Shown in pieces: positions 1-64,000 of a stretch of 64,000 nucleotides of DNA. Within the stretch, counting starts at the first letter, position 1. Every line of letters starts with the position of its first letter. Source of the stretch: Actinomycetospora sp. NBRC 106378. GTDB taxonomy: Bacteria; Actinomycetota; Actinomycetes; Mycobacteriales; Pseudonocardiaceae. The position numbers and the translations under genes were made by a program. The notes beneath the pieces were generated by a model. It was not told the origin of the DNA, did no database searches, and was given only the letters and a program-made list of their open reading frames with translations. The stretch is from positions 1 to 64,000 of the forward strand of contig NZ_BSTT01000016.1 in the NCBI RefSeq assembly GCF_030269685.1. Reading direction: 5' to 3'.

Positions 1-1
1 C

Positions 2-109
2 GGCGACCGACACAACGACGCCCTCCGCGCCCTCAAACGACGCCTCGCCCGCGTCGTGTTCAACCTGCTCCTACAGACCGAACACACCCCAACCCCCGCT
101 GCCGCTTGA
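2..109 (+). CDS. C-terminal end of an IS110-type transposase (truncated by window edge)
   Basis: An open frame enters from the left edge and stops at TGA 107-109. The 35 visible residues include RHNDALRALKRRLARVVFNL, a basic helical tail like that closing IS110/IS116/IS902 DEDD transposases. The catalytic part lies outside the window, so whether the element is intact cannot be seen. It is immediately followed by truB on the other strand. Family assignment rests on a short tail and is moderate. Confidence 0.55.
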   Translation, partial: GDRHNDALRALKRRLARVVFNLLLQTEHTPTPAAA

Positions 110-140
110 CATAGGAGCAGCTCGCGGCCGATCGAGGGGT

Positions 141-1067
141 TCAGGTCGCGGGGGCCAGCACCAGGACCGGCCGGGCACGGCCCTCGGAGTCGGCGACCAG
201 GCCGATGACGTGCCCGTCCGGGCCGAACACCGCCGTGGTGCCGGGGTCGCCGGTCGGCGGCAGCGGGCGGCCGTGGGCCAGGTCGGCCGCCCCCGCGGCG
301 TCGACGTCGCGGCGCGGGAACGCGGTGCCGGTCGCGGCGTCCAGGTCCAGCGACAGTGCCGCCCGCCCGGCCTCCCCGTCGGCCTCGGCGGCGAGCTCGT
401 CGACGGTGCGGGCGTGGGCGAGGGTGAAGGGGCCGACGCGCGTCCGACGCAGCGCCGTGAGGTGGCCTCCCACCCCCAGGCCCGCGCCGAGGTCGCGCGC
501 GAGGGCCCGGACGTAGGTGCCCGACGAGCAGTCGACGAGCACGTCCAGGTCGACCGTCTCCCCCTCGCGCCGACGGGCCAGCACGTCGAAGCGCGCGACG
601 TGCACCGGACGGGCCGGGAGCTCGACCTCCTCGCCCGCGCGCACCCGCTCGTACGCGCGCTTCCCGTCGACCTTGATCGCCGACACGGTGCTCGGGACCT
701 GCTCGATGTCCCCCGTCAAGGCGGCGACCCCCGCACCGACCGCGGCGTCGGTGACCCCGCTCGCGTCGGCGGACGCCGTGACCTCGCCCTCCGCGTCGTC
801 GGTGCTGGTGGCGGCTCCGAGCCGGATCGTCGCCAGGTAGGTCTTCGTGTCGAGCGCGAGGTGGCCCAGCAGCTTCGTCGCCCGCTCGATGCCGAGGACC
901 AGGACCCCGGTCGCCATCGGATCCAGCGTCCCGGCGTGCCCGACCTTCCGGGTACCGACGAGGCGGCGCGCCTTGCCGACGACGTCGTGCGAGGTCCACC
1001 CGGACGGCTTGTCGACGACGAGGAGGCCGGGCGGCGGGGGCGGGCGGCGGGGAGCCTTGGCGTTCAT
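141..1067 (-). CDS. truB: tRNA pseudouridine(55) synthase TruB
   Basis: Makes pseudouridine at position 55 in the T-loop of most tRNAs; cytoplasmic. The 308-residue protein carries the family motif GHAGTLDPMATG with the catalytic Asp at about residue 49, and the SSGTYVRALARDLG segment near the middle. The frame is open further upstream to 1229, but the ATG at 1067 is preceded by GGGGAGG at good spacing and gives the usual N-terminus (short Pro-rich lead, then GLLVVDKPSGWTSHD). It is the last gene of the rimP-nusA-infB-rbfA block on this strand, as in many actinobacteria, but three genes separate it from rbfA here. Confidence 0.95.
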   Translation of the reverse strand: MNAKAPRRPPPPPGLLVVDKPSGWTSHDVVGKARRLVGTRKVGHAGTLDPMATGVLVLGIERATKLLGHLALDTKTYLATIRLGAATSTDDAEGEVTASADASGVTDAAVGAGVAALTGDIEQVPSTVSAIKVDGKRAYERVRAGEEVELPARPVHVARFDVLARRREGETVDLDVLVDCSSGTYVRALARDLGAGLGVGGHLTALRRTRVGPFTLAHARTVDELAAEADGEAGRAALSLDLDAATGTAFPRRDVDAAGAADLAHGRPLPPTGDPGTTAVFGPDGHVIGLVADSEGRARPVLVLAPAT

Positions 1068-1104
1068 CGCCCCGGATCCTCCCCTGCCCGCGCGGCCACG
1101 GCGA

Positions 1105-1791
1105 TCAGGGGGACAGCAGTCCGAACGGGATCGAGACGGCGGGGACGTCGGGCGGGTGCGGCACGTCCGGCGGGCCGTGCGACCACACCGGCAGGGCCGC
1201 GAGCCACGCCGCAGCCGGCGGGTCGGCACCGAGCGCCCCCTCCCAGGGCACCGCGAGCCAGCCCGACGTCGTCACGGTCGCCGGGTCACCGGTCCACACG
1301 AGCACGACGTGCCGCAGCCCGGCCGGCGCCTCGGGCGCCCGGCGCGGGACCGGCAGGCCGTCGAGCGCCAGCTGCCCGCCGACCGGCACGTACCCCGTCC
1401 CGTTCTCGGCCGCCGCCGCGATCCGGAGCGCGCCGTCCCAGCGCAGCGCGGCGAAGTTCGGCGCCGGGCCGTGACCCGGCGGCGCCTTCATCGCGTGCAG
1501 GGCCACGTGCTCGTGCTCGACGACCAGCGAGTTGCGGGGCGCGCCGATGCGCACGCCGCGGCCCGCCCACTCCGACGCCACCACGAGCAGCCGGGTCCGC
1601 AGATTCTCCGAGGAGGTCAGCCCGAGCGTGAGCGCGGTGTCCCCCGCGACCGCCGGATCGTGGCGCGCGACGTTCCGTTCCCAGACGGCGGCGACGGCGT
1701 CCTCGAGGAGCCCGAGCAGCCCGAGGGCCCGCCACCGGTCCCGCACCTCCCGGAGCCACGCCGTCGCGCCCGGGTCCCAGATCGTGCTCAT
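1105..1791 (-). CDS. hypothetical protein, 228 aa
   Basis: No family recognised. The frame is open from 1821, but the ATG at 1791 (MSTIWDPG) is the more likely start. The protein has no signal peptide or membrane segment; it is rich in Trp, Ala and Pro and looks globular and cytoplasmic, with a pattern of short beta strands in the second half. It sits between the FabG-like SDR and truB on the same strand, 37 bp from truB, and may be cotranscribed with both. Strong third-position GC bias supports it being a real gene. Confidence 0.6.
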   Translation of the reverse strand: MSTIWDPGATAWLREVRDRWRALGLLGLLEDAVAAVWERNVARHDPAVAGDTALTLGLTSSENLRTRLLVVASEWAGRGVRIGAPRNSLVVEHEHVALHAMKAPPGHGPAPNFAALRWDGALRIAAAAENGTGYVPVGGQLALDGLPVPRRAPEAPAGLRHVVLVWTGDPATVTTSGWLAVPWEGALGADPPAAAWLAALPVWSHGPPDVPHPPDVPAVSIPFGLLSP

Positions 1792-1834
1792 GCCCTGCAG
1801 GGAAGCACGGACCCCCGACAACGAGACCGGGCGC

Positions 1835-1849
1835 GACCCGACGTCAGGA
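1835..1849. repeat. 15-bp dispersed near-palindrome, family B
   Basis: GACCCGACGTCAGGA, one of 19 copies of consensus GACCCGNCGTCRGGA found in the window. This copy is intergenic, between the hypothetical gene and the SDR stop codon. Confidence 0.6.
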
Positions 1850-1858
1850 AGGCAGGAC

Positions 1859-2620
1859 CTACGTCTTCGGGCCGCCCGCGACGTAGATGACCTGCCCGGA
1901 CACGTAGCCGGCCCGCTCGTCGACGAAGAACGACACCATGTTCGCGATGTCCTCCGGCACGCCGACGCGCTGGACCGGGATCTCCTTGGCGCGCGCGGCC
2001 TGCCACTCCTCCCAGTCCTGCCCGAGGCGCTCGGCGGTCGCCTTCGTCATCTCCGAGGCGATGAAGCCGGGGGCGACGCAGTTGGCGGTGATGCCGAACC
2101 GGCCGAGCTCGATCGCGAGGGTCTTGGTGAAGCCCTGCAGGCCCGCCTTGGCCGCGGAGTAGTTGACCTGGCCGCGGTTGCCCAGCGCCGAGGTCGACGA
2201 CAGGTTCACGATCCGCCCGAACTGCTCGGAGACCATGTGGCCCTGGACCGCGCGGGTCATGAGGAACGAGCCGCGCAGGTGCACGCCCATGACCTGGTCC
2301 CAGTCGGACTCGGACATCTTGAACAGCAGGTTGTCCCGCGTGATCCCGGCGTTGTTGATCAGCACCGTGGGCGGGCCGAGCTCGGAGACGATCCGCTCGA
2401 CCGCCGCGGTGACGGCGTCGGCGTCGGAGACGTCCGCGCCGACCGCGATGGCCTTCCCGCCGGCCTCGGTGATCGCGTCCGCGGTGCCCTTGGCGGCGGA
2501 CTCGTCGAGGTCGATCACGGCGACGGCCAGTCCGTCGGACGCCAGGCGCAGCGCGGTCGCGGCCCCGAGACCGCGGGCGGCGCCCGTGACGATCGCGACG
2601 CGGGGAGTGGGAGCGGTCAT
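1859..2620 (-). CDS. FabG-like 3-oxoacyl-ACP reductase (SDR family)
   Basis: NAD(P)H-dependent short-chain reductase, probably reducing 3-oxoacyl thioesters. The 253 residues show a complete classical SDR set: TGAARGLG cofactor loop near the N-terminus, INNAGITRDN, the catalytic Ser in NLSSTSALG, YSAAK (Tyr and Lys) and a PG turn after the active site. The start at ATG 2620 has TGGAGG upstream; the frame runs open to 2659 without a better site. The NAG-ITRDNLL segment is typical of FabG rather than of sugar or steroid SDRs. Whether it serves housekeeping fatty-acid synthesis or a side pathway cannot be told from its position here. Confidence 0.85.
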   Translation of the reverse strand: MTAPTPRVAIVTGAARGLGAATALRLASDGLAVAVIDLDESAAKGTADAITEAGGKAIAVGADVSDADAVTAAVERIVSELGPPTVLINNAGITRDNLLFKMSESDWDQVMGVHLRGSFLMTRAVQGHMVSEQFGRIVNLSSTSALGNRGQVNYSAAKAGLQGFTKTLAIELGRFGITANCVAPGFIASEMTKATAERLGQDWEEWQAARAKEIPVQRVGVPEDIANMVSFFVDERAGYVSGQVIYVAGGPKT

Positions 2621-2697
2621 GGCAGAGGGACCTCCAGGAACGGGTCGGTTCCGGGCCATCCTGCACCCGGCTCATTCCCCACGTCGGGTGGGACCGG

Positions 2698-4044
2698 TCA
2701 CGCCTGACCGGTCGCCCTTCGCGACGCTGCGCTCGCCCCGGTCACCATCCACCGGTCCCCCCGGGCCCGCAGCCCCACCCCCATCGCGCGGCCGAGCATG
2801 AAGAGCGACAGTCCCGCCCACACGCCGGCCAGGCCCCACCCGAAGGCCAGCGAGGCCCAGATGGCCGGCAGGAAACCCAGGAGCGCGCACCCGAGCGTCA
2901 GCCGACGCAGGAACGCCGCGTCGGCCGCGCCGAGCAGCACCCCGTCGAGGGCGAACACGAAGCCGGCGATCGGCTGCAGCGCCACGAAGAACCACCAGGC
3001 GGCCGGGATCGTGGCGAGCACCGTCGGATCCGGCGTGAACACCCGCGGCAGCACGCCGGCGAGCGCGGCGAACAGCAGGCCCGCGGCGACGCCGAGCACG
3101 ATCCCGTATCCGGTCACGCGCCGGGTGACGGTGCGGGCGGAGGACGCCGCCGAGGCGCCGAGGGCCGCGCCGACCAGCTGCTGCGCGGCGATCGCCAGGG
3201 AGTCCAGCACGGTCGCCATGAACGTCCACAGCTGCAGGACGACCTGGTGCGCGGCCACCGAGGACGCCCCGAACCGCGCGCAGACCGCCGTCGCGGAGAG
3301 GAAGCAGGCCTGGAAGGCGAGGCTGCGCAGCAGGAGGTCGCGGCCGAGGCCGAGCTGGGCCGCGAGGTCGGCGGGGACCGGGCGCAGGGTGACGCCGAGG
3401 CGGACCGTCTCGCGGACGAGGGCGCCGACGAACAGCAGGAGCACGATCGTCTGCGCTCCCACGTTGGCGATCGCCGAACCCTCGAGGCCCAGTCCGACCC
3501 CGTGCACCAGGATCGGGCACGCGATCGCGGACGCCCCGTTGCCGGCGAGGACCACGAGGACGGGTGCGCGCGTGGACTGCACGCCGCGCATCCAGCCGTT
3601 GCCGGCCATCGCGACGAGGATGCCGGGCGCCCCGAACAGGGCGATCCGCATCCAGTCGACGGCCTCGTCGGCCAGGACCCCACCGCCGCCGAGCGCGTCC
3701 GCGACGGGTCGCGCGACCAGCTGGCCGATCACGACGACGGCGAACCCGGCGAACAACGCGAGCCAGGTGGCGGCCACGCCCTCGGCGACCGCCCGGTCAC
3801 GGTGGCCCGCCCCGAACGCCCGAGCGGCGCGCGCCGTGGTGCCGTACGCGAGGAACGTGCCGAGCGACGACACCTGCGCGAGGACCACCGCGCCGACCGC
3901 GAGCGCCCCCAGGGGCAATGCCCCGAGGCGGCCCACCACGGCGGTGTCCACCAGCAGGTAGAGCGGTTCCGCGACGAGCACCACCAGGGCGGCCGCGGAC
4001 AGGGACAGCACCCGGGCGGGCCCGGCGTCGAGCGAGGTGGTCAC
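2698..4044 (-). CDS. dinF: MATE-family efflux protein (DinF-like)
   Basis: Predicted polytopic inner-membrane cation/drug antiporter of about 12 helices, 448 aa. The N-terminal bundle contains AEPLYLLVDTAVVGRLG, the characteristic MATE helix 1 pattern, repeated at lower similarity in the second half. The GTG at 4044 (reading MTTSLDAGP) with GGGGAG just upstream is chosen because the open frame further up crosses a dispersed repeat and rbfA. M. tuberculosis also places dinF beside rbfA, but with the nrnA phosphoesterase between them; here that gene is missing and a 77-bp gap filled by repeat A remains. Confidence 0.85.
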   Translation of the reverse strand: MTTSLDAGPARVLSLSAAALVVLVAEPLYLLVDTAVVGRLGALPLGALAVGAVVLAQVSSLGTFLAYGTTARAARAFGAGHRDRAVAEGVAATWLALFAGFAVVVIGQLVARPVADALGGGGVLADEAVDWMRIALFGAPGILVAMAGNGWMRGVQSTRAPVLVVLAGNGASAIACPILVHGVGLGLEGSAIANVGAQTIVLLLFVGALVRETVRLGVTLRPVPADLAAQLGLGRDLLLRSLAFQACFLSATAVCARFGASSVAAHQVVLQLWTFMATVLDSLAIAAQQLVGAALGASAASSARTVTRRVTGYGIVLGVAAGLLFAALAGVLPRVFTPDPTVLATIPAAWWFFVALQPIAGFVFALDGVLLGAADAAFLRRLTLGCALLGFLPAIWASLAFGWGLAGVWAGLSLFMLGRAMGVGLRARGDRWMVTGASAASRRATGQA

Positions 4045-4057
4045 GGGCTCCCCGACG

Positions 4058-4117
4058 ATGTGGCTTCTCTGCCGCTGGACGACAGCAACGACGCTTTCCT
4101 GCCACGGGGGCAGGGGC
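4058..4117 (+). repeat. Dispersed element A, copy 1 (intergenic)
   Basis: Begins ATGTGGCTTCTCTGCC, contains the full 20-bp core GACAGCAACGACGCTTTCCT at 4081-4100, and ends in GCCACGGGGGCAGGGGC. It fills almost all of the gap between the MATE gene and rbfA. Other copies are near 14464, 38233, 40141 and 63427. Confidence 0.8.
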
Positions 4118-4121
4118 GGGG

Positions 4122-4574
4122 TCAGGACTCGTCGTCCGGATCCTCGTCGTCGTCCTCGTGCGGCTTGCGGTACGGGTCGGACTCGCCGGCGTAGGTCGCA
4201 CCCGCGGCGAGCGAGGCGACCTCCTGGTCGGCGGCGCGCACCCCGGCGAGCAGCTCCTCCATGCGGGCGGCGCCCTCGGGCACCGCGTCGGCCACGAAGG
4301 CGATCGACGGGGTGTGGCGGACGCCGGTCTGGCGGCCGACCGCGGTGCGGACCACGCCGGTCGCGCTGGCGAGAGCGGCCGCGGAGTTCTCGTGGTCGGT
4401 CTCGTCGCCGTAGACCGTGTAGTAGACCGTCGCCTCGCGGAGGTCCGCGGTGACCCGGGCGTCGGTGATGGTGACCAGCTTCAGACGCGGGTCCTTCACC
4501 TCGTGCTCGAGGGTCGAGGCGGCGATCTGGATGATCCGCTTGGCGAGGCGCCGGGCGCGGGGTGCATCGGCCAT
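4122..4574 (-). CDS. rbfA: 30S ribosome-binding factor RbfA
   Basis: Binds the 30S subunit during late 16S rRNA 5'-end maturation. The 150-residue protein has the RbfA KH-like fold pattern: [41 protein letters not shown], and [10 protein letters not shown] near residue 100. The C-terminal tail after about residue 125 is acidic ([11 protein letters not shown]), as is common in actinobacterial RbfA. It lies 21 bp downstream of the DUF503 gene in the infB operon. Confidence 0.95.
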
Positions 4575-4595
4575 CTCGGGCCATCCTCCAACAGA

Positions 4596-4901
4596 TCAGT
4601 CGTCGTGCGGGCCCAGCCATCGGGTCCGCGCGGAGAGCACCTGGAACTCGGGGTGTGAGCTGACCAGGCGCTCGCAGTGGTCGAGCACGTCACCGACGTG
4701 CTCGGCGTCCGCGGCCACCACCGCCACGCCGATGAGGGCGCGGCGGTGGAGGTCGAGGTGTCCGGCCTCGGCGACCGAGACCGCGTACTTCCGCTTCAGC
4801 TCGGCGACGACGGGTCGCACGATCGAGCGCTTCTGCTTGATCGAGGACACGTCGCCGAGCAGCAGGTCCAGCTCGAGGGTGCCGACGTACACCGTCAGCA
4901 C
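4596..4901 (-). CDS. DUF503 (YlxP-like) protein
   Basis: A small, 101-residue protein of the DUF503 family, usually encoded between infB and rbfA and presumed to act in ribosome or translation function. Visible family features are the N-terminal strand VYVGTLELDLLLGDVSSIKQKRS, the central LKRKYAVSVAEAGHLDLHRRALIGVAVV and the C-terminal helix with VLDHCERLV. Start is GTG 4901; the Shine-Dalgarno is weak, consistent with coupling to infB, which ends 22 bp upstream. Biochemical role of the family is not established. Confidence 0.9.
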   Translation of the reverse strand: MLTVYVGTLELDLLLGDVSSIKQKRSIVRPVVAELKRKYAVSVAEAGHLDLHRRALIGVAVVAADAEHVGDVLDHCERLVSSHPEFQVLSARTRWLGPHDD

Positions 4902-4923
4902 CCCCGGGCCGGGTTCACGACCG

Positions 4924-8055
<3,132 letters not shown>

Positions 8056-8116
8056 TGATCTCCTCATTCTCGAGGTCGGCGGCGTGCCCGCGACCTCGTG
8101 TCCTACGCCTGCGCGC

Positions 8117-8506
8117 TCATCGCGAGTGCTTCACGGCTGGCTCATGGGGGTCGACCTGCTTCCTGGTTCTCCGACCCCGACGGGCGTCGGGGCCTGCGCC
8201 CGGGTCGGTCGGTGTCGGTTGCGGTGCGAGCAGCGCGTGCAGGGCACCGAGGTCCAGCGGCCCCGGGACGCGCAGCGCCCGGGGGAACGCCGATCGGCGC
8301 TCCGCGCGGTGCAGACAGTCGGCGTCGGGGTGCATCCAGGCACCCCGCCCCGGCTCGCGACGCCGTGGGTCGGGCACACAGGTCCCGTCCACGGCCACCA
8401 CTCGCAGCAGTTCCGACACCGGCCCCCGCGATCGGCACCCCACACAGGTACGCACCGGTCCTTCGATCGGTGGAACTTCGTGGTGAGCCGGACGGGTCCG
8501 GGCCAT
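8117..8506 (-). CDS. ylxR: YlxR family RNA-binding protein (DUF448)
   Basis: Small nucleic-acid-binding protein found between nusA and infB. The 129-residue version has the YlxR core: [12 protein letters not shown] near residue 18, and [15 protein letters not shown], where the RGA-W motif lines the predicted RNA-binding cleft. The C-terminal 35 residues are a basic tail. ATG 8506 is used; a GTG at 8554, right after the nusA stop, is an alternative that would add 16 residues. Confidence 0.9.
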
Positions 8507-8556
8507 GTCTGACTCTACCGCGTCACGCGATCGTTGCCGAAGCCCCGTCTCCACCC

Positions 8557-9555
8557 TCAGGGCGCGACCAGGTCGGACCCGGGTTCGGCGTCCGACCGGA
8601 TGTCGATCCGCCAGCCCGTCAGCCGGGCGGCGAGGCGGGCGTTCTGCCCCTCCTTGCCGATGGCCAGCGACAGCTGGTAGTCCGGCACGACGACGCGGGC
8701 CGCCCGGGCGCGGAGGTCGACCACCTCGACCGAGACCACCTTCGACGGCGAGAGGGCGTTGCCCACGAACTCCGCCGGGTCGTCCGAGTGGTCGATGATG
8801 TCGATCTTCTCGCCGTGCAGCTCGTCCATCACGCCGCGCACCCGCGCGCCCATCGGGCCGATGCAGGCGCCCTTGGCGTTCAGGCCGGGCACGGTGGACC
8901 GGACGGCGATCTTGGAGCGGTAGCCCGCCTCCCGCGCGATGGCGGTGATCTCCACCGCCCCGCTGGCGATCTCGGGGACCTCGAAGGCGAACAGCTTGCG
9001 CACGAGGTTGGGGTGGGTCCGCGAGAGCGTGACCGCCGTCCCCCGCGGGGTCCGGCTCACCCCGACCACGTAACAGCGCACCCGCTCGCCGTGTTCCAGC
9101 TTCTCGCCCGGGACCTGCTCGGCCGAGGGAATGACGCCCTCGATCGTGCCGATGTCGACGACGACGACACCGCGGGCGTTCGCCCGTGCGTCCCGCTGCA
9201 CGACGCCGGACACGACCTCGCCCTCGCGGGTGGCGTACTCGCCGTAGCTGCGGTCGTTCTCCGCGTCGCGCAGCTTCGCGACGACGACCTGCCGGGCCGT
9301 CGCGGCCGCGATCCGGTCGAAGCCCGCCGGGGTGTCGTCGACCTCGCCGACCGTCTCGCCGTCCTCGCCCGTCTCGGGCACGAGGACGCGGATCTCACCC
9401 GAGGCGCGGTCCACCTCGGCGCGCGCGCCCGGGGTCTCGTTGCCGGCCTGGCGGTAGGCGGTCAGCAGGGCCGACTCGATGGCCGCGACGACCGTCTCGA
9501 AGGTGATGTCCTTGTCGCGCTCGATCGCGCGCAGGGCCATCAGGTCGACCTTCAC
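8557..9555 (-). CDS. nusA: Transcription termination/antitermination factor NusA
   Basis: RNA polymerase-associated factor that modulates pausing, termination and antitermination. The 332-residue protein has the N-terminal polymerase-binding domain ([21 protein letters not shown]), an S1 domain (residues about 120-190, [12 protein letters not shown]), and two KH domains ([12 protein letters not shown] and [15 protein letters not shown]). It lacks the C-terminal acidic repeats of proteobacteria, as is usual in actinobacteria. GTG 9555 has AAGGAG upstream and overlaps the rimP stop by four bases (GTGA), indicating translational coupling. Confidence 0.95.
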
Positions 9556-10121
9556 CGCGACTGCTCCTTCTCTCGTCGATCGTCCTGCAGTGCCTCGACC
9601 TGCGCCTCGGGCGCGGGCTTGAACTCGACCTCGACCCCGGCCCGCTCCACCTGCGCGAGCGGGACCTCCTGCAGCCCCTTCTCGACGGCGAGCGTGACGG
9701 CCTCGTCGGTCACGGCGCCGACCCGGCCCGAGAGCTTCGTGCCGTCGACGAGGGTGACCGCCACGCGGCGCAGCCACGCCTTGCGCCAGTGCCGCGGCTC
9801 GGTGAGCGGCCGGTCGGTACCGGGGGTGGAGACCTCGAGGGTGTACTCACCCAGGAGCGCGCCGTGCGACTCCTCGTGGGCGTCGACGGCGGTCGACACG
9901 TCGCGGCTGAGCGCGGCGACGGCGTCGAGGTCCACGCCGCCGGCGGGACCGTCGTCGACGGCGGGCGCGTCGGGCGTGTCGACGGTGACGCGCACGACCT
10001 GACGGCGGCCGGCGGGCCGTACGTCGAGGTCGTCGAGCACGAAGCCGGCCCGCTCGACGACGTCGACCACGACGGGCGTCAGGGCGGTGGCGGCGGCACC
10101 GGTGGGTGGGCCCACGGGCAC
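9552..10121 (-). CDS. rimP: Ribosome maturation factor RimP
   Basis: Needed for 30S maturation, acting on the S12 region. The 189-residue protein shows the two-domain RimP pattern: N-terminal alpha/beta part ([23 protein letters not shown]), the central junction [26 protein letters not shown], then an SH3-like domain. First gene of the minus-strand rimP-nusA-ylxR-infB block. Two adjacent GTG starts (10121 and 10115) are possible. The C-terminus overlaps the nusA start. Confidence 0.95.
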
Positions 10122-10182
10122 GGGTCAGCCTCCAGGACGGGTGAGGGAGCGGTGTCCCCACAGTAGTCCCGCCCCGACGGGC

Positions 10183-10278
10183 CCCGTCGCTCCGCTCGCC
10201 CCGCCCGCCGATCCCCCGTCGCCCCGCTCGCCCCGCCCACCGATCCCCCGTCGCTCCGCTCGCCCCACCCACCGGCTG
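10183..10278. repeat. Three tandem 32-bp repeats, intergenic
   Basis: Units begin at 10183, 10215 and 10247 with CCCGTCGCTCCGCTCGCCCC or a near match. They lie between the divergent rimP and lipoprotein genes, so any promoters for either must be embedded in or beside them. The period is not a multiple of three, which argues against coding. Confidence 0.8.
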
Positions 10279-10293
10279 GCACGATGACCGGTG

Positions 10294-10761
10294 ATGCCCC
10301 GGTCGCTCCGCCTCTCCCGACGGTCCTTCGTCGTCCTGACGGCGGGCACGGTCACCCTGGGGGCCGCGGGGTGCGCCCGCGACGAGGGGCCCGACGAGCT
10401 CGAGGCGCCGTGGACGGCGGCCCGGGCCGACGCGGACCTGGCGGCGGCCGCCGCCCGGGCCTTCCCCGACGCCGCGACGCGTCTCACCGCGGTCGCCGAG
10501 GCCCGCCGGGCGCACGCCGAGGCGCTCGCGACCGAGATCCGGCGGGCCCGCCCGGACCGGGCGGAGGTGCTCGACGCGCCCGCACCGGCCGCCGGCACCC
10601 CGTCGTCCGCGGCCGGGGCCGTGACCGCCCTCCGGACCTCGCTGGGGGCCGCGCGGGACGCCGGTGCCGCGCTGGCCGTCACGACGGCCCGCTACCGGGC
10701 GGGGCTGGTCGCCTCGGTGGCCGCCTCGTGCGCGGGCTGGACGGAGGCGCTGGCCGCATGA
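10294..10761 (+). CDS. Tat-exported lipoprotein, 155 aa
   Basis: Predicted membrane-anchored extracytoplasmic protein of unknown function. The N-terminus has a twin-arginine signal (SRRSFVVLTAG) followed by a lipobox LGAAGC, so the mature protein should start at Cys in about position 27. The rest is Ala-rich and helical. GTG 10291 and ATG 10294 are adjacent alternatives. The stop overlaps the next start (ATGA), so the two genes are coupled. An alanine-rich protein in the same position beside rimP is known in M. tuberculosis (Rv2843), which supports orthology by context only. Confidence 0.8.
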   Translation: MPRSLRLSRRSFVVLTAGTVTLGAAGCARDEGPDELEAPWTAARADADLAAAAARAFPDAATRLTAVAEARRAHAEALATEIRRARPDRAEVLDAPAPAAGTPSSAAGAVTALRTSLGAARDAGAALAVTTARYRAGLVASVAASCAGWTEALAA

Positions 10762-11213
10762 CCTCACCGTTGGACTCGTCCTCGACCACCGACGCCGTGC
10801 AGGCCGCTCTCGGCGCCGAGCACGCGGCCGTGTGGTGCTGCGGGCTCGCGACGGCGTTCCTCCCCGCCGCCCAGGCCCAGCCCCTGGCGGATGCGGCGCT
10901 GGCCCACCGGCAGCGTCGCGACGCGCTCGTCGCGCTGCTCGAGGCGGCCGGTCGGCGCCCGGTGGCCGCAGCGGCCGCCTACGCGACCCCGCGACCGGTG
11001 ACCGACGCCGCGAGCGCCGCCGCCCTGCTCGTCACGGCCGAGGACGACGTCGCCGGGGCGTGGCGGGCGGTCCTCGAACGCACCGACGACCGCGACCTGC
11101 GGACCACCGGGGTGACGGCGATGGTGGCCGCGACGACGGTCGGGCGGCGGTGGCGGGCGCTGGCCGGGGTCACGCCCGAGGTGCCGTCGCTGCCGGGCAC
11201 GTCGCCGACCTGA
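10758..11213 (+). CDS. DUF4439 ferritin-like protein
   Basis: A 151-residue helical protein of the DUF4439 (ferritin-like) family. It shows AALGAEHAAVWCCGL near the N-terminus and regularly spaced Glu/His/Asp in four helices, but no complete diiron ligand set that I can define. It overlaps the upstream lipoprotein gene by four bases. The pair rimP / alanine-rich protein / DUF4439 is conserved in mycobacteria (Rv2842c-Rv2844). Substrate and metal use are unknown. Confidence 0.8.
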   Translation: MTSPLDSSSTTDAVQAALGAEHAAVWCCGLATAFLPAAQAQPLADAALAHRQRRDALVALLEAAGRRPVAAAAAYATPRPVTDAASAAALLVTAEDDVAGAWRAVLERTDDRDLRTTGVTAMVAATTVGRRWRALAGVTPEVPSLPGTSPT

Positions 11214-11231
11214 GCCGCCGGGGTCCCTTGT

Positions 11232-11249
11232 TTACCGATCAGACGGTAA
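11232..11249. promoter_or_regulatory. TetR-type operator-like inverted repeat at the 3' end of tetR
   Basis: TTACCG-ATCAGA-CGGTAA, half-sites identical in design to the operator in the tetR promoter at 11830-11847. It lies between the DUF4439 stop and the tetR stop, with no gene start beside it. Confidence 0.55.
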
Positions 11250-11261
11250 GTAAGCTGCTCC

Positions 11262-11819
11262 TCATGTCAACGCGAGCACCAGGGTCCGGGCGGCCTCGCG
11301 GACCGTCTCCAGGTCGGCGTCCGGTCCGGCGGCGAGCCCGGCGCAGCTGACGGCCTCGAGGGCGAGGCGGACCACCACACGCCGGGGCGGGTCGGCGCCG
11401 ACCGCGAGGACGTCGACGAGGGCGTCGACCCCGGGGCGGACGGCCTGCGCGGAGGCGGTGGCCCGCTCGAGGGCAGGACGGTTCGCCAGCGCGAACCGCA
11501 GACCGTCGAGCTGCTCCTGCGAGGCCGCGTCCACGCGACGCAGGGCGGTCGCGCGGAGCAGTCCGGGGCCCGGTTCCTGCTCGGCGACCCAGGCGACCAG
11601 CGCATCGATCTCGTCGCGCCGCTCCTGGGAGAGGGCCGCGAGAAGGGCCTCCTTGCCCGCGAAGTGGTAGTAGAGCGCCGCGTTGGTGAGTCCCACCGCC
11701 GTCGCGACGTCCCGCATCGAGGTCGCGTCGTACCCGCGCTCGGTGAACAGTCGGCGCGCGGCCACCAGCACCGCCTCCCGGGTCTCCGGCCCGGCGTTCG
11801 CGCCCGCACGTTTCGGCAT
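11262..11819 (-). CDS. TetR/AcrR family repressor
   Basis: A 185-residue TetR regulator with an N-terminal HTH (TREAVLVAARRLFTERGYDATSMRDVATAVGLTNAALYYHFAGKEAL, split here only by the usual turn) and a helical ligand domain. ATG 11819 is preferred over the earlier ATG at 11828. It is divergent from a DUF1772 membrane protein; the 38-bp gap holds a palindromic operator, so it probably represses itself and that neighbour. A second matching site lies just past its 3' end. Confidence 0.88.
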   Translation of the reverse strand: MPKRAGANAGPETREAVLVAARRLFTERGYDATSMRDVATAVGLTNAALYYHFAGKEALLAALSQERRDEIDALVAWVAEQEPGPGLLRATALRRVDAASQEQLDGLRFALANRPALERATASAQAVRPGVDALVDVLAVGADPPRRVVVRLALEAVSCAGLAAGPDADLETVREAARTLVLALT

Positions 11820-11829
11820 ACCCGTCAAC

Positions 11830-11847
11830 TTACCGGTCGACCGATAA
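11830..11847. promoter_or_regulatory. TetR operator between tetR and the DUF1772 gene
   Basis: TTACCGGTCGACCGATAA, a near-perfect 18-bp palindrome centred between two divergent starts (11819 and 11858). Confidence 0.8.
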
Positions 11848-11857
11848 CGAGGAACCG

Positions 11858-12283
11858 ATGTCCGTGCTCTGCCTCGTCCTCAGCGGCGTCCTCGCCGGTG
11901 GCGAGCTGCTCGTGCGCTGGGGGCTCGCCCCGGCCCTGCGGGCGTTGCCCGACGACGCCCACGTCCGCGCGCGGATCGCCGTGGTGCACCGGCTGCGCCT
12001 GGTCGTCCCGGCGGTGATCGTGCCGACCGTCGTCGTGACCGTGGTGGTCGTGGCCCGCGGCGGCGACGCCGCCGCCTGGGCCGCCGTCGGGGCGCTGGCC
12101 GTCTTCGTCGTGGTCACCGGCTTCGGGACCGTGCCGATCAACATGCGGATCGCGCGCTGGGACCCGACCGACCCACCGGCGGACTGGCAGGGCCTCGTGC
12201 GGCGGTGGGAGCGGGTCGACGTGTTGCGCTCCTCGGCCGCGCTGCTGACCTTCGTGCTCCTGGCTGTCGCCCGTCTCCCCTGA
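11858..12283 (+). CDS. DUF1772 (anthrone oxygenase-like) membrane protein
   Basis: A 141-residue integral membrane protein with four predicted helices (LCLVLSGVLAGGELLV, LRLVVPAVIVPTVVVTVVVV, WAAVGALAVFVVVTGFGTVP, SSAALLTFVLLAVA) and the family signature PINMRIARWDP...W between helices 3 and 4. DUF1772 includes cofactor-free anthrone oxygenases but most members are uncharacterised. The gene is divergent from a TetR repressor with a shared operator and is probably induced by that regulator's ligand. Confidence 0.8.
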   Translation: MSVLCLVLSGVLAGGELLVRWGLAPALRALPDDAHVRARIAVVHRLRLVVPAVIVPTVVVTVVVVARGGDAAAWAAVGALAVFVVVTGFGTVPINMRIARWDPTDPPADWQGLVRRWERVDVLRSSAALLTFVLLAVARLP

Positions 12284-12292
12284 CGGCGGGGG

Positions 12293-13570
12293 CTACCGCA
12301 GGCCGAGCGCCGTCCGGGCGATGCGGTCGAGCGTCGCCTCGGGGACCTTCGCCCCGCCCGTCGCGTCGGTCTCGGTAATGACGACGCTCTCCCCCAGCTG
12401 CGTCGACGCGTAGCCCGCACCGGACAGCCCCGCGGGCGCGCCCGGGTATCCCCGGCCCTCGCGGAGGAGGTCCGCGACGTTGCCGGTCCCCGACGAGTCG
12501 ACGAGGGACTTGAGGGCCGCCGCCGAGGCGGCGTCGTGCATCCGCACCACGGCGACGGACGCGAGGACCGGGGTGCCGCTCGCGTCGCCGGTCCACAGCG
12601 CGCGGTCGAGCTGGGTGCAGGGCCGCTCGCGCAGGAACTGCACGGCGAGGCCGTACGCGTGCCCCTCGCAGGTCGGGTCGGTGGTCACGACGCGCTGGGT
12701 CCAGGTGACGCCGTCGACGACGCGGACCGGGTCGGCCGAGATCTCCTCGGGGGCCGCTCCGGTGCCCCGCACCACGAGGACGGCCACCCCGAGGGCCACC
12801 CCGAAGGCGGCGACGGCGGCGATCCCGAGCCCGCGCCACGTCGCCATCCACGCCGGGAGGGCCACCTCGCGCCGGGCCCGACGACGACGGCGGGTGTCGG
12901 CGGGGACGCTCCCCAGCCGCGGTGACTCCCCGGGAGCCGGCAACCCGGCCGGAGCCGCCGGGATGGGCGCCGTCTCCGGCCGGGCGAGCGGGCCGCCGGG
13001 GTTGGAGAGGGCGGAGGACCGGGCCGAGGGCACGGCCCCGGGCGGCAGCGAGACCTCGAACCCGGCCGCGGCGAGGTCCGCCGGCCCGGGCACGAACTCG
13101 GCGAGGCGCCATGCGGCGAACAGCCGGCGGACCTCGGCGGCGTCGAGGACCGTCGGACCGGAGGACGCGGTGAGGACCAGGCTCGCGGCGGTGGCGATCC
13201 CGACGCCGGCGTCCTCCGCGGTGCGCTCCGGGTCGGCGCGGTCGGGCACCGCGCGGTCGACCACCGGGACGACCTGGCGGGGCGCGGTCGGGGTGGGGTC
13301 GGCCAGCGCGAGGAGCCGGTCGATCTCGGCGGCGGCGCGGTCCTGCGCGCCGCCCGTCCCGCCCGCGGGTACCGGCACCCGGTCGCCCGCCGGCACGAGG
13401 CCGAGGACCCCGTCGGGACGCAGCACCAGGGCGTCGAGGACGCCGTCCGGCCCGCCCGGGAGCGCGACCGCCACTCCGGGCGCCGTCGGCAGCCCGTCGA
13501 GCAGGCGACGGATCCGACGCACGCGCTCCGGGGCGATCCCGTGACGGGGATCCGGGGCGACGAGGAGCAT
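12293..13570 (-). CDS. Single-pass membrane protein with extracytoplasmic C-terminal domain, 425 aa
   Basis: Not assigned to a family. Residues 1-170 form a soluble, Asp/Arg/Pro-rich cytoplasmic region; a Pro-rich linker with RRRRRARR leads into one helix (LGIAAVAAFGVALGVAVLVV, about residues 250-270); the remaining 150 residues would be outside the membrane and contain two Cys (DPTCEGHAYG, RERPCTQLD) suited to a disulfide. Start ATG 13570 has GGAGGTCGG before it. It stands alone between DUF1772 and an SDR gene. Confidence 0.65.
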   Translation of the reverse strand: MLLVAPDPRHGIAPERVRRIRRLLDGLPTAPGVAVALPGGPDGVLDALVLRPDGVLGLVPAGDRVPVPAGGTGGAQDRAAAEIDRLLALADPTPTAPRQVVPVVDRAVPDRADPERTAEDAGVGIATAASLVLTASSGPTVLDAAEVRRLFAAWRLAEFVPGPADLAAAGFEVSLPPGAVPSARSSALSNPGGPLARPETAPIPAAPAGLPAPGESPRLGSVPADTRRRRRARREVALPAWMATWRGLGIAAVAAFGVALGVAVLVVRGTGAAPEEISADPVRVVDGVTWTQRVVTTDPTCEGHAYGLAVQFLRERPCTQLDRALWTGDASGTPVLASVAVVRMHDAASAAALKSLVDSSGTGNVADLLREGRGYPGAPAGLSGAGYASTQLGESVVITETDATGGAKVPEATLDRIARTALGLR

Positions 13571-13659
13571 CCGACCTCCACGATCGGGTGACGACGGGCG
13601 GCGCTCACGGTAACCCGAGAGATCACAGAAGCGTCACGGGCCCCATCACCGCCCGCGTG

Positions 13660-14445
13660 TCACCCACCCGGCCGACGCCGCTCCCCGATCCGCGCGACCA
13701 TCGGGGTGAGGGTCCGCGCGGCCACCGGCAGCATCGACTGCGTCCGGGTGAGCCAGCCGCGCCAGCCCGGCAGCACTCGCAGCTCCCGGCGCCCGTCGAG
13801 CATCGCGATCCCCGCGGCCACCACCTCGTCGACGCCGAGCACCCGCGGGCCGGTGAACAGCAGCGCCGAGGACGGGCGGTCGGACACCGCCCGCAGCAGC
13901 TCGGTCGACACCGCGTCGGGGCACAGCGCGAGGCAGCGGATCGGGCGGCGGGCGCCGCCGAGCTCGATGTGCAGGGCCTGGGAGTAGGAGAGCGCAGCGG
14001 CCTTGGAGGCGCCGTAGATCGCGAGACCCGGCGTCGGGCCGAGGCCGGAGAGCGAGACGACGTTGAGGATGTCGCCGCGGCGCATCACGTCGACGGCCGC
14101 GCGGCAGCCGTGGACGACGCCGAGGGTGTTGATCTCGATCGTCGAGGTCACCTCGGCGTCGGTGGCCTCCCACACCGACGCGGTGGAGAGCACGCCCGCG
14201 TTGTTGACCCACACGGTGACCTCGCCGAGGTCGGCCGCCGCGGCGGCGACCGAGCGGTGGGCGCCGGGATCGCGCACGTCGAGCGGTAGCGCGGTGGCGG
14301 GCCCGGGCAGCGCGTCCGCGGTCCGGGTCGCGGCGGCGCCGTCGACGTCGGTGACCACGACGTGCAGGCCGCGCTCGGAGAGCGCCCGCGCCAGGCCGGC
14401 GCCGATACCCCGTCCTCCGCCGGTCACGACGGCGACGTCGGTCAT
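13660..14445 (-). CDS. SDR family oxidoreductase
   Basis: A 261-residue NAD(P)-dependent short-chain dehydrogenase: TGGGRGIGAGLA cofactor loop, Asp after the second strand (VVTDVDG), NNAG, Ser in NVVSLSG, and YGASK. The C-terminal 40 residues (RVLPGWRGWLTRTQSMLPVAARTLTP) form the amphipathic tail seen in the SDR subgroup near lipid or steroid metabolism. The start ATG 14445 follows GGGAGAGGGAGG. That Shine-Dalgarno directly abuts repeat element A; the open frame runs back through the repeat but lacks a better start. Confidence 0.85.
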   Translation of the reverse strand: MTDVAVVTGGGRGIGAGLARALSERGLHVVVTDVDGAAATRTADALPGPATALPLDVRDPGAHRSVAAAAADLGEVTVWVNNAGVLSTASVWEATDAEVTSTIEINTLGVVHGCRAAVDVMRRGDILNVVSLSGLGPTPGLAIYGASKAAALSYSQALHIELGGARRPIRCLALCPDAVSTELLRAVSDRPSSALLFTGPRVLGVDEVVAAGIAMLDGRRELRVLPGWRGWLTRTQSMLPVAARTLTPMVARIGERRRPGG

Positions 14446-14463
14446 GTGTCCTCCCTCTCCCTC

Positions 14464-14511
14464 GTGGCAGCAAAGCGTCGTTGCTGTCATCCAGTGGCAG
14501 TAGAGCCGCAT
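14464..14511 (-). repeat. Dispersed element A, copy 2 (intergenic)
   Basis: Read on the minus strand it starts ATGCGGCTCTACTGCCACTG and continues through the A core (one base differs) to GCTGCCACGAG, 18 bp before the SDR start. A family B motif lies 22 bp beyond its other end. Confidence 0.8.
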
Positions 14512-14533
14512 CCTCGCGGCGGGAGTCTCGCGC

Positions 14534-14547
14534 ACCCGGCGTCGGGA
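14534..14547. repeat. Family B motif, intergenic
   Basis: ACCCGGCGTCGGGA, between element A copy 2 and the YjbQ gene. Confidence 0.55.
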
Positions 14548-14570
14548 CGGCGGACGTAGGCTCCCCGGCG

Positions 14571-14981
14571 ATGCGCAGCGAGGAGATCGAGGTCCGCACC
14601 GGCGGCCAGGAGACGGTCCGGGACATCACGGCGGAGTGCGAGCGGTTCCTGCGCGACGTGGGCGCGGACGACGGCCTGCTGCACGTGTTCGTGCCGCATG
14701 CGACCGCCGGGATCGCGGTAATCGAGACGGGCGCCGGGTCGGACTCCGACCTGCTCGCGCAGCTGCACGAGATCCTCCCGGCCGACGACCGCTGGGGGCA
14801 CCGCCACGGCTCCCCCGGCCACGGGCGCGACCACGTGCTGCCCGCGCTGGTCGCGCCGTCGATGACGGTGCCCGTCCTCGGCGGCCGGATGACCCTCGGC
14901 ACGTGGCAGTCGGTGTGCCTGGTCGACACCAACGGCGACAACCCGTCGCGCAAGATTCGTCTCAGCCTGCTCGCGGGCTGA
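14571..14981 (+). CDS. YjbQ family protein (secondary thiamine-phosphate synthase type)
   Basis: A 136-residue member of the UPF0047/YjbQ family. The family pattern is clear: GLLHVFVPHATAGIAVIETG (conserved His), DDRWGHRHGSPGHGRDHVLPALVAPS (conserved His cluster) and GTWQSVCLVDTNGDNPSRKI at the end. Some members replace ThiE weakly; the physiological role is unsettled. Start ATG 14571. It is followed after 18 bp by menJ on the same strand. Confidence 0.9.
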   Translation: MRSEEIEVRTGGQETVRDITAECERFLRDVGADDGLLHVFVPHATAGIAVIETGAGSDSDLLAQLHEILPADDRWGHRHGSPGHGRDHVLPALVAPSMTVPVLGGRMTLGTWQSVCLVDTNGDNPSRKIRLSLLAG

Positions 14982-14999
14982 GCGGATCTTGGCATCCTG

Positions 15000-16253
15000 G
15001 TGGACGTGAACACCGACGTCCTCGTCATCGGAGCCGGGCCGGCCGGGTCGTCCGCGGCGGCGTGGACCGCCCGGGCAGGTCACGACGTCGTCCTCGCCGA
15101 CGCCGCCGTCTTCCCCCGCGACAAGGCCTGCGGTGACGGCCTGACGCCGCGCGCGATCGCCGAACTGACGAAACTCGGACTCGGCGACTGGGTGCGCGGC
15201 CGCGGCGAGAACCGGGGCCTGCGCGCCGCCGGTTTCGGTCAGCTCCTGACGCTGCCCTGGCCGGGTGGCTCGCTCCCCGCGCACGGGGGCGCGGTCGCCC
15301 GGACCGAGCTCGACGCGCGCATCCGGTCGGTGGCACTCGAGCGCGGGGCGGTGCCGGTCGAGGGCCGCCGGGCGGTCGACGTCGAGTTCGCCGGGGACGC
15401 CGTGTCGGCGGTGGTGTTCGACGACGGGTCGCGCATCACCTGCCGCCGGCTGATCGTCGCGGACGGCGCGCGCTCGACCCTGGGCCGCGTCCTCGGGCGG
15501 GTGTGGCACAAGGACACGGCCTTCGGTGTCGCGGCGCGCGGCTACATCACCTCGGGCCGCCACGACGACCCGTGGATCTCCTCGCACCTCGAACTGCGCG
15601 GCACCGAGAACGAGGTGCTCTCCGGCTACGGCTGGGTGTTCCCGCTGCACGACGGGTCGGTGAACATCGGCGTCGGCACCCTGGCGACGGACAAGCGCCC
15701 GGCCAACGTGCGACTCCGGTCGCTCATCGCGCACTACGCCGCGCAGCGCCGGGACGACTGGCAGCTCTCGGGCGAGGTCCGCGAGGTCGCGTCGGCGCTG
15801 CTGCCGATGGGCGGGGCGGTGTCGGGGGTCGCCGGGCGGAACTGGGCACTGGTCGGAGACGCCGCCGGCTGCGTGAACCCGCTCAACGGCGAGGGCATCG
15901 ACTACGGGCTCGAGACCGGGCGGCTGATCGTCGACCTGCTGACCGAGGACGACTGGTCGCTGGCCTGGCCGGCGACGCTCCGGGAGCACTACGGCTCGGC
16001 GTTCTCCATCGCCCGTCGCCTCGCCAAGCTCCTGACGGTGCCGAAGCTGCTGCCGGTCGCGGGACCGGTCGGCATGCGGTCGAAGGCGCTCATGACGGTG
16101 GCCCTGCGCGTCATGGGCAACCTCGTCACCGAGGCCGACCACGACGTGGTGGCCCGGGCGTGGCGGCTGGCCGGCCGCGCGTCGCTGAAGGCCGACGAAC
16201 TCCCGCCGTTCCCGGCGGCGGACCTGCGCCGCACGCCGGTCGCGGCGGGCTGA
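15000..16253 (+). CDS. menJ: Menaquinone reductase MenJ (geranylgeranyl reductase family)
   Basis: FAD-dependent reductase expected to saturate one isoprene unit of the menaquinone side chain, at the membrane. The 417-residue protein has the FAD motif VIGAGPAGSSAAAW, the PRDKACGDGLTPRA signature of the geranylgeranyl reductase family, RGYITS...DDPWISSHLEL, and GDAAGCVNPLNGEGIDYGLETG. These segments match M. tuberculosis MenJ (Rv0561c) nearly word for word from memory. GTG 15000 or GTG 15006 may be the start. Confidence 0.88.
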   Translation: MDVNTDVLVIGAGPAGSSAAAWTARAGHDVVLADAAVFPRDKACGDGLTPRAIAELTKLGLGDWVRGRGENRGLRAAGFGQLLTLPWPGGSLPAHGGAVARTELDARIRSVALERGAVPVEGRRAVDVEFAGDAVSAVVFDDGSRITCRRLIVADGARSTLGRVLGRVWHKDTAFGVAARGYITSGRHDDPWISSHLELRGTENEVLSGYGWVFPLHDGSVNIGVGTLATDKRPANVRLRSLIAHYAAQRRDDWQLSGEVREVASALLPMGGAVSGVAGRNWALVGDAAGCVNPLNGEGIDYGLETGRLIVDLLTEDDWSLAWPATLREHYGSAFSIARRLAKLLTVPKLLPVAGPVGMRSKALMTVALRVMGNLVTEADHDVVARAWRLAGRASLKADELPPFPAADLRRTPVAAG

Positions 16254-16341
16254 TCCCGGCGGCGGCCACCGTCTTCGCGAGGGGCACACCAGGCAGGTCC
16301 GACGGCCCTCGGACCTGCCCCAGGTGCACCTCGCGGTCGGG

Positions 16342-17385
16342 TCAGGGCGTGATGACCACCTTGAGCGCGAGGTTCGCCGCGGCGTTGCCGAAGACGTCGT
16401 AGGCCTCGTCGATCTGGTCGAAGGTGAACGAGTGCGTCCCCATCTTCTCGGCGGGGATGCGGCCCGAGGCGACCATCTTCAGCAGCGTCGGGATCGACAC
16501 GGTGTCGACCAGCCCCATCGTCAGGGTCACGTTGGCGATCCACATGTCCTGCATGGGGATCTCGACCGGCGTGCCGTGGACGCCGACGTTCGCGATCGTG
16601 CCGCCGGGGCGCACCAGCGAGGCCGCGGTCAGCAGGGTCTCCGGGTAGCCGACCGCCTCGATGGCGACGTCGACCCCGAGCCCGTCGGTCAGACCGACCA
16701 CGTCGGACACCGTGCCGGGTCCCACCTCCACGGTGTCGGTCGCGCCGAACTCCAGGGCCTTCTCGAGGCGGAACTTGTTGGAGTCGATCGCGATCACCTT
16801 CGAGGCCCCCCACAGACCCGTCGTCAGGACCGCCGAGAGCCCCACCGCCCCGGCCCCGACCACGGCGACCGTGTGGCCCGGTCGCACCCCGCCCGCGAGG
16901 ACGCCGACCTCGTAGCCGGTGGGCAGGGAGTCCGCCAGGAAGATCGCCTGCTCGTCGGTGACCTCCGGCGGCACGGCGTAGAGGGACGTGTCGGCGTAGG
17001 GCACGCGGACGTACTCGGCCTGCGTGCCGTCGATGAGGTGGCCGAAGATCCAGCCGATGCCGCCGACGGTCTGGCAGTGCGACGGCATGCCGCGCTGGCA
17101 GTACTCGCAGCGGCCGCACTTCGTGATCGCCGGGACGAGCACCCGGTCGCCGACCGCGAAGCCGCGGACGGCCGCGCCGATCTCGGTGATCGTGCCGACG
17201 GCCTCGTGGCCGAGGATGCGCCCGTCGGTCACCGCGGCCACGTCGCCCTGCAGGATGTGGAGGTCGGTGCCGCAGATCGTGGTCGTGTCGACCTTGACCA
17301 CCACGTCGGTGGGTTCGACGATCGCCGCGTCGGGGACGTCCTCCCACGCCTTCCGACCGGGACCGTGGTACACCAGAGCCTTCAT
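16342..17385 (-). CDS. Zinc-dependent alcohol dehydrogenase
   Basis: A 347-residue medium-chain dehydrogenase. Catalytic zinc ligands are visible in TTICGTDLHI and GHEAVG; the structural zinc lobe is intact (CGRCEYCQRGMPSHC); the Rossmann motif is GAGAVGLSAV, and IDSN at the end of strand 2 suggests NAD. It resembles the secondary-alcohol or isopropanol-type enzymes used in propane, acetone and propanol metabolism. Start ATG 17385 has GGAGG. The gene lies just downstream of an AcoR/MimR-type activator, with two inverted repeats between them. Confidence 0.88.
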   Translation of the reverse strand: MKALVYHGPGRKAWEDVPDAAIVEPTDVVVKVDTTTICGTDLHILQGDVAAVTDGRILGHEAVGTITEIGAAVRGFAVGDRVLVPAITKCGRCEYCQRGMPSHCQTVGGIGWIFGHLIDGTQAEYVRVPYADTSLYAVPPEVTDEQAIFLADSLPTGYEVGVLAGGVRPGHTVAVVGAGAVGLSAVLTTGLWGASKVIAIDSNKFRLEKALEFGATDTVEVGPGTVSDVVGLTDGLGVDVAIEAVGYPETLLTAASLVRPGGTIANVGVHGTPVEIPMQDMWIANVTLTMGLVDTVSIPTLLKMVASGRIPAEKMGTHSFTFDQIDEAYDVFGNAAANLALKVVITP

Positions 17386-17447
17386 CGCGACCTCCGTTGG
17401 TTCGCCTGGGCGGCGACCCCGACGCTATGGCGTGGGCCACACGACGA

Positions 17448-17466
17448 CTGTCCGATTCCGGGACGG
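17448..17466. promoter_or_regulatory. Proximal activator-site candidate upstream of the alcohol dehydrogenase
   Basis: CTGTCCGATTCCGGGACGG, an imperfect version of the inverted repeat at 17500-17520; the centres are about 53 bp apart, close to five helical turns. Confidence 0.6.
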
Positions 17467-17499
17467 TTCGCGGCGCCCGTCGACCGCGCCGGCCGGCGG

Positions 17500-17520
17500 C
17501 TGTCCCACTCCCGGGACAGT
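17500..17520. promoter_or_regulatory. Distal activator-site candidate upstream of the alcohol dehydrogenase
   Basis: CTGTCCC-ACTCCC-GGGACAG, a perfect 7-bp inverted repeat with 6-bp centre, located 3 bp beyond the stop codon of the activator gene. Confidence 0.7.
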
Positions 17521-17522
17521 CC

Positions 17523-19334
17523 TCAGGCGATGTAGCTGATCCCGAAGGCGTCGATCTTGCGGTAGAGCGACGACCGCGCGATCCCGAGCATCGCGGCGGC
17601 CTTGTAGCGGTTCCCGCGCGTCTCGTACAGCGCATGGATGATCGCGTCGGCCTGTGCGGTCTCCAGCATCGTCAGGCGCGGAGCACTGGTGAAGCACAGC
17701 GCGGGCAGGTCCGGCGGCTGCACGATGCCCACGGGCTTGCGCGCCACGACGTAGCGCAGCACGTCCTCGAGCTCGGCGAGGTTGCCCGGCCACGCGTAGC
17801 CCTCGAGCACCCGGACGACCTGGTGGGAGAGGCGCAGCGACCGGGCACCGCTCATCGCGCGCAGCACAGCCTGCGCGAGTCCCGCGAGTTCGTCGGTGCG
17901 GTGACGCAGGGCGGGGACGCGGACCGTGTCGTGGAAGTGGCGCAGCAGCAGGCCGTACGGGCGGGCGGCGTCGACCGCCGCCGAGTCGAGGCACCCGACG
18001 ACAACCACGCGGCCCGGCACCGCGGTCAGCGGCCGCAGCGCCTCGTCGAGCCGGCGGGCCACCACCGGCGTCAGGGCGTGCAGCTGGTCGAGCAGCACCA
18101 GGTGGGCGTCCCCGCGGCCGGGATCGAGGCGCAGGTCGTCCGCGGGACCCGAGCAGTCCACGGTGGTCGAGGTCCCCCGCGGGAAGAGGTGGGTGAACCG
18201 TTCACGGGCCAGGGTCCGCTTCCCGACCCCGGTCTCCCCCACCAGCAGCAGGTGCCGCCGACCGCCGAGGGCCGCCGTGGCGTCGCGCCGCATCCGCTCG
18301 TAGGGGCCGAACAGTTCCTGCGTCGCGCGACGACGGGCCTCCTCACCCGACGACGGGTCGCGGTGCAGGTCCGCGGCGAAGTCCCGCCGGGCCGTCGGTG
18401 CGACGTGGGAGCCCTGACGCCGTCGCGCCTCCCGGGCGGCGAGGCTCACGCGCCCGGTCCCGGCGTGCGCCGCGACCGGCCCGCCCGCGAGGACGGCTCC
18501 GAACACCTCGCCGTCGCCACCCCGCACCTCGCGCAGGTCGACCTCGGCGCAGACCCCGGACGGCAGGTCCAGGTGGCGGGGCCCGCCGGTCTCGCCGAGC
18601 AGGACGCTCGTGGTGAGCGCGTCGCCCAGGGTCTGCCGGTCGGCGTCGGGCAGCGACGTGACCGCCCGGCCGAGCCAGGTCTCGTCGTCGGTCGCGGCCA
18701 CGACCCAGGGCACGCCCTCGGCGCGGAGGGCCGACATCGCGTCGTGGACGGCGAGCACGCGTCGTCGGCGGTCGCGCTCGTCGTGGTCGGCCACCGCGTC
18801 GGCCAGCAGCCGGGCCACCGCGAGCGACACGGGGTCCGCCGCGTGCGCGACCACCACGACGCGCCCCGTGCCGACCGGTGCCGCCCCCTCGCGGAGCACC
18901 CGCCAGGCGGGGTGCAGGTGCTCCGGGCCCTCGACGACGACGGCCAGGCCCGTCGCCCCGGCGACGGCCGCCGCCGTCGTGCCGACCGCGCGCTCGTCGC
19001 ACCGGTGCCCCGGGACGAACCCGGCGGAGTCGAGGAGCTCGCCGAGCGCCGGGTCGGTGTCGTAGCGGACCCGGACGACGCCGTCGTCACCGACGAGCGC
19101 GACCGAGCACCCCGTCTCGGCGTTCTCCCGGACGAACCGGTGCAGGACGGCGTCCGCCGCCGCGACGAGCGGGCCGCCGTCGTGGTGTCCGACGAACGGC
19201 GGGTCCGACGGCGTGGCCGTCGAGCGCTCCCACGAGGCGACGATCTCCTCGCGCACGATCCCGGTGGGCAGGGCCGCCCGACCGCCGCGCCGGAAGCGTT
19301 CGCGGGCGGCGTCGAGCACGCGGGCCGCCGTCAC
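17523..19334 (-). CDS. AcoR/MimR-type Fis-family transcriptional activator
   Basis: Regulator of about 603 aa with an N-terminal GAF-like sensing region, an AAA+ module and a C-terminal Fis HTH (RYKAAAMLGIARSSLYRKI). Walker A is GETGVGKR near residue 365 and a Walker B-like segment is HLVLLDQL. The distance between the two is short and the GAFTGA loop, which contacts sigma-54 in classical enhancer-binding proteins, is absent; the family B motif encodes DPSSGEE just before the AAA+ part. Actinobacteria generally lack sigma-54, so it probably activates by another route. GTG 19334 is the likely start, with the frame open to 19370. It directly precedes the alcohol dehydrogenase it probably controls. 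Confidence 0.8.
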   Translation of the reverse strand: MTAARVLDAARERFRRGGRAALPTGIVREEIVASWERSTATPSDPPFVGHHDGGPLVAAADAVLHRFVRENAETGCSVALVGDDGVVRVRYDTDPALGELLDSAGFVPGHRCDERAVGTTAAAVAGATGLAVVVEGPEHLHPAWRVLREGAAPVGTGRVVVVAHAADPVSLAVARLLADAVADHDERDRRRRVLAVHDAMSALRAEGVPWVVAATDDETWLGRAVTSLPDADRQTLGDALTTSVLLGETGGPRHLDLPSGVCAEVDLREVRGGDGEVFGAVLAGGPVAAHAGTGRVSLAAREARRRQGSHVAPTARRDFAADLHRDPSSGEEARRRATQELFGPYERMRRDATAALGGRRHLLLVGETGVGKRTLARERFTHLFPRGTSTTVDCSGPADDLRLDPGRGDAHLVLLDQLHALTPVVARRLDEALRPLTAVPGRVVVVGCLDSAAVDAARPYGLLLRHFHDTVRVPALRHRTDELAGLAQAVLRAMSGARSLRLSHQVVRVLEGYAWPGNLAELEDVLRYVVARKPVGIVQPPDLPALCFTSAPRLTMLETAQADAIIHALYETRGNRYKAAAMLGIARSSLYRKIDAFGISYIA

Positions 19335-19511
19335 GACCTCGCACGCTAGGCCGCCCCGCGGGCCGCCCACCAGAAAGCTGGGACGTCGGCAGACCCTGCA
19401 CCCGGGGTCAGGTCGCAGGCGCCCACGGCCGCATCGGCTCGCACACCGCGATGACCACGTCCGCGTGCCGATCGGGCGACCGAGACCGCGACGCTGTCCG
19501 GACGCCCTCGC

Positions 19512-20693
19512 TCAGCGGTGGGCCACGGCGGACGCGTGGGGGTCGGCCGCCCGGGCCAGGCCCTCCGCGCTCGTGACCTCGTCCAGCGCCAGGGCGACCG
19601 CGCCGTGCAGGGCCGCGTCGGACCCCAGCACGGCGTCGCGCACCGGGGTGGGAGCGGAGCGGCGCCACGCCATGAGGCCTGCGGTGTAGGCGTCGTCGAA
19701 GGCCGGGCCGCGCAGGCGCGGAGCGAGTCCGCCGAGCACGACGACGTCGGGGTCGTGCGCGTTGACCAGCCCCGCGATGCCCCGGCCGAGCGCGGCCGCA
19801 GCCCCCGCGGCGGCCGCTCGGGCGGCGTCGTCGGTGCGATCCAGCACGGTCGACGCGAACGTCCGCGGGTCGGACGGCGCCGGCATCCCGAGGCGGCGGG
19901 CCAACCCGTACCCGTCCACCTCCGGCCCCCAGCAGCCGCGCGCCCCGCACGGGCAGTCGACCGTCGGGTCCCCGAACGGCAGGTGGCCGAACTCCCCGGC
20001 GGCGCCGTGGGCCCCGGTCTGCGGGCGACCGTCGAGGAGCAGGGTGCCGCCCAGGCCGACCTCGACGAGCACCGACAGCGCGGTCCCCGCGCCCGCGGCG
20101 GCCCCCGACCGCGCCTCGGCCAGCCCGGCGAGGGTCGCGTCGTTGCCCTGGAGGACCGGGAGCCCCGCCCCGCCGGTGAGCCGCGCCGGATCGAGCGTCG
20201 TCCAGTCCAGCTCGCCGGCGCGCACGACCCGGCCGTCGGACAGCGGTGCCGGGAACGACACCGCCAGCGCGAGCGCACCCCGCGCGCCCACGGCCTCGGC
20301 CACCTCCTCGGGGCACGCACGGACCCGTCGTCCGGTCGCGACCACCGTGGGGATCCCGTCGAGCCCCGCGACCCCGAGCCGCCAGTCCTCGTGGCGCAGG
20401 TCCAGGGCCAGCACCGTCGGGCCGTCCGCGGCCGGGGTCAGGCGGGTCGTCGGCCGTCCGCGTCCCGAGACCGGCGCGCGCTCCTCGGCGATCCAGCCGG
20501 CCGTACGCAGCCGGGCGACGGTCTCCGTCGTCGTCGCGCTCGAGAGGCGCAGCTCGTCGGCCAGCGCGACCCGTGTCAGCCCCGGGGCGCGGCGCACCGC
20601 GTCGAGCACCCGGGCGGCCGTGCGCCAGCGGTCCACGGCCCCGCGACCGGGCTCACACCGGAACCCGGGTTCACCACCCGCCGTCGGGAACAT
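19512..20693 (-). CDS. ROK family transcriptional regulator
   Basis: A 393-residue ROK protein: winged HTH at about residues 35-75 (LTRVALADELRLSSATTTETVARL) followed by an actin-like sugar-binding/kinase fold. The ROK zinc site is present as GEFGHLPFG with CPCGARGCWG. Such proteins repress sugar-use genes and release DNA on binding a sugar. The N-terminus (MFPTAGG) is encoded by a family B repeat motif that directly follows the ATG at 20693, so the protein start is made from that motif. Divergent from a HAD-MFS operon 53 bp away, which is a plausible target. Confidence 0.85.
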   Translation of the reverse strand: MFPTAGGEPGFRCEPGRGAVDRWRTAARVLDAVRRAPGLTRVALADELRLSSATTTETVARLRTAGWIAEERAPVSGRGRPTTRLTPAADGPTVLALDLRHEDWRLGVAGLDGIPTVVATGRRVRACPEEVAEAVGARGALALAVSFPAPLSDGRVVRAGELDWTTLDPARLTGGAGLPVLQGNDATLAGLAEARSGAAAGAGTALSVLVEVGLGGTLLLDGRPQTGAHGAAGEFGHLPFGDPTVDCPCGARGCWGPEVDGYGLARRLGMPAPSDPRTFASTVLDRTDDAARAAAAGAAAALGRGIAGLVNAHDPDVVVLGGLAPRLRGPAFDDAYTAGLMAWRRSAPTPVRDAVLGSDAALHGAVALALDEVTSAEGLARAADPHASAVAHR

Positions 20694-20746
20694 CCCGCCA
20701 TTATGCTCGGTTGGCGAGGAAAAGCGATGTGGAGGTGGGCGGAGAG

Positions 20747-21334
20747 GTGACGGTCGTGGACGCGGTGCTGTTCGACATGGACGGCACGCTCGTGGACTCC
20801 GACGCCGTCGTCGAGCGGGTCTGGCGGGCCTGGGCCCGCGAGAACGACGTCGACGAGGACCTCGTGCTCGCGACGATGCCCGGTCGTCCGGCCGCCGACA
20901 CGGTCCGCGAGGTCCGCCCGGACCTGGACGCCGAGGCCCACGGGCGTGCGCAGCTGGCGAAGGAGTACAACGATCTCGACGGGGTCGTCGCCGCGCCCGG
21001 CGCCCACGAGCTCGTCGCCGCACTCACGGTGCCCTGGGCCGTCGTCACCAGCGCCGACGCCCGCCTCGCCGGGCTCCGGCTCGGCGCCGCCGGCATCACC
21101 CCGCCCCTGCTCGTCACCCGCGACCAGCTGACCCACGGCAAGCCCCACCCCGAGGGCTACCTGCGGGCCGCCGAGCTGCTCGGCGCCGACCCGACCCGCT
21201 GCCTCGTCGTCGAGGACACCGCCACCGGCGCCGCCGCCGGGAAGGCCGCCGGCGCGCGGGTCGCCGGACTCAAGGGGATCGACGCCGATCTCCCGATCAC
21301 CAGCCTCACCGACCTGTTGGAGCTGACGCGATGA
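20747..21334 (+). CDS. HAD-superfamily phosphatase (sugar phosphatase-like)
   Basis: A 195-residue HAD hydrolase of the beta-phosphoglucomutase/DOG phosphatase type. Motif I is FDMDGTLVDSD, motif II is the Thr/Ser in VVTSADA, motif III Lys in HGKPHPEGY, and motif IV VVEDTATGA. The small helical cap fits a sugar phosphate or glycerol phosphate substrate. GTG 20747 (MTVVDAV) or GTG 20756 may start it. It overlaps the next gene by four bases (ATGA) and faces the ROK regulator. Confidence 0.85.
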   Translation: MTVVDAVLFDMDGTLVDSDAVVERVWRAWARENDVDEDLVLATMPGRPAADTVREVRPDLDAEAHGRAQLAKEYNDLDGVVAAPGAHELVAALTVPWAVVTSADARLAGLRLGAAGITPPLLVTRDQLTHGKPHPEGYLRAAELLGADPTRCLVVEDTATGAAAGKAAGARVAGLKGIDADLPITSLTDLLELTR

Positions 21335-22533
21335 GCGCCGTCCTCGAGACCGCCCCCGGGACCCGGACGCCCCGGTTCACCGTCCCCACCGGCGTCAGCC
21401 TCGCCACCCTGTCGCTCGGCGGCCTCGCCATCGGCACCACCGAGTTCGCGAGCATGGGCGTGCTGCCCGGGTTCGCCGCCGACCTCGGGGTCTCGGTCCC
21501 GACGGCGGGTGTGGCCATCAGTGCCTACGCGCTCGGCGTCGTCGTCGGGGCTCCCCTGATCGCGATCGCCGGCGCCCGGTGGGCCCGCAAGAAGCTGATC
21601 GTCGTCCTCGCGACCGCGCTGGTCGTGTTCAACGCCCTGTCCGCGCTCGCCCCGGCGTTCGTGCCGTTCGTGGCGCTGCGGTTCCTCGCCGGGCTGCCGC
21701 ACGGCGCCTATTTCGGCACCGCGGCGGTGCTGGGGGCCGCGCTGGTCGAGCCCGCCCGTCGGGCCCGCGCCCTCGCCGCCGTGATGCTGGGTCTGACGAT
21801 CGCGAACATCGTCGGCGTGCCCGCCGCGACGTGGCTGGGCGAGACGTTCGGGTGGCGCTCGGCGTACGTCGCGGTCACCGCGATCGCCCTGGTCACCGTG
21901 CTCGCGGTCGTCCTGCTCGTGCCGAACGCCGCGGCGGCCCAGGGCGGCAGCGTCCGCGGCGAGCTCACCGCCCTGACCCGCCCGCAGGTCTGGCTCACCC
22001 TCGGTGCGATCAGCGCCGGCTTCGGCGGCCTCTTCGCGGTGTACAGCTACATCAGCCCGATCCTGACGAACCAGGCCGGCGTCGACGCTGGCACCGTCCC
22101 GCTGCTGCTCGGCGCCCTGGGCATCGGCATGACGGTCGGCAACGTCGTCGGTGGTCGCCTCGCCGAGCGGATGCCGCGCGCGACCATCGCGGTCGCGCTG
22201 GCCGTGTACTCGCTCGTACTGCTCGCGTTCGTGTTCGCCGCGCACCACCCGGTGACCGCGGCGGTCGGGCTGTTCCTGCTCGGCTTCGTCGGCCTGTCCG
22301 CCGGGCCCGCCCTGATGGGGCGGCTGATGGACTTCGCCGCCGAGGGCCCGTCGCTCGCCGCGGCCAGCTTCCACTCGGCCTTCAACATCGCCAACGCGAT
22401 CGGCGCGGCCCTCGGCGGTGCGGTCCTCGCGGCCGGTCTCGGCTACGACGCGCCGGCCCTGGTCGGGGCGGCCCTCCCGGTGCTCGGGCTGGTCGTCTTC
22501 GGCGTCAGCGTCGCGCTCGAGCGCCGCCGCTGA
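21331..22533 (+). CDS. MFS transporter (AraJ/DHA1 type)
   Basis: A 400-residue, 12-helix major facilitator of the arabinose-efflux (AraJ, Cmx-like) subgroup: GTTEFASMGVLPGFAADLGVS in helix 1, the loop 2-3 basic motif GARWARKKL, and RFLAGLPHGAYFG in helix 4. Likely exports sugars or drugs by proton antiport. Coupled to the HAD phosphatase gene and opposite a ROK regulator, suggesting sugar-phosphate detoxification. The segment VPTAGVAIS contains a family B motif in frame. Confidence 0.85.
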   Translation: MSAVLETAPGTRTPRFTVPTGVSLATLSLGGLAIGTTEFASMGVLPGFAADLGVSVPTAGVAISAYALGVVVGAPLIAIAGARWARKKLIVVLATALVVFNALSALAPAFVPFVALRFLAGLPHGAYFGTAAVLGAALVEPARRARALAAVMLGLTIANIVGVPAATWLGETFGWRSAYVAVTAIALVTVLAVVLLVPNAAAAQGGSVRGELTALTRPQVWLTLGAISAGFGGLFAVYSYISPILTNQAGVDAGTVPLLLGALGIGMTVGNVVGGRLAERMPRATIAVALAVYSLVLLAFVFAAHHPVTAAVGLFLLGFVGLSAGPALMGRLMDFAAEGPSLAAASFHSAFNIANAIGAALGGAVLAAGLGYDAPALVGAALPVLGLVVFGVSVALERRR

Positions 22534-22750
22534 CCCTTCCCGACGACCGGTCGCACCAACCTGCGGAGTTCCCCTCCCTTCCTGGGAGCGAACGCGGTCA
22601 TCCGGGTGACCGGACGTCCCGGCCGCGATCGGCGGATCGGCCGTCCGGGCGTACCCGCTGGTCCGGGCGAGTGGGACCGTCCGGGGACGGCTCACATCAC
22701 CCCCACCGTGGTCGACACGTCGGCACCGAGGCCGCACGAAGGGGGCAGGG

Positions 22751-23419
22751 GTGGGCGTGCTGGGGACCAGGTCGACGGCTCGGCACCGTCGTCGACGCAC
22801 CTGGGGTGGGGCGACGCTCCTCGCCCTCGTGGTGGCCGCCGCCGCGGTGCTGGGGGTCGCCGGGGTCGCGACCCTGCTGATCGTCGGAACCGGCGAGGAC
22901 CCCGCGCCGACCTCGGTGGCGCCGGCCGTGGCGCCTGCGGTCCCCGTGGGCGGCAGCGCGCCCGGCCCGGCCGTCGCGGCGGTCACCACGGGCCTGCAGC
23001 CCCCGCCCGCCGCGGGGGTCCCGGCGGTCCCGGCCGTGGTAGCACCGATCGCCGGGGCCGCGGTCGCCCCGATCCCGGACGCGACGTCCGGCGCCGGGAC
23101 CGTGCGCGGCGCAGCGGGCGGGGCGTCGTCCCGGTCCGCCGGGACGTCGGGCGCCTCCTCCGGCGGCTCCTCGGGCGGCTCCTCGGGCGGCTCCTCGGGC
23201 GGCTCGGGATCGTCATCCGGGTCGGGCGGGTCGGGCGGCTCCTCCGGGTCGGGTCGGTCGGGAGGGTCGTCGGGCAGCTCGGGCAGCTCGGGCAGCTCGG
23301 GCAGCTCGGGCAGCTCGGGCAGCTCGGGTGGCGGCTCGTCGGGCGGCGGGGGCGGTGGCGGCGGCGGCGTGAAGGTGTGCGCGAAGGTCGTCGCCGGGGT
23401 GTGCGTGGGTCTCGGCTGA
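22751..23419 (+). CDS. Membrane-anchored Gly/Ser-rich low-complexity protein
   Basis: 222 residues, no family recognised. A basic N-terminus (RHRRRR) precedes one helix (ALVVAAAAVLGVAGVATLLIV), so the remainder is probably outside the cell. Residues 60-120 are Ala/Pro/Val-rich; residues 130-205 are nearly all Gly and Ser in GGSS and GSS repeats; the last 17 residues after a run of Gly are VKVCAKVVAGVCVGLG with two Cys. The repeat-coding DNA (23157-23335) should be prone to length change. The 217 bp upstream hold no recognisable gene. Confidence 0.6.
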   Translation: MGVLGTRSTARHRRRRTWGGATLLALVVAAAAVLGVAGVATLLIVGTGEDPAPTSVAPAVAPAVPVGGSAPGPAVAAVTTGLQPPPAAGVPAVPAVVAPIAGAAVAPIPDATSGAGTVRGAAGGASSRSAGTSGASSGGSSGGSSGGSSGGSGSSSGSGGSGGSSGSGRSGGSSGSSGSSGSSGSSGSSGSSGGGSSGGGGGGGGGVKVCAKVVAGVCVGLG

Positions 23420-23480
23420 CGCCGAGCGGCCCCTCGGCGCGGTGGCGGGGCCGGCGGGGCCGCACGGCGGGACCCCTCGG

Positions 23481-24554
23481 TCAGGCGAGCAGGTCCGCCC
23501 AGGACGGTGTCGCCGCGATCCCGGCCGCCGTCCCGGCCGCCCGCTCGCAGAACCCGCTCCCGACGACGACCGTGGTCGCCGCGGCGATCGCGCCGGGTCC
23601 GTCGGTCGCCGCGACCCGGAGCCCGATCCCGGCTGCCACCACCCCCGCCGCGTTGATGTGGTGGTCGGCGCCCTGCGGGACCACCACGAGCGGCCGCCCG
23701 TGGATGGCCGCCGCGAGCACCGTGGCCGCCCCGGCGTGGCAGACCACCGCATCGACGCGCTCGAGCACCGGCCCGAGCGCGCCGAACGGGCGCAGCGCGA
23801 CCCGGTCCGGGTGGGCCACGTCCAGGGCGTCGAGCGACGGGGGCAGCGCGACCACCGCGCGCGCCCCGCTCCCGGTCACGGCGTCGACCACGCCGGCCAG
23901 GGTCGGACCGTCGAGGAACAGCGTCCCGAGCGTCACGAGGACGGCGGGCCCGTCGCCGGGCGGTACGGCGACCGGCACCGACCCGGCGTCAGGAAGGGCC
24001 AGCTCGGCGCGCACCGGGGTGAGGGGGCCGGGAGCCTCCCAGCCCGGCGGGCGGAGTACCGCGGGCCAGGGGTCGAGGCGGCGGCGGGGCGAGGCGTACG
24101 GCAGCCCGGTCGCGAGCACCGTCGTCCGGATGTCCGCGTCGATGTCGGCCATGCAGACCGGGCCGAGCGAGACCACCTCGAGAGGGACGTCCCATGCGGC
24201 GGCGAGGACGGGGCCGAGGCCGTCGAGGCCCTCGGCGACGACGAGGTCGGCCTGCCAGGAGCCGAGGGCCGCCCGGGCCGCATCGAGCGTCACGCCGACC
24301 CGCTGCCCGCCGAAGAAGTTCCCGCAGTCGATCGGCAGCCCGTCGGGACGTTCCCCCTCCGGGCGGGGCAGCGCGAGCAGCTCGTCGAGGTCGGGCCCGG
24401 CGACCAGGTGCCGGACCCCGGGCGGCAGCAGCGGCGCCGCGCTGGGAGCGCTCAGCAGGGCGACGTCGTGGCCCCGGGCGACGAGCTCCGCGGCGAGCGG
24501 CCGCAGCGCGAGGACGTGGGCGACGGCGGGGAAGGACGTGAGGAGCACGCGCAC
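23481..24554 (-). CDS. GT1-type glycosyltransferase (MGT/EryCIII-like)
   Basis: A 357-residue GT-B fold enzyme transferring a sugar from a nucleotide donor. The N-terminal half begins VLLTSFPAVAHVLALRPLAAEL; the C-terminal donor-site signature is VCHAGAATVLAAAIHGRPLVVVP followed by QGADHHINA. It is similar to macrolide and aglycone glycosyltransferases, but no biosynthetic cluster is visible nearby, so it may detoxify small molecules. Start GTG 24554, weak Shine-Dalgarno. The segment LPDAGSV is encoded by a family B motif at 23980-23994. Confidence 0.8.
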   Translation of the reverse strand: MRVLLTSFPAVAHVLALRPLAAELVARGHDVALLSAPSAAPLLPPGVRHLVAGPDLDELLALPRPEGERPDGLPIDCGNFFGGQRVGVTLDAARAALGSWQADLVVAEGLDGLGPVLAAAWDVPLEVVSLGPVCMADIDADIRTTVLATGLPYASPRRRLDPWPAVLRPPGWEAPGPLTPVRAELALPDAGSVPVAVPPGDGPAVLVTLGTLFLDGPTLAGVVDAVTGSGARAVVALPPSLDALDVAHPDRVALRPFGALGPVLERVDAVVCHAGAATVLAAAIHGRPLVVVPQGADHHINAAGVVAAGIGLRVAATDGPGAIAAATTVVVGSGFCERAAGTAAGIAATPSWADLLA

Positions 24555-24660
24555 CGGATCATGATCGTCGACGCGCGCGGGGCCGCGGCACCCCCGCGAC
24601 GGTGCCCGATCTCCTCGCGCTCAGCGCACGCAGTGACGCATTGGCGGCACCGGCAGGTGC

Positions 24661-26412
24661 TCAGGCCCCGCCGGTCAGCGCGGTCACGACGTCGTCGACC
24701 GGCACCTCGCGTCGCTCGCCCGAGCGCCGCTCGGTGACCTCGACGACCCCGTTCGCGAGGCCGCGGCCGACCGTGATCGAGGTCGGCATGCCGAGCAGCT
24801 CGGCGTCGGCGAACTTGACGCCCGGGGAGGCCTTGCGGTCGTCGAGGAGCACCTCGAGGCCGGCCTCGGCGAGGCCCGCGGCGATCGTCTCGGCGGCCGC
24901 GCGCTGGGCGTCGTCCTTCCCGGCGATGACCAGGTGCACGTCGAAGGGGGCGACCTCACGCGGCCACACCAGGCCCTTGGCGTCGGCGTGCTGCTCGGTG
25001 ATCGCCGCGACCGCGCGCGAGACGCCGACGCCGTAGGACCCCATCGTCACCGTGGTCCGCTTGCCGTCGGCCCCGAGCGCCTCGAGCCCCAGCGCCTGCG
25101 CGTACTTGCGGCCGAGCTGGAAGATGTGGCCCATCTCGATGCCGCGGGCCGCGACGAGGGTGCCGGCGCCGTCGGGCGACGGGTCGCCCGCGCGGACCTC
25201 GGCGGCCTCGATGGTGCCGTCGGGGGTGAAGTCGCGGCCGGCGACCAGGTCGAAGACGTGCCGGCCGGGCTCGTCGGCGCCGGTGATCCAGGCGGTGCCG
25301 GTGACGATCCGCGGGTCGACGAGGAACCGCACGCCGTTCTTCTGCAGGCCGACCGGACCGATGTAGCCCTTGGTGAGGAACGGGTTGCGGGCGAAGTCGG
25401 CGTCCTCGAGCAGCGCCACCTCGGCGGGCGACACCGCCGCCTCGAGGCGCTTCATGTCGACCTCGCGGTCGCCGGGCACACCGACGCCGAGGAGCTGCCA
25501 CTCGTCGGCCCCGGGCAGCCGGGTCTTGACCATGACGTTCTTCAGCGTGTCGGCCGCGGTGTGGTCCCGGTCGGGGAACAGCGACCGCGCCACCGCGACC
25601 AGCGAGTCGATCGTCGGGGTGTCGGGGGTGTCGTGGACGACCGCCTCGGGCTTGTCGTCGATCGACTGCGCGGGCGGCGGGGTCGTGGTGACCGCCTCGA
25701 CGTTCGCGGCGTACCCCGACTCCAGGCACCGCACGTAGGTGTCCTCGCCCGCCTCGCAGGGCGCGAGGAACTCCTCGGAGGCCGACCCGCCCATCGCGCC
25801 GGACATCGCGGACACGATCTGGATCTCCAGGCCGAGCCGGTCGAACAGCTTCTGGTACGCGAGGCGGTGCGCGGCGTAGGACTCGGCGAGGCCCTCGTCG
25901 GTGAGGTCGAAGGAGTACGAGTCCTTCATCGTGAACTCGCGGCCGCGCAGGATGCCCGCGCGGGGACGCTCCTCGTCCCGGTACTTGGTCTGGATCTGGT
26001 AGAGCGTCACCGGGAAGTCCCGGTAGGACGACGTCTCGCCCTTCACCATCAGCGTGAAGAGCTCCTCGTGCGTCGGCCCGAGCAGGTAGTCGGCCTGCTT
26101 GCGGTCCTTGAGCCGGAAGAGCGTGTCGCCGTACTCGGTCCAGCGGCCCGTCGCCTCGTAGGGCTCGCGGGGCAGCAGCGCCGGGAAGTGCACCTCCTGC
26201 GCGCCGATCGCGTCCATCTCCTCGCGCACGATCCGCTCGACGTTGCGCAGCACGCGCACACCCAGCGGCAGCCAGGAGTAGATGCCGGGCGCGACCCGCC
26301 GCACGTACCCCGCGCGCACGAGCAGCTTGTGACTGGTCACCTCGGCGTCGGCCGGGTCCTCGCGCAGGGTGCGCAGGAACAGCTCGGACATGCGGGTGAC
26401 GCCTCGTGCCAT
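24661..26412 (-). CDS. proS: Prolyl-tRNA synthetase (bacterial type)
   Basis: Charges tRNA-Pro. The 583-residue protein is the bacterial type with an editing insertion: class II motif 1 region near residues 60-80, motif 2 ([18 protein letters not shown]), the insertion domain at roughly 225-405, motif 3 ([14 protein letters not shown]) and a C-terminal anticodon-binding domain. ATG 26412 is used; an internal GTG giving VTRMSELF is also possible. In M. tuberculosis proS follows the rimP / DUF4439 block directly; here about 13 kb of accessory genes separate them. Confidence 0.97.
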
Positions 26413-26464
26413 GCGGTGAGCCTACTGACCGGGGTGAGTGGTTTTCCGCGCCCCGTCCGGCCCT

Positions 26465-26755
26465 ATGCCGGGGCGGACTGCCGCCGTGCTGCGGCTGCTC
26501 CTGCTGGTCCTCGGGTTCCTGACGACGGGTGTGGGCGCCTGCCTCGACCGGCGCGGCCTCGGGGTGTGGACCCTCGAGCGGCGGCTCGACCTCCGGATCG
26601 CGGGGGCGGTGCTCCTCGCCGCCCTCGCCGGCCTGCTCGCCCTCGTTGCGGCGCGGTGGCTGCCCGTCGTCGGCACGGTGGTCGGCACGCTCGCGCTGGT
26701 GGCCGTCGGCATGCTGCTCGCGGTCACGATCGCGCCGGTGCAGGGCCTGTCGTGA
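26465..26755 (+). CDS. Small membrane protein, 96 aa
   Basis: No family recognised. Three hydrophobic segments are predicted (VLRLLLLVLGFLTTGVGA, AGAVLLAALAGLLALVAA, VVGTLALVAVGMLLAVTI), so it is an integral membrane protein. ATG 26465 is taken as start. It is divergent from proS (52 bp) and convergent with the large membrane protein gene. FLTTGVGA carries a family B-like motif. Confidence 0.6.
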   Translation: MPGRTAAVLRLLLLVLGFLTTGVGACLDRRGLGVWTLERRLDLRIAGAVLLAALAGLLALVAARWLPVVGTVVGTLALVAVGMLLAVTIAPVQGLS

Positions 26756-26773
26756 GCCGTCGACCGGCGGGGG

Positions 26774-29707
26774 CTACTGGTAGGTGACGAGGTCCGGCGG
26801 CGGCGTCAGCGCGAGGGCCTGCTGCGGGGTCAACGTCGGGGTGTCCTCGTCGATGAACAGCTTGAACCCGAGGTGGAGCTGCTGCGGGCGTTGCAGCTCC
26901 TGGTACTTGCCGATCTTGTTGGGCGGCGCGCCGAAGCCGTCGATGTGTTGCACGACGGCGAGCTGCGGCGGGGTCTGGAGGCGCTCCGGGTTGCTGATCA
27001 TGTTGGGCGTGAACTGGTGCAGCACGAACAGCTTCTGCGGGAGGTCGTTCGTCGTCACGAGGTTCGCGAGCCAGCTCGAGACCTGGTTGACCTCGTCGGC
27101 GCTGACCGTCCCGATGGACTTCCCGGGCACCTGGCCGGGCGGCATGCGCCACTCGGGGTCGAGGGCGAGGCTGACGTCGGGCTCGCGGAGCAGGTCCTCC
27201 CAGGGCTTGACGGCGGTCATGAAGTCCGCCCGCCCGGGCTGGATGTCGATGATCATGACCTGCTGCTTCGCGCGGGCCGCCGCGAGGTACTGGCGGGCCT
27301 CGGCCTGGTCGATGTCGCTGTGGTAGGTCCCGTCCGGGCCGGGGGTGCTGTTCGCGATGGAGACGATGAGCTCCATGGCGGGCAGGACGGTCTTGCCGGG
27401 CGTCGCGAACGGGGCCGCCGCCGCCTCCAGCTTCGTGGCCGCGTCGGTCGGCGAGCCCTCGCCGAGGACGCCGAGCGCGTCGGTGCCGGCGGTGCCGTAG
27501 TAGGCGACGACCCGGTGCTGCGGGAAGAAGGTCGTCCCACCCCGCGGGAGCTGCGGCACCGGCGGTGGCGTGGGCGCGGCGGCCGACTGGGCCGGTACGC
27601 GCAGCGCCGGGTCGGCCGCGGCGGCCCGCGGCGGGGTCGGACCGTCGGCGTGGTCGGTGATCAGCGCGACCAGCCCGAGGAAGGCGGCGAGCACCAGCGC
27701 CGCGAGGACGAACGCGAACAGCACCCGCCGACGCCGGCGCCGGTCCCGGACGACTCCGGGCCGCGGGTCCGTCGCCGGGCGCGGCTCCTCGACCGGGGAC
27801 ATGACGTCGGTGCGCTCCGACGTCGTGATCTCGGTGCGCTCCGCGGCCGACTCGGGCTCCGCTGCCGTGGTCTCCGGGGCGAGCTCGGTCTTCCCGACGG
27901 CGGGTCGCGACGGCTCGGTCGGCGACTCGGAGATCGTCGACGTCGCACTCGACGACGACTCGGGCCTGGCGGTGGCGGCCGAGGCGGCCGCCGTCGCGCC
28001 GGCTGCAGCAGCAGCGCCGGTGGTGGCGGCCGTGGTCGAGCCGGACGACGTGTCGCGGTCGGTGCGGTTGGTGCGGTCGGTGCGGTCGGTGCGCTCGGTC
28101 GACGGGCGGGAGCGGGTGGCTGTCGGGGTCGCCGTCACATCCGTCGTCTCGGAGGCTCCGGGAGCGGGTGCTGCGGGCTCGGCGACGGGCCGGGCCTCCT
28201 CGGCCGGCGCGGCGGTCGGACGGTCCGGGCGGTCCGGGCGGTCTGGGCGGTCCGGGCGGTCCGGGCGGTCCGGGCGGTCCGGGCGGTCCGGGCGGTCCGG
28301 GCGGTCCGGGATCGGCCGACCGGTGGTCGGACGGTCGGTGTCGGGCTGCCGCCGATAGCGGTTCGCGATCGCGCCGGCGACGGCCCCCATCCCGGCTGCC
28401 GCGGCGCCGAGCACGGCTCCGCCGCGGCCGACCGGTGTGCTCGGACCGCGTTGCGAGGACTCGGTCTCCGGGGTGTCGACCCGGTCGATGACGTCGGTGT
28501 GGCTCTCGTCGACGCGGCCGGTACCGGTGCGGCGTCCGTCGGTGCGGTCGTCGGTGCGGTCGTCGTTCCGGCGGTCGTCGGTCCGGCGGTCGTCAGTGCG
28601 GCGGTCGTCGGTGCGGCTCGGGTCGGTCCCCGGAGCGGAGACAGCCGGCGTGGTGGTCCGCACGGTGTCGGGTTCGGTCGGCGTCGCCCGCGTCGTCGTG
28701 GTGGCGGCGTCGGCCGTGGTCGATGTCGTGGACGACGTCGAGGTCGACGACTTCTCGCTGGTGGTGTCCGACGTGGTCGTGGCCGACGGCTTCCCGGGGG
28801 CCTCGTCCCTGGTCCTGCCCGCCGCCCCGACCGCAGCGGCGGCGCCAGCGGCTCCGGCGGCCGCGCCCGCCGTGGCGCCGGAGTTCGTCGGGCGGGAACC
28901 GGGGCGCGCGGAGGACGTGGGCCGGGGCGGCGTCGGGGTCGGACGCGACGGGGTCGACCCGGTGCGGGACGGCGCCGGACCGGTCGCGGCGCGGGCCGAG
29001 GGGACGGTGTCCTGCTCGCGCGGCGTCGAGGGGGCGTCGTCGGCCGACGGGGTCAGCCCGGGGGTCCGCCAGGGAGGCGTGCGGGGGGCGACGCCCGAGG
29101 ACGATGCGGTGTCGCGACTCGGGGCGTCGGGCGGTGCCGCAGGTGGTCCGCCCGGACCCGGGCGGCCGGCACGAGGGGGCGGCGCCTTCGGGGCCGACGT
29201 CCGGCCGCGGTTCCACAGGGCACCGCGTGAGGGGGGCGACGCGGGTCCGGGGCGGGCGGGCGCCGGCGGGCCGGCCGCGTCCCGCGGCGGTGCCGGTGCC
29301 GTCGCGGGCTCGGGCTCGGCAGGGCTCGGAGCGGTGGCGGCGGTGGGCCGGTCCTCGTCGCGGCCGGGCTCGGCGGGAGCCGACGGAGCCGTCCGCTCCT
29401 CGCGAGCGGCATCCGGAGCAGCATCGGCGTCAGCCTCGGGAGTTTCGGGGGCCTCGGGGGCCGACCCGGCGGAGGCGCCCTCGGAGGTCGGCGCCGCACC
29501 TGCGGCCCCGCGCCGGGTCTCCTTGCGTGCGCGCCGGGACCGCCAGGAGGACCGGGTCCCCGACTCGCCCGACTCGCCCGACTCGACGGACTCGCCGGAC
29601 TCGTGGACGGACTCGTTCTCCGGCGAGGTCCGCGGTGCGGGCGGCTCGGCCGCCTCCGCCCCACCCGCGGGCTTCAGCGTCACCTCGTCGGGTCCGCCCC
29701 AGCGCAT
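26774..29707 (-). CDS. Large disordered membrane-anchored protein with extracytoplasmic C-terminal domain, 977 aa
   Basis: Residues 1 to about 690 are low complexity: acidic and Pro/Ala-rich stretches, GESGESVESGE, Thr/Ser runs, TDDRR repeats and ten exact or near-exact RPD tripeptides from 9-bp repeats. A basic cluster (RDRRRRRR) and one helix (VLFAFVLAALVLAAFLGLVALI) follow, then about 250 residues outside the membrane. This last part looks globular (VVAYYGTAGTDALGVLGEG, VMIIDIQPGRADFM, SLALDPEWRM, LHQFTPNMI) and reads like a TIM-barrel hydrolase seen in other actinobacteria; its substrate is unknown. ATG 29707 follows GGAGG. Confidence 0.75.
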   Translation of the reverse strand: MRWGGPDEVTLKPAGGAEAAEPPAPRTSPENESVHESGESVESGESGESGTRSSWRSRRARKETRRGAAGAAPTSEGASAGSAPEAPETPEADADAAPDAAREERTAPSAPAEPGRDEDRPTAATAPSPAEPEPATAPAPPRDAAGPPAPARPGPASPPSRGALWNRGRTSAPKAPPPRAGRPGPGGPPAAPPDAPSRDTASSSGVAPRTPPWRTPGLTPSADDAPSTPREQDTVPSARAATGPAPSRTGSTPSRPTPTPPRPTSSARPGSRPTNSGATAGAAAGAAGAAAAVGAAGRTRDEAPGKPSATTTSDTTSEKSSTSTSSTTSTTADAATTTTRATPTEPDTVRTTTPAVSAPGTDPSRTDDRRTDDRRTDDRRNDDRTDDRTDGRRTGTGRVDESHTDVIDRVDTPETESSQRGPSTPVGRGGAVLGAAAAGMGAVAGAIANRYRRQPDTDRPTTGRPIPDRPDRPDRPDRPDRPDRPDRPDRPDRPDRPTAAPAEEARPVAEPAAPAPGASETTDVTATPTATRSRPSTERTDRTDRTNRTDRDTSSGSTTAATTGAAAAAGATAAASAATARPESSSSATSTISESPTEPSRPAVGKTELAPETTAAEPESAAERTEITTSERTDVMSPVEEPRPATDPRPGVVRDRRRRRRVLFAFVLAALVLAAFLGLVALITDHADGPTPPRAAAADPALRVPAQSAAAPTPPPVPQLPRGGTTFFPQHRVVAYYGTAGTDALGVLGEGSPTDAATKLEAAAAPFATPGKTVLPAMELIVSIANSTPGPDGTYHSDIDQAEARQYLAAARAKQQVMIIDIQPGRADFMTAVKPWEDLLREPDVSLALDPEWRMPPGQVPGKSIGTVSADEVNQVSSWLANLVTTNDLPQKLFVLHQFTPNMISNPERLQTPPQLAVVQHIDGFGAPPNKIGKYQELQRPQQLHLGFKLFIDEDTPTLTPQQALALTPPPDLVTYQ
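28220..28310 (-). repeat. 9-bp tandem repeats encoding Arg-Pro-Asp
   Basis: About ten units of GGTCCGGGC (plus strand) with a single variant unit, giving (RPD)n in the disordered part of the 977-residue protein. Unit length keeps the frame, so copy number may vary without disruption. Confidence 0.9.
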
Positions 29708-29835
29708 GACGCCCTCCTCCGCTCCCCCGGCGCGACTCGAGCGTCGACACCCGACGTCACACCGTAGGCAGCGCGGCCCGGTTCCGCGGCACATCCGCCC
29801 CGCGTGTCACAGAAGCATCACCGGTCCCGGGTCGG

Positions 29836-30924
29836 TCAGCTCAGGCCGAGCACCGACAGCGCGACGCGGGCAGCCTCCCCGCCCTCGGCCTCGGCGACCG
29901 CGAGCGCGGCCGGCACGTCGAGGTCGTCGAGCAGGGCTCCGACCACCGCGTCGACGGCGGCCTGCCCGTCGACGTGGCGACCCGCCGCCGCGTAGAGGCC
30001 CTCCAGGCGGTCCGCCGCGGCCGCGATCTCGCCAGGGGCGACGTCCCAGGCCTGCGCCCACGGCCGGTCGAGCACGAGGAGCCGGACCGCGGCGGCGGGC
30101 CACGACTCGAGCAGGTCCGAGACGAGCAGGAGGTTGCCGGCCGACTTGGCCATCTTCGCGCCGTCGACCTGCACCGTGCCGACGTGCAGCCGGGCGCGGG
30201 CGAACGGCCGGACCCCGGTCATCGCCTCGGCCATCGCGCCCATCGCGGTGTGATGGGGGTGGCGCAGATCGGCCCCGCCGACGTGCAGGTCGACCGCCGG
30301 GCCGAGCACCGACAGCGCCATGGCGGCGCACTCCGCGTGCCAGCCGGGCCGCCCGTCGCCCCACGGGCTGGGCCAGGCCGCCTCGCCCGTCAGGGCCGGG
30401 CGCCACACCGTCGGGTCGGCCGGGTCCTCGGCGCGAGCCGAGGGCGGGACCTGCGAGGACCCGTCGTCGGGAACCCGGTCCGCGAGGCCGACGGCGGAGG
30501 CCCGCAGGAGCACCTCCCCGTCGCGCTCGTAGGCGACGCCCCGCTCGAGGAGGCCGGCGGCGAGGCGGACGACGTCGTCGACGTGGTTGTGCGCCCGCGG
30601 CTCGTGCGCGGGCGGGCGAACGCCGAGGGCCGCCATGTCGCGGTCGAAGCGGAACTGGCCGACGGCGGCGAAGCTGTCGAACCGGCTGCCCGCCCGGTCG
30701 GCGGCGGCGGCGTCGAGCACGTCGTCGACGTCGGTGACGTTGCGGCAGACCTCCACCGTGACCCCGACCCGACGCAGGACGCGGGTCGCGACGTCGGCCC
30801 AGACGAAGGTCGCGGCGTGCCCGAGGTGGGTCGTGTCGTAGGGCGTGATGCCGCAGACGTAGGCGCGGGCGTGCCCGACCGTCGGCAGCGGTTCTCCGGC
30901 GAGGGCGAGGCGCGAGGTCGTCAC
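29836..30924 (-). CDS. MshC/CysS-like class I cysteine ligase
   Basis: A 362-residue class I ligase fold. The HIGH-region motif is VCGITPYDTTHLGHA, the form found in the mycothiol ligase MshC rather than in CysS; NVTDVDD follows. Zinc ligands Cys (VCGI), Cys (HAECAA) and His (DLRHPHH) are present. The KMSKS loop is altered to AKMAKS and the protein is shorter than MshC (about 410). It could activate cysteine for another acceptor or be a divergent MshC. A family B motif at 30458-30472 encodes VPDDGSS in a loop. Start ATG 30924. Confidence 0.75.
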   Translation of the reverse strand: MTTSRLALAGEPLPTVGHARAYVCGITPYDTTHLGHAATFVWADVATRVLRRVGVTVEVCRNVTDVDDVLDAAAADRAGSRFDSFAAVGQFRFDRDMAALGVRPPAHEPRAHNHVDDVVRLAAGLLERGVAYERDGEVLLRASAVGLADRVPDDGSSQVPPSARAEDPADPTVWRPALTGEAAWPSPWGDGRPGWHAECAAMALSVLGPAVDLHVGGADLRHPHHTAMGAMAEAMTGVRPFARARLHVGTVQVDGAKMAKSAGNLLLVSDLLESWPAAAVRLLVLDRPWAQAWDVAPGEIAAAADRLEGLYAAAGRHVDGQAAVDAVVGALLDDLDVPAALAVAEAEGGEAARVALSVLGLS

Positions 30925-30982
30925 GACCCCATCCTGCCGGGCGGGAGACGCAGCGGAGCGGAGCTCGACCGTCGGGTCCGGT

Positions 30983-31423
30983 CTAGCGCTTCGTGGCCCT
31001 CGCCGCGCGGCGCCACTGGATCATCCGCCCGAGGCCGGGGATCGCCAGGAGCAGCACGCCCGCGATCGCCGAGAACAGCATCCAGATGCCGAGCGGCAGT
31101 TCGGCCTGCAGCCCCAGGAACTGCACCCGGGCGGGGTCGAGGTTCTGCAGGATGAAGATCAGCAGGAAGACCAGGACGACCGCGCCGAGGATGAGGCCGA
31201 TCCAGGCCCCGCCGATGCGGGTCAGGCCGGGCCCGGTCTTCGTCGGCGTGGCGTGGGTGCGGGTCGGCGCCGCGCCCGCGGTGCCGCCGGGGAGGCGCTC
31301 GGTCTCGCGCTCCGCGGGCGGCGGGGTGTCGCGACGGGCGACGGCGGTCTGCTCGACGGTCGGACCGTCGGCGGGGGACGGCGCGCTCAGGTCCGGTGTG
31401 CCGGCCGCGTCCTTCTCGCTCAT
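30983..31423 (-). CDS. LapA (DUF1049) domain membrane protein
   Basis: 146 residues: a disordered Pro/Thr-rich N-terminus (1-68), then the two-helix LapA domain (GLILGAVVLVFLLIFILQNL...VQFLG, then LGIWMLFSAIAGVLLLAIPG) and a basic tail. LapA-type proteins support envelope or lipopolysaccharide assembly in proteobacteria; their actinobacterial role is unclear. ATG 31423 has AGGA at suitable distance; ATG 31432 is an alternative. It is divergent from the saccharopine-dehydrogenase-like gene. Confidence 0.8.
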   Translation of the reverse strand: MSEKDAAGTPDLSAPSPADGPTVEQTAVARRDTPPPAERETERLPGGTAGAAPTRTHATPTKTGPGLTRIGGAWIGLILGAVVLVFLLIFILQNLDPARVQFLGLQAELPLGIWMLFSAIAGVLLLAIPGLGRMIQWRRAARATKR

Positions 31424-31480
31424 GGCGCTCATCCTGGCGGTTCGGACGCCGCGCCGGGAGCCGACACGACCGGGTACGCT

Positions 31481-31499
31481 CATGTCAGTCACTGACATG
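31481..31499. promoter_or_regulatory. Perfect 19-bp palindrome, probable operator
   Basis: CATGTCAGT-C-ACTGACATG, perfect 9-bp arms with one central base, ending 2 bp before the GGAGG of the gene at 31508. TetR-type spacing; no tetR gene is adjacent, so the regulator is unlinked. Confidence 0.75.
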
Positions 31500-31507
31500 G
31501 AGGTCCG

Positions 31508-32563
31508 ATGGGCGACGAGGTGTGGGTCCTGGGAGCGAGCGGCCGGACCGGCCGGGCGATCGCGGCGCAGCTGGCCGCCCGCGGAGTCGGGCTGACGCTG
31601 CTCGGGCGCTCCGCCGACCGACTCGCCGCGCCCGCCGCCGAGCTGGGCGCCCGCGTCTGGACCGGCTCGTTCGACGAGCTGCTCGCGCAGCTGCCCGACG
31701 CAGCCCCACCCGTCGTCGTGAATGCCGTCGGCCCCTTCACGACGACGGGTCCTGCCGCGGCCCGGGCATGTCCGCCGGGGACGCACTACGTCGACGTCGC
31801 GAACGAGATCCCCGCGTTCGAGACCCTGCTCGCGCTCGACGGGGTCGCCGTCCGGGAGCGGCGGACCATCGTCACCGGGGCCGGATTCGGGGTGCTGGCC
31901 GGCGAGTCGACGGTGCTGCGACTGGTCGAGGACCGACCGGCGCCGCAGCGGGTGCGGGTCGCCGTGCTGCCGTCGGTCGCGGCGGAGGCGAGCACCGTCG
32001 GCCCGGCGCTGGCGGGGACCATCGTCGGGCAGTTCCCCGAGGGCGGCCGGGCGGTGCGCGGCGGGCGGCTGGTCCGCACCGCGCCCGTCGGCCGGACGGA
32101 GACGCTGCAGACCCCCGACGGTGCGACCGTCCCGACCACCGTCGCGCCGTTCGGCGAACTCCTCGCGGCGTGGCGGGCGAGCGGCGCTCCGGAGGTCGAG
32201 GCGGCGTCGAGCATGGTGCCGGGCGGGACGGCGGTGCGGCTCGCGATGCCGGTGGCGAGCGCGCTGCTGCGCGTCCCCGGCGCGACGCGGCTCGCGGCGG
32301 CCGGGCTCGCGCGGGTGCCGGTACAGGCGGCCGAGCGCCCGCGGCCGCACTCCTGGGCGCACGCCCGGGCGACCTGGCCGGACGGGTCGGTCCGCACCGC
32401 GTGGCTGCGGCTCGACGACGCCCTGGACTTCACCGCCGCGGCGGCCGCGGAGACCGCCCGTCGGCTCGCCGCCGGGGAGGGCCGGCCGGGTGCGTTCACG
32501 CCGGGCGCCCTGTTCGGCCCGGAGCTCGCGGTCGCCGCGGGCGGGACGTTCATCCCGTCCTGA
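31508..32563 (+). CDS. Saccharopine-dehydrogenase-like NAD(P)-binding protein
   Basis: A 351-residue oxidoreductase with N-terminal Rossmann motif VLGASGRTGRAIA and the family pattern VVNAVGPF, HYVDVANEIP, VTGAGFGVLAGE. This subgroup lacks the lysine-pathway residues and includes trans-acting enoyl reductases and uncharacterised actinobacterial proteins. RBS GGAGG, ATG 31508, directly preceded by a perfect palindrome. The stop TGA is itself part of a family B motif (32558-32572). Confidence 0.75.
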   Translation: MGDEVWVLGASGRTGRAIAAQLAARGVGLTLLGRSADRLAAPAAELGARVWTGSFDELLAQLPDAAPPVVVNAVGPFTTTGPAAARACPPGTHYVDVANEIPAFETLLALDGVAVRERRTIVTGAGFGVLAGESTVLRLVEDRPAPQRVRVAVLPSVAAEASTVGPALAGTIVGQFPEGGRAVRGGRLVRTAPVGRTETLQTPDGATVPTTVAPFGELLAAWRASGAPEVEAASSMVPGGTAVRLAMPVASALLRVPGATRLAAAGLARVPVQAAERPRPHSWAHARATWPDGSVRTAWLRLDDALDFTAAAAAETARRLAAGEGRPGAFTPGALFGPELAVAAGGTFIPS

Positions 32564-32572
32564 CGGCGGGTC
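32558..32572. repeat. Family B motif spanning a stop codon
   Basis: TCCTGACGGCGGGTC; its TGA is the stop codon of the saccharopine-dehydrogenase-like gene. Confidence 0.6.
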
Positions 32573-32661
32573 GGACCGTCACGGGCTGCTCGTCCGGCGC
32601 CGCCGCGGGCCGACCACCGTTGGAGACCCGCTGACGCGACGACGCGAGGCGCCCGACGGGC

Positions 32662-32830
32662 GTGTTCGACGTACTGCTCGAGGACGAGCGCACGCAGCTG
32701 GAGACGTCCATCGACGAGCACGGGAGGCTCTCGAACGGACGCCGGCGGGAACGTGCGACGAGCAGGGCCGCCGCCTGGTCCCGTCCGCGACGACGCTGCT
32801 CGGGCGGCCCGCGCGACGGCCTGGCGCACA
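32662..32830 (+). pseudogene. Frameshifted remnant of a DinB/DUF664-like gene
   Basis: Frame 1 reads VFDVLLEDERTQLETSIDEH, then one base appears to be missing near 32720 and the homologous reading continues in another frame as REALERTPAGTCDEQ and RRLVPSATTLLG. LVPSATTLLG is characteristic of DUF664/DinB-like proteins. After TTLLG similarity is lost. This explains most of the otherwise geneless 324 bp between 32564 and 32887. Confidence 0.6.
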
Positions 32831-32887
32831 GCCGCCCCTCATCGGGCTCCGAGCCGTGCCCCACCGCCGCGCCGCAGGCTCGTCGTC

Positions 32888-33151
32888 ATGACCGGGAACC
32901 GCTTCGGACTGACCGCCACCCTCGCCGGGATCGCCGCGCTCGGCGGGGCCGGAACCCTCGCAGCGGTCCTCCCGGCTCCCGGCGCCTCCGCCATCCGGCC
33001 CGTCGCGATCACCGAGACCACCGCCGCCGGGAAGCCGGAGGTGAGCCCGACCGGCCCGGACAACCGGACCCGCCGGACGGCCGACGTGCCGGGAGCCGGC
33101 CCGTTCCCGCACACGGCCGACCCGATCAGCTCGGGCATCTTCGACCTCTGA
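32888..33151 (+). CDS. Small secreted protein, 87 aa
   Basis: No family recognised. A signal peptide is visible (hydrophobic LTATLAGIAALGGAGTLAAVL, then PAPGASA as cleavage site). The mature part of about 52 residues is Pro/Thr-rich and ends HTADPISSGIFDL. ATG 32888. Being short and of low complexity, it could be a chance frame. Confidence 0.5.
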   Translation: MTGNRFGLTATLAGIAALGGAGTLAAVLPAPGASAIRPVAITETTAAGKPEVSPTGPDNRTRRTADVPGAGPFPHTADPISSGIFDL

Positions 33152-33161
33152 GCGCGGCTCG

Positions 33162-33605
33162 TCAGGCGCTGCCCGGGGCGAGCCACCGCTCGAGGGCCCG
33201 ACGGGCGGCCGCATCGCGCGCGGCGATCTGCCGGAGGTCCTCGGCGAGCGCCTGCAGCCACGTCTCGACGTCGACCCGACGGCGGCTGATCACCACCCCG
33301 CCGGACACGCGCCGGACCTCCGCGTGCACCCGCTCCCCCTCGGCACGCAGTTCCAGGTCGCGACCCTCACCGTGCACGACGACCGACTCGACGCGGCCCT
33401 CGCGTCCCGCCACCCGGTCGCCCAGCCCGCGACGGCGCCCGATCTCCACGGATCCCGCCGGCATCGCCTCGCCGAGCGACCCGGACAGGATCCGCGCGTA
33501 GGACGCCACGTCGAGCCGGTCGGCCTGCAGCGCGGCAGCGAGGACCGAGACGTCCGCGAGCGGCCCCAGGCCGCTCGACCCGGCGTCGGGAACGAGGTCA
33601 CCCAT
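33162..33605 (-). CDS. Conserved-looking protein of the YbjQ operon, 147 aa
   Basis: No named family recognised. Residues 25-147 look globular and alternate beta strands with a C-terminal helix (WLQALAEDLRQIAARDAAARRALERWL). Its first residues VPDAGSSG come from a family B motif at 33577-33591. It overlaps the upstream YbjQ-type gene by eight bases, so is probably its translational partner. No signal or membrane segment. Confidence 0.65.
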   Translation of the reverse strand: MGDLVPDAGSSGLGPLADVSVLAAALQADRLDVASYARILSGSLGEAMPAGSVEIGRRRGLGDRVAGREGRVESVVVHGEGRDLELRAEGERVHAEVRRVSGGVVISRRRVDVETWLQALAEDLRQIAARDAAARRALERWLAPGSA

Positions 33606-34434
33606 CGGTCAGGGGCAGCACGAGCTGCGGGGTCGCGATGTGGTGGTCCTCGCGCAGCGGGCGCACGGCCGTGCCGATCGCGAAGAACTCGGTGGTGTGT
33701 CCGCCCCAGCGGTGTCCGTGGGCGTTCAACCGGACCCCGACGATGCCCTCGGCGTGCAGCGCCTCCGCCTCGGCCTGCATGCGGCTCATCGCGAGCTCGC
33801 GGGCGTCGTAGAGCCCCTCGGTGTACTGCGGCAGCTCGACGTTCTGCCCGATGTTCGACATCGCCTTGAACATCCCCTGGTGGGCGATGTGGTAGACGCA
33901 CGAGCCCATCACCATGCCCAGCGGCGCGTAGCCCGCCTGGATCAACGTCCAGAAGTCCTGCCCGGAGAGGTCGGAGGTGAAGGGCTGGCGGTGCAGGTTG
34001 CGCCAGGAGCCCCCGGGCGCCCCGGGCGGCGCGTGGTCCGCCCCGACGGCCGTGCCGACCGCGATGAACTCGGCGAGGTCGTTGCCGAACTCCTTGAACT
34101 CGATGTCGAGGCGCACCCCGACGATGCCGTCGGCGCCGAGGGCGTCGGCCTCGGCCTCCATCCGGGTCATCGCGAGTTCCCGCGCGTGGTACATCGCCTG
34201 CGAGAGCGTGGTGAGCTCCTGGTTCTTCCCCCACCGGCCCACCTGGAAGCCGACGTGGTAGATGCTCGATCCCAGCACCAGCCCCAGCGGGCGGAACCCG
34301 GCCTCGCGCACCAGGAGGAACTCGTTCACCGAGAGATCCGAGGTGAACATGCTGGTCGGCTGGCCGGGTCGCATGTGCTCGAGGCGCCGCATCGCGTCCT
34401 GCGGGACACCGGCCTGGGTCGGGACGTCGGTCAC
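33598..34434 (-). CDS. Tandem YbjQ/DUF74-type protein, 278 aa
   Basis: Two copies of the YbjQ (DUF74) fold in one chain: each half has the pattern TSDLS-x-EFLLVREAGF...GSSIYHVG, ARELAMTRMEAEADALGADG, IVGVRL...EFIAVGTAV. In single-domain YbjQ proteins these form pentameric rings; heavy-metal binding has been suggested but not proved. Overlaps the upstream gene by four bases (ATGA) and the downstream gene by eight. Confidence 0.8.
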   Translation of the reverse strand: MTDVPTQAGVPQDAMRRLEHMRPGQPTSMFTSDLSVNEFLLVREAGFRPLGLVLGSSIYHVGFQVGRWGKNQELTTLSQAMYHARELAMTRMEAEADALGADGIVGVRLDIEFKEFGNDLAEFIAVGTAVGADHAPPGAPGGSWRNLHRQPFTSDLSGQDFWTLIQAGYAPLGMVMGSCVYHIAHQGMFKAMSNIGQNVELPQYTEGLYDARELAMSRMQAEAEALHAEGIVGVRLNAHGHRWGGHTTEFFAIGTAVRPLREDHHIATPQLVLPLTDG

Positions 34435-35303
34435 GAGAGTCCTCCTCGCGGGCGCAGGGGCATGACGGTCAACGGCGCCGCGACGCGCGGCGCCGGACGC
34501 TCGACCGCGACGAGCGCGTCACCGAAGACGGTGGCCTCGGCGACGTGGTCGCGGTGGTTCTCGGCCGGTTCGACGTGCCACATCCGCACGCCCAGGCTCG
34601 ACACGATCGCGCCCTGCCCGCCGGCTCCGGCCACCTGTTCGCCGAAGCGCCGCCGGGCGTCGGCGCGGACCGCGGTGGCGAGCTGGGTGTACCCGGTCAC
34701 CTCGGTGTTGCCGGCACCCCAGGACGCCTGTCGGCGGGTGGCCCAGTCGTCGTGGCGGATGGAGATCGCGATGCCGTAGACGAGCTCGGCCGGGAGCCAG
34801 CCCGCAGCGAGGAGCTTGGCCACGTCCTGCCCGGCCAGCGAGGTGGTGAACGGCCGGGGAGGTGGGGTGGCACGGGAGCGGACGGCGGTCCCGAGCGCGA
34901 CGAACTCGCGGCTGCCCTGACCGAGGTGGTCGGCGGTGAGGATCACCCCGACGACGCCGTCGGCGCCGATGGCCTCCGCCTCCAGCCGCATGCGGTGCAG
35001 GGCGGTCCCGTAGCCGCGCTCGAGCGCCTCCACGTAGGGCCTGAAGGCGGGTAACGGCGCCATCGGCCCGGCGACGCCGCCGAGGATGCCGCCCCCGAAA
35101 CCACCGCACCCGCCGTAGCCCGACCAGCCGACGTTCTGCACGATCGAGCCCATCACCTCGCCGACCGGCTCGTACTGCGTGGTCGCGAGACCGGCCGCGG
35201 ACGGCACGGAGAGCATCGAGGTCCAGGGGCCCCCGGCCGCCGCGCGACGCACCCGCTCGGCCGCCACCGGCGGCAGGCCCCGGCCGTCCCACTGCTCGGA
35301 CAC
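34431..35303 (-). CDS. Second tandem YbjQ-type protein, 290 aa
   Basis: First gene of the three-gene operon. It repeats the YbjQ pattern twice: LHRMRLEAEAIGADGVVGVIL...REFVALGTAV and TSLAGQDVAKLLAAGWLP...ATAVRADARRRFGEQ...GAIVSSLGVRMW. A Gly-rich insertion (GYGGCGGFGGGILGG) sits in the first half. GTG 35303 is used because it begins the conserved part; longer readings lack a better site. Divergent from the EfpA-type exporter. Confidence 0.75.
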   Translation of the reverse strand: MSEQWDGRGLPPVAAERVRRAAAGGPWTSMLSVPSAAGLATTQYEPVGEVMGSIVQNVGWSGYGGCGGFGGGILGGVAGPMAPLPAFRPYVEALERGYGTALHRMRLEAEAIGADGVVGVILTADHLGQGSREFVALGTAVRSRATPPPRPFTTSLAGQDVAKLLAAGWLPAELVYGIAISIRHDDWATRRQASWGAGNTEVTGYTQLATAVRADARRRFGEQVAGAGGQGAIVSSLGVRMWHVEPAENHRDHVAEATVFGDALVAVERPAPRVAAPLTVMPLRPRGGLS

Positions 35304-35452
35304 ACCGCCGAAGCTACACCGCTGCGCTGCCGCATCTTCGCAGGTCAGTGGGCGTTTACGGCGCTCTGCGACCGGTGTCCGGATCGCCGGTGCCGGGGTC
35401 CGGGAGACGCACGACTCAGCGTTCACGAAAGTGAGCCGAGCTAACCTTTCCG

Positions 35453-36826
35453 ATGATGACGACCACGGTGCGCGGGCGCGCGGGGACGGCCGGACTGACG
35501 CTGGCGCTCGGATGCCTGACCGTGTTCATGGCGAACCTGGACACGACGATCCTCAACGTGGCCCTCCCGACCATGGGACACGACCTGGGCGCGGCCACCA
35601 GCGGGCTGCAGTGGACGGTGAACGCCTACGTCCTGGCCCGCGCCGGCTCCCTGTTCGTCTGCGCCTCGCTCGGCGACCGCTTCGGGCACCGTCGCATCTG
35701 GATCCTCGGGCTCGCCCTGTTCGGGCTGGGGTCGCTGGCGTGCGGGCTCGCGCCGGGGCTGGGCGCGATGATCGTGTTCCGGGTGCTGCAGTCCCTCGGC
35801 GGGGCGATGATGACGCCCGCCACCCTCGCCATGCTCGCCCGCGCCTACCCGCAGGGACCCGCCCGCGCGCAGGCGCTCGGCATCTGGTCGGCCTCGACCG
35901 GGATCGCGATGGGGCTGGGGCCCGTGGTCGGCGGCGTCCTCGTCGACTCGGTCGGCTGGCGGTCGGTGTTCATGGTGAACGTGCCGATCGTGGTGATCGC
36001 CCTGCTCTCGTCGCGGCTGGTCTCGGACGGGACGCGGCCCGCGGCCCCACCGAAGCTCGACCTCCTCGGCCAGACCGCGATCGTGGCGACCCTCTTCCCC
36101 GTGACCTACGCGCTCATCACGGCACCCGAACGGGGCTGGGACTCGCCGGTCACGCTCGCGCTCCTGGCGGTCGGGGTGCTCGCCGCGTGGGCCTTCGTGG
36201 TGGTCGAGCGTCGCTCGGACCACCCGCTGCTCACCCTGTCGGACTTCCGACGGCCCGCGCTGCTCGGGGCGATGGGACTCGCGGTCGCCGCCTTCGTCAC
36301 CCTCGGCGGCTTCCTCTTCTTCAACACCCTCTGGCTGCAGGAACACCGCGGGCTGTCAGCCCTGCAGGCCGGCCTCCTGACGGCACCGGCGACCCTGAGC
36401 TCGTTCCTGCTCTCGCCGCTCGCGGGCCGGATCGTCGGGCGCATCGGCCCGCGCGTGCCCGCGACCCTCGGCGCCACCTGCCTGGCGGTCGCCACCGGGT
36501 GGCTCGCGCTGACGGTCTCGACGACGGGCCCGCTGTGGACCGTGCTCCCGGGCTACGTCCTGCTCGGGGTCGGGCTCGGGCTGACGAACACGCCGGTCAA
36601 CACCATCGCGGTCGCCTCGATGCCCGAGGAGCGGGCGGGGGTGGCCGGGGCGATCGCCACGACGTCGCGGCAGGTGGGCTCGAACCTGGGGGTCGCGCTG
36701 CTGGGCACGATCGTGTTCTCCGGCGCGTTCGTGCCCGGACTGAACCACGCCTACGTGCTCGCGGCGGTGCTCTCCGCCGCGGCGGCCGGGTTCGCCTGGT
36801 GGGCGCTGCGCGTCCGCCCGGCCTGA
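35453..36826 (+). CDS. EfpA/EmrB-type MFS exporter (DHA2, 14 TM)
   Basis: A 457-residue drug:proton antiporter. MANLDTTILNVALPTMGHDL in helix 1 and SASTGIAMGLGPVVGGVL (motif C, helix 5) are DHA2 hallmarks, and QWTVNAYVLARAG is the usual helix 2. M. tuberculosis has efpA between proS and the cobB-cobO block, and this gene holds the same relative place, making it a good positional match. ATG 35453 or 35456 is the start. Confidence 0.85.
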   Translation: MMTTTVRGRAGTAGLTLALGCLTVFMANLDTTILNVALPTMGHDLGAATSGLQWTVNAYVLARAGSLFVCASLGDRFGHRRIWILGLALFGLGSLACGLAPGLGAMIVFRVLQSLGGAMMTPATLAMLARAYPQGPARAQALGIWSASTGIAMGLGPVVGGVLVDSVGWRSVFMVNVPIVVIALLSSRLVSDGTRPAAPPKLDLLGQTAIVATLFPVTYALITAPERGWDSPVTLALLAVGVLAAWAFVVVERRSDHPLLTLSDFRRPALLGAMGLAVAAFVTLGGFLFFNTLWLQEHRGLSALQAGLLTAPATLSSFLLSPLAGRIVGRIGPRVPATLGATCLAVATGWLALTVSTTGPLWTVLPGYVLLGVGLGLTNTPVNTIAVASMPEERAGVAGAIATTSRQVGSNLGVALLGTIVFSGAFVPGLNHAYVLAAVLSAAAAGFAWWALRVRPA

Positions 36827-36833
36827 TCCGGTC

Positions 36834-37175
36834 TCAGTGCGCCAGCGCCACCGTCACCATCCGGCCCCGCCGCTTCTCGACGACGAGCTCGCCCACCCCG
36901 CCGAGCTCGCGCGCCGCCAGGATCGCCGCCGCCTCCGCGACCGACCCGGTCCCGGTGAGGCGCCGGACCACCGCGGAGGGGTTCGGGACGTGGACGGCGT
37001 CGAGCTCCGCCGTGGTGAACAGCAGGAGCTTGCAGCCGTGCGCGACGGCCTCGATCGCCGGCTCGCCCAGCCGACGGTCGATCGTCGCGACGGCGTCGTA
37101 GGCCAGGTCGCCGACCGCCTCCCGCAGGAACTCGGCGGGCGTCCCGGGCTCGACGCCCACGCCGAGCACGATCAC
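36834..37175 (-). CDS. CobE/CbiG C-terminal domain protein
   Basis: A 113-residue protein matching the C-terminal domain of CbiG/CobE: LGVGVEPGTPAEFLREAV at the start, GEPAIEAVAHGCKLLLFTTAELDAV, and NPSAVVRRLTGTGSVAEAAAILAA, the usual conserved V-RxTG-gSVaE-AAl pattern. CobE is associated with the cobalamin ring-contraction/rearrangement steps. GTG 37175 overlaps the cobB stop by four bases (GTGA). Confidence 0.85.
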   Translation of the reverse strand: MIVLGVGVEPGTPAEFLREAVGDLAYDAVATIDRRLGEPAIEAVAHGCKLLLFTTAELDAVHVPNPSAVVRRLTGTGSVAEAAAILAARELGGVGELVVEKRRGRMVTVALAH

Positions 37176-38599
37176 GGTGGGCCGACCAGGCCGGCCACGA
37201 ACCGCCGTACCGCCTGCGGCCGGCCGGCCGGGTGGGTGTGCAGGTAGGAGGCGTGGACGTTCCCCTGGACGTAGCCCTCGGTCGTGTCGTTCCACGCCCA
37301 GGCGGGGTCCGGGCCGGCCTGCGGGGTGGTCACCGTGCGGTGGAACTCGTGGCCGGTCACGACCTCGCCCCGCGCGGCCACCGGGGAGTCGGTCACCGCG
37401 GTGGCGGTCCGATACCCCAGCGTCAGGCGCGGGCCCATCGCGGCCTCGGCGTCGAGCACCCCGCACATCGGGGCGCCGTCGAGCGACCGCCCGAGGTAGA
37501 GCAGACCGCCGCACTCGGCGTGGACGGCACCACCGGCCGTCGTGAAGGCGTGGATCGCAGAACGGAGCGCGACGTTGGCCGAGAGATCCTCGAGGTGCTC
37601 CTCCGGGAAGCCGCCGGGCAGGACGAGGGCGGCGGTGCGATCGGGCAGCGCCTCGTCGCGCAGCGGGTCCACGACGACGACCTCGCCGCCGGCCGCCTGC
37701 AGGAGCTCGGCGTGCTCGGGGTAGCCGAACGTGAACGCCGGTCCGCCCGCGACGGCGACGACGCGGCGCGCGCGACGATCGGTCGGCCCGACCTCGAGCA
37801 CCGGGTCCCACGGCTCCACCGGGGTGGCGGGCGCGCTCCGGGCGAGCCGCTCGACGGCGTCGAGGTCCACGTGCCGGGCGACCAGTGCCGTCATGGCGTC
37901 GACGGCGGCACGCGCGTCGGCGCCGTGCTCCGCGGCCGTGATCAGCCCGAGGTGGCGCGACGGCACGGCGAGCTCGGCCCGGCGCGGGACCACGCCGAGC
38001 ACCGGGACCCCGACCTCCGCGCACGCCACCCGCAGTGCGTCCGCGTGCCGCTCGGTGCCGACCCGGTTGAGGATCACGCCGGCCGGCGCGACCCGCGGGT
38101 CGAAGGTGCGGAACCCGTGCAGCAGCGCCGCGACCGACCGGTGCTGCCCGCGCGCGTCGACGACCAGCACCACCGGCGCGTCGAGCACGCGCGCGACGTG
38201 GGCGGTGGACCCGTCGTCGGGACCGTCCTCCGGTGGAAGGAAAGCGTCGTTGCTGCCACCGGGCGACAGCAACGACGCGTTCCTGCCACCCGGGGAGAGC
38301 CGCCCGTCGAACAGCCCCATCACGCCCTCGACGACGGCCAACGCCGCTCCGGACGCGCCGTGCGCCACGAGCGGGGCGAGGCGGTCGGCGCCGCAGAGCA
38401 CCGGGTCGAGGTTGCGGCCCGGGCGCCCCGAGGCGAGGGCGTGGTACCCGGGGTCGACGTAGTCCGGGCCGATCTTGAACGGCGCGGGCACCGTGCCGCG
38501 GGCCGCCAGCGCGCCCAGCAGCCCCGTCGTGATCGTGGTCTTCCCGCTTCCCGACGACGGGGCCGCGATCACCACGCGCGGGGGCAGGACGGCGCTCAT
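37172..38599 (-). CDS. cobB: Cobyrinate a,c-diamide synthase CobB with a repeat-derived loop insertion
   Basis: Glutamine- and ATP-dependent amidation of the corrin ring side chains a and c. The 475-residue protein has the P-loop APSSGSGKTT, KIGPDYVDPGYH, VVEGVMGLFDG, and a C-terminal triad GATase region (HAECGGLLYLG). Between GLFDG and STAHVARVLDAP, where the family normally has only a short loop, about 25 extra residues appear (LSPGGRNASLLSPGGSNDAF, then LPPEDGPDD), encoded by two inverted copies of element A plus a family B motif. The frame is intact and the rest is well conserved, so it is probably functional. Confidence 0.95.
   Translation of the reverse strand: MSAVLPPRVVIAAPSSGSGKTTITTGLLGALAARGTVPAPFKIGPDYVDPGYHALASGRPGRNLDPVLCGADRLAPLVAHGASGAALAVVEGVMGLFDGRLSPGGRNASLLSPGGSNDAFLPPEDGPDDGSTAHVARVLDAPVVLVVDARGQHRSVAALLHGFRTFDPRVAPAGVILNRVGTERHADALRVACAEVGVPVLGVVPRRAELAVPSRHLGLITAAEHGADARAAVDAMTALVARHVDLDAVERLARSAPATPVEPWDPVLEVGPTDRRARRVVAVAGGPAFTFGYPEHAELLQAAGGEVVVVDPLRDEALPDRTAALVLPGGFPEEHLEDLSANVALRSAIHAFTTAGGAVHAECGGLLYLGRSLDGAPMCGVLDAEAAMGPRLTLGYRTATAVTDSPVAARGEVVTGHEFHRTVTTPQAGPDPAWAWNDTTEGYVQGNVHASYLHTHPAGRPQAVRRFVAGLVGPP
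38208..38222. repeat. Family B motif inside cobB
   Basis: GACCCGTCGTCGGGA, encoding PDDGS on the minus strand, 11 bp from element A copy 3. Confidence 0.65.
38233..38289. repeat. Dispersed element A, copy 3: inverted pair inside cobB
   Basis: Two A cores face each other: minus-oriented at 38233-38255 and plus-oriented at 38265-38289. The result is a long inverted repeat (AAAGCGTCGTTGCTG against CAGCAACGACGCGTT) in the middle of the coding sequence. Confidence 0.8.
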
Positions 38600-38614
38600 G
38601 CCGGGCCCGCGCCG

Positions 38615-38659
38615 GGAGTGCGGCACAGCGCACCACCGCTGACGCACTCCGCCGCACTC
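38615..38659 (-). promoter_or_regulatory. Intergenic hairpins between cobO and cobB
   Basis: GGAGTGCG at 38615-38622 can pair with CGCACTCC at 38643-38650, or, as GAGTGCGGC (38616-38624), with GCCGCACTC at 38651-38659. The two pairings exclude each other. The region lies in the cobO-cobB gap on the transcribed strand. Confidence 0.5.
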
Positions 38660-38672
38660 GCGGGGTGCCGGC

Positions 38673-39287
38673 TCACCACTCGATGCCCTTCTGACCCTTC
38701 TGGCCGGCGTCCATCGGGTGCTTGATCTTCGTCATCTCGGTGACGAGGTCGGCCGCCTCGACCAGGGCCGGCGGCGCGTCCCGACCCGTGATGACGACGT
38801 GCTGGAACCCGGGCCGGTCGTTCAGCACCGCGACGACCTCCTCGACGTCGATCCACCCCCACTTCAGCGGGTAGGTGAACTCGTCGAGGACGTAGAAGTC
38901 GTGCGCCCCGGCCTCGAGCCGACGCCGGATCTCCGCCCAGCCCTCGCGCGCGGCCTCGGCGTGGTCCTCCTCGGAGCCCGCCTTGCGGCTCCACGACCAG
39001 CCCTCACCCATCTTGTGCCACTCCACCGCCCCGCCCTGGCCGGTCTGCTCGTGCAGCTCGCCGAGGGCCTTGAGCGCGGTCTCCTCGCCGACCCGCCACT
39101 TCGCCGACTTCACGAACTGGAACACCGCGACCGAGTTGCCCGCCGTCCACTGCCGCAGCGCCAGCCCGAACGCGGCGGTCGACTTGCCCTTGTTCACGCC
39201 CGTGTGCACGACGAGCAGCGGGCGCCGGCGGCGCTGACGGGTGGTGAGCCCGTCGTCGGGAACGGTGGCGGGGACGCCCTGGGGCAC
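38673..39287 (-). CDS. cobO: Cob(I)yrinic acid a,c-diamide adenosyltransferase CobO
   Basis: Transfers the adenosyl group from ATP to cob(I)yrinic acid diamide. The 204-residue protein has the P-loop-like HTGVNKGKSTAAFGLALR, FQFVKSAKWRVGEE, FYVLDEFTYPLKWGWI, and ends with the typical DAGQKGQKGIEW. GTG 39287 follows AGGAGG at ideal spacing. N-terminal residues TVPDDGLT derive from a family B motif (39247-39261). Part of the cob operon with the chelatase gene 19 bp upstream and cobB downstream. Confidence 0.95.
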   Translation of the reverse strand: MPQGVPATVPDDGLTTRQRRRRPLLVVHTGVNKGKSTAAFGLALRQWTAGNSVAVFQFVKSAKWRVGEETALKALGELHEQTGQGGAVEWHKMGEGWSWSRKAGSEEDHAEAAREGWAEIRRRLEAGAHDFYVLDEFTYPLKWGWIDVEEVVAVLNDRPGFQHVVITGRDAPPALVEAADLVTEMTKIKHPMDAGQKGQKGIEW

Positions 39288-39306
39288 GATTCCTCCTGGT
39301 CGGGGC

Positions 39307-41454
39307 TCAGGCGCCGACGGCGGTCCGGGCCACCGCCGCGACGCTCTCGCCGGTCAGTTCGTCGAGAGTCACGATCGCACCTGCGGCCGCGCCGGCGATC
39401 CGACCGGCCAGCCCCAGACGCACGTGCCCGGACTCGCAGTCGACGACGACGGTGCTCATCGCCGCTCCCCCGCGGCCCGGTCCGGCCTCGCGGGCGAGAC
39501 CCCGTGCCGCGTCGAGCGCCGCGTCGAGCGGTCTCGGACCACCCACCGTCGCGCGCCCGTCGGTCAGCACGACGAGCAGCCCGCGGCGGCGGGGATCGCG
39601 CACGCGCTCGGCGCGCAAGACCCGGCGGGCGGTCCGCAGACCCTCGGCGAGCGGGGTGCGGCCCCCGGTGCGCAGGTCGGCGAGCCGGGCGTGTGCGGTG
39701 TGCACGCTGGAGGTGGGTGGCAGCGCGACGGCCGCGCCGGTGCCGTTGAAGGTCACGACCCCGACCTTGTCCCGCCGCTGGTAGGCGTCCCGCAGCAGCG
39801 CGTCGACCGCGCCCGTGACGGCCGACATCCGCTTCCGCGCGGCCATCGAACCGGAGGTGTCGACACAGAACAGCACGAGGTTGCCCTCGCGGCCCTCACG
39901 GTGGGCGTGCCGGAGATCGTCCGGTCCCGGCCGCCCTCGCCGCCCGCTGCGGATGCTGGCGAGCACCGTCGCCGGCACGTGCGGGGCCGGTCCCGACTCC
40001 GGCGCCTCCGCCACCGCCCGCACCGTCCGACCGCGGCGACCGCGCGCCCGGGACCGACGGCCCGGGACGCCCTCGCCGACGCCGTGCACCTCGAAGCGGC
40101 GGCTCTTCAACCGGACGCGCTGCGGGGCCCCCGCCGGCGACAGGAAAGGGTCGTTGCTGTCATCCAGTGGCAGAGAATCCGCATCGTCGGTCCCGCTCCC
40201 CCGTCCCGACGCCGGCCCGGGTCGGCTCGGGGGCGTGGGTGCGGTCTCCGCTCCGGGTCGCTCCGACCCGGAGCCGGAGCCGCTGCCCGGTCCACCCTCC
40301 GCGCCACCCTCCCGGGGAGCCGCCGTCGACCCGTCGTCGGGACCGGACCCGTCGTCGGGACCCTGGTCGTCGGGGCCGGAGCCCGGCCCGCCGGGACCGT
40401 CGTCGTCGGGATCGTCGTCCGGGCTGTCGTCGTCCAGGTCCTGCACCGCCTGCTCGGCCGCCTCGAGCGCCTTCTCGAGCTCCTCGTCGGACAGGTGCGG
40501 CTCGTCGAACGGGTCGCGGCGGCGCCGGTGCGGGAGGGCGAGGCGGGCCGCGGCGCGGACGTCGTCGACGTCGACCGCGTCGGCGCCGCGCCACGCGGCG
40601 TGCGCGACCGCCGTCCGGGCCACGACGACGTCGGCGCGCATACCGTCGACCTCGACGAACGCGCAGACCGCGGAGATGCGGACCAGCTCGCGGTCGGTGA
40701 GCGACACCGACCCGAGCCGGTCCCGGGCGGCGGCGAGCCGGGCGCGCAGGGCGTCCTCGTCACCAGCGAACCGGGACGCGAACGCCGTCGGGTCCGCGTC
40801 GTGGGCCAGCCGGCGGCGCACCACCTCTGTGCGCTCGGCGACGACCCGCGAGGCCTCGACGCGGACGGTGAGCCCGAAGCGGTCGAGCAGCTGCGGGCGG
40901 AGTTCGCCCTCCTCCGGGTTCATCGTCCCGACCAGCAGGAACCGGGCCGGGTGCGTGAACGAGACGCCGTCGCGCTCGACGTGCGAGCGCCCGGAGGCGG
41001 CGGCGTCGAGCAGGAGGTCGACGAGATGGTCGTGCAGGAGGTTGACCTCGTCGACGTAGAGGACACCACGGTGGGCGAGCGCCAGCAGTCCGGGCTGCAC
41101 GGCACCGCGCCCGTGGGCGAGGACCTCCTGCAGGTCGAGCGAGCCGATCAGGCGGTCCTCGGACGCGCCCACGGGCAGCTCGACGAGGCGGGCGGGGCGC
41201 TGCTCGACGGGGACGTCGGGTCCGAACGGTCCGTCCGGGCTCTCCTCGCCCGCCTCGACGTCGACCCCGAACCGGTCCCCGGCGCGCACCGCGACGTCGG
41301 GCAGCAGCGTCGCGAGGGCGCGGACGATCGTCGACTTCGCCGTGCCCTTCTCCCCGCGGACCAGCACGCCGCCGATACCCGGGTCGACCGCGGAGAGCAG
41401 GAGCGCGAGCCGCAGGTCCGGGTGGCCGACGACGGCCGAGAAGGGGAACGCCAC
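39307..41454 (-). CDS. Magnesium/cobalt chelatase-type AAA-VWA fusion protein
   Basis: 715 aa. The AAA+ BchI-like half has Walker A GEKGTAKS near residue 35 and VLYVDEVNLLHD; the C-terminal half is a von Willebrand A domain with MIDAS motif VDTSGSM near residue 535. It equals Rv2850c of M. tuberculosis in order and design and probably serves cobalt insertion with CobN. The middle linker (about residues 345-440) is acidic and Gly-rich; it contains GPDDGSGPDDGST from two family B motifs (40328-40342, 40346-40360) and SLPLDDSNDPFLSPAG from element A. Start ATG 41454. Confidence 0.88.
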   Translation of the reverse strand: MAFPFSAVVGHPDLRLALLLSAVDPGIGGVLVRGEKGTAKSTIVRALATLLPDVAVRAGDRFGVDVEAGEESPDGPFGPDVPVEQRPARLVELPVGASEDRLIGSLDLQEVLAHGRGAVQPGLLALAHRGVLYVDEVNLLHDHLVDLLLDAAASGRSHVERDGVSFTHPARFLLVGTMNPEEGELRPQLLDRFGLTVRVEASRVVAERTEVVRRRLAHDADPTAFASRFAGDEDALRARLAAARDRLGSVSLTDRELVRISAVCAFVEVDGMRADVVVARTAVAHAAWRGADAVDVDDVRAAARLALPHRRRRDPFDEPHLSDEELEKALEAAEQAVQDLDDDSPDDDPDDDGPGGPGSGPDDQGPDDGSGPDDGSTAAPREGGAEGGPGSGSGSGSERPGAETAPTPPSRPGPASGRGSGTDDADSLPLDDSNDPFLSPAGAPQRVRLKSRRFEVHGVGEGVPGRRSRARGRRGRTVRAVAEAPESGPAPHVPATVLASIRSGRRGRPGPDDLRHAHREGREGNLVLFCVDTSGSMAARKRMSAVTGAVDALLRDAYQRRDKVGVVTFNGTGAAVALPPTSSVHTAHARLADLRTGGRTPLAEGLRTARRVLRAERVRDPRRRGLLVVLTDGRATVGGPRPLDAALDAARGLAREAGPGRGGAAMSTVVVDCESGHVRLGLAGRIAGAAAGAIVTLDELTGESVAAVARTAVGA
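40141..40184 (-). repeat. Dispersed element A, copy 4, inside the chelatase gene
   Basis: Minus strand reads ATGCGGATTCTCTGCCACTG then ATGACAGCAACGACCCTTTC. Encodes ADSLPLDDSNDPFLSP in the interdomain linker without a frame break. Confidence 0.8.
40328..40360. repeat. Two adjacent family B motifs in the chelatase linker
   Basis: GACCCGTCGTCGGGA occurs twice, 18 bp apart start to start, encoding two GPDDGS units. Confidence 0.7.
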
Positions 41455-41467
41455 GGGACGCGACCCT

Positions 41468-41482
41468 AACCCGACGTCGGGA
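41468..41482. repeat. Family B motif upstream of the chelatase gene
   Basis: AACCCGACGTCGGGA, whose centre CCCGACGTCGGG is a perfect palindrome; 14 bp upstream of the start codon. Confidence 0.6.
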
Positions 41483-41486
41483 ACCT

Positions 41487-41508
41487 CATCTCAGCGACCG
41501 CTGAGATG
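41487..41508. promoter_or_regulatory. 22-bp perfect palindrome upstream of the chelatase gene
   Basis: CATCTCAGCG-AC-CGCTGAGATG: two perfect 10-bp arms with a 2-bp centre, 33 bp before the first gene of the cobO-cobB operon. No B12 riboswitch box was recognised here, so an operator is the better reading. Confidence 0.65.
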
Positions 41509-41680
41509 TGCCCCTCGACTACGCCGCCATCCCGTTGCCCGGACCTCACAGAGCAACCGTGGCGGTCGATCACGCACCGAGGTGCCGTGAGCACCGGTGT
41601 GTACCTGCCCGAACCCGCCTCGCCGACCCGGTCGACGCGGCACAATGCGTCCAGCAGGCGAGCCGAGGGGGTGGGCACTC

Positions 41681-42421
41681 ATGTCGACATCGCTCGAGAA
41701 GTTCGAGCTGACCGATCGTTTCCGCACCCCGCTCTACTCGGTGTCGGAGGGCGCTCGCTACCTGGACGTGCCGGTCAGCACCTTCGACACGTGGGCACAC
41801 GGTTACCGTCGTCAGCCGCACGGACGACCGCCCGTCTTCGGAGCGCCCCTGCTGGCGACCTTGCCGCGTGCGTCGCGGAGGGGACCCGAAGTCCCGTTCG
41901 TCGGACTCGCCCAGGGCCTGGCGCTCGCTGCCATCCGACGCAGCGGGGTCCCACTCCAGCGCATCCGGCCGGCGCTCGTCGAGATGGGGAAGGAGTTCGG
42001 CCTCGAGTACGCGTTGGCGAGCCGACGTCTCTACACGGACGGCGCGGAGGTGTTGTTCGACTACGCCCTGACACGAGGAGCGGACGAGGGTGCCGCGCAC
42101 GCGGCACGCGAACTGGTCGTCGTCCGCAACGGTCAACGAGTCTTCAACGACGTGGTCGCGAGCTACCTACGACGACTGGACTTCCGCAACGACGAGTACC
42201 CGTGGCTCGTCGGCCTTCCCGCCTACCGCCCGGGGTCCGTGGTGGCCGATCCGACGAGAGGCTTCGGGCAGCCCGTGTTCGCGACGGGCGGTGCCCGCGT
42301 CGAGGACGTCCTGAGCATGTTCCGAGCCGGTGAGCCGCTGGACGTGGTCAGCGACGAGTACGGCGTCCCGATCGAGGACCTCGAGGACGTCGTCCGGGTC
42401 GCGACACGGACCGCCGCCTGA
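41681..42421 (+). CDS. Antitoxin with MerR-like HTH and DUF433-type C-terminus
   Basis: 246 residues. The N-terminal region has a MerR/HTH-like pattern (YSVSEGARYLDVPVSTFDTW) and the C-terminus ends with the short DUF433-like helical module (VVSDEYGVPIEDLEDVVRVA), known from VapB-type antitoxins. A middle part of about 100 residues is conserved-looking but unassigned. It is followed after one base by a PIN-like toxin gene, the classic antitoxin-first order. Codon choice is somewhat more relaxed than in the flanking cob and siderophore genes, suggesting transfer. Confidence 0.75.
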   Translation: MSTSLEKFELTDRFRTPLYSVSEGARYLDVPVSTFDTWAHGYRRQPHGRPPVFGAPLLATLPRASRRGPEVPFVGLAQGLALAAIRRSGVPLQRIRPALVEMGKEFGLEYALASRRLYTDGAEVLFDYALTRGADEGAAHAARELVVVRNGQRVFNDVVASYLRRLDFRNDEYPWLVGLPAYRPGSVVADPTRGFGQPVFATGGARVEDVLSMFRAGEPLDVVSDEYGVPIEDLEDVVRVATRTAA

Positions 42422-42422
42422 G

Positions 42423-42854
42423 ATGGCGCGGTCGGGCCGCGCTCCCGGCCTGCCCTGGTTGTTCCTCGATCGAAGTCTCGGGGGCAGGCAGGTACCCGAT
42501 CGACTACGCCGCGAGGGACTTCCGGTCATCACCCTGGCCGACGTCTACGGCGTCCCCGCCGACCAGGACGTCGCCGACACGACCTGGTTGGCGAGAGCGG
42601 GTGCCGAAGGCTGGATCGTCCTGATGAAGGACGAGCGCATCCGTTATCGAGCGGTGGAGACGACTGCCCTGCGCCGGTACGGAGTGCGCGCCTTCTGCCT
42701 TGCCAACGGAAACCTGAGGGCGCAGGCCATGGCGGACCTGTTCCTGAGCGTCATGGACGACATCGTCGATCTGTCCACGCGGCCCGGGCCCTTCCTGTAC
42801 GTGGTGTCGACCCGGGGGCTGCGGGCGGTCGACCTCGGAGAGGGACCGGACTGA
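42423..42854 (+). CDS. PIN-like toxin (VapC45/DUF5615-type)
   Basis: 143 residues. The FLDRSLGGRQVPDRLRREG start, the TLADVYG segment and WIVLMKDERIRYRAVE-TALRRYGVRAFCLANGNL match the PIN-like toxins that accompany DUF433 antitoxins; conserved acidic residues (Asp in FLDRS, Asp in QDVADT, Asp in MKDERI) could form the metal site of an RNase. Starts one base after the antitoxin stop. Target RNA is unknown. Confidence 0.75.
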   Translation: MARSGRAPGLPWLFLDRSLGGRQVPDRLRREGLPVITLADVYGVPADQDVADTTWLARAGAEGWIVLMKDERIRYRAVETTALRRYGVRAFCLANGNLRAQAMADLFLSVMDDIVDLSTRPGPFLYVVSTRGLRAVDLGEGPD

Positions 42855-42869
42855 CCGACCGCGCCCCTG

Positions 42870-43667
42870 TCAGGCCGCCACGCCGTTGCCCGCGCGCTTG
42901 TCGGCCTGGAAGCCCTCCTCGTCCATCCCGCGGCGCCAGTAGCCGGAGATGGAGAGCAGCTCCTTGGGCACGCCGAGCTCGTCACGCAGCAGCCCGCGCA
43001 GCGCCTTCATCGAGCTCGTCTCGCCGTGCACGAACGCCTGCACCCGGCCCGCCGGCCAGTCCGCGGCCCGCACGACGTCGACCAGCGTCTCGCCGGCGTC
43101 GCGGTGCACCCAGCGGACGGTGAGGTCGCCGGAGCATGCCAGCGGGAGCTCGTCCGCCGGCCCGTCGACCTCCACGAACGCCAGCACGGGCGTCCCCACA
43201 GGCACGCGCTCGCACGCCGCGGCGATCGCCGGCAGCGCCGCCTCGTCACCGATCAGGACGTGCGCGTCGACGTCGGCGGCCGGCGCGTACGCCCCGCCGG
43301 GGCCGAGCAGGATCAGCTCGTCGCCCGGCTGCGCGGCGAGGGCCCACGGCCCCGCCACCCCGGTGTCGCCGTGCACGACGAAGTCGATCGTCATCTCGCC
43401 GGCGGCGTGGTCGAGCGCGCGCACCGTGTAGGTCCGGGAGATCGGCCACTCGTCGCGCGGCCGCTCGGCGCGCACCGCGCCGACGTCGAGCGGCTCCTCG
43501 TAGACCACGCCCGGCCGCCGGAAGGCGAGCTTCACGTACCGGTCGGTGAAGCCGTTGTCCTCGATCCCGGCGAGCCCCGGCCCGCCGAGCACGACCCGCC
43601 GCAGGTGCGGGGTCAGCTGCTCGCTGCGCAGCACCTCGAGCCGGTGTCCCGGTCCGCCCTTCGCCAT
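42870..43667 (-). CDS. Siderophore-interacting protein (ferric-siderophore reductase)
   Basis: A 265-residue FAD-dependent SIP-family reductase, releasing iron from imported siderophores in the cytoplasm. Family features: TPHLRRVVLGG, FTDRYVKLAF, RTYTVRALD (FAD-binding R-x-Y-T/S), HGDTGVAGPWA, GDEAALPAIAAACERVP and a C-terminal GYWRRGMDEEGF, the SIP signature. ATG 43667 is preceded by an iron box, so expression should rise when iron is low. Confidence 0.9.
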   Translation of the reverse strand: MAKGGPGHRLEVLRSEQLTPHLRRVVLGGPGLAGIEDNGFTDRYVKLAFRRPGVVYEEPLDVGAVRAERPRDEWPISRTYTVRALDHAAGEMTIDFVVHGDTGVAGPWALAAQPGDELILLGPGGAYAPAADVDAHVLIGDEAALPAIAAACERVPVGTPVLAFVEVDGPADELPLACSGDLTVRWVHRDAGETLVDVVRAADWPAGRVQAFVHGETSSMKALRGLLRDELGVPKELLSISGYWRRGMDEEGFQADKRAGNGVAA

Positions 43668-43685
43668 GCCTCTCACCCCTCGTCA

Positions 43686-43704
43686 TCAGGTAAGGCTCAC
43701 CTTA
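43686..43704 (-). promoter_or_regulatory. IdeR/DtxR iron box
   Basis: TAAGGTGAGCCTTACCTGA on the minus strand, close to the DtxR/IdeR consensus TTAGGTTAGGCTAACCTAA, 18 bp upstream of the siderophore-interacting protein start. Confidence 0.82.
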
Positions 43705-43706
43705 GT

Positions 43707-43721
43707 TCCTGACGGCGGGTC
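43707..43721. repeat. Family B motif, intergenic
   Basis: TCCTGACGGCGGGTC, between the iron box and the stop codon of the TIM-barrel gene. Confidence 0.6.
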
Positions 43722-43724
43722 GAG

Positions 43725-44510
43725 TCACTCCCCTCGCTCGGCCGCGAGCGCCCGCGGGTGGACGAGCAGCCGGTCCACCCCGGCCCGACAGGCGGCGAGG
43801 AAGGCCCCCGCCCGGGCGGGCGCGGCCGGGTCCGCGGGGTCGCGGACCGGCAACGGCGTGCGCGGCGTCCCCACCACCACCGGCACCCACGGCGGCAGCG
43901 TCGCCAGCAGCGAGGTGGCCGCGCCCATGTCCGGTCCGAGCTCGTCGGCGGGCACGCGGACGTACCCGAGCGCGTCGCCCGCCTCGACGATCAGCTCGGC
44001 GACCTCCTCGGGGTCGGCGAGCGTGGGCACCACGTCGAGGACCACCCCTGCCGTCGTGCCGGCGACCGCGGTGAGCGCCTCGCGCACGTCGCCGGCCGGC
44101 ACCAGCACCGGACGCACCCGGAACGACGCGGCCTGTGCGGCAAGGCTCGCGAGGGCGTCCCCGGTGTCGACCCCGTCGACCGCCCGGACCGTCACGAACT
44201 GCGCTCCGAGCCGCGCCCCGAGGTCGAGCGTGCGCCGCCGCGGGTCGTCGGTCGCGTCGGCGCCCGGCTCGCCGAGGTCGATGCGCCCGACGTCGAGCGT
44301 GGTCACCCGGGTCACGAGCAGCACGTCGACGAGCGCCGCGAGCAGCGGCGTCCCGGCGCCGTGCCCCCAGGCCCGCTCGGCCTCCGGCTCGGCGGCCACG
44401 TGCAGCCCGACCGCGTCGAGCCCGCCCGCCCGGGCCGCCAGGACGCAGGCGACGGGGTCGCGGGGGTCGAGGACCGAGTGGTGCACGGCGACGCGGTTCA
44501 CGGCCGTCAT
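43725..44510 (-). CDS. Sugar-phosphate-isomerase-like TIM-barrel protein
   Basis: 261 residues with the alternating strand pattern of xylose-isomerase-like TIM barrels (VAVHHSVLDPRDP, AVGLHVAAEPEAE, VDVLLVTRVTTLDVGRIDLG, GAQFVTVRAVDG, GVVLDVVPTL). Metal ligands are not all obvious. It shares a promoter gap, with an operator, with the quinate-cluster TetR gene, so it probably belongs to that pathway. Start ATG 44510. Exact reaction unknown. Confidence 0.65.
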   Translation of the reverse strand: MTAVNRVAVHHSVLDPRDPVACVLAARAGGLDAVGLHVAAEPEAERAWGHGAGTPLLAALVDVLLVTRVTTLDVGRIDLGEPGADATDDPRRRTLDLGARLGAQFVTVRAVDGVDTGDALASLAAQAASFRVRPVLVPAGDVREALTAVAGTTAGVVLDVVPTLADPEEVAELIVEAGDALGYVRVPADELGPDMGAATSLLATLPPWVPVVVGTPRTPLPVRDPADPAAPARAGAFLAACRAGVDRLLVHPRALAAERGE

Positions 44511-44513
44511 GAT

Positions 44514-44531
44514 GTACTGCCCGGTGAGTCC
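44514..44531. promoter_or_regulatory. Quinate-cluster operator 1 (tetR / TIM-barrel promoter)
   Basis: GTACTGCCCGGTGAGTCC, matching the site before the shikimate dehydrogenase gene at 14 of 18 positions. Confidence 0.65.
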
Positions 44532-44549
44532 ACTGCGAGGAGGGCCGCC

Positions 44550-45200
44550 GTGACCACCGAGTCCCAACCCCGCCAGCGCGACGCCGAGCGCACGCGGGCG
44601 GAGATCCTCGACGTCGCCACGGCGGAGTTCGCCGAGCGCGGCCTCGCCGGCGCTCGCGTGGACGAGATCGCGGCGCGGACCCGCACCACCAAGCGGATGC
44701 TCTACTACTACTTCGGCAGCAAGCAGGGCCTCTACCTCGCCGTTCTCGAGCGCGCCTACCTGGGCATCCGCTCCCTGGAGAGCCATCTCGAGGTCGACGA
44801 GCTCGCCCCGACCGCCGCCATCCGCGCGGTGTGCGACCTGACCTTCGACCACCACGAGGCGCACCCCGAGTTCATCCGCCTCGTCAGCATCGAGAACATC
44901 CACCACGCCGAGCACCTGCGCGCGTCGCCGATCCGGGAGGGTCTCTCCGGCCCCGCCCTCGCGGTCCTGGAGCGGATCCTCGCCCGTGGTCGCGACGCCG
45001 GGCTCTTCCGCGACGACGTCGACGCGCTCGACATCCACCTGCTGATCAGCTCGTTCTGCATCTTCCGCACGGCGAACCGGCACACCGTGGCGGCCATCTT
45101 CGACCGCGACATGCTCGAGCCGTCCCTGCGCGACCACTACCGGCGGATGCTGGCCGACCTCGTCGTCGAGTTCCTGACCGCGCACGTCGGGAGACCCTGA
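44550..45200 (+). CDS. TetR family regulator of the quinate/shikimate cluster
   Basis: 216 residues; HTH is RVDEIAARTRTTKRMLYYYFGSK. The C-terminal domain (FIRLVSIENIHHAEHL, SSFCIFRTANRHTVAAIF) resembles TetR regulators of aromatic and protocatechuate metabolism. GTG 44550 follows GCGAGGAGGG. Divergent from the TIM-barrel gene, upstream of the MHS transporter, with matching operators at three promoters of the cluster. Confidence 0.85.
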   Translation: MTTESQPRQRDAERTRAEILDVATAEFAERGLAGARVDEIAARTRTTKRMLYYYFGSKQGLYLAVLERAYLGIRSLESHLEVDELAPTAAIRAVCDLTFDHHEAHPEFIRLVSIENIHHAEHLRASPIREGLSGPALAVLERILARGRDAGLFRDDVDALDIHLLISSFCIFRTANRHTVAAIFDRDMLEPSLRDHYRRMLADLVVEFLTAHVGRP

Positions 45201-45268
45201 GCACAGCACTCGCCGTGATCGGGCCCACGTCGGCCCTTGACACCGCCTCGGGGCGCAACTCACTATCT

Positions 45269-45288
45269 GGTACGTAACCAGACGGTAC
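45269..45288. promoter_or_regulatory. Quinate-cluster operator 2 (transporter promoter)
   Basis: Minus-strand reading GTACCGTCTGGTTACGTACC; shares the GTAC-N3-CTGGT core with the site at 49772. Confidence 0.6.
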
Positions 45289-45315
45289 ATAAGCACGACC
45301 CCGAGGAGCCCGACG

Positions 45316-46656
45316 ATGTCCTCCGCACCCGCCGCGTCCGCCGGCGCGCAGCCCGCCCGGGCGGCCCTCGCCGCCTGGATCGGCAGCGCCCTCGAGTACT
45401 ACGACTTCTTCATCTACGGCACGGCGGCGGCGCTCGTGTTCAGCAAGGTGTTCTTCCCGTCGTCGAGCCCGACCGCCGGCACGCTGCTCGCCCTCGCCAC
45501 CTTCGGCGTCGGGTACGTGGCGCGGCCGCTCGGCGCGGTGGTGCTCGGCCACGTCGGCGACCGGGTCGGCCGTCGTCGGGTCCTCATCCTCACGCTGGTC
45601 ATGATGGGCACGGCCACCTTCGCGATCGGCTGCCTGCCCGACTACGCCACCGCCGGTGCGCTGGGCCCGGTCCTGCTGGTCGTCTGCCGACTGCTGCAGG
45701 GCTTCTCCGCGGGCGGCGAGCAGGCCGGGGCCAACTCCATGACCCTCGAGCACGCTCCCGACGACAGGCGGGCCTTCTTCTCGAGCTTCACCCTCGGCGG
45801 CACCCAGGGCGGCATGATCATCGCGACGTTCGTGTTCCTGCCCGTCGCCGCGATGCCGCAGGACCAGCTCCTCAGCTGGGGCTGGCGGGTGCCGTTCTGG
45901 CTGTCGGTCGTCGTCGTGGTCGCCGGGATCGTCATCCGCCGCACCCTCGCCGAGACGCCCGTCTTCGAGGAGCAGCGCGCGCAGGGCCGCACCGAGGGCC
46001 TGCCGATCGTCGCGCTGCTGCGCGACCACTGGGCCGCGGTCCTCCGCGTCGTCCTCGGCGCGCTGGTCTCGTCGGTGAGCACGCTGGTCAGCGTCTGGGC
46101 GCTCTCGTACGCCACCAGCACCCAGGGCCTGGACAAGACCGCGATGCTCTGGGTCTCGATCGCCGCGAACGCCGTCGCCCTCGCCGCGATCCCACTCTTC
46201 GCCCGGTACGCCGACCGCGTCGGCCGCAAGCCGGTGTTCGTCTTCGGCTGCGTGGCCAGCGCGATCGTCCTGGCGTTCTACCTCTGGTCGATCTCGACGG
46301 CGAGCTACACCCTGATCTTCGTGTTCGGCGTCCTGCTCTCCGGCGTCGTCTACAGCGCCGCGAACGGGGTCTGGCCCGCCTTCTACGGCGAGATGTTCCC
46401 GGCCCGGGTCCGGCTGACCGGCATGGCGGTCGGCACCCAGATCGGCTTCGCCGTCGGCGGGTTCGTCCCGACGATCGCCGAGTCGCTGGTGGGCAAGGGC
46501 ACGGGCGGCTGGGTTCCGGTCGCGATCCTGGGCGCCGTCCTCTGCGCCCTCGCCGCCCTCGCCGGGCTGACGGCGCGTGAGACCGCCCACGTGCCCACCG
46601 CCGAGCTCGACCGCGTCGCCGACCGCGGCACCCCGGCGGTCCCCGCCGCCGTCTGA
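45316..46656 (+). CDS. Metabolite:H+ symporter, MHS family (ShiA-like)
   Basis: 446-residue, 12-helix MFS protein of the MHS group. Hallmarks: GSALEYYDFFIYGTAAALVF in helix 1, GHVGDRVGRRRVLI in loop 2-3, RLLQGFSAGGEQAGAN in helix 4 and RRTLAETPVFEE after helix 6. The neighbours (dehydroshikimate dehydratase, quinate/shikimate dehydrogenase) make shikimate or quinate the likely substrate. Probable operator upstream and hairpin terminator downstream. Confidence 0.88.
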   Translation: MSSAPAASAGAQPARAALAAWIGSALEYYDFFIYGTAAALVFSKVFFPSSSPTAGTLLALATFGVGYVARPLGAVVLGHVGDRVGRRRVLILTLVMMGTATFAIGCLPDYATAGALGPVLLVVCRLLQGFSAGGEQAGANSMTLEHAPDDRRAFFSSFTLGGTQGGMIIATFVFLPVAAMPQDQLLSWGWRVPFWLSVVVVVAGIVIRRTLAETPVFEEQRAQGRTEGLPIVALLRDHWAAVLRVVLGALVSSVSTLVSVWALSYATSTQGLDKTAMLWVSIAANAVALAAIPLFARYADRVGRKPVFVFGCVASAIVLAFYLWSISTASYTLIFVFGVLLSGVVYSAANGVWPAFYGEMFPARVRLTGMAVGTQIGFAVGGFVPTIAESLVGKGTGGWVPVAILGAVLCALAALAGLTARETAHVPTAELDRVADRGTPAVPAAV

Positions 46657-46666
46657 CGCTGACTCC

Positions 46667-46705
46667 CGACGGCGGGTCCGGTCACCTCGACCGGGCCCGC
46701 CGTCG
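46667..46705 (+). terminator. Hairpin terminator after the MHS transporter
   Basis: CGACGGCGGGTCCGGTC pairs with GACCGGGCCCGCCGTCG across a 5-nt loop, 10 bp after the stop codon. Its 5' arm is a family B motif (46664-46678). There is no U-run, which is common in high-GC actinobacteria. Confidence 0.7.
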
Positions 46706-46785
46706 TGGCGTGCCCGGCAAGATCCTGTCGCGCCGCGCGAGGTGATCGCTCAGCGAGCACTTCGCTCCGCTCGTGGGGATCTCGG

Positions 46786-46800
46786 TCCCGACGGCGGGTG
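46786..46800. repeat. Family B motif in the transporter/qsuB gap
   Basis: TCCCGACGGCGGGTG. The gap 46657-47023 holds no gene; it contains the terminator, this motif and the family C repeats. Confidence 0.6.
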
Positions 46801-46888
46801 CAGGCACCGCTCCGACGAGGTGCACGCCAGACATGCCGAACCGCCCGCAGATCTGCGCCACGTACATCTCGGGCGAGCCCGCTGCTCC

Positions 46889-46942
46889 TGGCGAAGGGCG
46901 CCCACGGCCCACCTATCCGACCGAAGGGGCCCTTCGCTCAGA
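46889..46942. repeat. 54-bp direct repeat, family C, copy 1
   Basis: Begins TGGCGAAGGGCGCCCACGGC and contains CCTATCCGACCGAAGGGGCC. It differs from copy 2 at only two bases and carries the near-palindrome CGAAGGGGCCCTTCG. Confidence 0.85.
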
Positions 46943-46974
46943 ACGGGGGCGCCTGGACCGGGCCGCGCAGGCGT

Positions 46975-47028
46975 TGGCGAAGGACGCCCACGGCCCACCT
47001 ATCCGACCGAAGGGGCCCCTCGCTCAGA
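46975..47028. repeat. 54-bp direct repeat, family C, copy 2
   Basis: Same sequence as copy 1, 86 bp further on. It includes the stop codon of the QsuB-like gene (47024-47026). Confidence 0.85.
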
Positions 47029-48847
47029 CGGAGGCCCGCGACCGCCGGTGGGCCGCCATCCGCACCGGGGCGTCTGCGGCACCGAACCCGGCGTACCCCC
47101 CGCTCCGCTCCACGGCCTCCAGGAACACCCGCCCGCCGAGCACGGGCGTCACCACGTGGCGGTACTGCCCGCCGGAGGCGTCGACGTCGAGGAGGACGCG
47201 GTGCGCGGCCAGCACGTCGACGTCGGCCACACCCCGGGCGGCGAGGTCGGCGTAGTAGTTCGGCCCGACGTCGAGCAGCGGCAGCCCGGCGTCGAGCGCG
47301 GCCCGCGCGACGGTGAGCACGTCGGGGACCGCGAACGCCACGCTCTGCGGCGCCGGGACCCCGGGCGCCCACCCGCCTCGGCGGACCAGCGACGACGACA
47401 GCACCACCCGCACGGGCTCCGCCCCCGCGGACGCGAACAGGCGCCCCCGGACCAGACCGAAGGGCGCGACGATGTCGGTCGGCTCCCCCACCGGAGCCAG
47501 GCCGACGACGGTGCGCAGGAACAGCTCCGCCTCGGCGACGAGGTCGAACGGCGGGCTCAGCGCGACGTGGTCGATCCCGGTCGCGCCGACGCCCGGACGG
47601 ACACCGGTGCTCACGAAGTCCCCCGGCCAGAAGTCGTCGCCGCCCGGGCTCGGGCGCTCGGGGCAACAGAACAGCAGCGTGCCGTCGGGGGCCGCGACCG
47701 CGCGCAGTTCCGCCTCGTCGCCGGCGTGGGGCAGGGGCACCCGCGGGGCGAGCAGCTCCACCCCACGGCGGGCCAGCGCCTCGGGGTCGGGGGTGCGCAC
47801 CGCGAGCGCGGCGACGGCGGCCGGCACCGACCCGGCGTCGGGAAGGGGCACCTCCTCCCGGACGACCACGCGGGCACCGCCGGCCTCCCACAGGCCCACC
47901 GGCTTGGTGCGGTGCGCGCCGGTGCGCGCGAAGCCGAGGGCGGCGAGGGCGTCGGTGACCTCGGCGGAGGTCGCGGGGTCGACCGCGAGCTCGACGAACG
48001 CGGTCCCGCCGACCGCGGGTACGGCTGCGCCGGCCAGGGACTCCTCGAGGCCCAGCAGCGAGCGCCGGGCGTCGACGGCGGCCGGGCCGGGGTCGGCCTG
48101 GCGGAAGACGTCGTTGAACACCTCGAGCGACCAGGGGCCGTCGTAGCCGGCGGCGTCGAGGTGGCCGACGAGGGCGGTGAGGTCGAAGTCGCCCTGTCCG
48201 GGGAAGAGCCGGTGGTGGCGGCTCCACGGGAGCACAGCCATGTCGAGGCGCGGGGCGTCGGCGAGCTGGAGGAAGAACAGCTTCCCGGCGGGCACGTCAC
48301 GCAGCCCGGCCGGATCGCCGCCGCGCGCGTAGAGGTGGAAGGAGTCGACGCACAGGCCCAGCGCGGGATGGTCGGCCCGCGCCACGATCCGCCACGAGTG
48401 GTCCCACGTGTTCACGTGCCGCCCCCAGGCGAGCGCCTCGTAGGCGATCCGCAGCCCGCGGTCGGCGGCCCGGTCCGCGACCTCGGCGAGCTGGGCGGCG
48501 GCGAGGTCGTCGTCGTCGATCGCGCGGGGGTCGACCGAGGAGCAGATCAGCGCAGTCGTGGTGCCGAGCTGCTCCATGACGTCGAAGGCGTGCTCGACCC
48601 GGCGCAGCGACGCGGCGAACGCGTCCCGCGGCAGCGCCTCGACGTCCCGGATCGGCTGGTAGAGGTCGACGGCGAGGCCGAGGTCGGCGCAGCGCCGGGC
48701 GATGTCGGCGGGCGATTCGGGCGAGCCGAGGAGGTCTGGGACGAAGATCTCGACGCCGTCGAACCCGGCGGCGGCCGCGGCGGCCAGCTTGTCCTCGAGC
48801 AGGCCCGACAGGCACGCGGTCGCGATGCCGAGCCGACGCCCGCCCAC
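47024..48847 (-). CDS. qsuB: 3-dehydroshikimate dehydratase, TIM barrel + HPPD-like fusion (QsuB type)
   Basis: Converts 3-dehydroshikimate to protocatechuate. The 607-residue length and design match QsuB of Corynebacterium: residues 1 to about 275 are a metal-dependent TIM barrel (LGIATACLSGLLEDKLAAAA, YEALAWGRHVNTW, LCVDSFHLYARG, LQLADAPRLDM), and about 290-600 form two VOC/HPPD-like modules (GIDHVALSPPFDL, HVVTPVLGGRVFLEAVER). A family B motif encodes LPDAGSV at 47829-47843. GTG 48847 lies one base past the dehydrogenase stop, so the two are cotranscribed. The stop codon lies in a family C repeat. Confidence 0.85.
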   Translation of the reverse strand: MGGRRLGIATACLSGLLEDKLAAAAAAGFDGVEIFVPDLLGSPESPADIARRCADLGLAVDLYQPIRDVEALPRDAFAASLRRVEHAFDVMEQLGTTTALICSSVDPRAIDDDDLAAAQLAEVADRAADRGLRIAYEALAWGRHVNTWDHSWRIVARADHPALGLCVDSFHLYARGGDPAGLRDVPAGKLFFLQLADAPRLDMAVLPWSRHHRLFPGQGDFDLTALVGHLDAAGYDGPWSLEVFNDVFRQADPGPAAVDARRSLLGLEESLAGAAVPAVGGTAFVELAVDPATSAEVTDALAALGFARTGAHRTKPVGLWEAGGARVVVREEVPLPDAGSVPAAVAALAVRTPDPEALARRGVELLAPRVPLPHAGDEAELRAVAAPDGTLLFCCPERPSPGGDDFWPGDFVSTGVRPGVGATGIDHVALSPPFDLVAEAELFLRTVVGLAPVGEPTDIVAPFGLVRGRLFASAGAEPVRVVLSSSLVRRGGWAPGVPAPQSVAFAVPDVLTVARAALDAGLPLLDVGPNYYADLAARGVADVDVLAAHRVLLDVDASGGQYRHVVTPVLGGRVFLEAVERSGGYAGFGAADAPVRMAAHRRSRASV

Positions 48848-48848
48848 C

Positions 48849-49757
48849 TCACGCCCCCGCGGCGACGAGCGCGGCGAAGTGGCCCAGCATCCGCCCGGCG
48901 TCGGGCTCGACGCCGGTGAAGTGCCGGAACGCGTCGACGGCCTGGAAGACCGCCATGCCCCCGCCGTCGAGGACCCGGGCCCCGCGGGCGCGCGCCGCCG
49001 TGACCAGTGCCGTCGCCAGCGGGCGGTAGACGACGTCGGCCACCCACAGCCCGGGGTGCAGCGCGTCGGGCGCGACGGGGGTGCCCGGGTGGGCGGCCAT
49101 GCCGGTGGGGGTGGCGTGGACGAGGCCGTCCACGCCGCGCAGCACTGCCTCGACGTCGGCCGTCCCGACGACGGCGGTGCGCACCCGTCCGGTGTCGCGC
49201 ACCGCGGCGGCGAGGGCGTCGGCCCGGGACCGGTCGGCGTCGGCGACGAGGAGCTCGCCGACCCCGACGTCGCCCAGGGCGTGCGCGACGGCCGCACCGG
49301 CTCCGCCGGCACCGAGCAGCAGCACCCGGTCGACGGCGACCCCCGGGAGGCCGCGGCGGAAGGAGCGGGCGAACCCGGAGCGGTCGGTGTTGTGGCCGAC
49401 GGCGCCCTCGGGCCCGAGGACGACCGTGTTCACCGCGCCGAGCGCGGCGGCGTCGGGGTCGATCCGGTCGAGGTGGGCGAGCACGGTCTGCTTGGCCGGG
49501 TGGGTGACGTTGAGCCCGGAGAAGCCGGTGAGGCGGGCGGCGTCGAGGACGCGGCCGACGTCGTGGGCGCCGAGGCCGAGCACGTCGAGGTCGAGCCGGC
49601 GGTAGAGGTATCGCATCCCCTGCGCGTCGCCCTCGTGCTCGTGCAGCGCGGGTGTGAGCGACGGGCCGATCCCGGTGCCGACGAGCCCGACGAGGTGGCC
49701 CGGCCCCTCGTCCCGGTCGCGGGCGACGGCATCGAGGTCGGGCAGGGTCAGGGTCAC
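48849..49757 (-). CDS. qsuD: Quinate/shikimate dehydrogenase (AroE family, QsuD-like)
   Basis: 302 residues. The substrate site GTGIGPSLTPALHEHEG, catalytic Lys in NVTHPAKQTVLAHLD, Asp in GHNTDRSGF, and NAD(P) loop GAGGAGAAVAHALG identify an AroE-family enzyme; the SLTPALHE form and the gene neighbourhood indicate a catabolic, NAD-dependent quinate/shikimate enzyme rather than biosynthetic AroE. GTG 49757 has GGAGG. A matching TetR site is 14 bp upstream of the start. Confidence 0.85.
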   Translation of the reverse strand: MTLTLPDLDAVARDRDEGPGHLVGLVGTGIGPSLTPALHEHEGDAQGMRYLYRRLDLDVLGLGAHDVGRVLDAARLTGFSGLNVTHPAKQTVLAHLDRIDPDAAALGAVNTVVLGPEGAVGHNTDRSGFARSFRRGLPGVAVDRVLLLGAGGAGAAVAHALGDVGVGELLVADADRSRADALAAAVRDTGRVRTAVVGTADVEAVLRGVDGLVHATPTGMAAHPGTPVAPDALHPGLWVADVVYRPLATALVTAARARGARVLDGGGMAVFQAVDAFRHFTGVEPDAGRMLGHFAALVAAGA

Positions 49758-49771
49758 CGGAACCTCCGTGT

Positions 49772-49789
49772 GTACTAACTGGTGAGTTC
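49772..49789. promoter_or_regulatory. Quinate-cluster operator 3 (qsuD-qsuB promoter)
   Basis: GTACTAACTGGTGAGTTC, strongest of three matching sites in the cluster. Confidence 0.7.
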
Positions 49790-49852
49790 AGGCTAGGCGG
49801 GAGATCGACCCCGTGCAAGCGCGGGAGGACCCAACGTCGGGGAGACACGACG

Positions 49853-49888
49853 AAGGGCGGACCGGCCTGCCCGCCGATCCGCCCCTCG
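49853..49888 (-). terminator. Hairpin terminator after the serine protease gene
   Basis: GAAGGGCGGACCGGC pairs with GCCGATCCGCCCCTC imperfectly across CTGCCC. Lies about 50 bp past the protease stop, read on the minus strand. A degenerate family B motif is at 49828-49842. Confidence 0.55.
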
Positions 49889-49936
49889 GTCCCCCCGTAC
49901 CGGTCTGCCCTCCGACCCGGGACGTCCTGTCGTGCC

Positions 49937-50836
49937 CTACGCCGCGATCTGCCGCTCGATGATCGCCGTGTTCTCGCCGACCCGGGTGTAGTAGCCGGGC
50001 TTGCCGGCGCGGGCGCACCCGTCGCCGAAGCTGGTGATGCCGATGAGCTTCCCGCCCGCGACCAGCGGGCCACCGGAGTCGCCCTGGCAGGTGTCGACGC
50101 CGCCGGAGTCGAAGCCCGCGCAGGTGAGGAGCTTCGGGTCGTAGGACGAGGCCGAGGACTTGCAGTAGGAGTCCGCGCGGATCGGGACGGTCGCCCCGAG
50201 CAGGTAGCGCGAGGCCGAGCCGTTCTCGGAGGTGGCGCCCCACCCGTAGATGCGGGCGGCGGTGCCCGCGCCGTACAGGGCGGAGTCGGAGGCGGTGGCC
50301 AGCGGGAGGGTCGGGGAGGAGACGGACTCGGCGAGCGTCAGCACCGACACGTCGAGCCCGCTGCCGACCGACTGGAAGGTCGGGCTCACCCAGACCTTCG
50401 ACACGGCGACCGAGCGGCCGGTCCGCGAGTCCTTGTCGTCCCGCCCGACGACCGCGAAGATCTTCCGGTCCGGCGCCGAGGCCGTGCAGTGCGCGGCCGT
50501 GACCACCTTCGTCGGCGCGACGAGGGTGCCGCCGCAGAACTGGAAGCCCGAGGCGTCGGTGAGGAACACGACCCACGGCTCGTCGGCGGTGCTGGTGCGC
50601 TCGCCGCCCACGATGCGCGCCTGCGCCACCCCGTCCCCGCCGGTGCCCCCCGGGTCGTCGCCGGTACCACCCGTGGTCACCGCCGAGCTCCGTCCCCCGA
50701 AGCCGACCAGCCCGACCGCCACGACCGCGAGCACCACGACCAGGGTCGAGCCGAACAGCACCGCCCGCCGCACCACCGGTCCACGCGGTGCCCGGGTCAC
50801 CTCGGCACGGTGCCGCCCGCGCGTTCGCTCCCGCAT
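49937..50836 (-). CDS. Membrane-anchored or secreted trypsin-like serine protease
   Basis: 299 residues. A basic N-terminus and one helix (AVLFGSTLVVVLAVVAVGLVGF, about residues 25-47) lead to a short Gly/Asp linker, then an S1 peptidase domain starting at IVGGER. The triad is complete: His in VVTAAHCTAS, Asp in GLDVSVLTL, Ser in CQGDSGGPLV; three Cys pairs fit the usual disulfides. The Asp six residues before the Ser (VDTCQGDSGG) suggests trypsin-like specificity. ATG 50836 follows GGAGG; earlier in-frame starts are less likely. Confidence 0.88.
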   Translation of the reverse strand: MRERTRGRHRAEVTRAPRGPVVRRAVLFGSTLVVVLAVVAVGLVGFGGRSSAVTTGGTGDDPGGTGGDGVAQARIVGGERTSTADEPWVVFLTDASGFQFCGGTLVAPTKVVTAAHCTASAPDRKIFAVVGRDDKDSRTGRSVAVSKVWVSPTFQSVGSGLDVSVLTLAESVSSPTLPLATASDSALYGAGTAARIYGWGATSENGSASRYLLGATVPIRADSYCKSSASSYDPKLLTCAGFDSGGVDTCQGDSGGPLVAGGKLIGITSFGDGCARAGKPGYYTRVGENTAIIERQIAA

Positions 50837-51156
50837 CCCGCCGCCTCCGCTCACGTACCGCTGTTCCGCCGCCCCCTCGCGGGGACCGTCCGGCGTACCG
50901 CTCACCGTCCGTCGGAGCAGACCTGACCAGAGATCGACCCGGCCGAACAAGTCGGAGAGCGGGAGTTCGCCCCGCTGAGCGACGACGAACGGTCGATTTC
51001 AGGCGGTAAACGACACCGGCGAGTGAGCAGCGCGCGATGAACGGTCGCCGAGAACCGCTCACCGCCCGCGACAGACCCAATCACGGAGCGTCGCCGCGGC
51101 GGGGAGACGGAGTGCACCGCCCGACGGACGAGCCACGGACGACGGTGGTCAATACG
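50837..51156. other. 320-bp divergent intergenic region
   Basis: Lies between the protease and mtr starts. I see no gene, RNA or strong palindrome in it; it must hold both promoters. A short frame from 51037 is contiguous with mtr but has no Shine-Dalgarno. Confidence 0.6.
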
Positions 51157-52548
51157 ATGGGACGCGTGCCCCACCACGACCTCGTGATCATCGGCTCGGG
51201 ATCGGGCAACTCGATCCTCGACTCCCGCTTCGACGACCTCGACGTGGCGATCGTCGAGCACGGCGTGTTCGGCGGGACCTGCCTCAACGTCGGCTGCATC
51301 CCGACCAAGATGTACGTCTACGCCTCCGACGTCGCCGAGACGATCCGACGGGCGAGCACGTACGGCGTCGACGCGAGCATCGACAAGGTCCGCTGGGCCG
51401 ACATCGTGCACCGCGTCTTCGGCCGGATCGACCCGATCTCCGCCGGCGGGCTGCGCTACCGCGACCAGGAGTGCTCGAACGTCACCGTCTACCAGGGGCA
51501 CGCCGTGTTCACCGGCGAGCGGGAGCTGTCGATCACGCCGACCGCGGGAGGCGACGGGGAGACCGTGACCGCCGACCGCATCGTCATCGCGGCCGGTTCG
51601 CGCCCCACCGTGCCGCCGGCCATCGCGGAGTCCGGGGTGCCGTTCCACACCTCCGACGACGTCATGCGCCTCCCCGACCTCCCCCGCCGCCTGACGATCG
51701 TCGGCGGCGGCTACATCGCCTGCGAGTTCGCGCACGTGTTCTCGGCCCTCGGCACCGAGGTCACGATCGTCACCCGCGGCCCGGCGCTGCTGCGCGAGCA
51801 GGACGAGCTGGTCTCCGAGCGGTTCACCCGTCTCGCGCAGGACCGCTGGAACGTGTACCTCGACGCCGAGCCGACCGCCGCCGAGCAGCGTGCCGACGGC
51901 ACCGTCGTGCTCACCTGCCCCGACGGCGGCGAGATCGAGGGGGACGCCCTCCTCGTCGCCACGGGACGGCGACCCAACGGCGACCGGCTCGACGTCGAGA
52001 AGACCGGCCTGCAGCTGACCACTGACGGCCGGGTCGAGGTCGACGAGTACCAGCGCACGCCGGTCGAGGGCATCTACGCCCTCGGGGACGTGAGCTCGCC
52101 CTTCCAGCTCAAGCACGTGGCGAACCACGAGGCGAAGGTCGTCCAGCACAACCTGCTGCACCCCGACGCGCTCCGCGCCACGAGCCACCGGTTCGTGCCG
52201 TCCGCGGTGTTCACCGACCCCCAGGTCGCGAGCGTCGGCGCCCGCGAGCAGGACCTGCGCGACGCCGGCACGGCGTACGTGTCGAAGGTGCAGGCCTACG
52301 GGGACGTCGCCTTCGGCTGGGCCATGGAGGACTCCACCGGCTTCGCGAAGGTCCTGGCGTCGCCGTCCGGCGAGCTGCTCGGAGCGCACTTCATGGGGCC
52401 ACAGGCGTCCTCGCTGATCCAGGTGCTCGTCCAGGCCATGGTGTTCGGGCAGACCGCACAGGAGGTCGCCACCGGGCAGTACTGGATCCACCCGGCACTG
52501 CCCGAACTGATCGAGAACGCACTGCTGGGGCTCCCGCTGTCGACGTGA
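51157..52548 (+). CDS. mtr: Mycothione reductase
   Basis: FAD/NADPH enzyme that reduces mycothiol disulfide. The 463-residue protein has LVIIGSGSGNSILD, the redox-active pair in GGTCLNVGCIPTKM, the NADPH loop VGGGYIACEFAHVFSALG, ALGDVSSPFQLKHVANHEA and the dimer-interface His-Glu in YWIHPALPELIENALLGL; all match M. tuberculosis Mtr closely. ATG 51157 is used; GTG 51172 is possible. Presence of Mtr shows the organism makes mycothiol. Its last 158 bp are overlapped on the other strand by the hydrolase gene. Confidence 0.95.
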   Translation: MGRVPHHDLVIIGSGSGNSILDSRFDDLDVAIVEHGVFGGTCLNVGCIPTKMYVYASDVAETIRRASTYGVDASIDKVRWADIVHRVFGRIDPISAGGLRYRDQECSNVTVYQGHAVFTGERELSITPTAGGDGETVTADRIVIAAGSRPTVPPAIAESGVPFHTSDDVMRLPDLPRRLTIVGGGYIACEFAHVFSALGTEVTIVTRGPALLREQDELVSERFTRLAQDRWNVYLDAEPTAAEQRADGTVVLTCPDGGEIEGDALLVATGRRPNGDRLDVEKTGLQLTTDGRVEVDEYQRTPVEGIYALGDVSSPFQLKHVANHEAKVVQHNLLHPDALRATSHRFVPSAVFTDPQVASVGAREQDLRDAGTAYVSKVQAYGDVAFGWAMEDSTGFAKVLASPSGELLGAHFMGPQASSLIQVLVQAMVFGQTAQEVATGQYWIHPALPELIENALLGLPLST

Positions 52549-53290
52549 CGCCGTCCAGCGAGCGCCAGAACCGCCGGAGCAGCTGCGCGGTCCGCTGCGG
52601 GTAACGGGCGGGCCACCAGTGCCCGACCCCTTCGAGGACCGCGACCTGCGCCCCCGCGCGGGCCGCGGCCTCCCGGCGTAGGGCGAGGGTCCCGGCGACG
52701 GGGTCCCCGGTGGCCAGGACGGCCAGGCCCGGCCGCGCGGCGGCCCGCTCCAGCCGCCGGCCGGCCCGCGCCATCGTCGGTTGGGCGGCGGCGCGGTAGA
52801 GCGCGAGGATCGCGTGCGCGAGCGACGGGTCGTAGCCGTCGACGATCCGCTCGGCGACCGCGAGCGGCATGCCCCGCGCGGTCAGCCGGGCCGTCCACGC
52901 GGGCCGGTCCGCGAGGCCCGCCACCTGCCGTTCCCCGGCACCGGGCGTCTGCCACGTCGTCGCGAGCTCGTGCCAGGCGTAGTCGGGATGGAACATTCCG
53001 ACGGCGTCGCTGACCCAGCTACGCAGCAGGTCGGGGCGTTCCATCGCCACGCCCACGACGTGTGCGCCGCCCCAGTCGTGCCCCACCAGGTCGACCGGGC
53101 CGTCGAGCCGCTCGAGCTCGCCGACGAGCCAGTCGCGGTAGCCGTCCGGGGAGACGTCGAACCCGCCGGGCAGGGGCGCGCCGAACCCGGGCGGGGACAG
53201 GAGCCGGACGTCGGTCCGGCCGAGCTCGGCGAGCAGTCCCTCCCAGACCGCCGCCGTCATCGGGTTGCCGTGCACGAACACCGTCGTCAT
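52391..53290 (-). CDS. Alpha/beta hydrolase, epoxide hydrolase-like, with 3' end running into mtr
   Basis: 299 residues. Oxyanion motif FVHGNPM, nucleophile elbow VGHDWGGAH with Asp as nucleophile (as in epoxide hydrolases and dehalogenases), and catalytic His in GVGHWWP. The fold should end near LLRRFWRSLDG, but no stop follows; about 50 further Arg/Pro-rich residues are translated from the antisense strand of mtr. The extension has no family character and is probably a readthrough after loss of the original stop. ATG 53290 has GAGG. Confidence 0.82.
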   Translation of the reverse strand: MTTVFVHGNPMTAAVWEGLLAELGRTDVRLLSPPGFGAPLPGGFDVSPDGYRDWLVGELERLDGPVDLVGHDWGGAHVVGVAMERPDLLRSWVSDAVGMFHPDYAWHELATTWQTPGAGERQVAGLADRPAWTARLTARGMPLAVAERIVDGYDPSLAHAILALYRAAAQPTMARAGRRLERAAARPGLAVLATGDPVAGTLALRREAAARAGAQVAVLEGVGHWWPARYPQRTAQLLRRFWRSLDGVTSTAGAPAVRSRSVRAVPGGSSTARWRPPVRSARTPWPGRAPGSARTPVAP

Positions 53291-53305
53291 CTGGTCCCGC
53301 CTCAC

Positions 53306-53331
53306 TTACTTGTTCGCCGACACGCAAGTTA
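53306..53331. promoter_or_regulatory. TetR operator between the hydrolase and tetR genes
   Basis: TTACTTG-N12-CAAGTTA inverted repeat in the 59-bp divergent gap. Confidence 0.65.
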
Positions 53332-53349
53332 GCACGATATGCTCCGCCG

Positions 53350-53946
53350 GTGGAACGACGAACCCAGCAGGAGCGACGGGAGACCACCGAGCGCGCGCTG
53401 CTGACCGCGACCGCCGACCTCGTCGTCGAGTCCGGCCTGGCCTCGGTGACGCTCGCCGAGGTCGGGCGGCGCGCGGGCTACAGCCGCGGCATCGTCACGC
53501 ACCACTTCGGGTCGAAGCAGGCCCTCGTCGAGGCGTTGGTGACGGCGAGCCAGGCCGGCTTCGTGCCCGGGCTGGGCGAGATCGAGCCCGGGCTCGACCG
53601 GGTGCTCGCCCTGGTGGAGCGCTACCTCGGCGCCGTCTCCGGGATCGGGTCGCTCAACCGCGCGTTCCTCGTGCTGTGGGCCGAGTCGGTGGCCTCGCCC
53701 GATCTCGGGCCGGTCTTCCGGGAGCGCGACGCGCTCTTCCGCGCCGACATCGTCGCGGACCTCGACGCCGGTCGGGACGCCGGGCAGGTCCGCGACGACG
53801 TCGATCCCGCGGTCGTCGCGGCCATCGTCGTCGCGGAACTGCGCGGCCTCGCGCTGCAGTACCTCGTGGCGCCCGACTCGATGGACCCGGCGGCCGTCGG
53901 CCGGGCGCTGCGCGACCACTGGCGGGTCGCGCTGGCGGCGCCGTAG
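53350..53946 (+). CDS. TetR family repressor
   Basis: 198 residues; HTH SVTLAEVGRRAGYSRGIVTHHFGSKQAL, with a C-terminal dimer/ligand domain of the TetR_C type. GTG 53350. Divergent from the epoxide hydrolase-like gene with an inverted repeat between, so that gene is its likely target. Confidence 0.85.
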   Translation: MERRTQQERRETTERALLTATADLVVESGLASVTLAEVGRRAGYSRGIVTHHFGSKQALVEALVTASQAGFVPGLGEIEPGLDRVLALVERYLGAVSGIGSLNRAFLVLWAESVASPDLGPVFRERDALFRADIVADLDAGRDAGQVRDDVDPAVVAAIVVAELRGLALQYLVAPDSMDPAAVGRALRDHWRVALAAP

Positions 53947-53958
53947 TCGGCGGGAGGC

Positions 53959-54450
53959 CTACCCGGAGTGCGCGGCCGCCGTGTGCTCGCGCAGCGCGTG
54001 CAGCGCCTCGATCCGGGTCGCCTTGAGCACGTCCGGCGGGTCGCCCGGGAACTGCTTGACCCACGCGTCGGTCCGGCCGTGGTCCCACAGGGCGAACCAG
54101 ACGGTGCCGGGCGGCTGGTCGTCCTGCGGGTCGGGCCCGCCCGCACCGCTCACCGCCACCACGACGTCCGCGCCGAAGAGGTCGGCGGCCTTCTCGGCCA
54201 TGGCCCGGACGGCGGGCTCGGCCACGACGGGTCCGTCGGGAACCCCGAGCACACCGTGCTTCGTCGTCCGGTCGTAGGCGACGACGCCGCCCCGGAACCA
54301 CTCGCTCGACCCGGGCGCGGCGGCGAGGTCACTCGAGACGAGTCCTCCGGTGAGGGACTCCACCACCGCGATCCGGCGACCGTCGCGATCGGCGCCCTCC
54401 GAGATCTCCTGCGCGAGCTGCTCGGGCTCCGCGTCCACGGGCTGATCCAC
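53959..54450 (-). CDS. CinA C-terminal domain protein (PncC-type NMN amidohydrolase)
   Basis: 163 residues matching the CinA C-terminal/PncC domain, which deamidates nicotinamide mononucleotide. Signature VVESLTGGLVSSDLAAAPGSSEWFRGGVVAYDRTTKHGVLGV and VAVSGAGGPDPQ...PPGTVWFALW. The usual N-terminal MoCF domain is absent, as in stand-alone PncC. GTG 54450 follows GGAGG. Confidence 0.88.
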   Translation of the reverse strand: MDQPVDAEPEQLAQEISEGADRDGRRIAVVESLTGGLVSSDLAAAPGSSEWFRGGVVAYDRTTKHGVLGVPDGPVVAEPAVRAMAEKAADLFGADVVVAVSGAGGPDPQDDQPPGTVWFALWDHGRTDAWVKQFPGDPPDVLKATRIEALHALREHTAAAHSG

Positions 54451-54616
54451 CGACGACCTCCACTCCGACGTCCATGCTGACGACGCGGCGGATGACCGGA
54501 GCGACCCGACGTCGAAACGGGGAGGCGGTGGGTTGTGCCCGAGGCGCTCGCGGGCAGTTTGATATCGGCCCGGTGTGACCTGGATCATCCGGGGCACGCG
54601 ACGTGAGGAGCCCACC

Positions 54617-55078
54617 ATGACCACGACCGAGGACCGCGACGCCACCCTGACCGCAGCGGGACTGGACGGGCAGAACCGGGCCACGCTCGGCCGCATGCTC
54701 GGCACCGGGAAGATCGGCTACGCCGAGGAGGGCGACGACGGCGTCATGCGCGCCACCGTGCGCATCCCCGAGGACGAGCTCGTCTGGGAACCGGCCATCC
54801 TCGTGTTCCCGCACGGGGGCACGGTCGAGCTGACGCTCGTCAACGACGACCGGAACACCCACTGCGCGCTGCTGCCGAACAACGGCGACCCGAAGCTGAT
54901 CTGGCTGGTCAACCACTCGAAGGGCGTGGCCCGCCTCGACCTCGACGGACCCGGCGCGTACTACTACGGCTCGACCACGGGTAACGACGAGGGCCGCGGC
55001 CTCACCGGCGCCCTCGTGATGGGCGGCGAGGTGCCGGAGTCGGCGAAGCTCGACCGACCCCCGCAGCCACGCCCCTAG
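54617..55078 (+). CDS. Cupredoxin-like protein similar to PQQ-associated MSMEG_3727 family
   Basis: 153 residues, beta-rich. ELVWEPAILVFPHGGTVELTLVNDD and HCALLPNNG with NHSKGVARLDLDGPGAYYYGS follow the layout of cupredoxin folds, but the Cys-His-Met copper set is not complete. From memory it resembles the actinobacterial family annotated as PQQ-associated; no PQQ enzyme is visible here. No signal peptide. ATG 54617. It overlaps the convergent tetR gene by four bases. Confidence 0.6.
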   Translation: MTTTEDRDATLTAAGLDGQNRATLGRMLGTGKIGYAEEGDDGVMRATVRIPEDELVWEPAILVFPHGGTVELTLVNDDRNTHCALLPNNGDPKLIWLVNHSKGVARLDLDGPGAYYYGSTTGNDEGRGLTGALVMGGEVPESAKLDRPPQPRP

Positions 55079-55719
55079 AGTCCGCAGGCGGCTCCGGCCG
55101 TCCGGGCGACGTGGTCGAAGAAGACGTCGCGGTCCGCCACGACGTTCTCGTACTGCCCGAACAGCTCGAACCCGACGGTGCCGAAGAGCTGGGTGAAGGC
55201 CGCGATGGCGGCCGGGGCGAGGTCGGCCGTGAGCCCGGGCAGCAGGTCGGGCGCCAGGGCGTTCCGGACGGCGGGTGGCGGCTCGGCCACCGGACCCCCG
55301 GCCTCGATCGCGATCCGCGCGAGCACCGTCGCCACCCGTCCGGCGGCGGGCAGCGTGTCCGCCGGCGCCGCGTACCCGGGGACCGGCGAGCCGTAGATCA
55401 GGGCGTACGGCGCCGGGTTCTCCTGCGCCCACCGGCGGACGGCCCGCCACACCGACACCCACCGCGCGAGGGCCGTGTCCCCGCTGTCGGCCTCCTCGGC
55501 CGCTGCCCCGACCGCGTCGTAGGCCTCGATGATCAGCGCGGTCAGCAGCTCGTCCCGGCTCGGGAAGTAGCGGTAGACCGCCGAGGAGACCAGGCCGACC
55601 TCCCGGGTCACCGCCCGCAGCGAGAGGGCCGCCGCGCCGACCTCCGCGAGCTGGGCGCGGGCCGCCGCGAGGATCTTCTCGGTCGTCTCGGCGCGGGCCT
55701 GCTCGCGGCGGGTGGGCAT
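55075..55719 (-). CDS. TetR family repressor
   Basis: 214 residues; HTH LSLRAVTREVGLVSSAVYRYFPSRDELL, followed by a WHG/TetR_C-type C-terminal domain (LIYGSPVPGYAAP is a frequent sequence in this group). Divergent from the nitroreductase-fold gene, with three operator copies between. Likely represses the four-gene run that follows. Confidence 0.88.
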   Translation of the reverse strand: MPTRREQARAETTEKILAAARAQLAEVGAAALSLRAVTREVGLVSSAVYRYFPSRDELLTALIIEAYDAVGAAAEEADSGDTALARWVSVWRAVRRWAQENPAPYALIYGSPVPGYAAPADTLPAAGRVATVLARIAIEAGGPVAEPPPAVRNALAPDLLPGLTADLAPAAIAAFTQLFGTVGFELFGQYENVVADRDVFFDHVARTAGAACGL

Positions 55720-55734
55720 GCGCAGAGCATGTCA

Positions 55735-55805
55735 GAGAGCACTGCTCTTGACAGCGCGCCGGTCCAGAGAGAGCATTGCTCTCACAAACAGAGAGCACTG
55801 CTCAC
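55735..55805. promoter_or_regulatory. Three operator copies for the adjacent TetR
   Basis: GAGAGCACTGCTCT (55735-55748), GAGAGCATTGCTCTC (55769-55783, perfect palindrome) and GAGAGCACTGCTCAC (55791-55805), all in the 102-bp divergent promoter region. Confidence 0.85.
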
Positions 55806-55821
55806 ACCGAGGAGACCGGCC

Positions 55822-56283
55822 ATGACCACCCACTACCAGCAGCCCGGCGTCATCACCCGTCGCGTCATGAACCCGTTGGTCAGCTTCTTCACCCGCCGCG
55901 GCCTCTCCCTCGCCGGGTCGGCCGTGCTCGGGGTCCGCGGCCGCACGAGCGGCGAGGTGCGGACGACCCCGGTCAACCCGCTCCCCCTCGACGGCGCGCG
56001 CTACCTGGTCGCCGCCCGCGGGCAGACGCAGTGGGTGCGCAACATCCGCGTCGCCGGCGAGGCCGAGCTGACCGTCGGGCGCCGGACCGAGCGGATCGTC
56101 GTCCGGGAACTCACCGACCCCGCCGAGACCGTGCCGGTGCTGCGGGCCTACCTGAAGGTCTGGGCGTGGGAGGTGGGGGCGTTCTTCGACGGCGTGTCGG
56201 CCGACTCCTCCGACGCCGAGCTGGCCGCGATCGCCCCGCGCCATCCCGTCTTCGTGATCCTGGACCGGCCGACCGGCGCCTGA
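55822..56283 (+). CDS. Deazaflavin (F420)-dependent nitroreductase family protein (Ddn-like)
   Basis: 153 residues of the Ddn/FDOR-B group: GVRGRTSGEVRTTPVNPL (phosphate-binding), RYLVAARGQTQWVRNIRVAGEAELTVG, and HPVFVILD at the end. Such proteins bind F420 and reduce quinones or xenobiotics. ATG 55822 follows GAGGAGA. Regulated through three TetR sites; probably heads an operon with the next two or three genes. Confidence 0.85.
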   Translation: MTTHYQQPGVITRRVMNPLVSFFTRRGLSLAGSAVLGVRGRTSGEVRTTPVNPLPLDGARYLVAARGQTQWVRNIRVAGEAELTVGRRTERIVVRELTDPAETVPVLRAYLKVWAWEVGAFFDGVSADSSDAELAAIAPRHPVFVILDRPTGA

Positions 56284-56309
56284 TCGGGCCCGCCGATACC
56301 GTGCGCCGG

Positions 56310-57533
56310 ATGAGCGAGCGCGAGCACGACGTCGTCCTCTACGGCGCCACCAGCTTCGTCGGGGCCCTCACCGCCGACTACCTGGCCCGGCACGCCCCGA
56401 CCGGGGCACGGATCGCGCTGGCCGGTCGGTCCCGGGCGAAACTCGAGTCGGTCCGCGCCGGGCTGCCCGCACCGGGGAGCGACTGGCCGCTGATCGTCGC
56501 CGACTCGACCGACCGCGCGGCCCTCGACGCGATGGTGTCCTCGACGACCGCGATCGCGTCGACCGTCGGCCCCTACGCCAAGTTCGGGCTGCCGCTGGTC
56601 GAGGCGGCCGCGGCGGCGGGCACCCACTACGCCGACCTCACCGGCGAGGTCACGTTCGCGCGGGAGGCGATCGACGCGACGGACGCGGTGGCGCAGCGGA
56701 CCGGCGCCCGCATCGTGCACTCCTGCGGCTACGACTCGATCCCCTCCGACCTCGGGGTCCTCCTCCTGCACGCGCAGGTCCAGGCCGACGGCGAGGGAGA
56801 GCTGACCGACGTCACGACGGTCGCCCGCGTCCGGGGCGGGGTCTCCGGCGGCACGATCGACTCGATGCGCGGTCTCGCCGACACCGTCAAGTCCGACCGC
56901 GCGACGGTGAAGCTGCTGCGCGACCCGTACGGCCTCTCCCCCGACCGTGGGGGCGAGCCCGACACCCGCCAGCCCAGTGACAGCCCCGCGCCCCACCGGC
57001 TCCCGGACGGGAAGTGGGCGGCGCCGTTCGTCATGGCCTCCTACAACACGCGCATCGTGCGGCGCTCCAACGCGATCGCCGGCTACTCCTACGGCAAGGG
57101 CCTGCGCTACGGCGAGGTCATGGCCACGGGCGCCGGTCCGGTCGGCGCCGTGACCGCGGGTGCCGTGACGGCGGGTCTCGGGGCGATGCTCGCCGGATTC
57201 GCGACGCCGGGTGCGCGCCAGCTCCTCGACCGCGTCCTCCCGAAGCCGGGCGAGGGCCCGTCGGAGGAGACGCGCCGCAAGGGCTTCTTCCGCCACGACC
57301 TCGACGCCGTCACCACGACGGGCGCGCACTACACCGGACGCGTCTCCGGGTCCGGCGACCCCGGCTACGCGGCCACCGCGGTGATGCTCGGCGAGTCGGT
57401 GCTCTGCCTCGCCCTCGACGGCGACCGGCTGCCCTCGCGCGCCGGTTCGCTCACACCCGCCACCGCCATGGGGCCCGCCCTGGTCGAGCGGCTGCGCACC
57501 GCCGGGCACGTCTACGAGGCCGCCCGCGCATGA
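56310..57533 (+). CDS. Saccharopine-dehydrogenase-like trans-acting enoyl reductase family protein
   Basis: 407 residues. N-terminal VLYGATSFVGALTADYL, ASTVGPYAKFGLPLVEAAAAAG, HYADLTGE, HSCGYDSIPSDLGV match the mycobacterial saccharopine-like proteins (Rv2449c, and Rv2953, a trans-acting enoyl reductase of lipid synthesis). Start ATG 56310, 26 bp after the Ddn-like gene; overlaps the methyltransferase by four bases. Substrate here unknown; a lipid or polyketide step is possible. Confidence 0.82.
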   Translation: MSEREHDVVLYGATSFVGALTADYLARHAPTGARIALAGRSRAKLESVRAGLPAPGSDWPLIVADSTDRAALDAMVSSTTAIASTVGPYAKFGLPLVEAAAAAGTHYADLTGEVTFAREAIDATDAVAQRTGARIVHSCGYDSIPSDLGVLLLHAQVQADGEGELTDVTTVARVRGGVSGGTIDSMRGLADTVKSDRATVKLLRDPYGLSPDRGGEPDTRQPSDSPAPHRLPDGKWAAPFVMASYNTRIVRRSNAIAGYSYGKGLRYGEVMATGAGPVGAVTAGAVTAGLGAMLAGFATPGARQLLDRVLPKPGEGPSEETRRKGFFRHDLDAVTTTGAHYTGRVSGSGDPGYAATAVMLGESVLCLALDGDRLPSRAGSLTPATAMGPALVERLRTAGHVYEAARA

Positions 57534-58402
57534 GCGAGACCCACGGCCACGGACACGGGCACGGCCACGGCCACGGGCACGACGGGGGCGGCGCGGACAT
57601 GGCCGAGGTGCTCGACCTCGACGCCGTGGTGTTCGCCGACCTCCTCGCCGACATCGTGTCCGGGCTCCCCGTCGCGGACGCCCCCGGCCGCATCGTCGAC
57701 CTCGGCGCCGGGACGGGGGTCGGCACGTTCGCCCTGCTCGAGCGCTTCCCGGACGCGCACGTGACCGCCCTCGACTCCTCCGCCGCCCACCTGCGGCGGC
57801 TGCAGGAGAAGGCCGACGGCGCCGGGTGGGCCGGGCAGGTGGACGTCGTCCCCGCGGACCTCGACGCCGAGGCCCTCCCCCTCGGGACGCCGGACCTGGT
57901 GTGGGCGTCCGCGTCGCTGCACCACGTCGCCGACCCGGACCGCGTCCTGCGCCGGGTGCGGGAGGCCCTGGCCCCCGACGGCCTGCTCGTCGTCGTCGAG
58001 ATCGACGGGTTCCCGCGGTTCCTGCCCGACGACGCCCCGGAGGACCGCCCGGGCCTCGAGGCGCGCTGCCGCGCCGTGGCCGACCGGCTCGCGATGGCGC
58101 AGATGCCCCACCGGAACGCGGACTTCACGCCGCTGCTCGAGGCGGCCGGCTTCCGCGTCGAGCAGCACCGCACCGTCACCGCGACGGTCGACGGCTCGCA
58201 GTCGGGGGCGGTGCACCGCTACGCGTTCGAGGGACTGCGCCGCCTCCGCGACGGCGTCGCCGACGAGTTGTCCGGCGAGGACCTCGCGGCACTGGACCGG
58301 CTCGTCGATTCGGACGGCCCGGGGAGCATCCTCCGCCGGGACGACCTCGTGGTGCGGACGACCCGTCCGGTCTGGGCCGTCCGGCCGAACGCCCGCGATT
58401 GA
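57530..58402 (+). CDS. SAM-dependent methyltransferase with His-rich N-terminus
   Basis: 290 residues. Class I fold with motif I VDLGAGTGVGTFALLE, ALDSS after strand 2, DLVWASASLHHV and GLLVVVEIDG. The first 20 residues contain eight His alternating with Gly (THGHGHGH...), a natural metal-binding or flexible tag ahead of the domain. Overlaps the upstream gene (ATGA). Substrate unknown. Confidence 0.8.
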   Translation: MSETHGHGHGHGHGHGHDGGGADMAEVLDLDAVVFADLLADIVSGLPVADAPGRIVDLGAGTGVGTFALLERFPDAHVTALDSSAAHLRRLQEKADGAGWAGQVDVVPADLDAEALPLGTPDLVWASASLHHVADPDRVLRRVREALAPDGLLVVVEIDGFPRFLPDDAPEDRPGLEARCRAVADRLAMAQMPHRNADFTPLLEAAGFRVEQHRTVTATVDGSQSGAVHRYAFEGLRRLRDGVADELSGEDLAALDRLVDSDGPGSILRRDDLVVRTTRPVWAVRPNARD

Positions 58403-58493
58403 GACGTGCACGATCGGGGCACGCTCCCCCGTGTCGACCGGTCGTGTGCCGCACGACCCGGTCCGCCCCGACTTCCCCGAGGAAAGGACGACC

Positions 58494-58970
58494 GTGAGCG
58501 AGCAGCAGACCGTCACCAAGACCGTGGACGCCACCCCGGAGCAGATCTTCGACCTGCTCTCCCGCCCGGAGCGCCACACCGAGTTCGACGGTGCAGGCAT
58601 GCTCCAGGGCCTCGACTCGGGCCCGGACAAGGTCTCGAAGCCGGGCGACGAGTTCGTCATGAACATGACCAACGATGCGCTCGGCCCGTACCAGATGAAG
58701 AACGAGGTCACCTCGTTCGAGGAGAACCGCGAGATCGGCTGGGCGCCGTCGATGCACCCGATCGACGCGCAGAAGGACAAGCTGGGCGACGTCCGCGCCG
58801 AGGGCCACACCTGGACCTGGAAGCTCGAGCCGGCCGGCTCGGGCACGCAGGTCACGCAGGTCTACGACTGGTCCGGCGTGAAGGACGAGCAGTTCCGGGG
58901 CTTCTTCCCGATGGTCACCGAGGACCAGATGAGCGAGACGATCGACAAGGTCGCGAACGCCGCGAAGTAG
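58494..58970 (+). CDS. SRPBCC family protein
   Basis: 158 residues of the START/SRPBCC superfamily: VTKTVDATPEQIFDLLSRPERHTEFDG at the start, then YQMKNEVTSFEENREIGW and WTWKLEPAGSGTQVTQVYDWSG. Such proteins bind a hydrophobic ligand in a helix-grip fold. GTG 58494 with AAAGGA before it is taken rather than the longer frame from 58431. Confidence 0.82.
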   Translation: MSEQQTVTKTVDATPEQIFDLLSRPERHTEFDGAGMLQGLDSGPDKVSKPGDEFVMNMTNDALGPYQMKNEVTSFEENREIGWAPSMHPIDAQKDKLGDVRAEGHTWTWKLEPAGSGTQVTQVYDWSGVKDEQFRGFFPMVTEDQMSETIDKVANAAK

Positions 58971-58974
58971 TCGC

Positions 58975-60522
58975 TCAGGGCGCGCCGGCCGGGGGCACCA
59001 CCCGCAGCCCGGCCGGCGCACCCCGCTCGATCAGCCGTGTGAGGGCTGCCGTGTCGAGGTTGGACTCCACGAGGTCCGCGAGCAGGTCGAGCTGGGCGGT
59101 CCGCGTCGCCGCGAACGACGTCGTCGTCGAGACCCGGAAGTCGCGCCCGGTCGCCGCGGCGACCCGCGCCAGCACCCGTCGTCGGAACCCGTCGTTCTCC
59201 AGCAGGCCGTGCCAGTGCGTCCCCAGCACGGTCCCGACGTCGAGCCCTTCCGGGGCTCCGTCGGCCGTCGTCACCAACGCTGCACCATCGCCGCGGACCT
59301 CGCGCCCGTGGTGGATCTCGTAGCCCGCGACCTCCTCGCCCAGGGCCGTACCCGTCGGGTTGCCGAGATGCTTGTCGGGGTCGAAGACGACGTCGAACTC
59401 GCCGAGCCCGAGGCCCTCGTGGCGTCCCGGAGCGGCCTCGACGCCGTGCGGGTCGTCGATCGTCCGCGCGAGCATCTGGTAGCCGCCACAGATCCCGAGC
59501 AGCGGACGCCCGGCGCGGGCGTGGGCGAGGACGGCGTCCGCGAGGCCCGACGAGCGCAGCCAGGCCAGGTCGGAGACGGTCGTCTTCGAGCCCGGCAGGA
59601 CGACGAGGTCGGCCCCGACGAGCTCGGACGGCGCGGTCACGTAGCGGACCGAGACCCCGGGCTCGCAGGCGAGGGCGTCGACGTCGGTGCCGTTCGAGAC
59701 CCGGGGCAGGCGCACGACCGCGACCCGTAACCAGTCCCGACCCAGCGGGGCGGCGGGGCGGCCGACGGCGCCGTCGTGACCGAGGGAGTCCTCCGCGTCG
59801 ACCCACAGGTCGGGGGCGAACGGGATCACGCCCAGCGTGGGCCGGCCGGTGAGGCGCTCGAGCTGGGCGAGGCCGGGTTCCAGCAGGGCGGGGTCGCCGC
59901 GGAACTTGTTGACGACGAAGCCGCTGATCAGGGCCTGGTCGGCCGGCTCGAGCACGGCGAGCGTGCCGAAGAGGTGGGCGAGCACGCCGCCGCGGTCGAT
60001 GTCCCCGACGACGATCGTCGGTAGGTCCCCCGCGCGGGCGAGCCCCATGTTCGCGATGTCGGTGGCGCGCAGGTTGATCTCGGCCGGGGAGCCGGCGCCC
60101 TCGCAGATCACGACGTCGTGCTCCGCGCGCAGCCGCGCGAGACCCGCCGTCACGATCTCGAGCAGGGCCGGCTTGCGCTCGCGGTAGGACAGCGCGCTGA
60201 CGTTGCCGTCGACCCGGCCGTGGACGACGACCTGGCTGGTCCGGTCGCTGCCCGGCTTGAGCAGCACCGGGTTGAAGGCGACGCTCGGCGCGAGGCCGCA
60301 CGCCGCCGCCTGCAGGGCCTGGGCCCGGCCGATCTCGCCGCCGTCGAGGGTGACGACGGAGTTGTTGCTCATGTTCTGCGCCTTGAACGGCGCCACGTCG
60401 ACGCCCTGGCGGGCGAGCCAGCGGCACAGACCGGTCACGAGGACGCTCTTCCCCGCGTCGCTGGTGGTCCCCGCGACGAGGAGGGCGCCCTGCACGATCC
60501 GAGCGTAGGAGGCGGAGATCAC
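58975..60522 (-). CDS. cobQ: Cobyric acid synthase CobQ
   Basis: Amidates the remaining b, d, e and g side chains of adenosylcobyrinic acid diamide. About 515 residues: P-loop [41 protein letters not shown], GATase Cys in [10 protein letters not shown] and His in [10 protein letters not shown]. The start is GTG 60522 or GTG 60495; neither has a clear Shine-Dalgarno. It lies about 20 kb from cobB and cobO, so the pathway is split over two loci. Confidence 0.93.
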
Positions 60523-60640
60523 CGGCCGGGCGCCCACCCGTCGTCCTCGGCGTGCGCCGTGCCTGTTGCCCGCCCGACGTCCCGCCCGGCATCGTCGACC
60601 TCGACGTCGACCGACGTCCGCCCCGAGCCCAGGAGACGCG

Positions 60641-61675
60641 ATGCCCGCCCCCACCGACTTCGAGGTCTTCGGCCTCGGCGACGTGGTCCTGCAGCACGGC
60701 GCGACGCTGCGGGACGCCCACCTGGCGTACAAGACGTACGGCACGCTGAACGCCGACAAGAGCAACGCGATCGTCTATCCCACCTGGTACTCCGGGCGGC
60801 ACACCGACAACGAGTGGCTGATCGGCACCGACAAGGCCCTGAACCCCGACGAGTGGTTCGTCATCGTGCCGAACATGCTCGGCAACGGGCTGTCCTCCTC
60901 GCCCAGCAACACGCCGCCGCCCTACGACCGCGCGCGCTTCCCGCACGTGACCTTCCACGACCAGGTCGAGTGCCAGTACCGCCTCGTCACCGAGCACTTC
61001 GGCATCGAGACGCTGCCGCTGGTGACCGGCTGGTCGATGGGCGCCGGCCAGACCTACCAGTGGGCCGTGAGCCACCCCGAGATGGTGCAGCGGGCCGTGC
61101 CGTTCTGCGGGTCGAGCCGCACCGCGCCGCACAACCGCGTGTTCCTCGACTCGATCGCGGCGGCGCTGCGGGCCGACGCCGCCTTCGCCGGCGGCTGGTA
61201 CCGCGAGGACGCCTGGCCGACGACGGGCCTGCGGGCGTTCGCGCGGGTCTACGCCGGGTGGGGCTTCTCGCAGGCGTTCTACTGGCAGGAGGAATGGCGC
61301 AAGCTCGGGTTCTCCTCCCTCGAGGACTTCCTCATCGGCTTCTGGGAGGCGTTCTTCCTCGACGAGCGCGACCCGAACAACCTGCTGGCCATGATCTGGA
61401 CGTGGTTCCACGGTGACGTCGGGCAGACCCCGGGGTTCGGCGGCGACACCGTCGCCGCGCTCAACTCCATCCGCTGTCCCCTGCTCGCGATGCCGGCCGA
61501 GAAGGACCTCTACTTCCCGCCCGAGGACGAGCAGTGGGCCTCCCAGCACATCCCCGACGGCGAGGTCCGCGTCATCCCCGGGGTGTGGGGCCACTTCGCG
61601 GGCGGCGGGCTGAACCCCGACGACACCGCCTTCATCGACCAGGGCATCCGGGACATGCTCGCCCGGGAGGTGTGA
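60641..61675 (+). CDS. MetX-family alpha/beta hydrolase-fold acyltransferase-like protein
   Basis: 344 residues related to homoserine O-acetyltransferase. [26 protein letters not shown], nucleophile Ser in [14 protein letters not shown], Asp in [12 protein letters not shown] and His in [10 protein letters not shown] form the triad. True MetX has GGSMGGMQALEWA and a lid with specific Arg; the different elbow suggests an esterase or other acyl transfer. ATG 60641 follows AGGAGA. Confidence 0.8.
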
Positions 61676-61686
61676 GCGGGTCCTGA

Positions 61687-61929
61687 TCAGATCGTGGGTC
61701 GGTCGCCCTCGGCGTGCCAGGGCACCACCCCGATCAGCACGTCCGGCAGATCCGCCACGTCGAACTCGAGCCGGCGCCAGAAGGCGCGCTCCCCCGCGTC
61801 GGCCCGTGTTCGGTACGGACCGAAGCAGTCGCCGTGCCCGGTCACGGGGTCGATCACCAGGATCATGTAGCCGTCCGCGTCGGACGTCCCGTCCTCGTCG
61901 CACGCCCGCGGGGTCTCCTCGGTGAACAT
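61687..61929 (-). CDS. Small hypothetical protein, 80 aa
   Basis: Not recognised. Acidic, soluble; reads like a single alpha/beta unit (YMILVIDPVTGHGDCFGPYRT, AGERAFWRRLEFDVAD, VLIGVVPWH). ATG 61929, GAGGCGGAC upstream. Sequence periodicity and third-base GC bias support coding. It sits alone between the MetX-like gene and the DUF222 gene. Confidence 0.6.
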   Translation of the reverse strand: MFTEETPRACDEDGTSDADGYMILVIDPVTGHGDCFGPYRTRADAGERAFWRRLEFDVADLPDVLIGVVPWHAEGDRPTI

Positions 61930-62070
61930 GTCCGCCTCCTGCTCGTCCTCGGCCGGGTGGCTCCCGGCCCGTCGAGGAGAAGAGTCGTCCGCTCGGGCCG
62001 GAGGTGGTGTCCGGCGACGGCACCGTGCTCCGGAGGACCCACCTGTCCCCCGGTCGTCGGACGGCGCGGC

Positions 62071-63366
62071 TCATGGTCCGGCTCGGCTGGTGTAGGTGTG
62101 TCCGGTCGGGGTGGTGGTCTGGACGGTGTGGGGTTGGTCGCCGAGGCCGTCGTGGAGGACCTCGTGGTGCCACCCGGGGAGTTCCTTGTCCTCGTTGTGG
62201 CGCACGCAGCCACCGCGGCCGTTCCCGAAACTGGTCGGGCCGCCGGCTTTGCGGCCTGTGATGTGGTCGAGGTGGCGGATCGGGGCGTCGCAGAAGGGTT
62301 CGCGGCACCAGCCGTGGTCGCGCCAGGTGACCAGCTTCGCGAGGAACCCGTCGAACAACCGCCGCTGCGGGTCACCCCCGACCAGGCCGCCGTGGGCGGG
62401 GTGGGCGAACAGTCGCCGCCACCACCGCTGCCCGCCGGTGTAGCGCAGCAGGTCGGAGACGATCCCGGACGGCAGCGGCCCGTGCCCGACCAGTTCGGCG
62501 GTCTTCGGGCTGTCCGGGTCGGTCAACGCGTCGAGCGGGAGCACGATCCCGACCTCGACGTTGACGTCCTCGGCGTAGACCTGTCCGGTGAGTCGTTCGA
62601 CGAGGGTGTCGGCGATGATCTGATCCCGGGTGCGGTCGTCGGTGTCCCCGGTCGCGATCAACGAGTCGGCGTACTGCCGTAGCGCCGTGATGCAGGCGAC
62701 GCCCTGCTCGACGGGCAGCAGGCCGGAGAGCACGGCCATGGTGTCCGGGGCGGGGCGCAGGGTGACCCGGCGGTCCTTGCGGGCGGTGCGCCCGCGGGCG
62801 GTGAATCCGATGGGGTCGGCCTCGTAGGCGAGTTTCTTCACCGCCGCGACCGCGGCCTTGCGGCCCAGTTCGTCGAGCCCGGCCTCGGCGGCCTGCTTGT
62901 CGACCAGGCGGCGGGTCTCGGGGTCGAGGTGGGAGGTCAACGAGACGATCTGCTCGGCGAGCCATTCGCTGATCCGCCCGGCGGCGAGCAGCGCCCGGGT
63001 ACACGGCAGGTCCGTGGCCAACGCCCGCGCGGCGTTCAGGCGTCGGTCGGCGACGTGTGGGGAGACGTGTGCGGCCAGGGCGATCTGGTCGGCGATGCCG
63101 CGCCCGAGTTTCTCCGGGTCCAACCGGCCGGTGGCGATCTGGGCGAGCTGCGCTTCGACCTGGGCACGCCCGAACGCGACCATCGCGGTGTGCTGCGCCG
63201 CCGCGACCGCGGACCGGACCTGCTCCAGGACCGCGATCCGGTCGATCTGGGCGGCGCCGTCGTCACCAGGAGCCGGGTCGGTGGGGAGTTCGGCGAGTTC
63301 GCTGAGGCGGGTGAGCAGCGCGGTCAGCTCCTCGCCGACCGCGTCCACCGCCTCGTTCGAACTCAT
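62071..63366 (-). CDS. DUF222 / HNH endonuclease domain protein (13E12-repeat type)
   Basis: 431 residues. Residues 20-330 match DUF222 (AQHTAMVAFGRAQVEAQLAQ, AARALATDLPCTRALLAAGRI, KQAAEAGLDELGRKAA, VTLRPAPDTMAVLSGLLP), followed by a C-terminal HNH motif (CREPFCDAPIRHLDHI, GGPTSFGNG, C-x2-HN). These multi-copy genes are common in actinobacteria and suspected to be mobile or selfish. The DNA is slightly less biased in codon use than the cob genes. Confidence 0.85.
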   Translation of the reverse strand: MSSNEAVDAVGEELTALLTRLSELAELPTDPAPGDDGAAQIDRIAVLEQVRSAVAAAQHTAMVAFGRAQVEAQLAQIATGRLDPEKLGRGIADQIALAAHVSPHVADRRLNAARALATDLPCTRALLAAGRISEWLAEQIVSLTSHLDPETRRLVDKQAAEAGLDELGRKAAVAAVKKLAYEADPIGFTARGRTARKDRRVTLRPAPDTMAVLSGLLPVEQGVACITALRQYADSLIATGDTDDRTRDQIIADTLVERLTGQVYAEDVNVEVGIVLPLDALTDPDSPKTAELVGHGPLPSGIVSDLLRYTGGQRWWRRLFAHPAHGGLVGGDPQRRLFDGFLAKLVTWRDHGWCREPFCDAPIRHLDHITGRKAGGPTSFGNGRGGCVRHNEDKELPGWHHEVLHDGLGDQPHTVQTTTPTGHTYTSRAGP

Positions 63367-63426
63367 GTTCGCAAGCTAGCAGCGACCCCCGACAGTCACG
63401 GCCAGTCCAGCGCCGCCACCAGCGAG

Positions 63427-63488
63427 GATGCGGCGAACCTGGCGTCCAGTGACAGCAACGACGCTTTCCTGCCACGAAAGCAGGGGCC
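63427..63488 (+). repeat. Dispersed element A, copy 5 (intergenic)
   Basis: Contains the full 20-bp core GACAGCAACGACGCTTTCCT at 63451-63470 and ends GCCACGAAAGCAGGGGC like copy 1. The left part has diverged. Located between the DUF222 gene and the SDR. Confidence 0.8.
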
Positions 63489-63557
63489 GGGCCGCGGTCG
63501 AGGCGGCCGCCGCGGAGCGGATCGTCCTGCGCCCGACCGACCGCCGCGGGGCCCCGC

Positions 63558-64000
63558 TCACACCTCCAGACCCGCCGGCGCACCGGCCAGCGCCTGCTTG
63601 AGCCCCCGGCTCGGCGCGTCGGCGAGGACCTCGTCGGCCCCCGCGACGATCCCGTCCACGATCTGCGCGGCGACGTCCTTCGCGGCGATCTTCGGGACGT
63701 CGAGGTGGGCGACCATGTCGGTGTCCATGAAGCCGAGGTAGACGCCGACCACGTGCGTGCCCTGCTCGCGCAGCTCCACCCGCACGCCGTTGGTGAGCGA
63801 CCACGCCGCGGCCTTCGTCGCCGCGTAGGAGCCGGCCCACGGTGCCGCGGCCCAGGACAGCGCGGACAGGACGGTCACGACCGTGCCCCCGCCGCGGCGG
63901 GCGAGTACCGGGGCGAACGCCCGGAGCACCGCGACCGGGCCCCAGAAGTTGGTCTCCATCTCGGCGCGGGCGTGCTCCGGGTCGCCGGTCAGCAGGGACC
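63558..64000 (-). CDS. SDR family oxidoreductase, 5' part outside the window
   Basis: The C-terminal 147 residues of a short-chain dehydrogenase; the frame continues upstream through 64000 without a stop (SLLTGDPEHARAE before METNFWGP), so the Rossmann start is outside. The catalytic set visible is Ser in VTVLSALSW, Tyr and Lys in GSYAATKAA; LGFMDTDMVAHLDVPKI follows. The tail AADVAAQIVDGI-type pattern suggests the SDR group near FabG/KR with an A-type dimer helix. Confidence 0.85.
   Translation of the reverse strand, partial: SLLTGDPEHARAEMETNFWGPVAVLRAFAPVLARRGGGTVVTVLSALSWAAAPWAGSYAATKAAAWSLTNGVRVELREQGTHVVGVYLGFMDTDMVAHLDVPKIAAKDVAAQIVDGIVAGADEVLADAPSRGLKQALAGAPAGLEV

What the first reader, a model, noticed from the sequence alone, without database searches (positions are those of the whole stretch)
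4058..63488. New dispersed palindrome-containing element (family A), partly inside genes
Core GACAGCAACGACGCTTTCCT recurs at 4081, 14464 (minus), 38233/38265 (inverted pair), 40141 (minus) and 63451. Three loci share a left flank beginning ATGYGG followed by NTTCTCTGCC or similar, and two share the right end GCAGGGGC. Copies occur in both orientations, three between genes and two within coding sequences kept in frame. This resembles Rickettsia palindromic elements in concept, but I know of no described equivalent for this sequence.
Basis: partly seen in the sequence, partly recalled or inferred. Interest (0 to 1): 0.75.

Follow-up and report, generated by a model that had tools for sequence, protein, structure and literature searches.

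The report
Shape-shifting hairpin repeats after stop codons
A short hairpin-forming DNA repeat has spread to well over a hundred places in this soil actinobacterium's genome, mostly just after the stop codons of genes, and related species carry their own re-spelled versions, sometimes in the very same slots; what copies it is unknown.

Summary
The core occurs 6 times in the window (0.01 expected) and 253 times in the genome, an Actinomycetospora. It is one arm of a 53-57 bp element: a perfect hairpin (two inverted arms, 7-nt loop) or an asymmetric form with a degenerate right arm. Empty sites in relatives (in-frame in cobB: 10 of 16 lack 63-66 bp) show gain. Of 56 sampled intergenic asymmetric copies, 46 face a stop codon, at a median 13 nt; 42 lie within 31 nt, against 8% for random placement. 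Species differ in stem sequence, with compensatory changes. Relative G006 has its own version (80 matches), partly in the same gene-3'-end slots (4 of 13 against 2 of 446). One species of another genus has 115 arms of a similar palindrome; that version is absent from 6 congeners. It behaves like REP elements, but no RAYT transposase was found and neither known REP tag fits. Best reading: a RAYT-less, REP-like palindromic mobile element settled at gene 3' ends. The copying machinery and any function are inferred; one species' version (G005) does not follow the stop-codon rule.

The parts
4053..4105 (-). Asymmetric element, 16 nt after the stop codon of the RBFA-domain gene 4122-4574 (-), before the MatE gene 2698-4044 (-)
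   Evidence: occupied in G014 and G002, diverged in G016, shorter in G006
14464..14516 (+). Asymmetric element between divergent genes (short-chain dehydrogenase 13660-14445 - and UPF0047 gene 14571-14981 +); an exception to the stop-codon rule
   Evidence: occupied in G016 and G002; other stem versions in G014, G006, G015, G009; empty in 7 relatives
38233..38289 (.). Symmetric palindrome, in-frame insertion in a cobB-like gene
   Evidence: 10 of 16 relatives empty by 63 or 66 bp; G015, G009 and G013 hold a different palindrome in the same place
40137..40189 (+). Asymmetric element, read through in frame on the - strand, between the AAA lid and VWA domains of a Mg-chelatase-like gene
63423..63475 (-). 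Asymmetric element, 82 nt after the stop of the short-chain dehydrogenase gene 63558-63998 (-, runs to the window end)
   Evidence: occupied in G014
37172..38599 (-). Gene carrying the 38233 insertion (CbiA + GATase_3; cobyrinate a,c-diamide synthase type)
39307..41454 (-). Gene carrying the 40137 insertion (Mg_chelatase, AAA lid, VWA)

Best explanation
A REP-like, non-autonomous palindromic mobile element. SHOWN: the unit is a ~25-nt arm (in most versions GTGNCAG..CTGNC) that can fold on its own; two units in inverted orientation with a 7-nt loop make a perfect hairpin, and one unit plus a degenerate partner makes the asymmetric form. It was gained at defined sites, is abundant in some lineages only, and in other species is replaced by differently spelled, still self-complementary versions. 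INFERRED: copies are made in trans by an unidentified enzyme that reads the hairpin. Insertions survive mainly just past stop codons, where a hairpin at the mRNA's 3' end does little harm or helps (protecting or ending the transcript, or slowing terminating ribosomes as reported for E. coli REPs), and more rarely in frame inside genes, in a frame that gives a mild hydrophilic peptide (..LLSPGDSNDAFLP). When the spreading version changes, its new copies spread and partly reoccupy the same slots.
For: 253 matches against 1 control match. At <=1 mismatch 5 of 18 same-genus genomes match (191, 113, 97, 33 and 3) and 0 of 23 outside the genus. Covariance model R1: 18 of 18 genus genomes match; of 120 family genomes 13 match: 5 Actinomycetospora (20-48, capped at 48), G051 (39) and seven with one each; 107 have none. 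Empty sites: cobB, 10 of 16 relatives, 63-66 bp shorter; others. In tandem gaps 34 of 37 asymmetric copies turn the 5' end to the stop; 42 of 56 intergenic asymmetric copies lie within 31 nt of a stop (random 8.4%); the symmetric form is in convergent gaps in 18 of 32, against 27 of 241 background gaps. Compensatory change: unit hairpin 4 pairs, reached by 5 of 500 shuffles; pair 4-24 is C-G, G-U or U-A over 9 versions, and 9 of 25 full-palindrome pairs differ compensatorily among three versions. G006's own version, 80 matches; shared slots 4 of 13 against 2 of 446. G051: 115 arms, 0 in 6 congeners; an arm within 13 nt of a stop in 10 of 10 fetched loci, one of them overlapping it. G009's version: 7 of 10 within 31 nt. 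In 14 slot comparisons the left arm is 96% identical, flanks 73-78%.
Against: No mobiliser found: no Y1_Tnp, no RAYT, only ordinary-looking genes between close copies. No clear target-site duplication in the empty-site pairs. Orthologous copies are more alike than shuffled pairs (0.89 against 0.77, 21 pairs with a few duplicates), so many A copies are inherited rather than recently moved. The conserved left arm could mean selection rather than recent copying. The G005 version does not follow the stop rule (1 of 8 within 31 nt) and G006's only in part (10 of 19 arms); the window itself gives one clear case in five.
Confidence: 0.72

Rival explanations
1. Not mobile: a functional 3'-end motif (binding site or RNA processing/termination signal) kept by selection, whose sequence switched in each lineage together with a trans-acting factor.
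For: Position and orientation after stop codons, symmetric form between convergent genes, left arm 96% identical at shared slots while flanks are 73-78%, slot sharing with G006.
Against: Precise empty sites in relatives and in-frame insertions inside genes, 115 arms in one species of another genus with none of that version in six congeners, 0 to 191 matches per genome within the genus at <=1 mismatch. No T-run follows the hairpin, so not a classical intrinsic terminator.
Confidence: 0.13
2. A REP in the strict sense, spread by a RAYT tyrosine transposase that has since been lost or is too diverged to detect.
For: Copy number, dimers, position and species-specific classes match published REPs (PMC3733652, PMC3686654); REPs abundant without their RAYT, perhaps after RAYT loss, are described (PMC3686654, passages).
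Against: No Y1_Tnp in 18 genus genomes and no REP_Tyr_transpos in 8 genomes including G051, while both searches ring in control genomes. The unpaired GTRG tag is not met: base 4 varies and is paired.
Confidence: 0.07
3. In-place homogenisation: old hairpins inherited in their slots are rewritten by template switching or gene conversion between copies, so the version change needs no new insertions.
For: Four of 13 slots hold family A in G000 and v6 in G006; arms stay complementary.
Against: Conversion over 25-57 bp tracts at that many dispersed sites is not known to me; 9 of 13 A slots have no v6 in G006 (one of these nine holds yet another hairpin), and other versions persist beside family A.
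Confidence: 0.05
4. A MITE: terminal inverted repeats of a DDE insertion sequence that moves it in trans.
For: Inverted-repeat structure and patchy distribution.
Against: No clear target duplication, no obvious transposase in the intervals read, and the whole element is arms plus a 7-nt loop. Insertion sequences were not surveyed genome-wide.
Confidence: 0.03

Closest known systems
REP elements / BIMEs (GTAG-tagged, RAYT-associated)
   Same: 20-40 nt imperfect palindromic units, inverted dimers, hundreds of copies, species-specific classes; convergent REPs <20 bp from both 3' ends, unidirectional REPs near the upstream 3' end, some in frame inside genes (PMC3733652: abstract, passages, section 15)
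   Different: No unpaired GTRG tag, no RAYT in the genomes searched. Host is an actinobacterium: PMC3733652 has 0 occurrences of 'actinobacteria' or 'actinomycet', though it names untagged REP-like sequences in M. tuberculosis, and PMC12306157 lists predicted REPs in three Actinomycetota genomes
CGTC-tagged REPs (include Rickettsia RPE-4/RPE-6 and Neisseria dRS3)
   Same: Apparently no dedicated transposase (PMC3733652, abstract and passages); some lie in frame inside genes. CATCGTCG ends the asymmetric form and ATCCA lies in its loop
   Different: The order CGTC - stem beginning AT - CCA is not present; arms and loop length differ
Rickettsia palindromic elements (RPE-1 type)
   Same: Palindromic, in-frame insertions giving a conserved peptide (PMC10969869, passages)
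   Different: RPEs there are ~150 bp; here 53-57 bp and mostly outside genes (22 of 111 sampled copies inside)
MITEs
   Same: Short, inverted-repeat, patchy distribution
   Different: No clear target duplication and no parent insertion sequence seen (not surveyed genome-wide)

Membership tests
RAYT-associated REP | High-copy short palindromic unit, often in inverted dimers | tested here: met
RAYT-associated REP | Unpaired GTAG/GTGG tetranucleotide next to the palindrome | tested here: not met
   Base 4 is G, C or T by version and pairs (G-U included) with base 24 in 9 of 9 versions
RAYT-associated REP | RAYT gene in the genome, flanked by inverted copies | tested here: not met
   PF01797 0 of 18 genomes; NF047646 0 of 8; both rang in control genomes
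RAYT-associated REP | Lies near gene 3' ends, mainly in convergent and unidirectional gaps | tested here: met
   Family A; not met by the G005 version (1 of 8)
CGTC-tagged REP / RPE-4, RPE-6 | CGTC tag, 8-9 bp stem beginning with AT pairs, 4-5 nt loop, CCA tail | tested here: not met
   Consensus compared by eye with the description in PMC3733652
Rickettsia palindromic element | In-frame insertion in protein genes with a conserved peptide | tested here: met
   22 of 111 sampled copies (about 15 loci), checked against orthologs for two
MITE | Target-site duplication | tested here: inconclusive
   No clear duplication, but few closely matched empty sites
MITE | Parent insertion sequence with the same ends | not tested
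   Only genes between some close copies were read
Intrinsic terminator | Run of T after the hairpin | tested here: not met
   Downstream consensus is G/C-rich

The most novel reading that the evidence does not exclude
A new class of hairpin-specific mobile element in Actinobacteria that spreads without any RAYT, by an undescribed enzyme that reads the unit hairpin. Because different versions turn up in the same slots past the stop codons, the enzyme may recognise 3'-end hairpins already there and overwrite them, so that host genes keep a hairpin while its spelling changes with each wave; its presence in one species of another genus suggests it can cross genera.
Probability: 0.25. Interest if true: 0.8.

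Novelty: new variant of a known kind. Interest (0 to 1): 0.6.

Why it matters
CGTC-type REPs, which include some Rickettsia palindromic elements, apparently lack a dedicated transposase (PMC3733652). Here is another kind without either known tag: high copy number, closely related genomes that differ in version, a one-contig genome (G002), and one species of another genus whose six held congeners lack its version. That makes the question of what copies RAYT-less palindromes testable by gene presence/absence. The slot sharing also gives a natural test of whether bacterial 3'-end hairpins matter to the host irrespective of their sequence.

Tried and rejected
RAYT or other Y1 transposase: none. 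Plasmid or phage reservoir: no match at blastn with the 57-nt consensus. Enclosed mobiliser between close inverted copies: intervals read hold ordinary-looking genes (AbiEi/DUF559-like, FAD monooxygenase, GIY-YIG-like, transglycosylase, thioesterase, SDR, mannosidase; these names are my reading of the sequences, not a family search). One long hairpin as the conserved fold of the asymmetric form: 1 compensatory pair, no better than shuffles; the unit hairpin is favoured. Known RNA family: no Rfam match in the window. Homogenisation of family A since the split of G000 from G016/G002/G014: not supported, orthologs are more alike than shuffled pairs. Literature; no paper on such repeats in Actinomycetospora appeared in the listings.

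Limits: the 111 copies pool five genomes (G000, G002, G014, G016, G006), copies at shared slots count more than once, and many loci were fetched by exact core match. Gene calls come from my own codon-usage finder; five of the 22 in-gene calls lie in the first 7% of the gene and may be start errors, and by eye the 22 stand for about 15 loci. In one search two of the four jointly occupied slots flank one small gene. R1 also gave one match in G087, a congener of G051. The G009, G005 and G051 loci are the ten best-scoring each, not a random draw; two G005 loci gave no arm. The shared-slot comparison leaves out six sites that were in genes or doubtful.

Full report
CHECK. The core GACAGCAACGACGCTTTCCT is found 6 times in the window, at five loci, with 0.01 expected, and 253 times in the 6.3-Mb genome against 1 match for the reversed pattern; a full hairpin counts twice.

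ANATOMY. Lining up 157 arms gives sharp borders. Symmetric form: a C-rich flank, GTGGCAGGAAAGCGTCGTTGCTGTC, a 7-nt loop, GACAGCAACGACGCTTTCCTGCCAC, a G-rich flank. Asymmetric form: the same left arm, then ATCCAGTGGCAGGAACGCCGCATCGTCG. The symmetric form folds into one long hairpin (-76 kcal/mol, z -15, for a consensus with flanks I wrote). Across versions the conserved fold of the asymmetric form is the arm itself: columns 1-10 with 18-27 show compensatory changes, whereas the long asymmetric hairpin does not.

PLACE IN THE GENOME. Of 111 distinct copies with context, pooled from five genomes, 22 lie inside genes, 88 between genes and 1 at an edge. Among 56 intergenic asymmetric copies, 46 turn their GTGG end to a stop codon, at a median of 13 nt, and 42 lie within 31 nt; random placement gives 8.4%. 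In tandem gaps 34 of 37 have this orientation. The symmetric form prefers convergent gaps: 18 of 32, against 27 of 241 background gaps of 50 bp or more and 12 of 56 asymmetric copies. Of the 22 in-gene copies (about 15 loci), the 11 symmetric ones share one frame; of the 11 asymmetric ones 8 share one frame on the opposite strand, 2 one frame on the same strand, and 1 is different. The commonest peptide ends in DSNDAFLP. In the window only 4053-4105 is a clear stop-codon case (16 nt); two copies are in genes, one lies in a divergent gap and one 82 nt past a stop.

GAIN AND INHERITANCE. In the cobB-like gene the insertion is missing, by 63 or 66 bp, in 10 of 16 relatives. G015, G009 and G013 carry a different palindrome at the same spot, G014 a decayed copy, G016 an elaborated one, and G008 an unrelated longer insert. 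Further empty sites are listed. Within the carrier clade most comparable sites are shared (G000 against G016: 14 rows occupied, 2 empty, 3 other, some sites counted twice), and over 21 shared pairs (a few duplicated) orthologous copies are more alike than shuffled pairs (0.89 against 0.77). In 14 intergenic slot comparisons the left arm is 96% identical, the adjoining flanks 73-78%: the arm is constrained or refreshed.

VERSIONS. G006, 80-86% identical to G000 over the syntenic stretch, has 80 matches to GTGTCAGCAGTGCGGCCATGCTGAC; apart from three weak relatives in G010, the 17 other genus genomes have none. Among 459 mapped orthologous gene 3' ends, 13 have family A in G000, 6 have v6 in G006, and 4 have both (p=5.7e-6; two of the four flank one small gene). 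G009, G005 and G015 show further versions, and older relics lie beside family A. A covariance model finds the family in 18 of 18 genus genomes; among 120 family genomes 13 match, 5 of them Actinomycetospora, G051 with 39, and seven with one each. G051's version, GTGCCATGAAAGTGCCGTTGCTGGC with a 7-nt loop, has 115 arms at <=2 mismatches and is absent from six congeners; all 10 fetched loci have an arm within 13 nt of a stop codon, one overlapping it. The full palindromes of A, G015 and G051 keep 24 of 25 pairs in all three, 9 of them by compensatory difference. G009's version: 7 of 10 within 31 nt. Against the rule: G005's version has only 1 of 8 arms within 31 nt of a stop, and G006's 10 of 19.

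MECHANISM. No Y1 or RAYT transposase was found and no mobiliser was evident between close copies. Published REPs share the position, the dimers and the in-gene copies (PMC3733652: abstract, passages and section 15). REPs within 15 nt of a stop codon are reported to stall ribosomes (PMC12306157: abstract and passages). REP classes change at orthologous RAYT loci (PMC3686654: passages). So the element works like a REP, but fails the tag and RAYT tests. I commit to a RAYT-less mobile palindrome that survives mainly at gene 3' ends. The copying enzyme, the role of the C-rich spacer and any benefit to the host are inference.

NOVELTY. New variant of a known kind. Searches for a prior description listed none; this covers only the held library. 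Untagged REP-like sequences in M. tuberculosis (named in PMC3733652) and predicted REPs in Actinomycetota (PMC12306157) are on record; I did not compare sequences with them.

Noticed in passing
Genus-wide, e.g. G015 L150:2579, G011 L157:7146, G000:C1:168656: A second dispersed hairpin family: 40 bp, ends GTGAG..CTCAC, 4-nt loop, interior hypervariable but self-complementary, differing between species; seen in 14 of the 17 genus genomes of which I held sequence (my count).
   Followed up: partly
G000:C1:145974, G002 L147:2097, G016 L148:13133: A third, shorter unit, GTGTCAGCCGTGTGCCACCGCTGAC and its reverse, scattered in the carrier clade and possibly an older version of the same superfamily.
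   Followed up: no
window 1-128: The contig begins in a ~128-bp repeat with 97-100% identical copies elsewhere in G000 and G002, besides more diverged ones; perhaps the end of an insertion sequence.
   Followed up: no
flanks of several copies, e.g. near window 38226 and 40190: CCCGACGACGGGTCGG-like words recur near the elements and some form hairpins of their own.
   Followed up: no
G008 L156, cobB-like gene at the window 38233 site: A tandemly repeated insert unrelated to the palindromes sits at the same cobB site in G008, so the site tolerates several kinds of insertion.
   Followed up: no
G000:C1:195980-197215: An AbiEi/DUF559-like gene (my reading of the sequence) sits between two inverted copies in G000; in G006 v6 copies flank the corresponding interval, and the gene is much less conserved than its neighbours.
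   Followed up: partly
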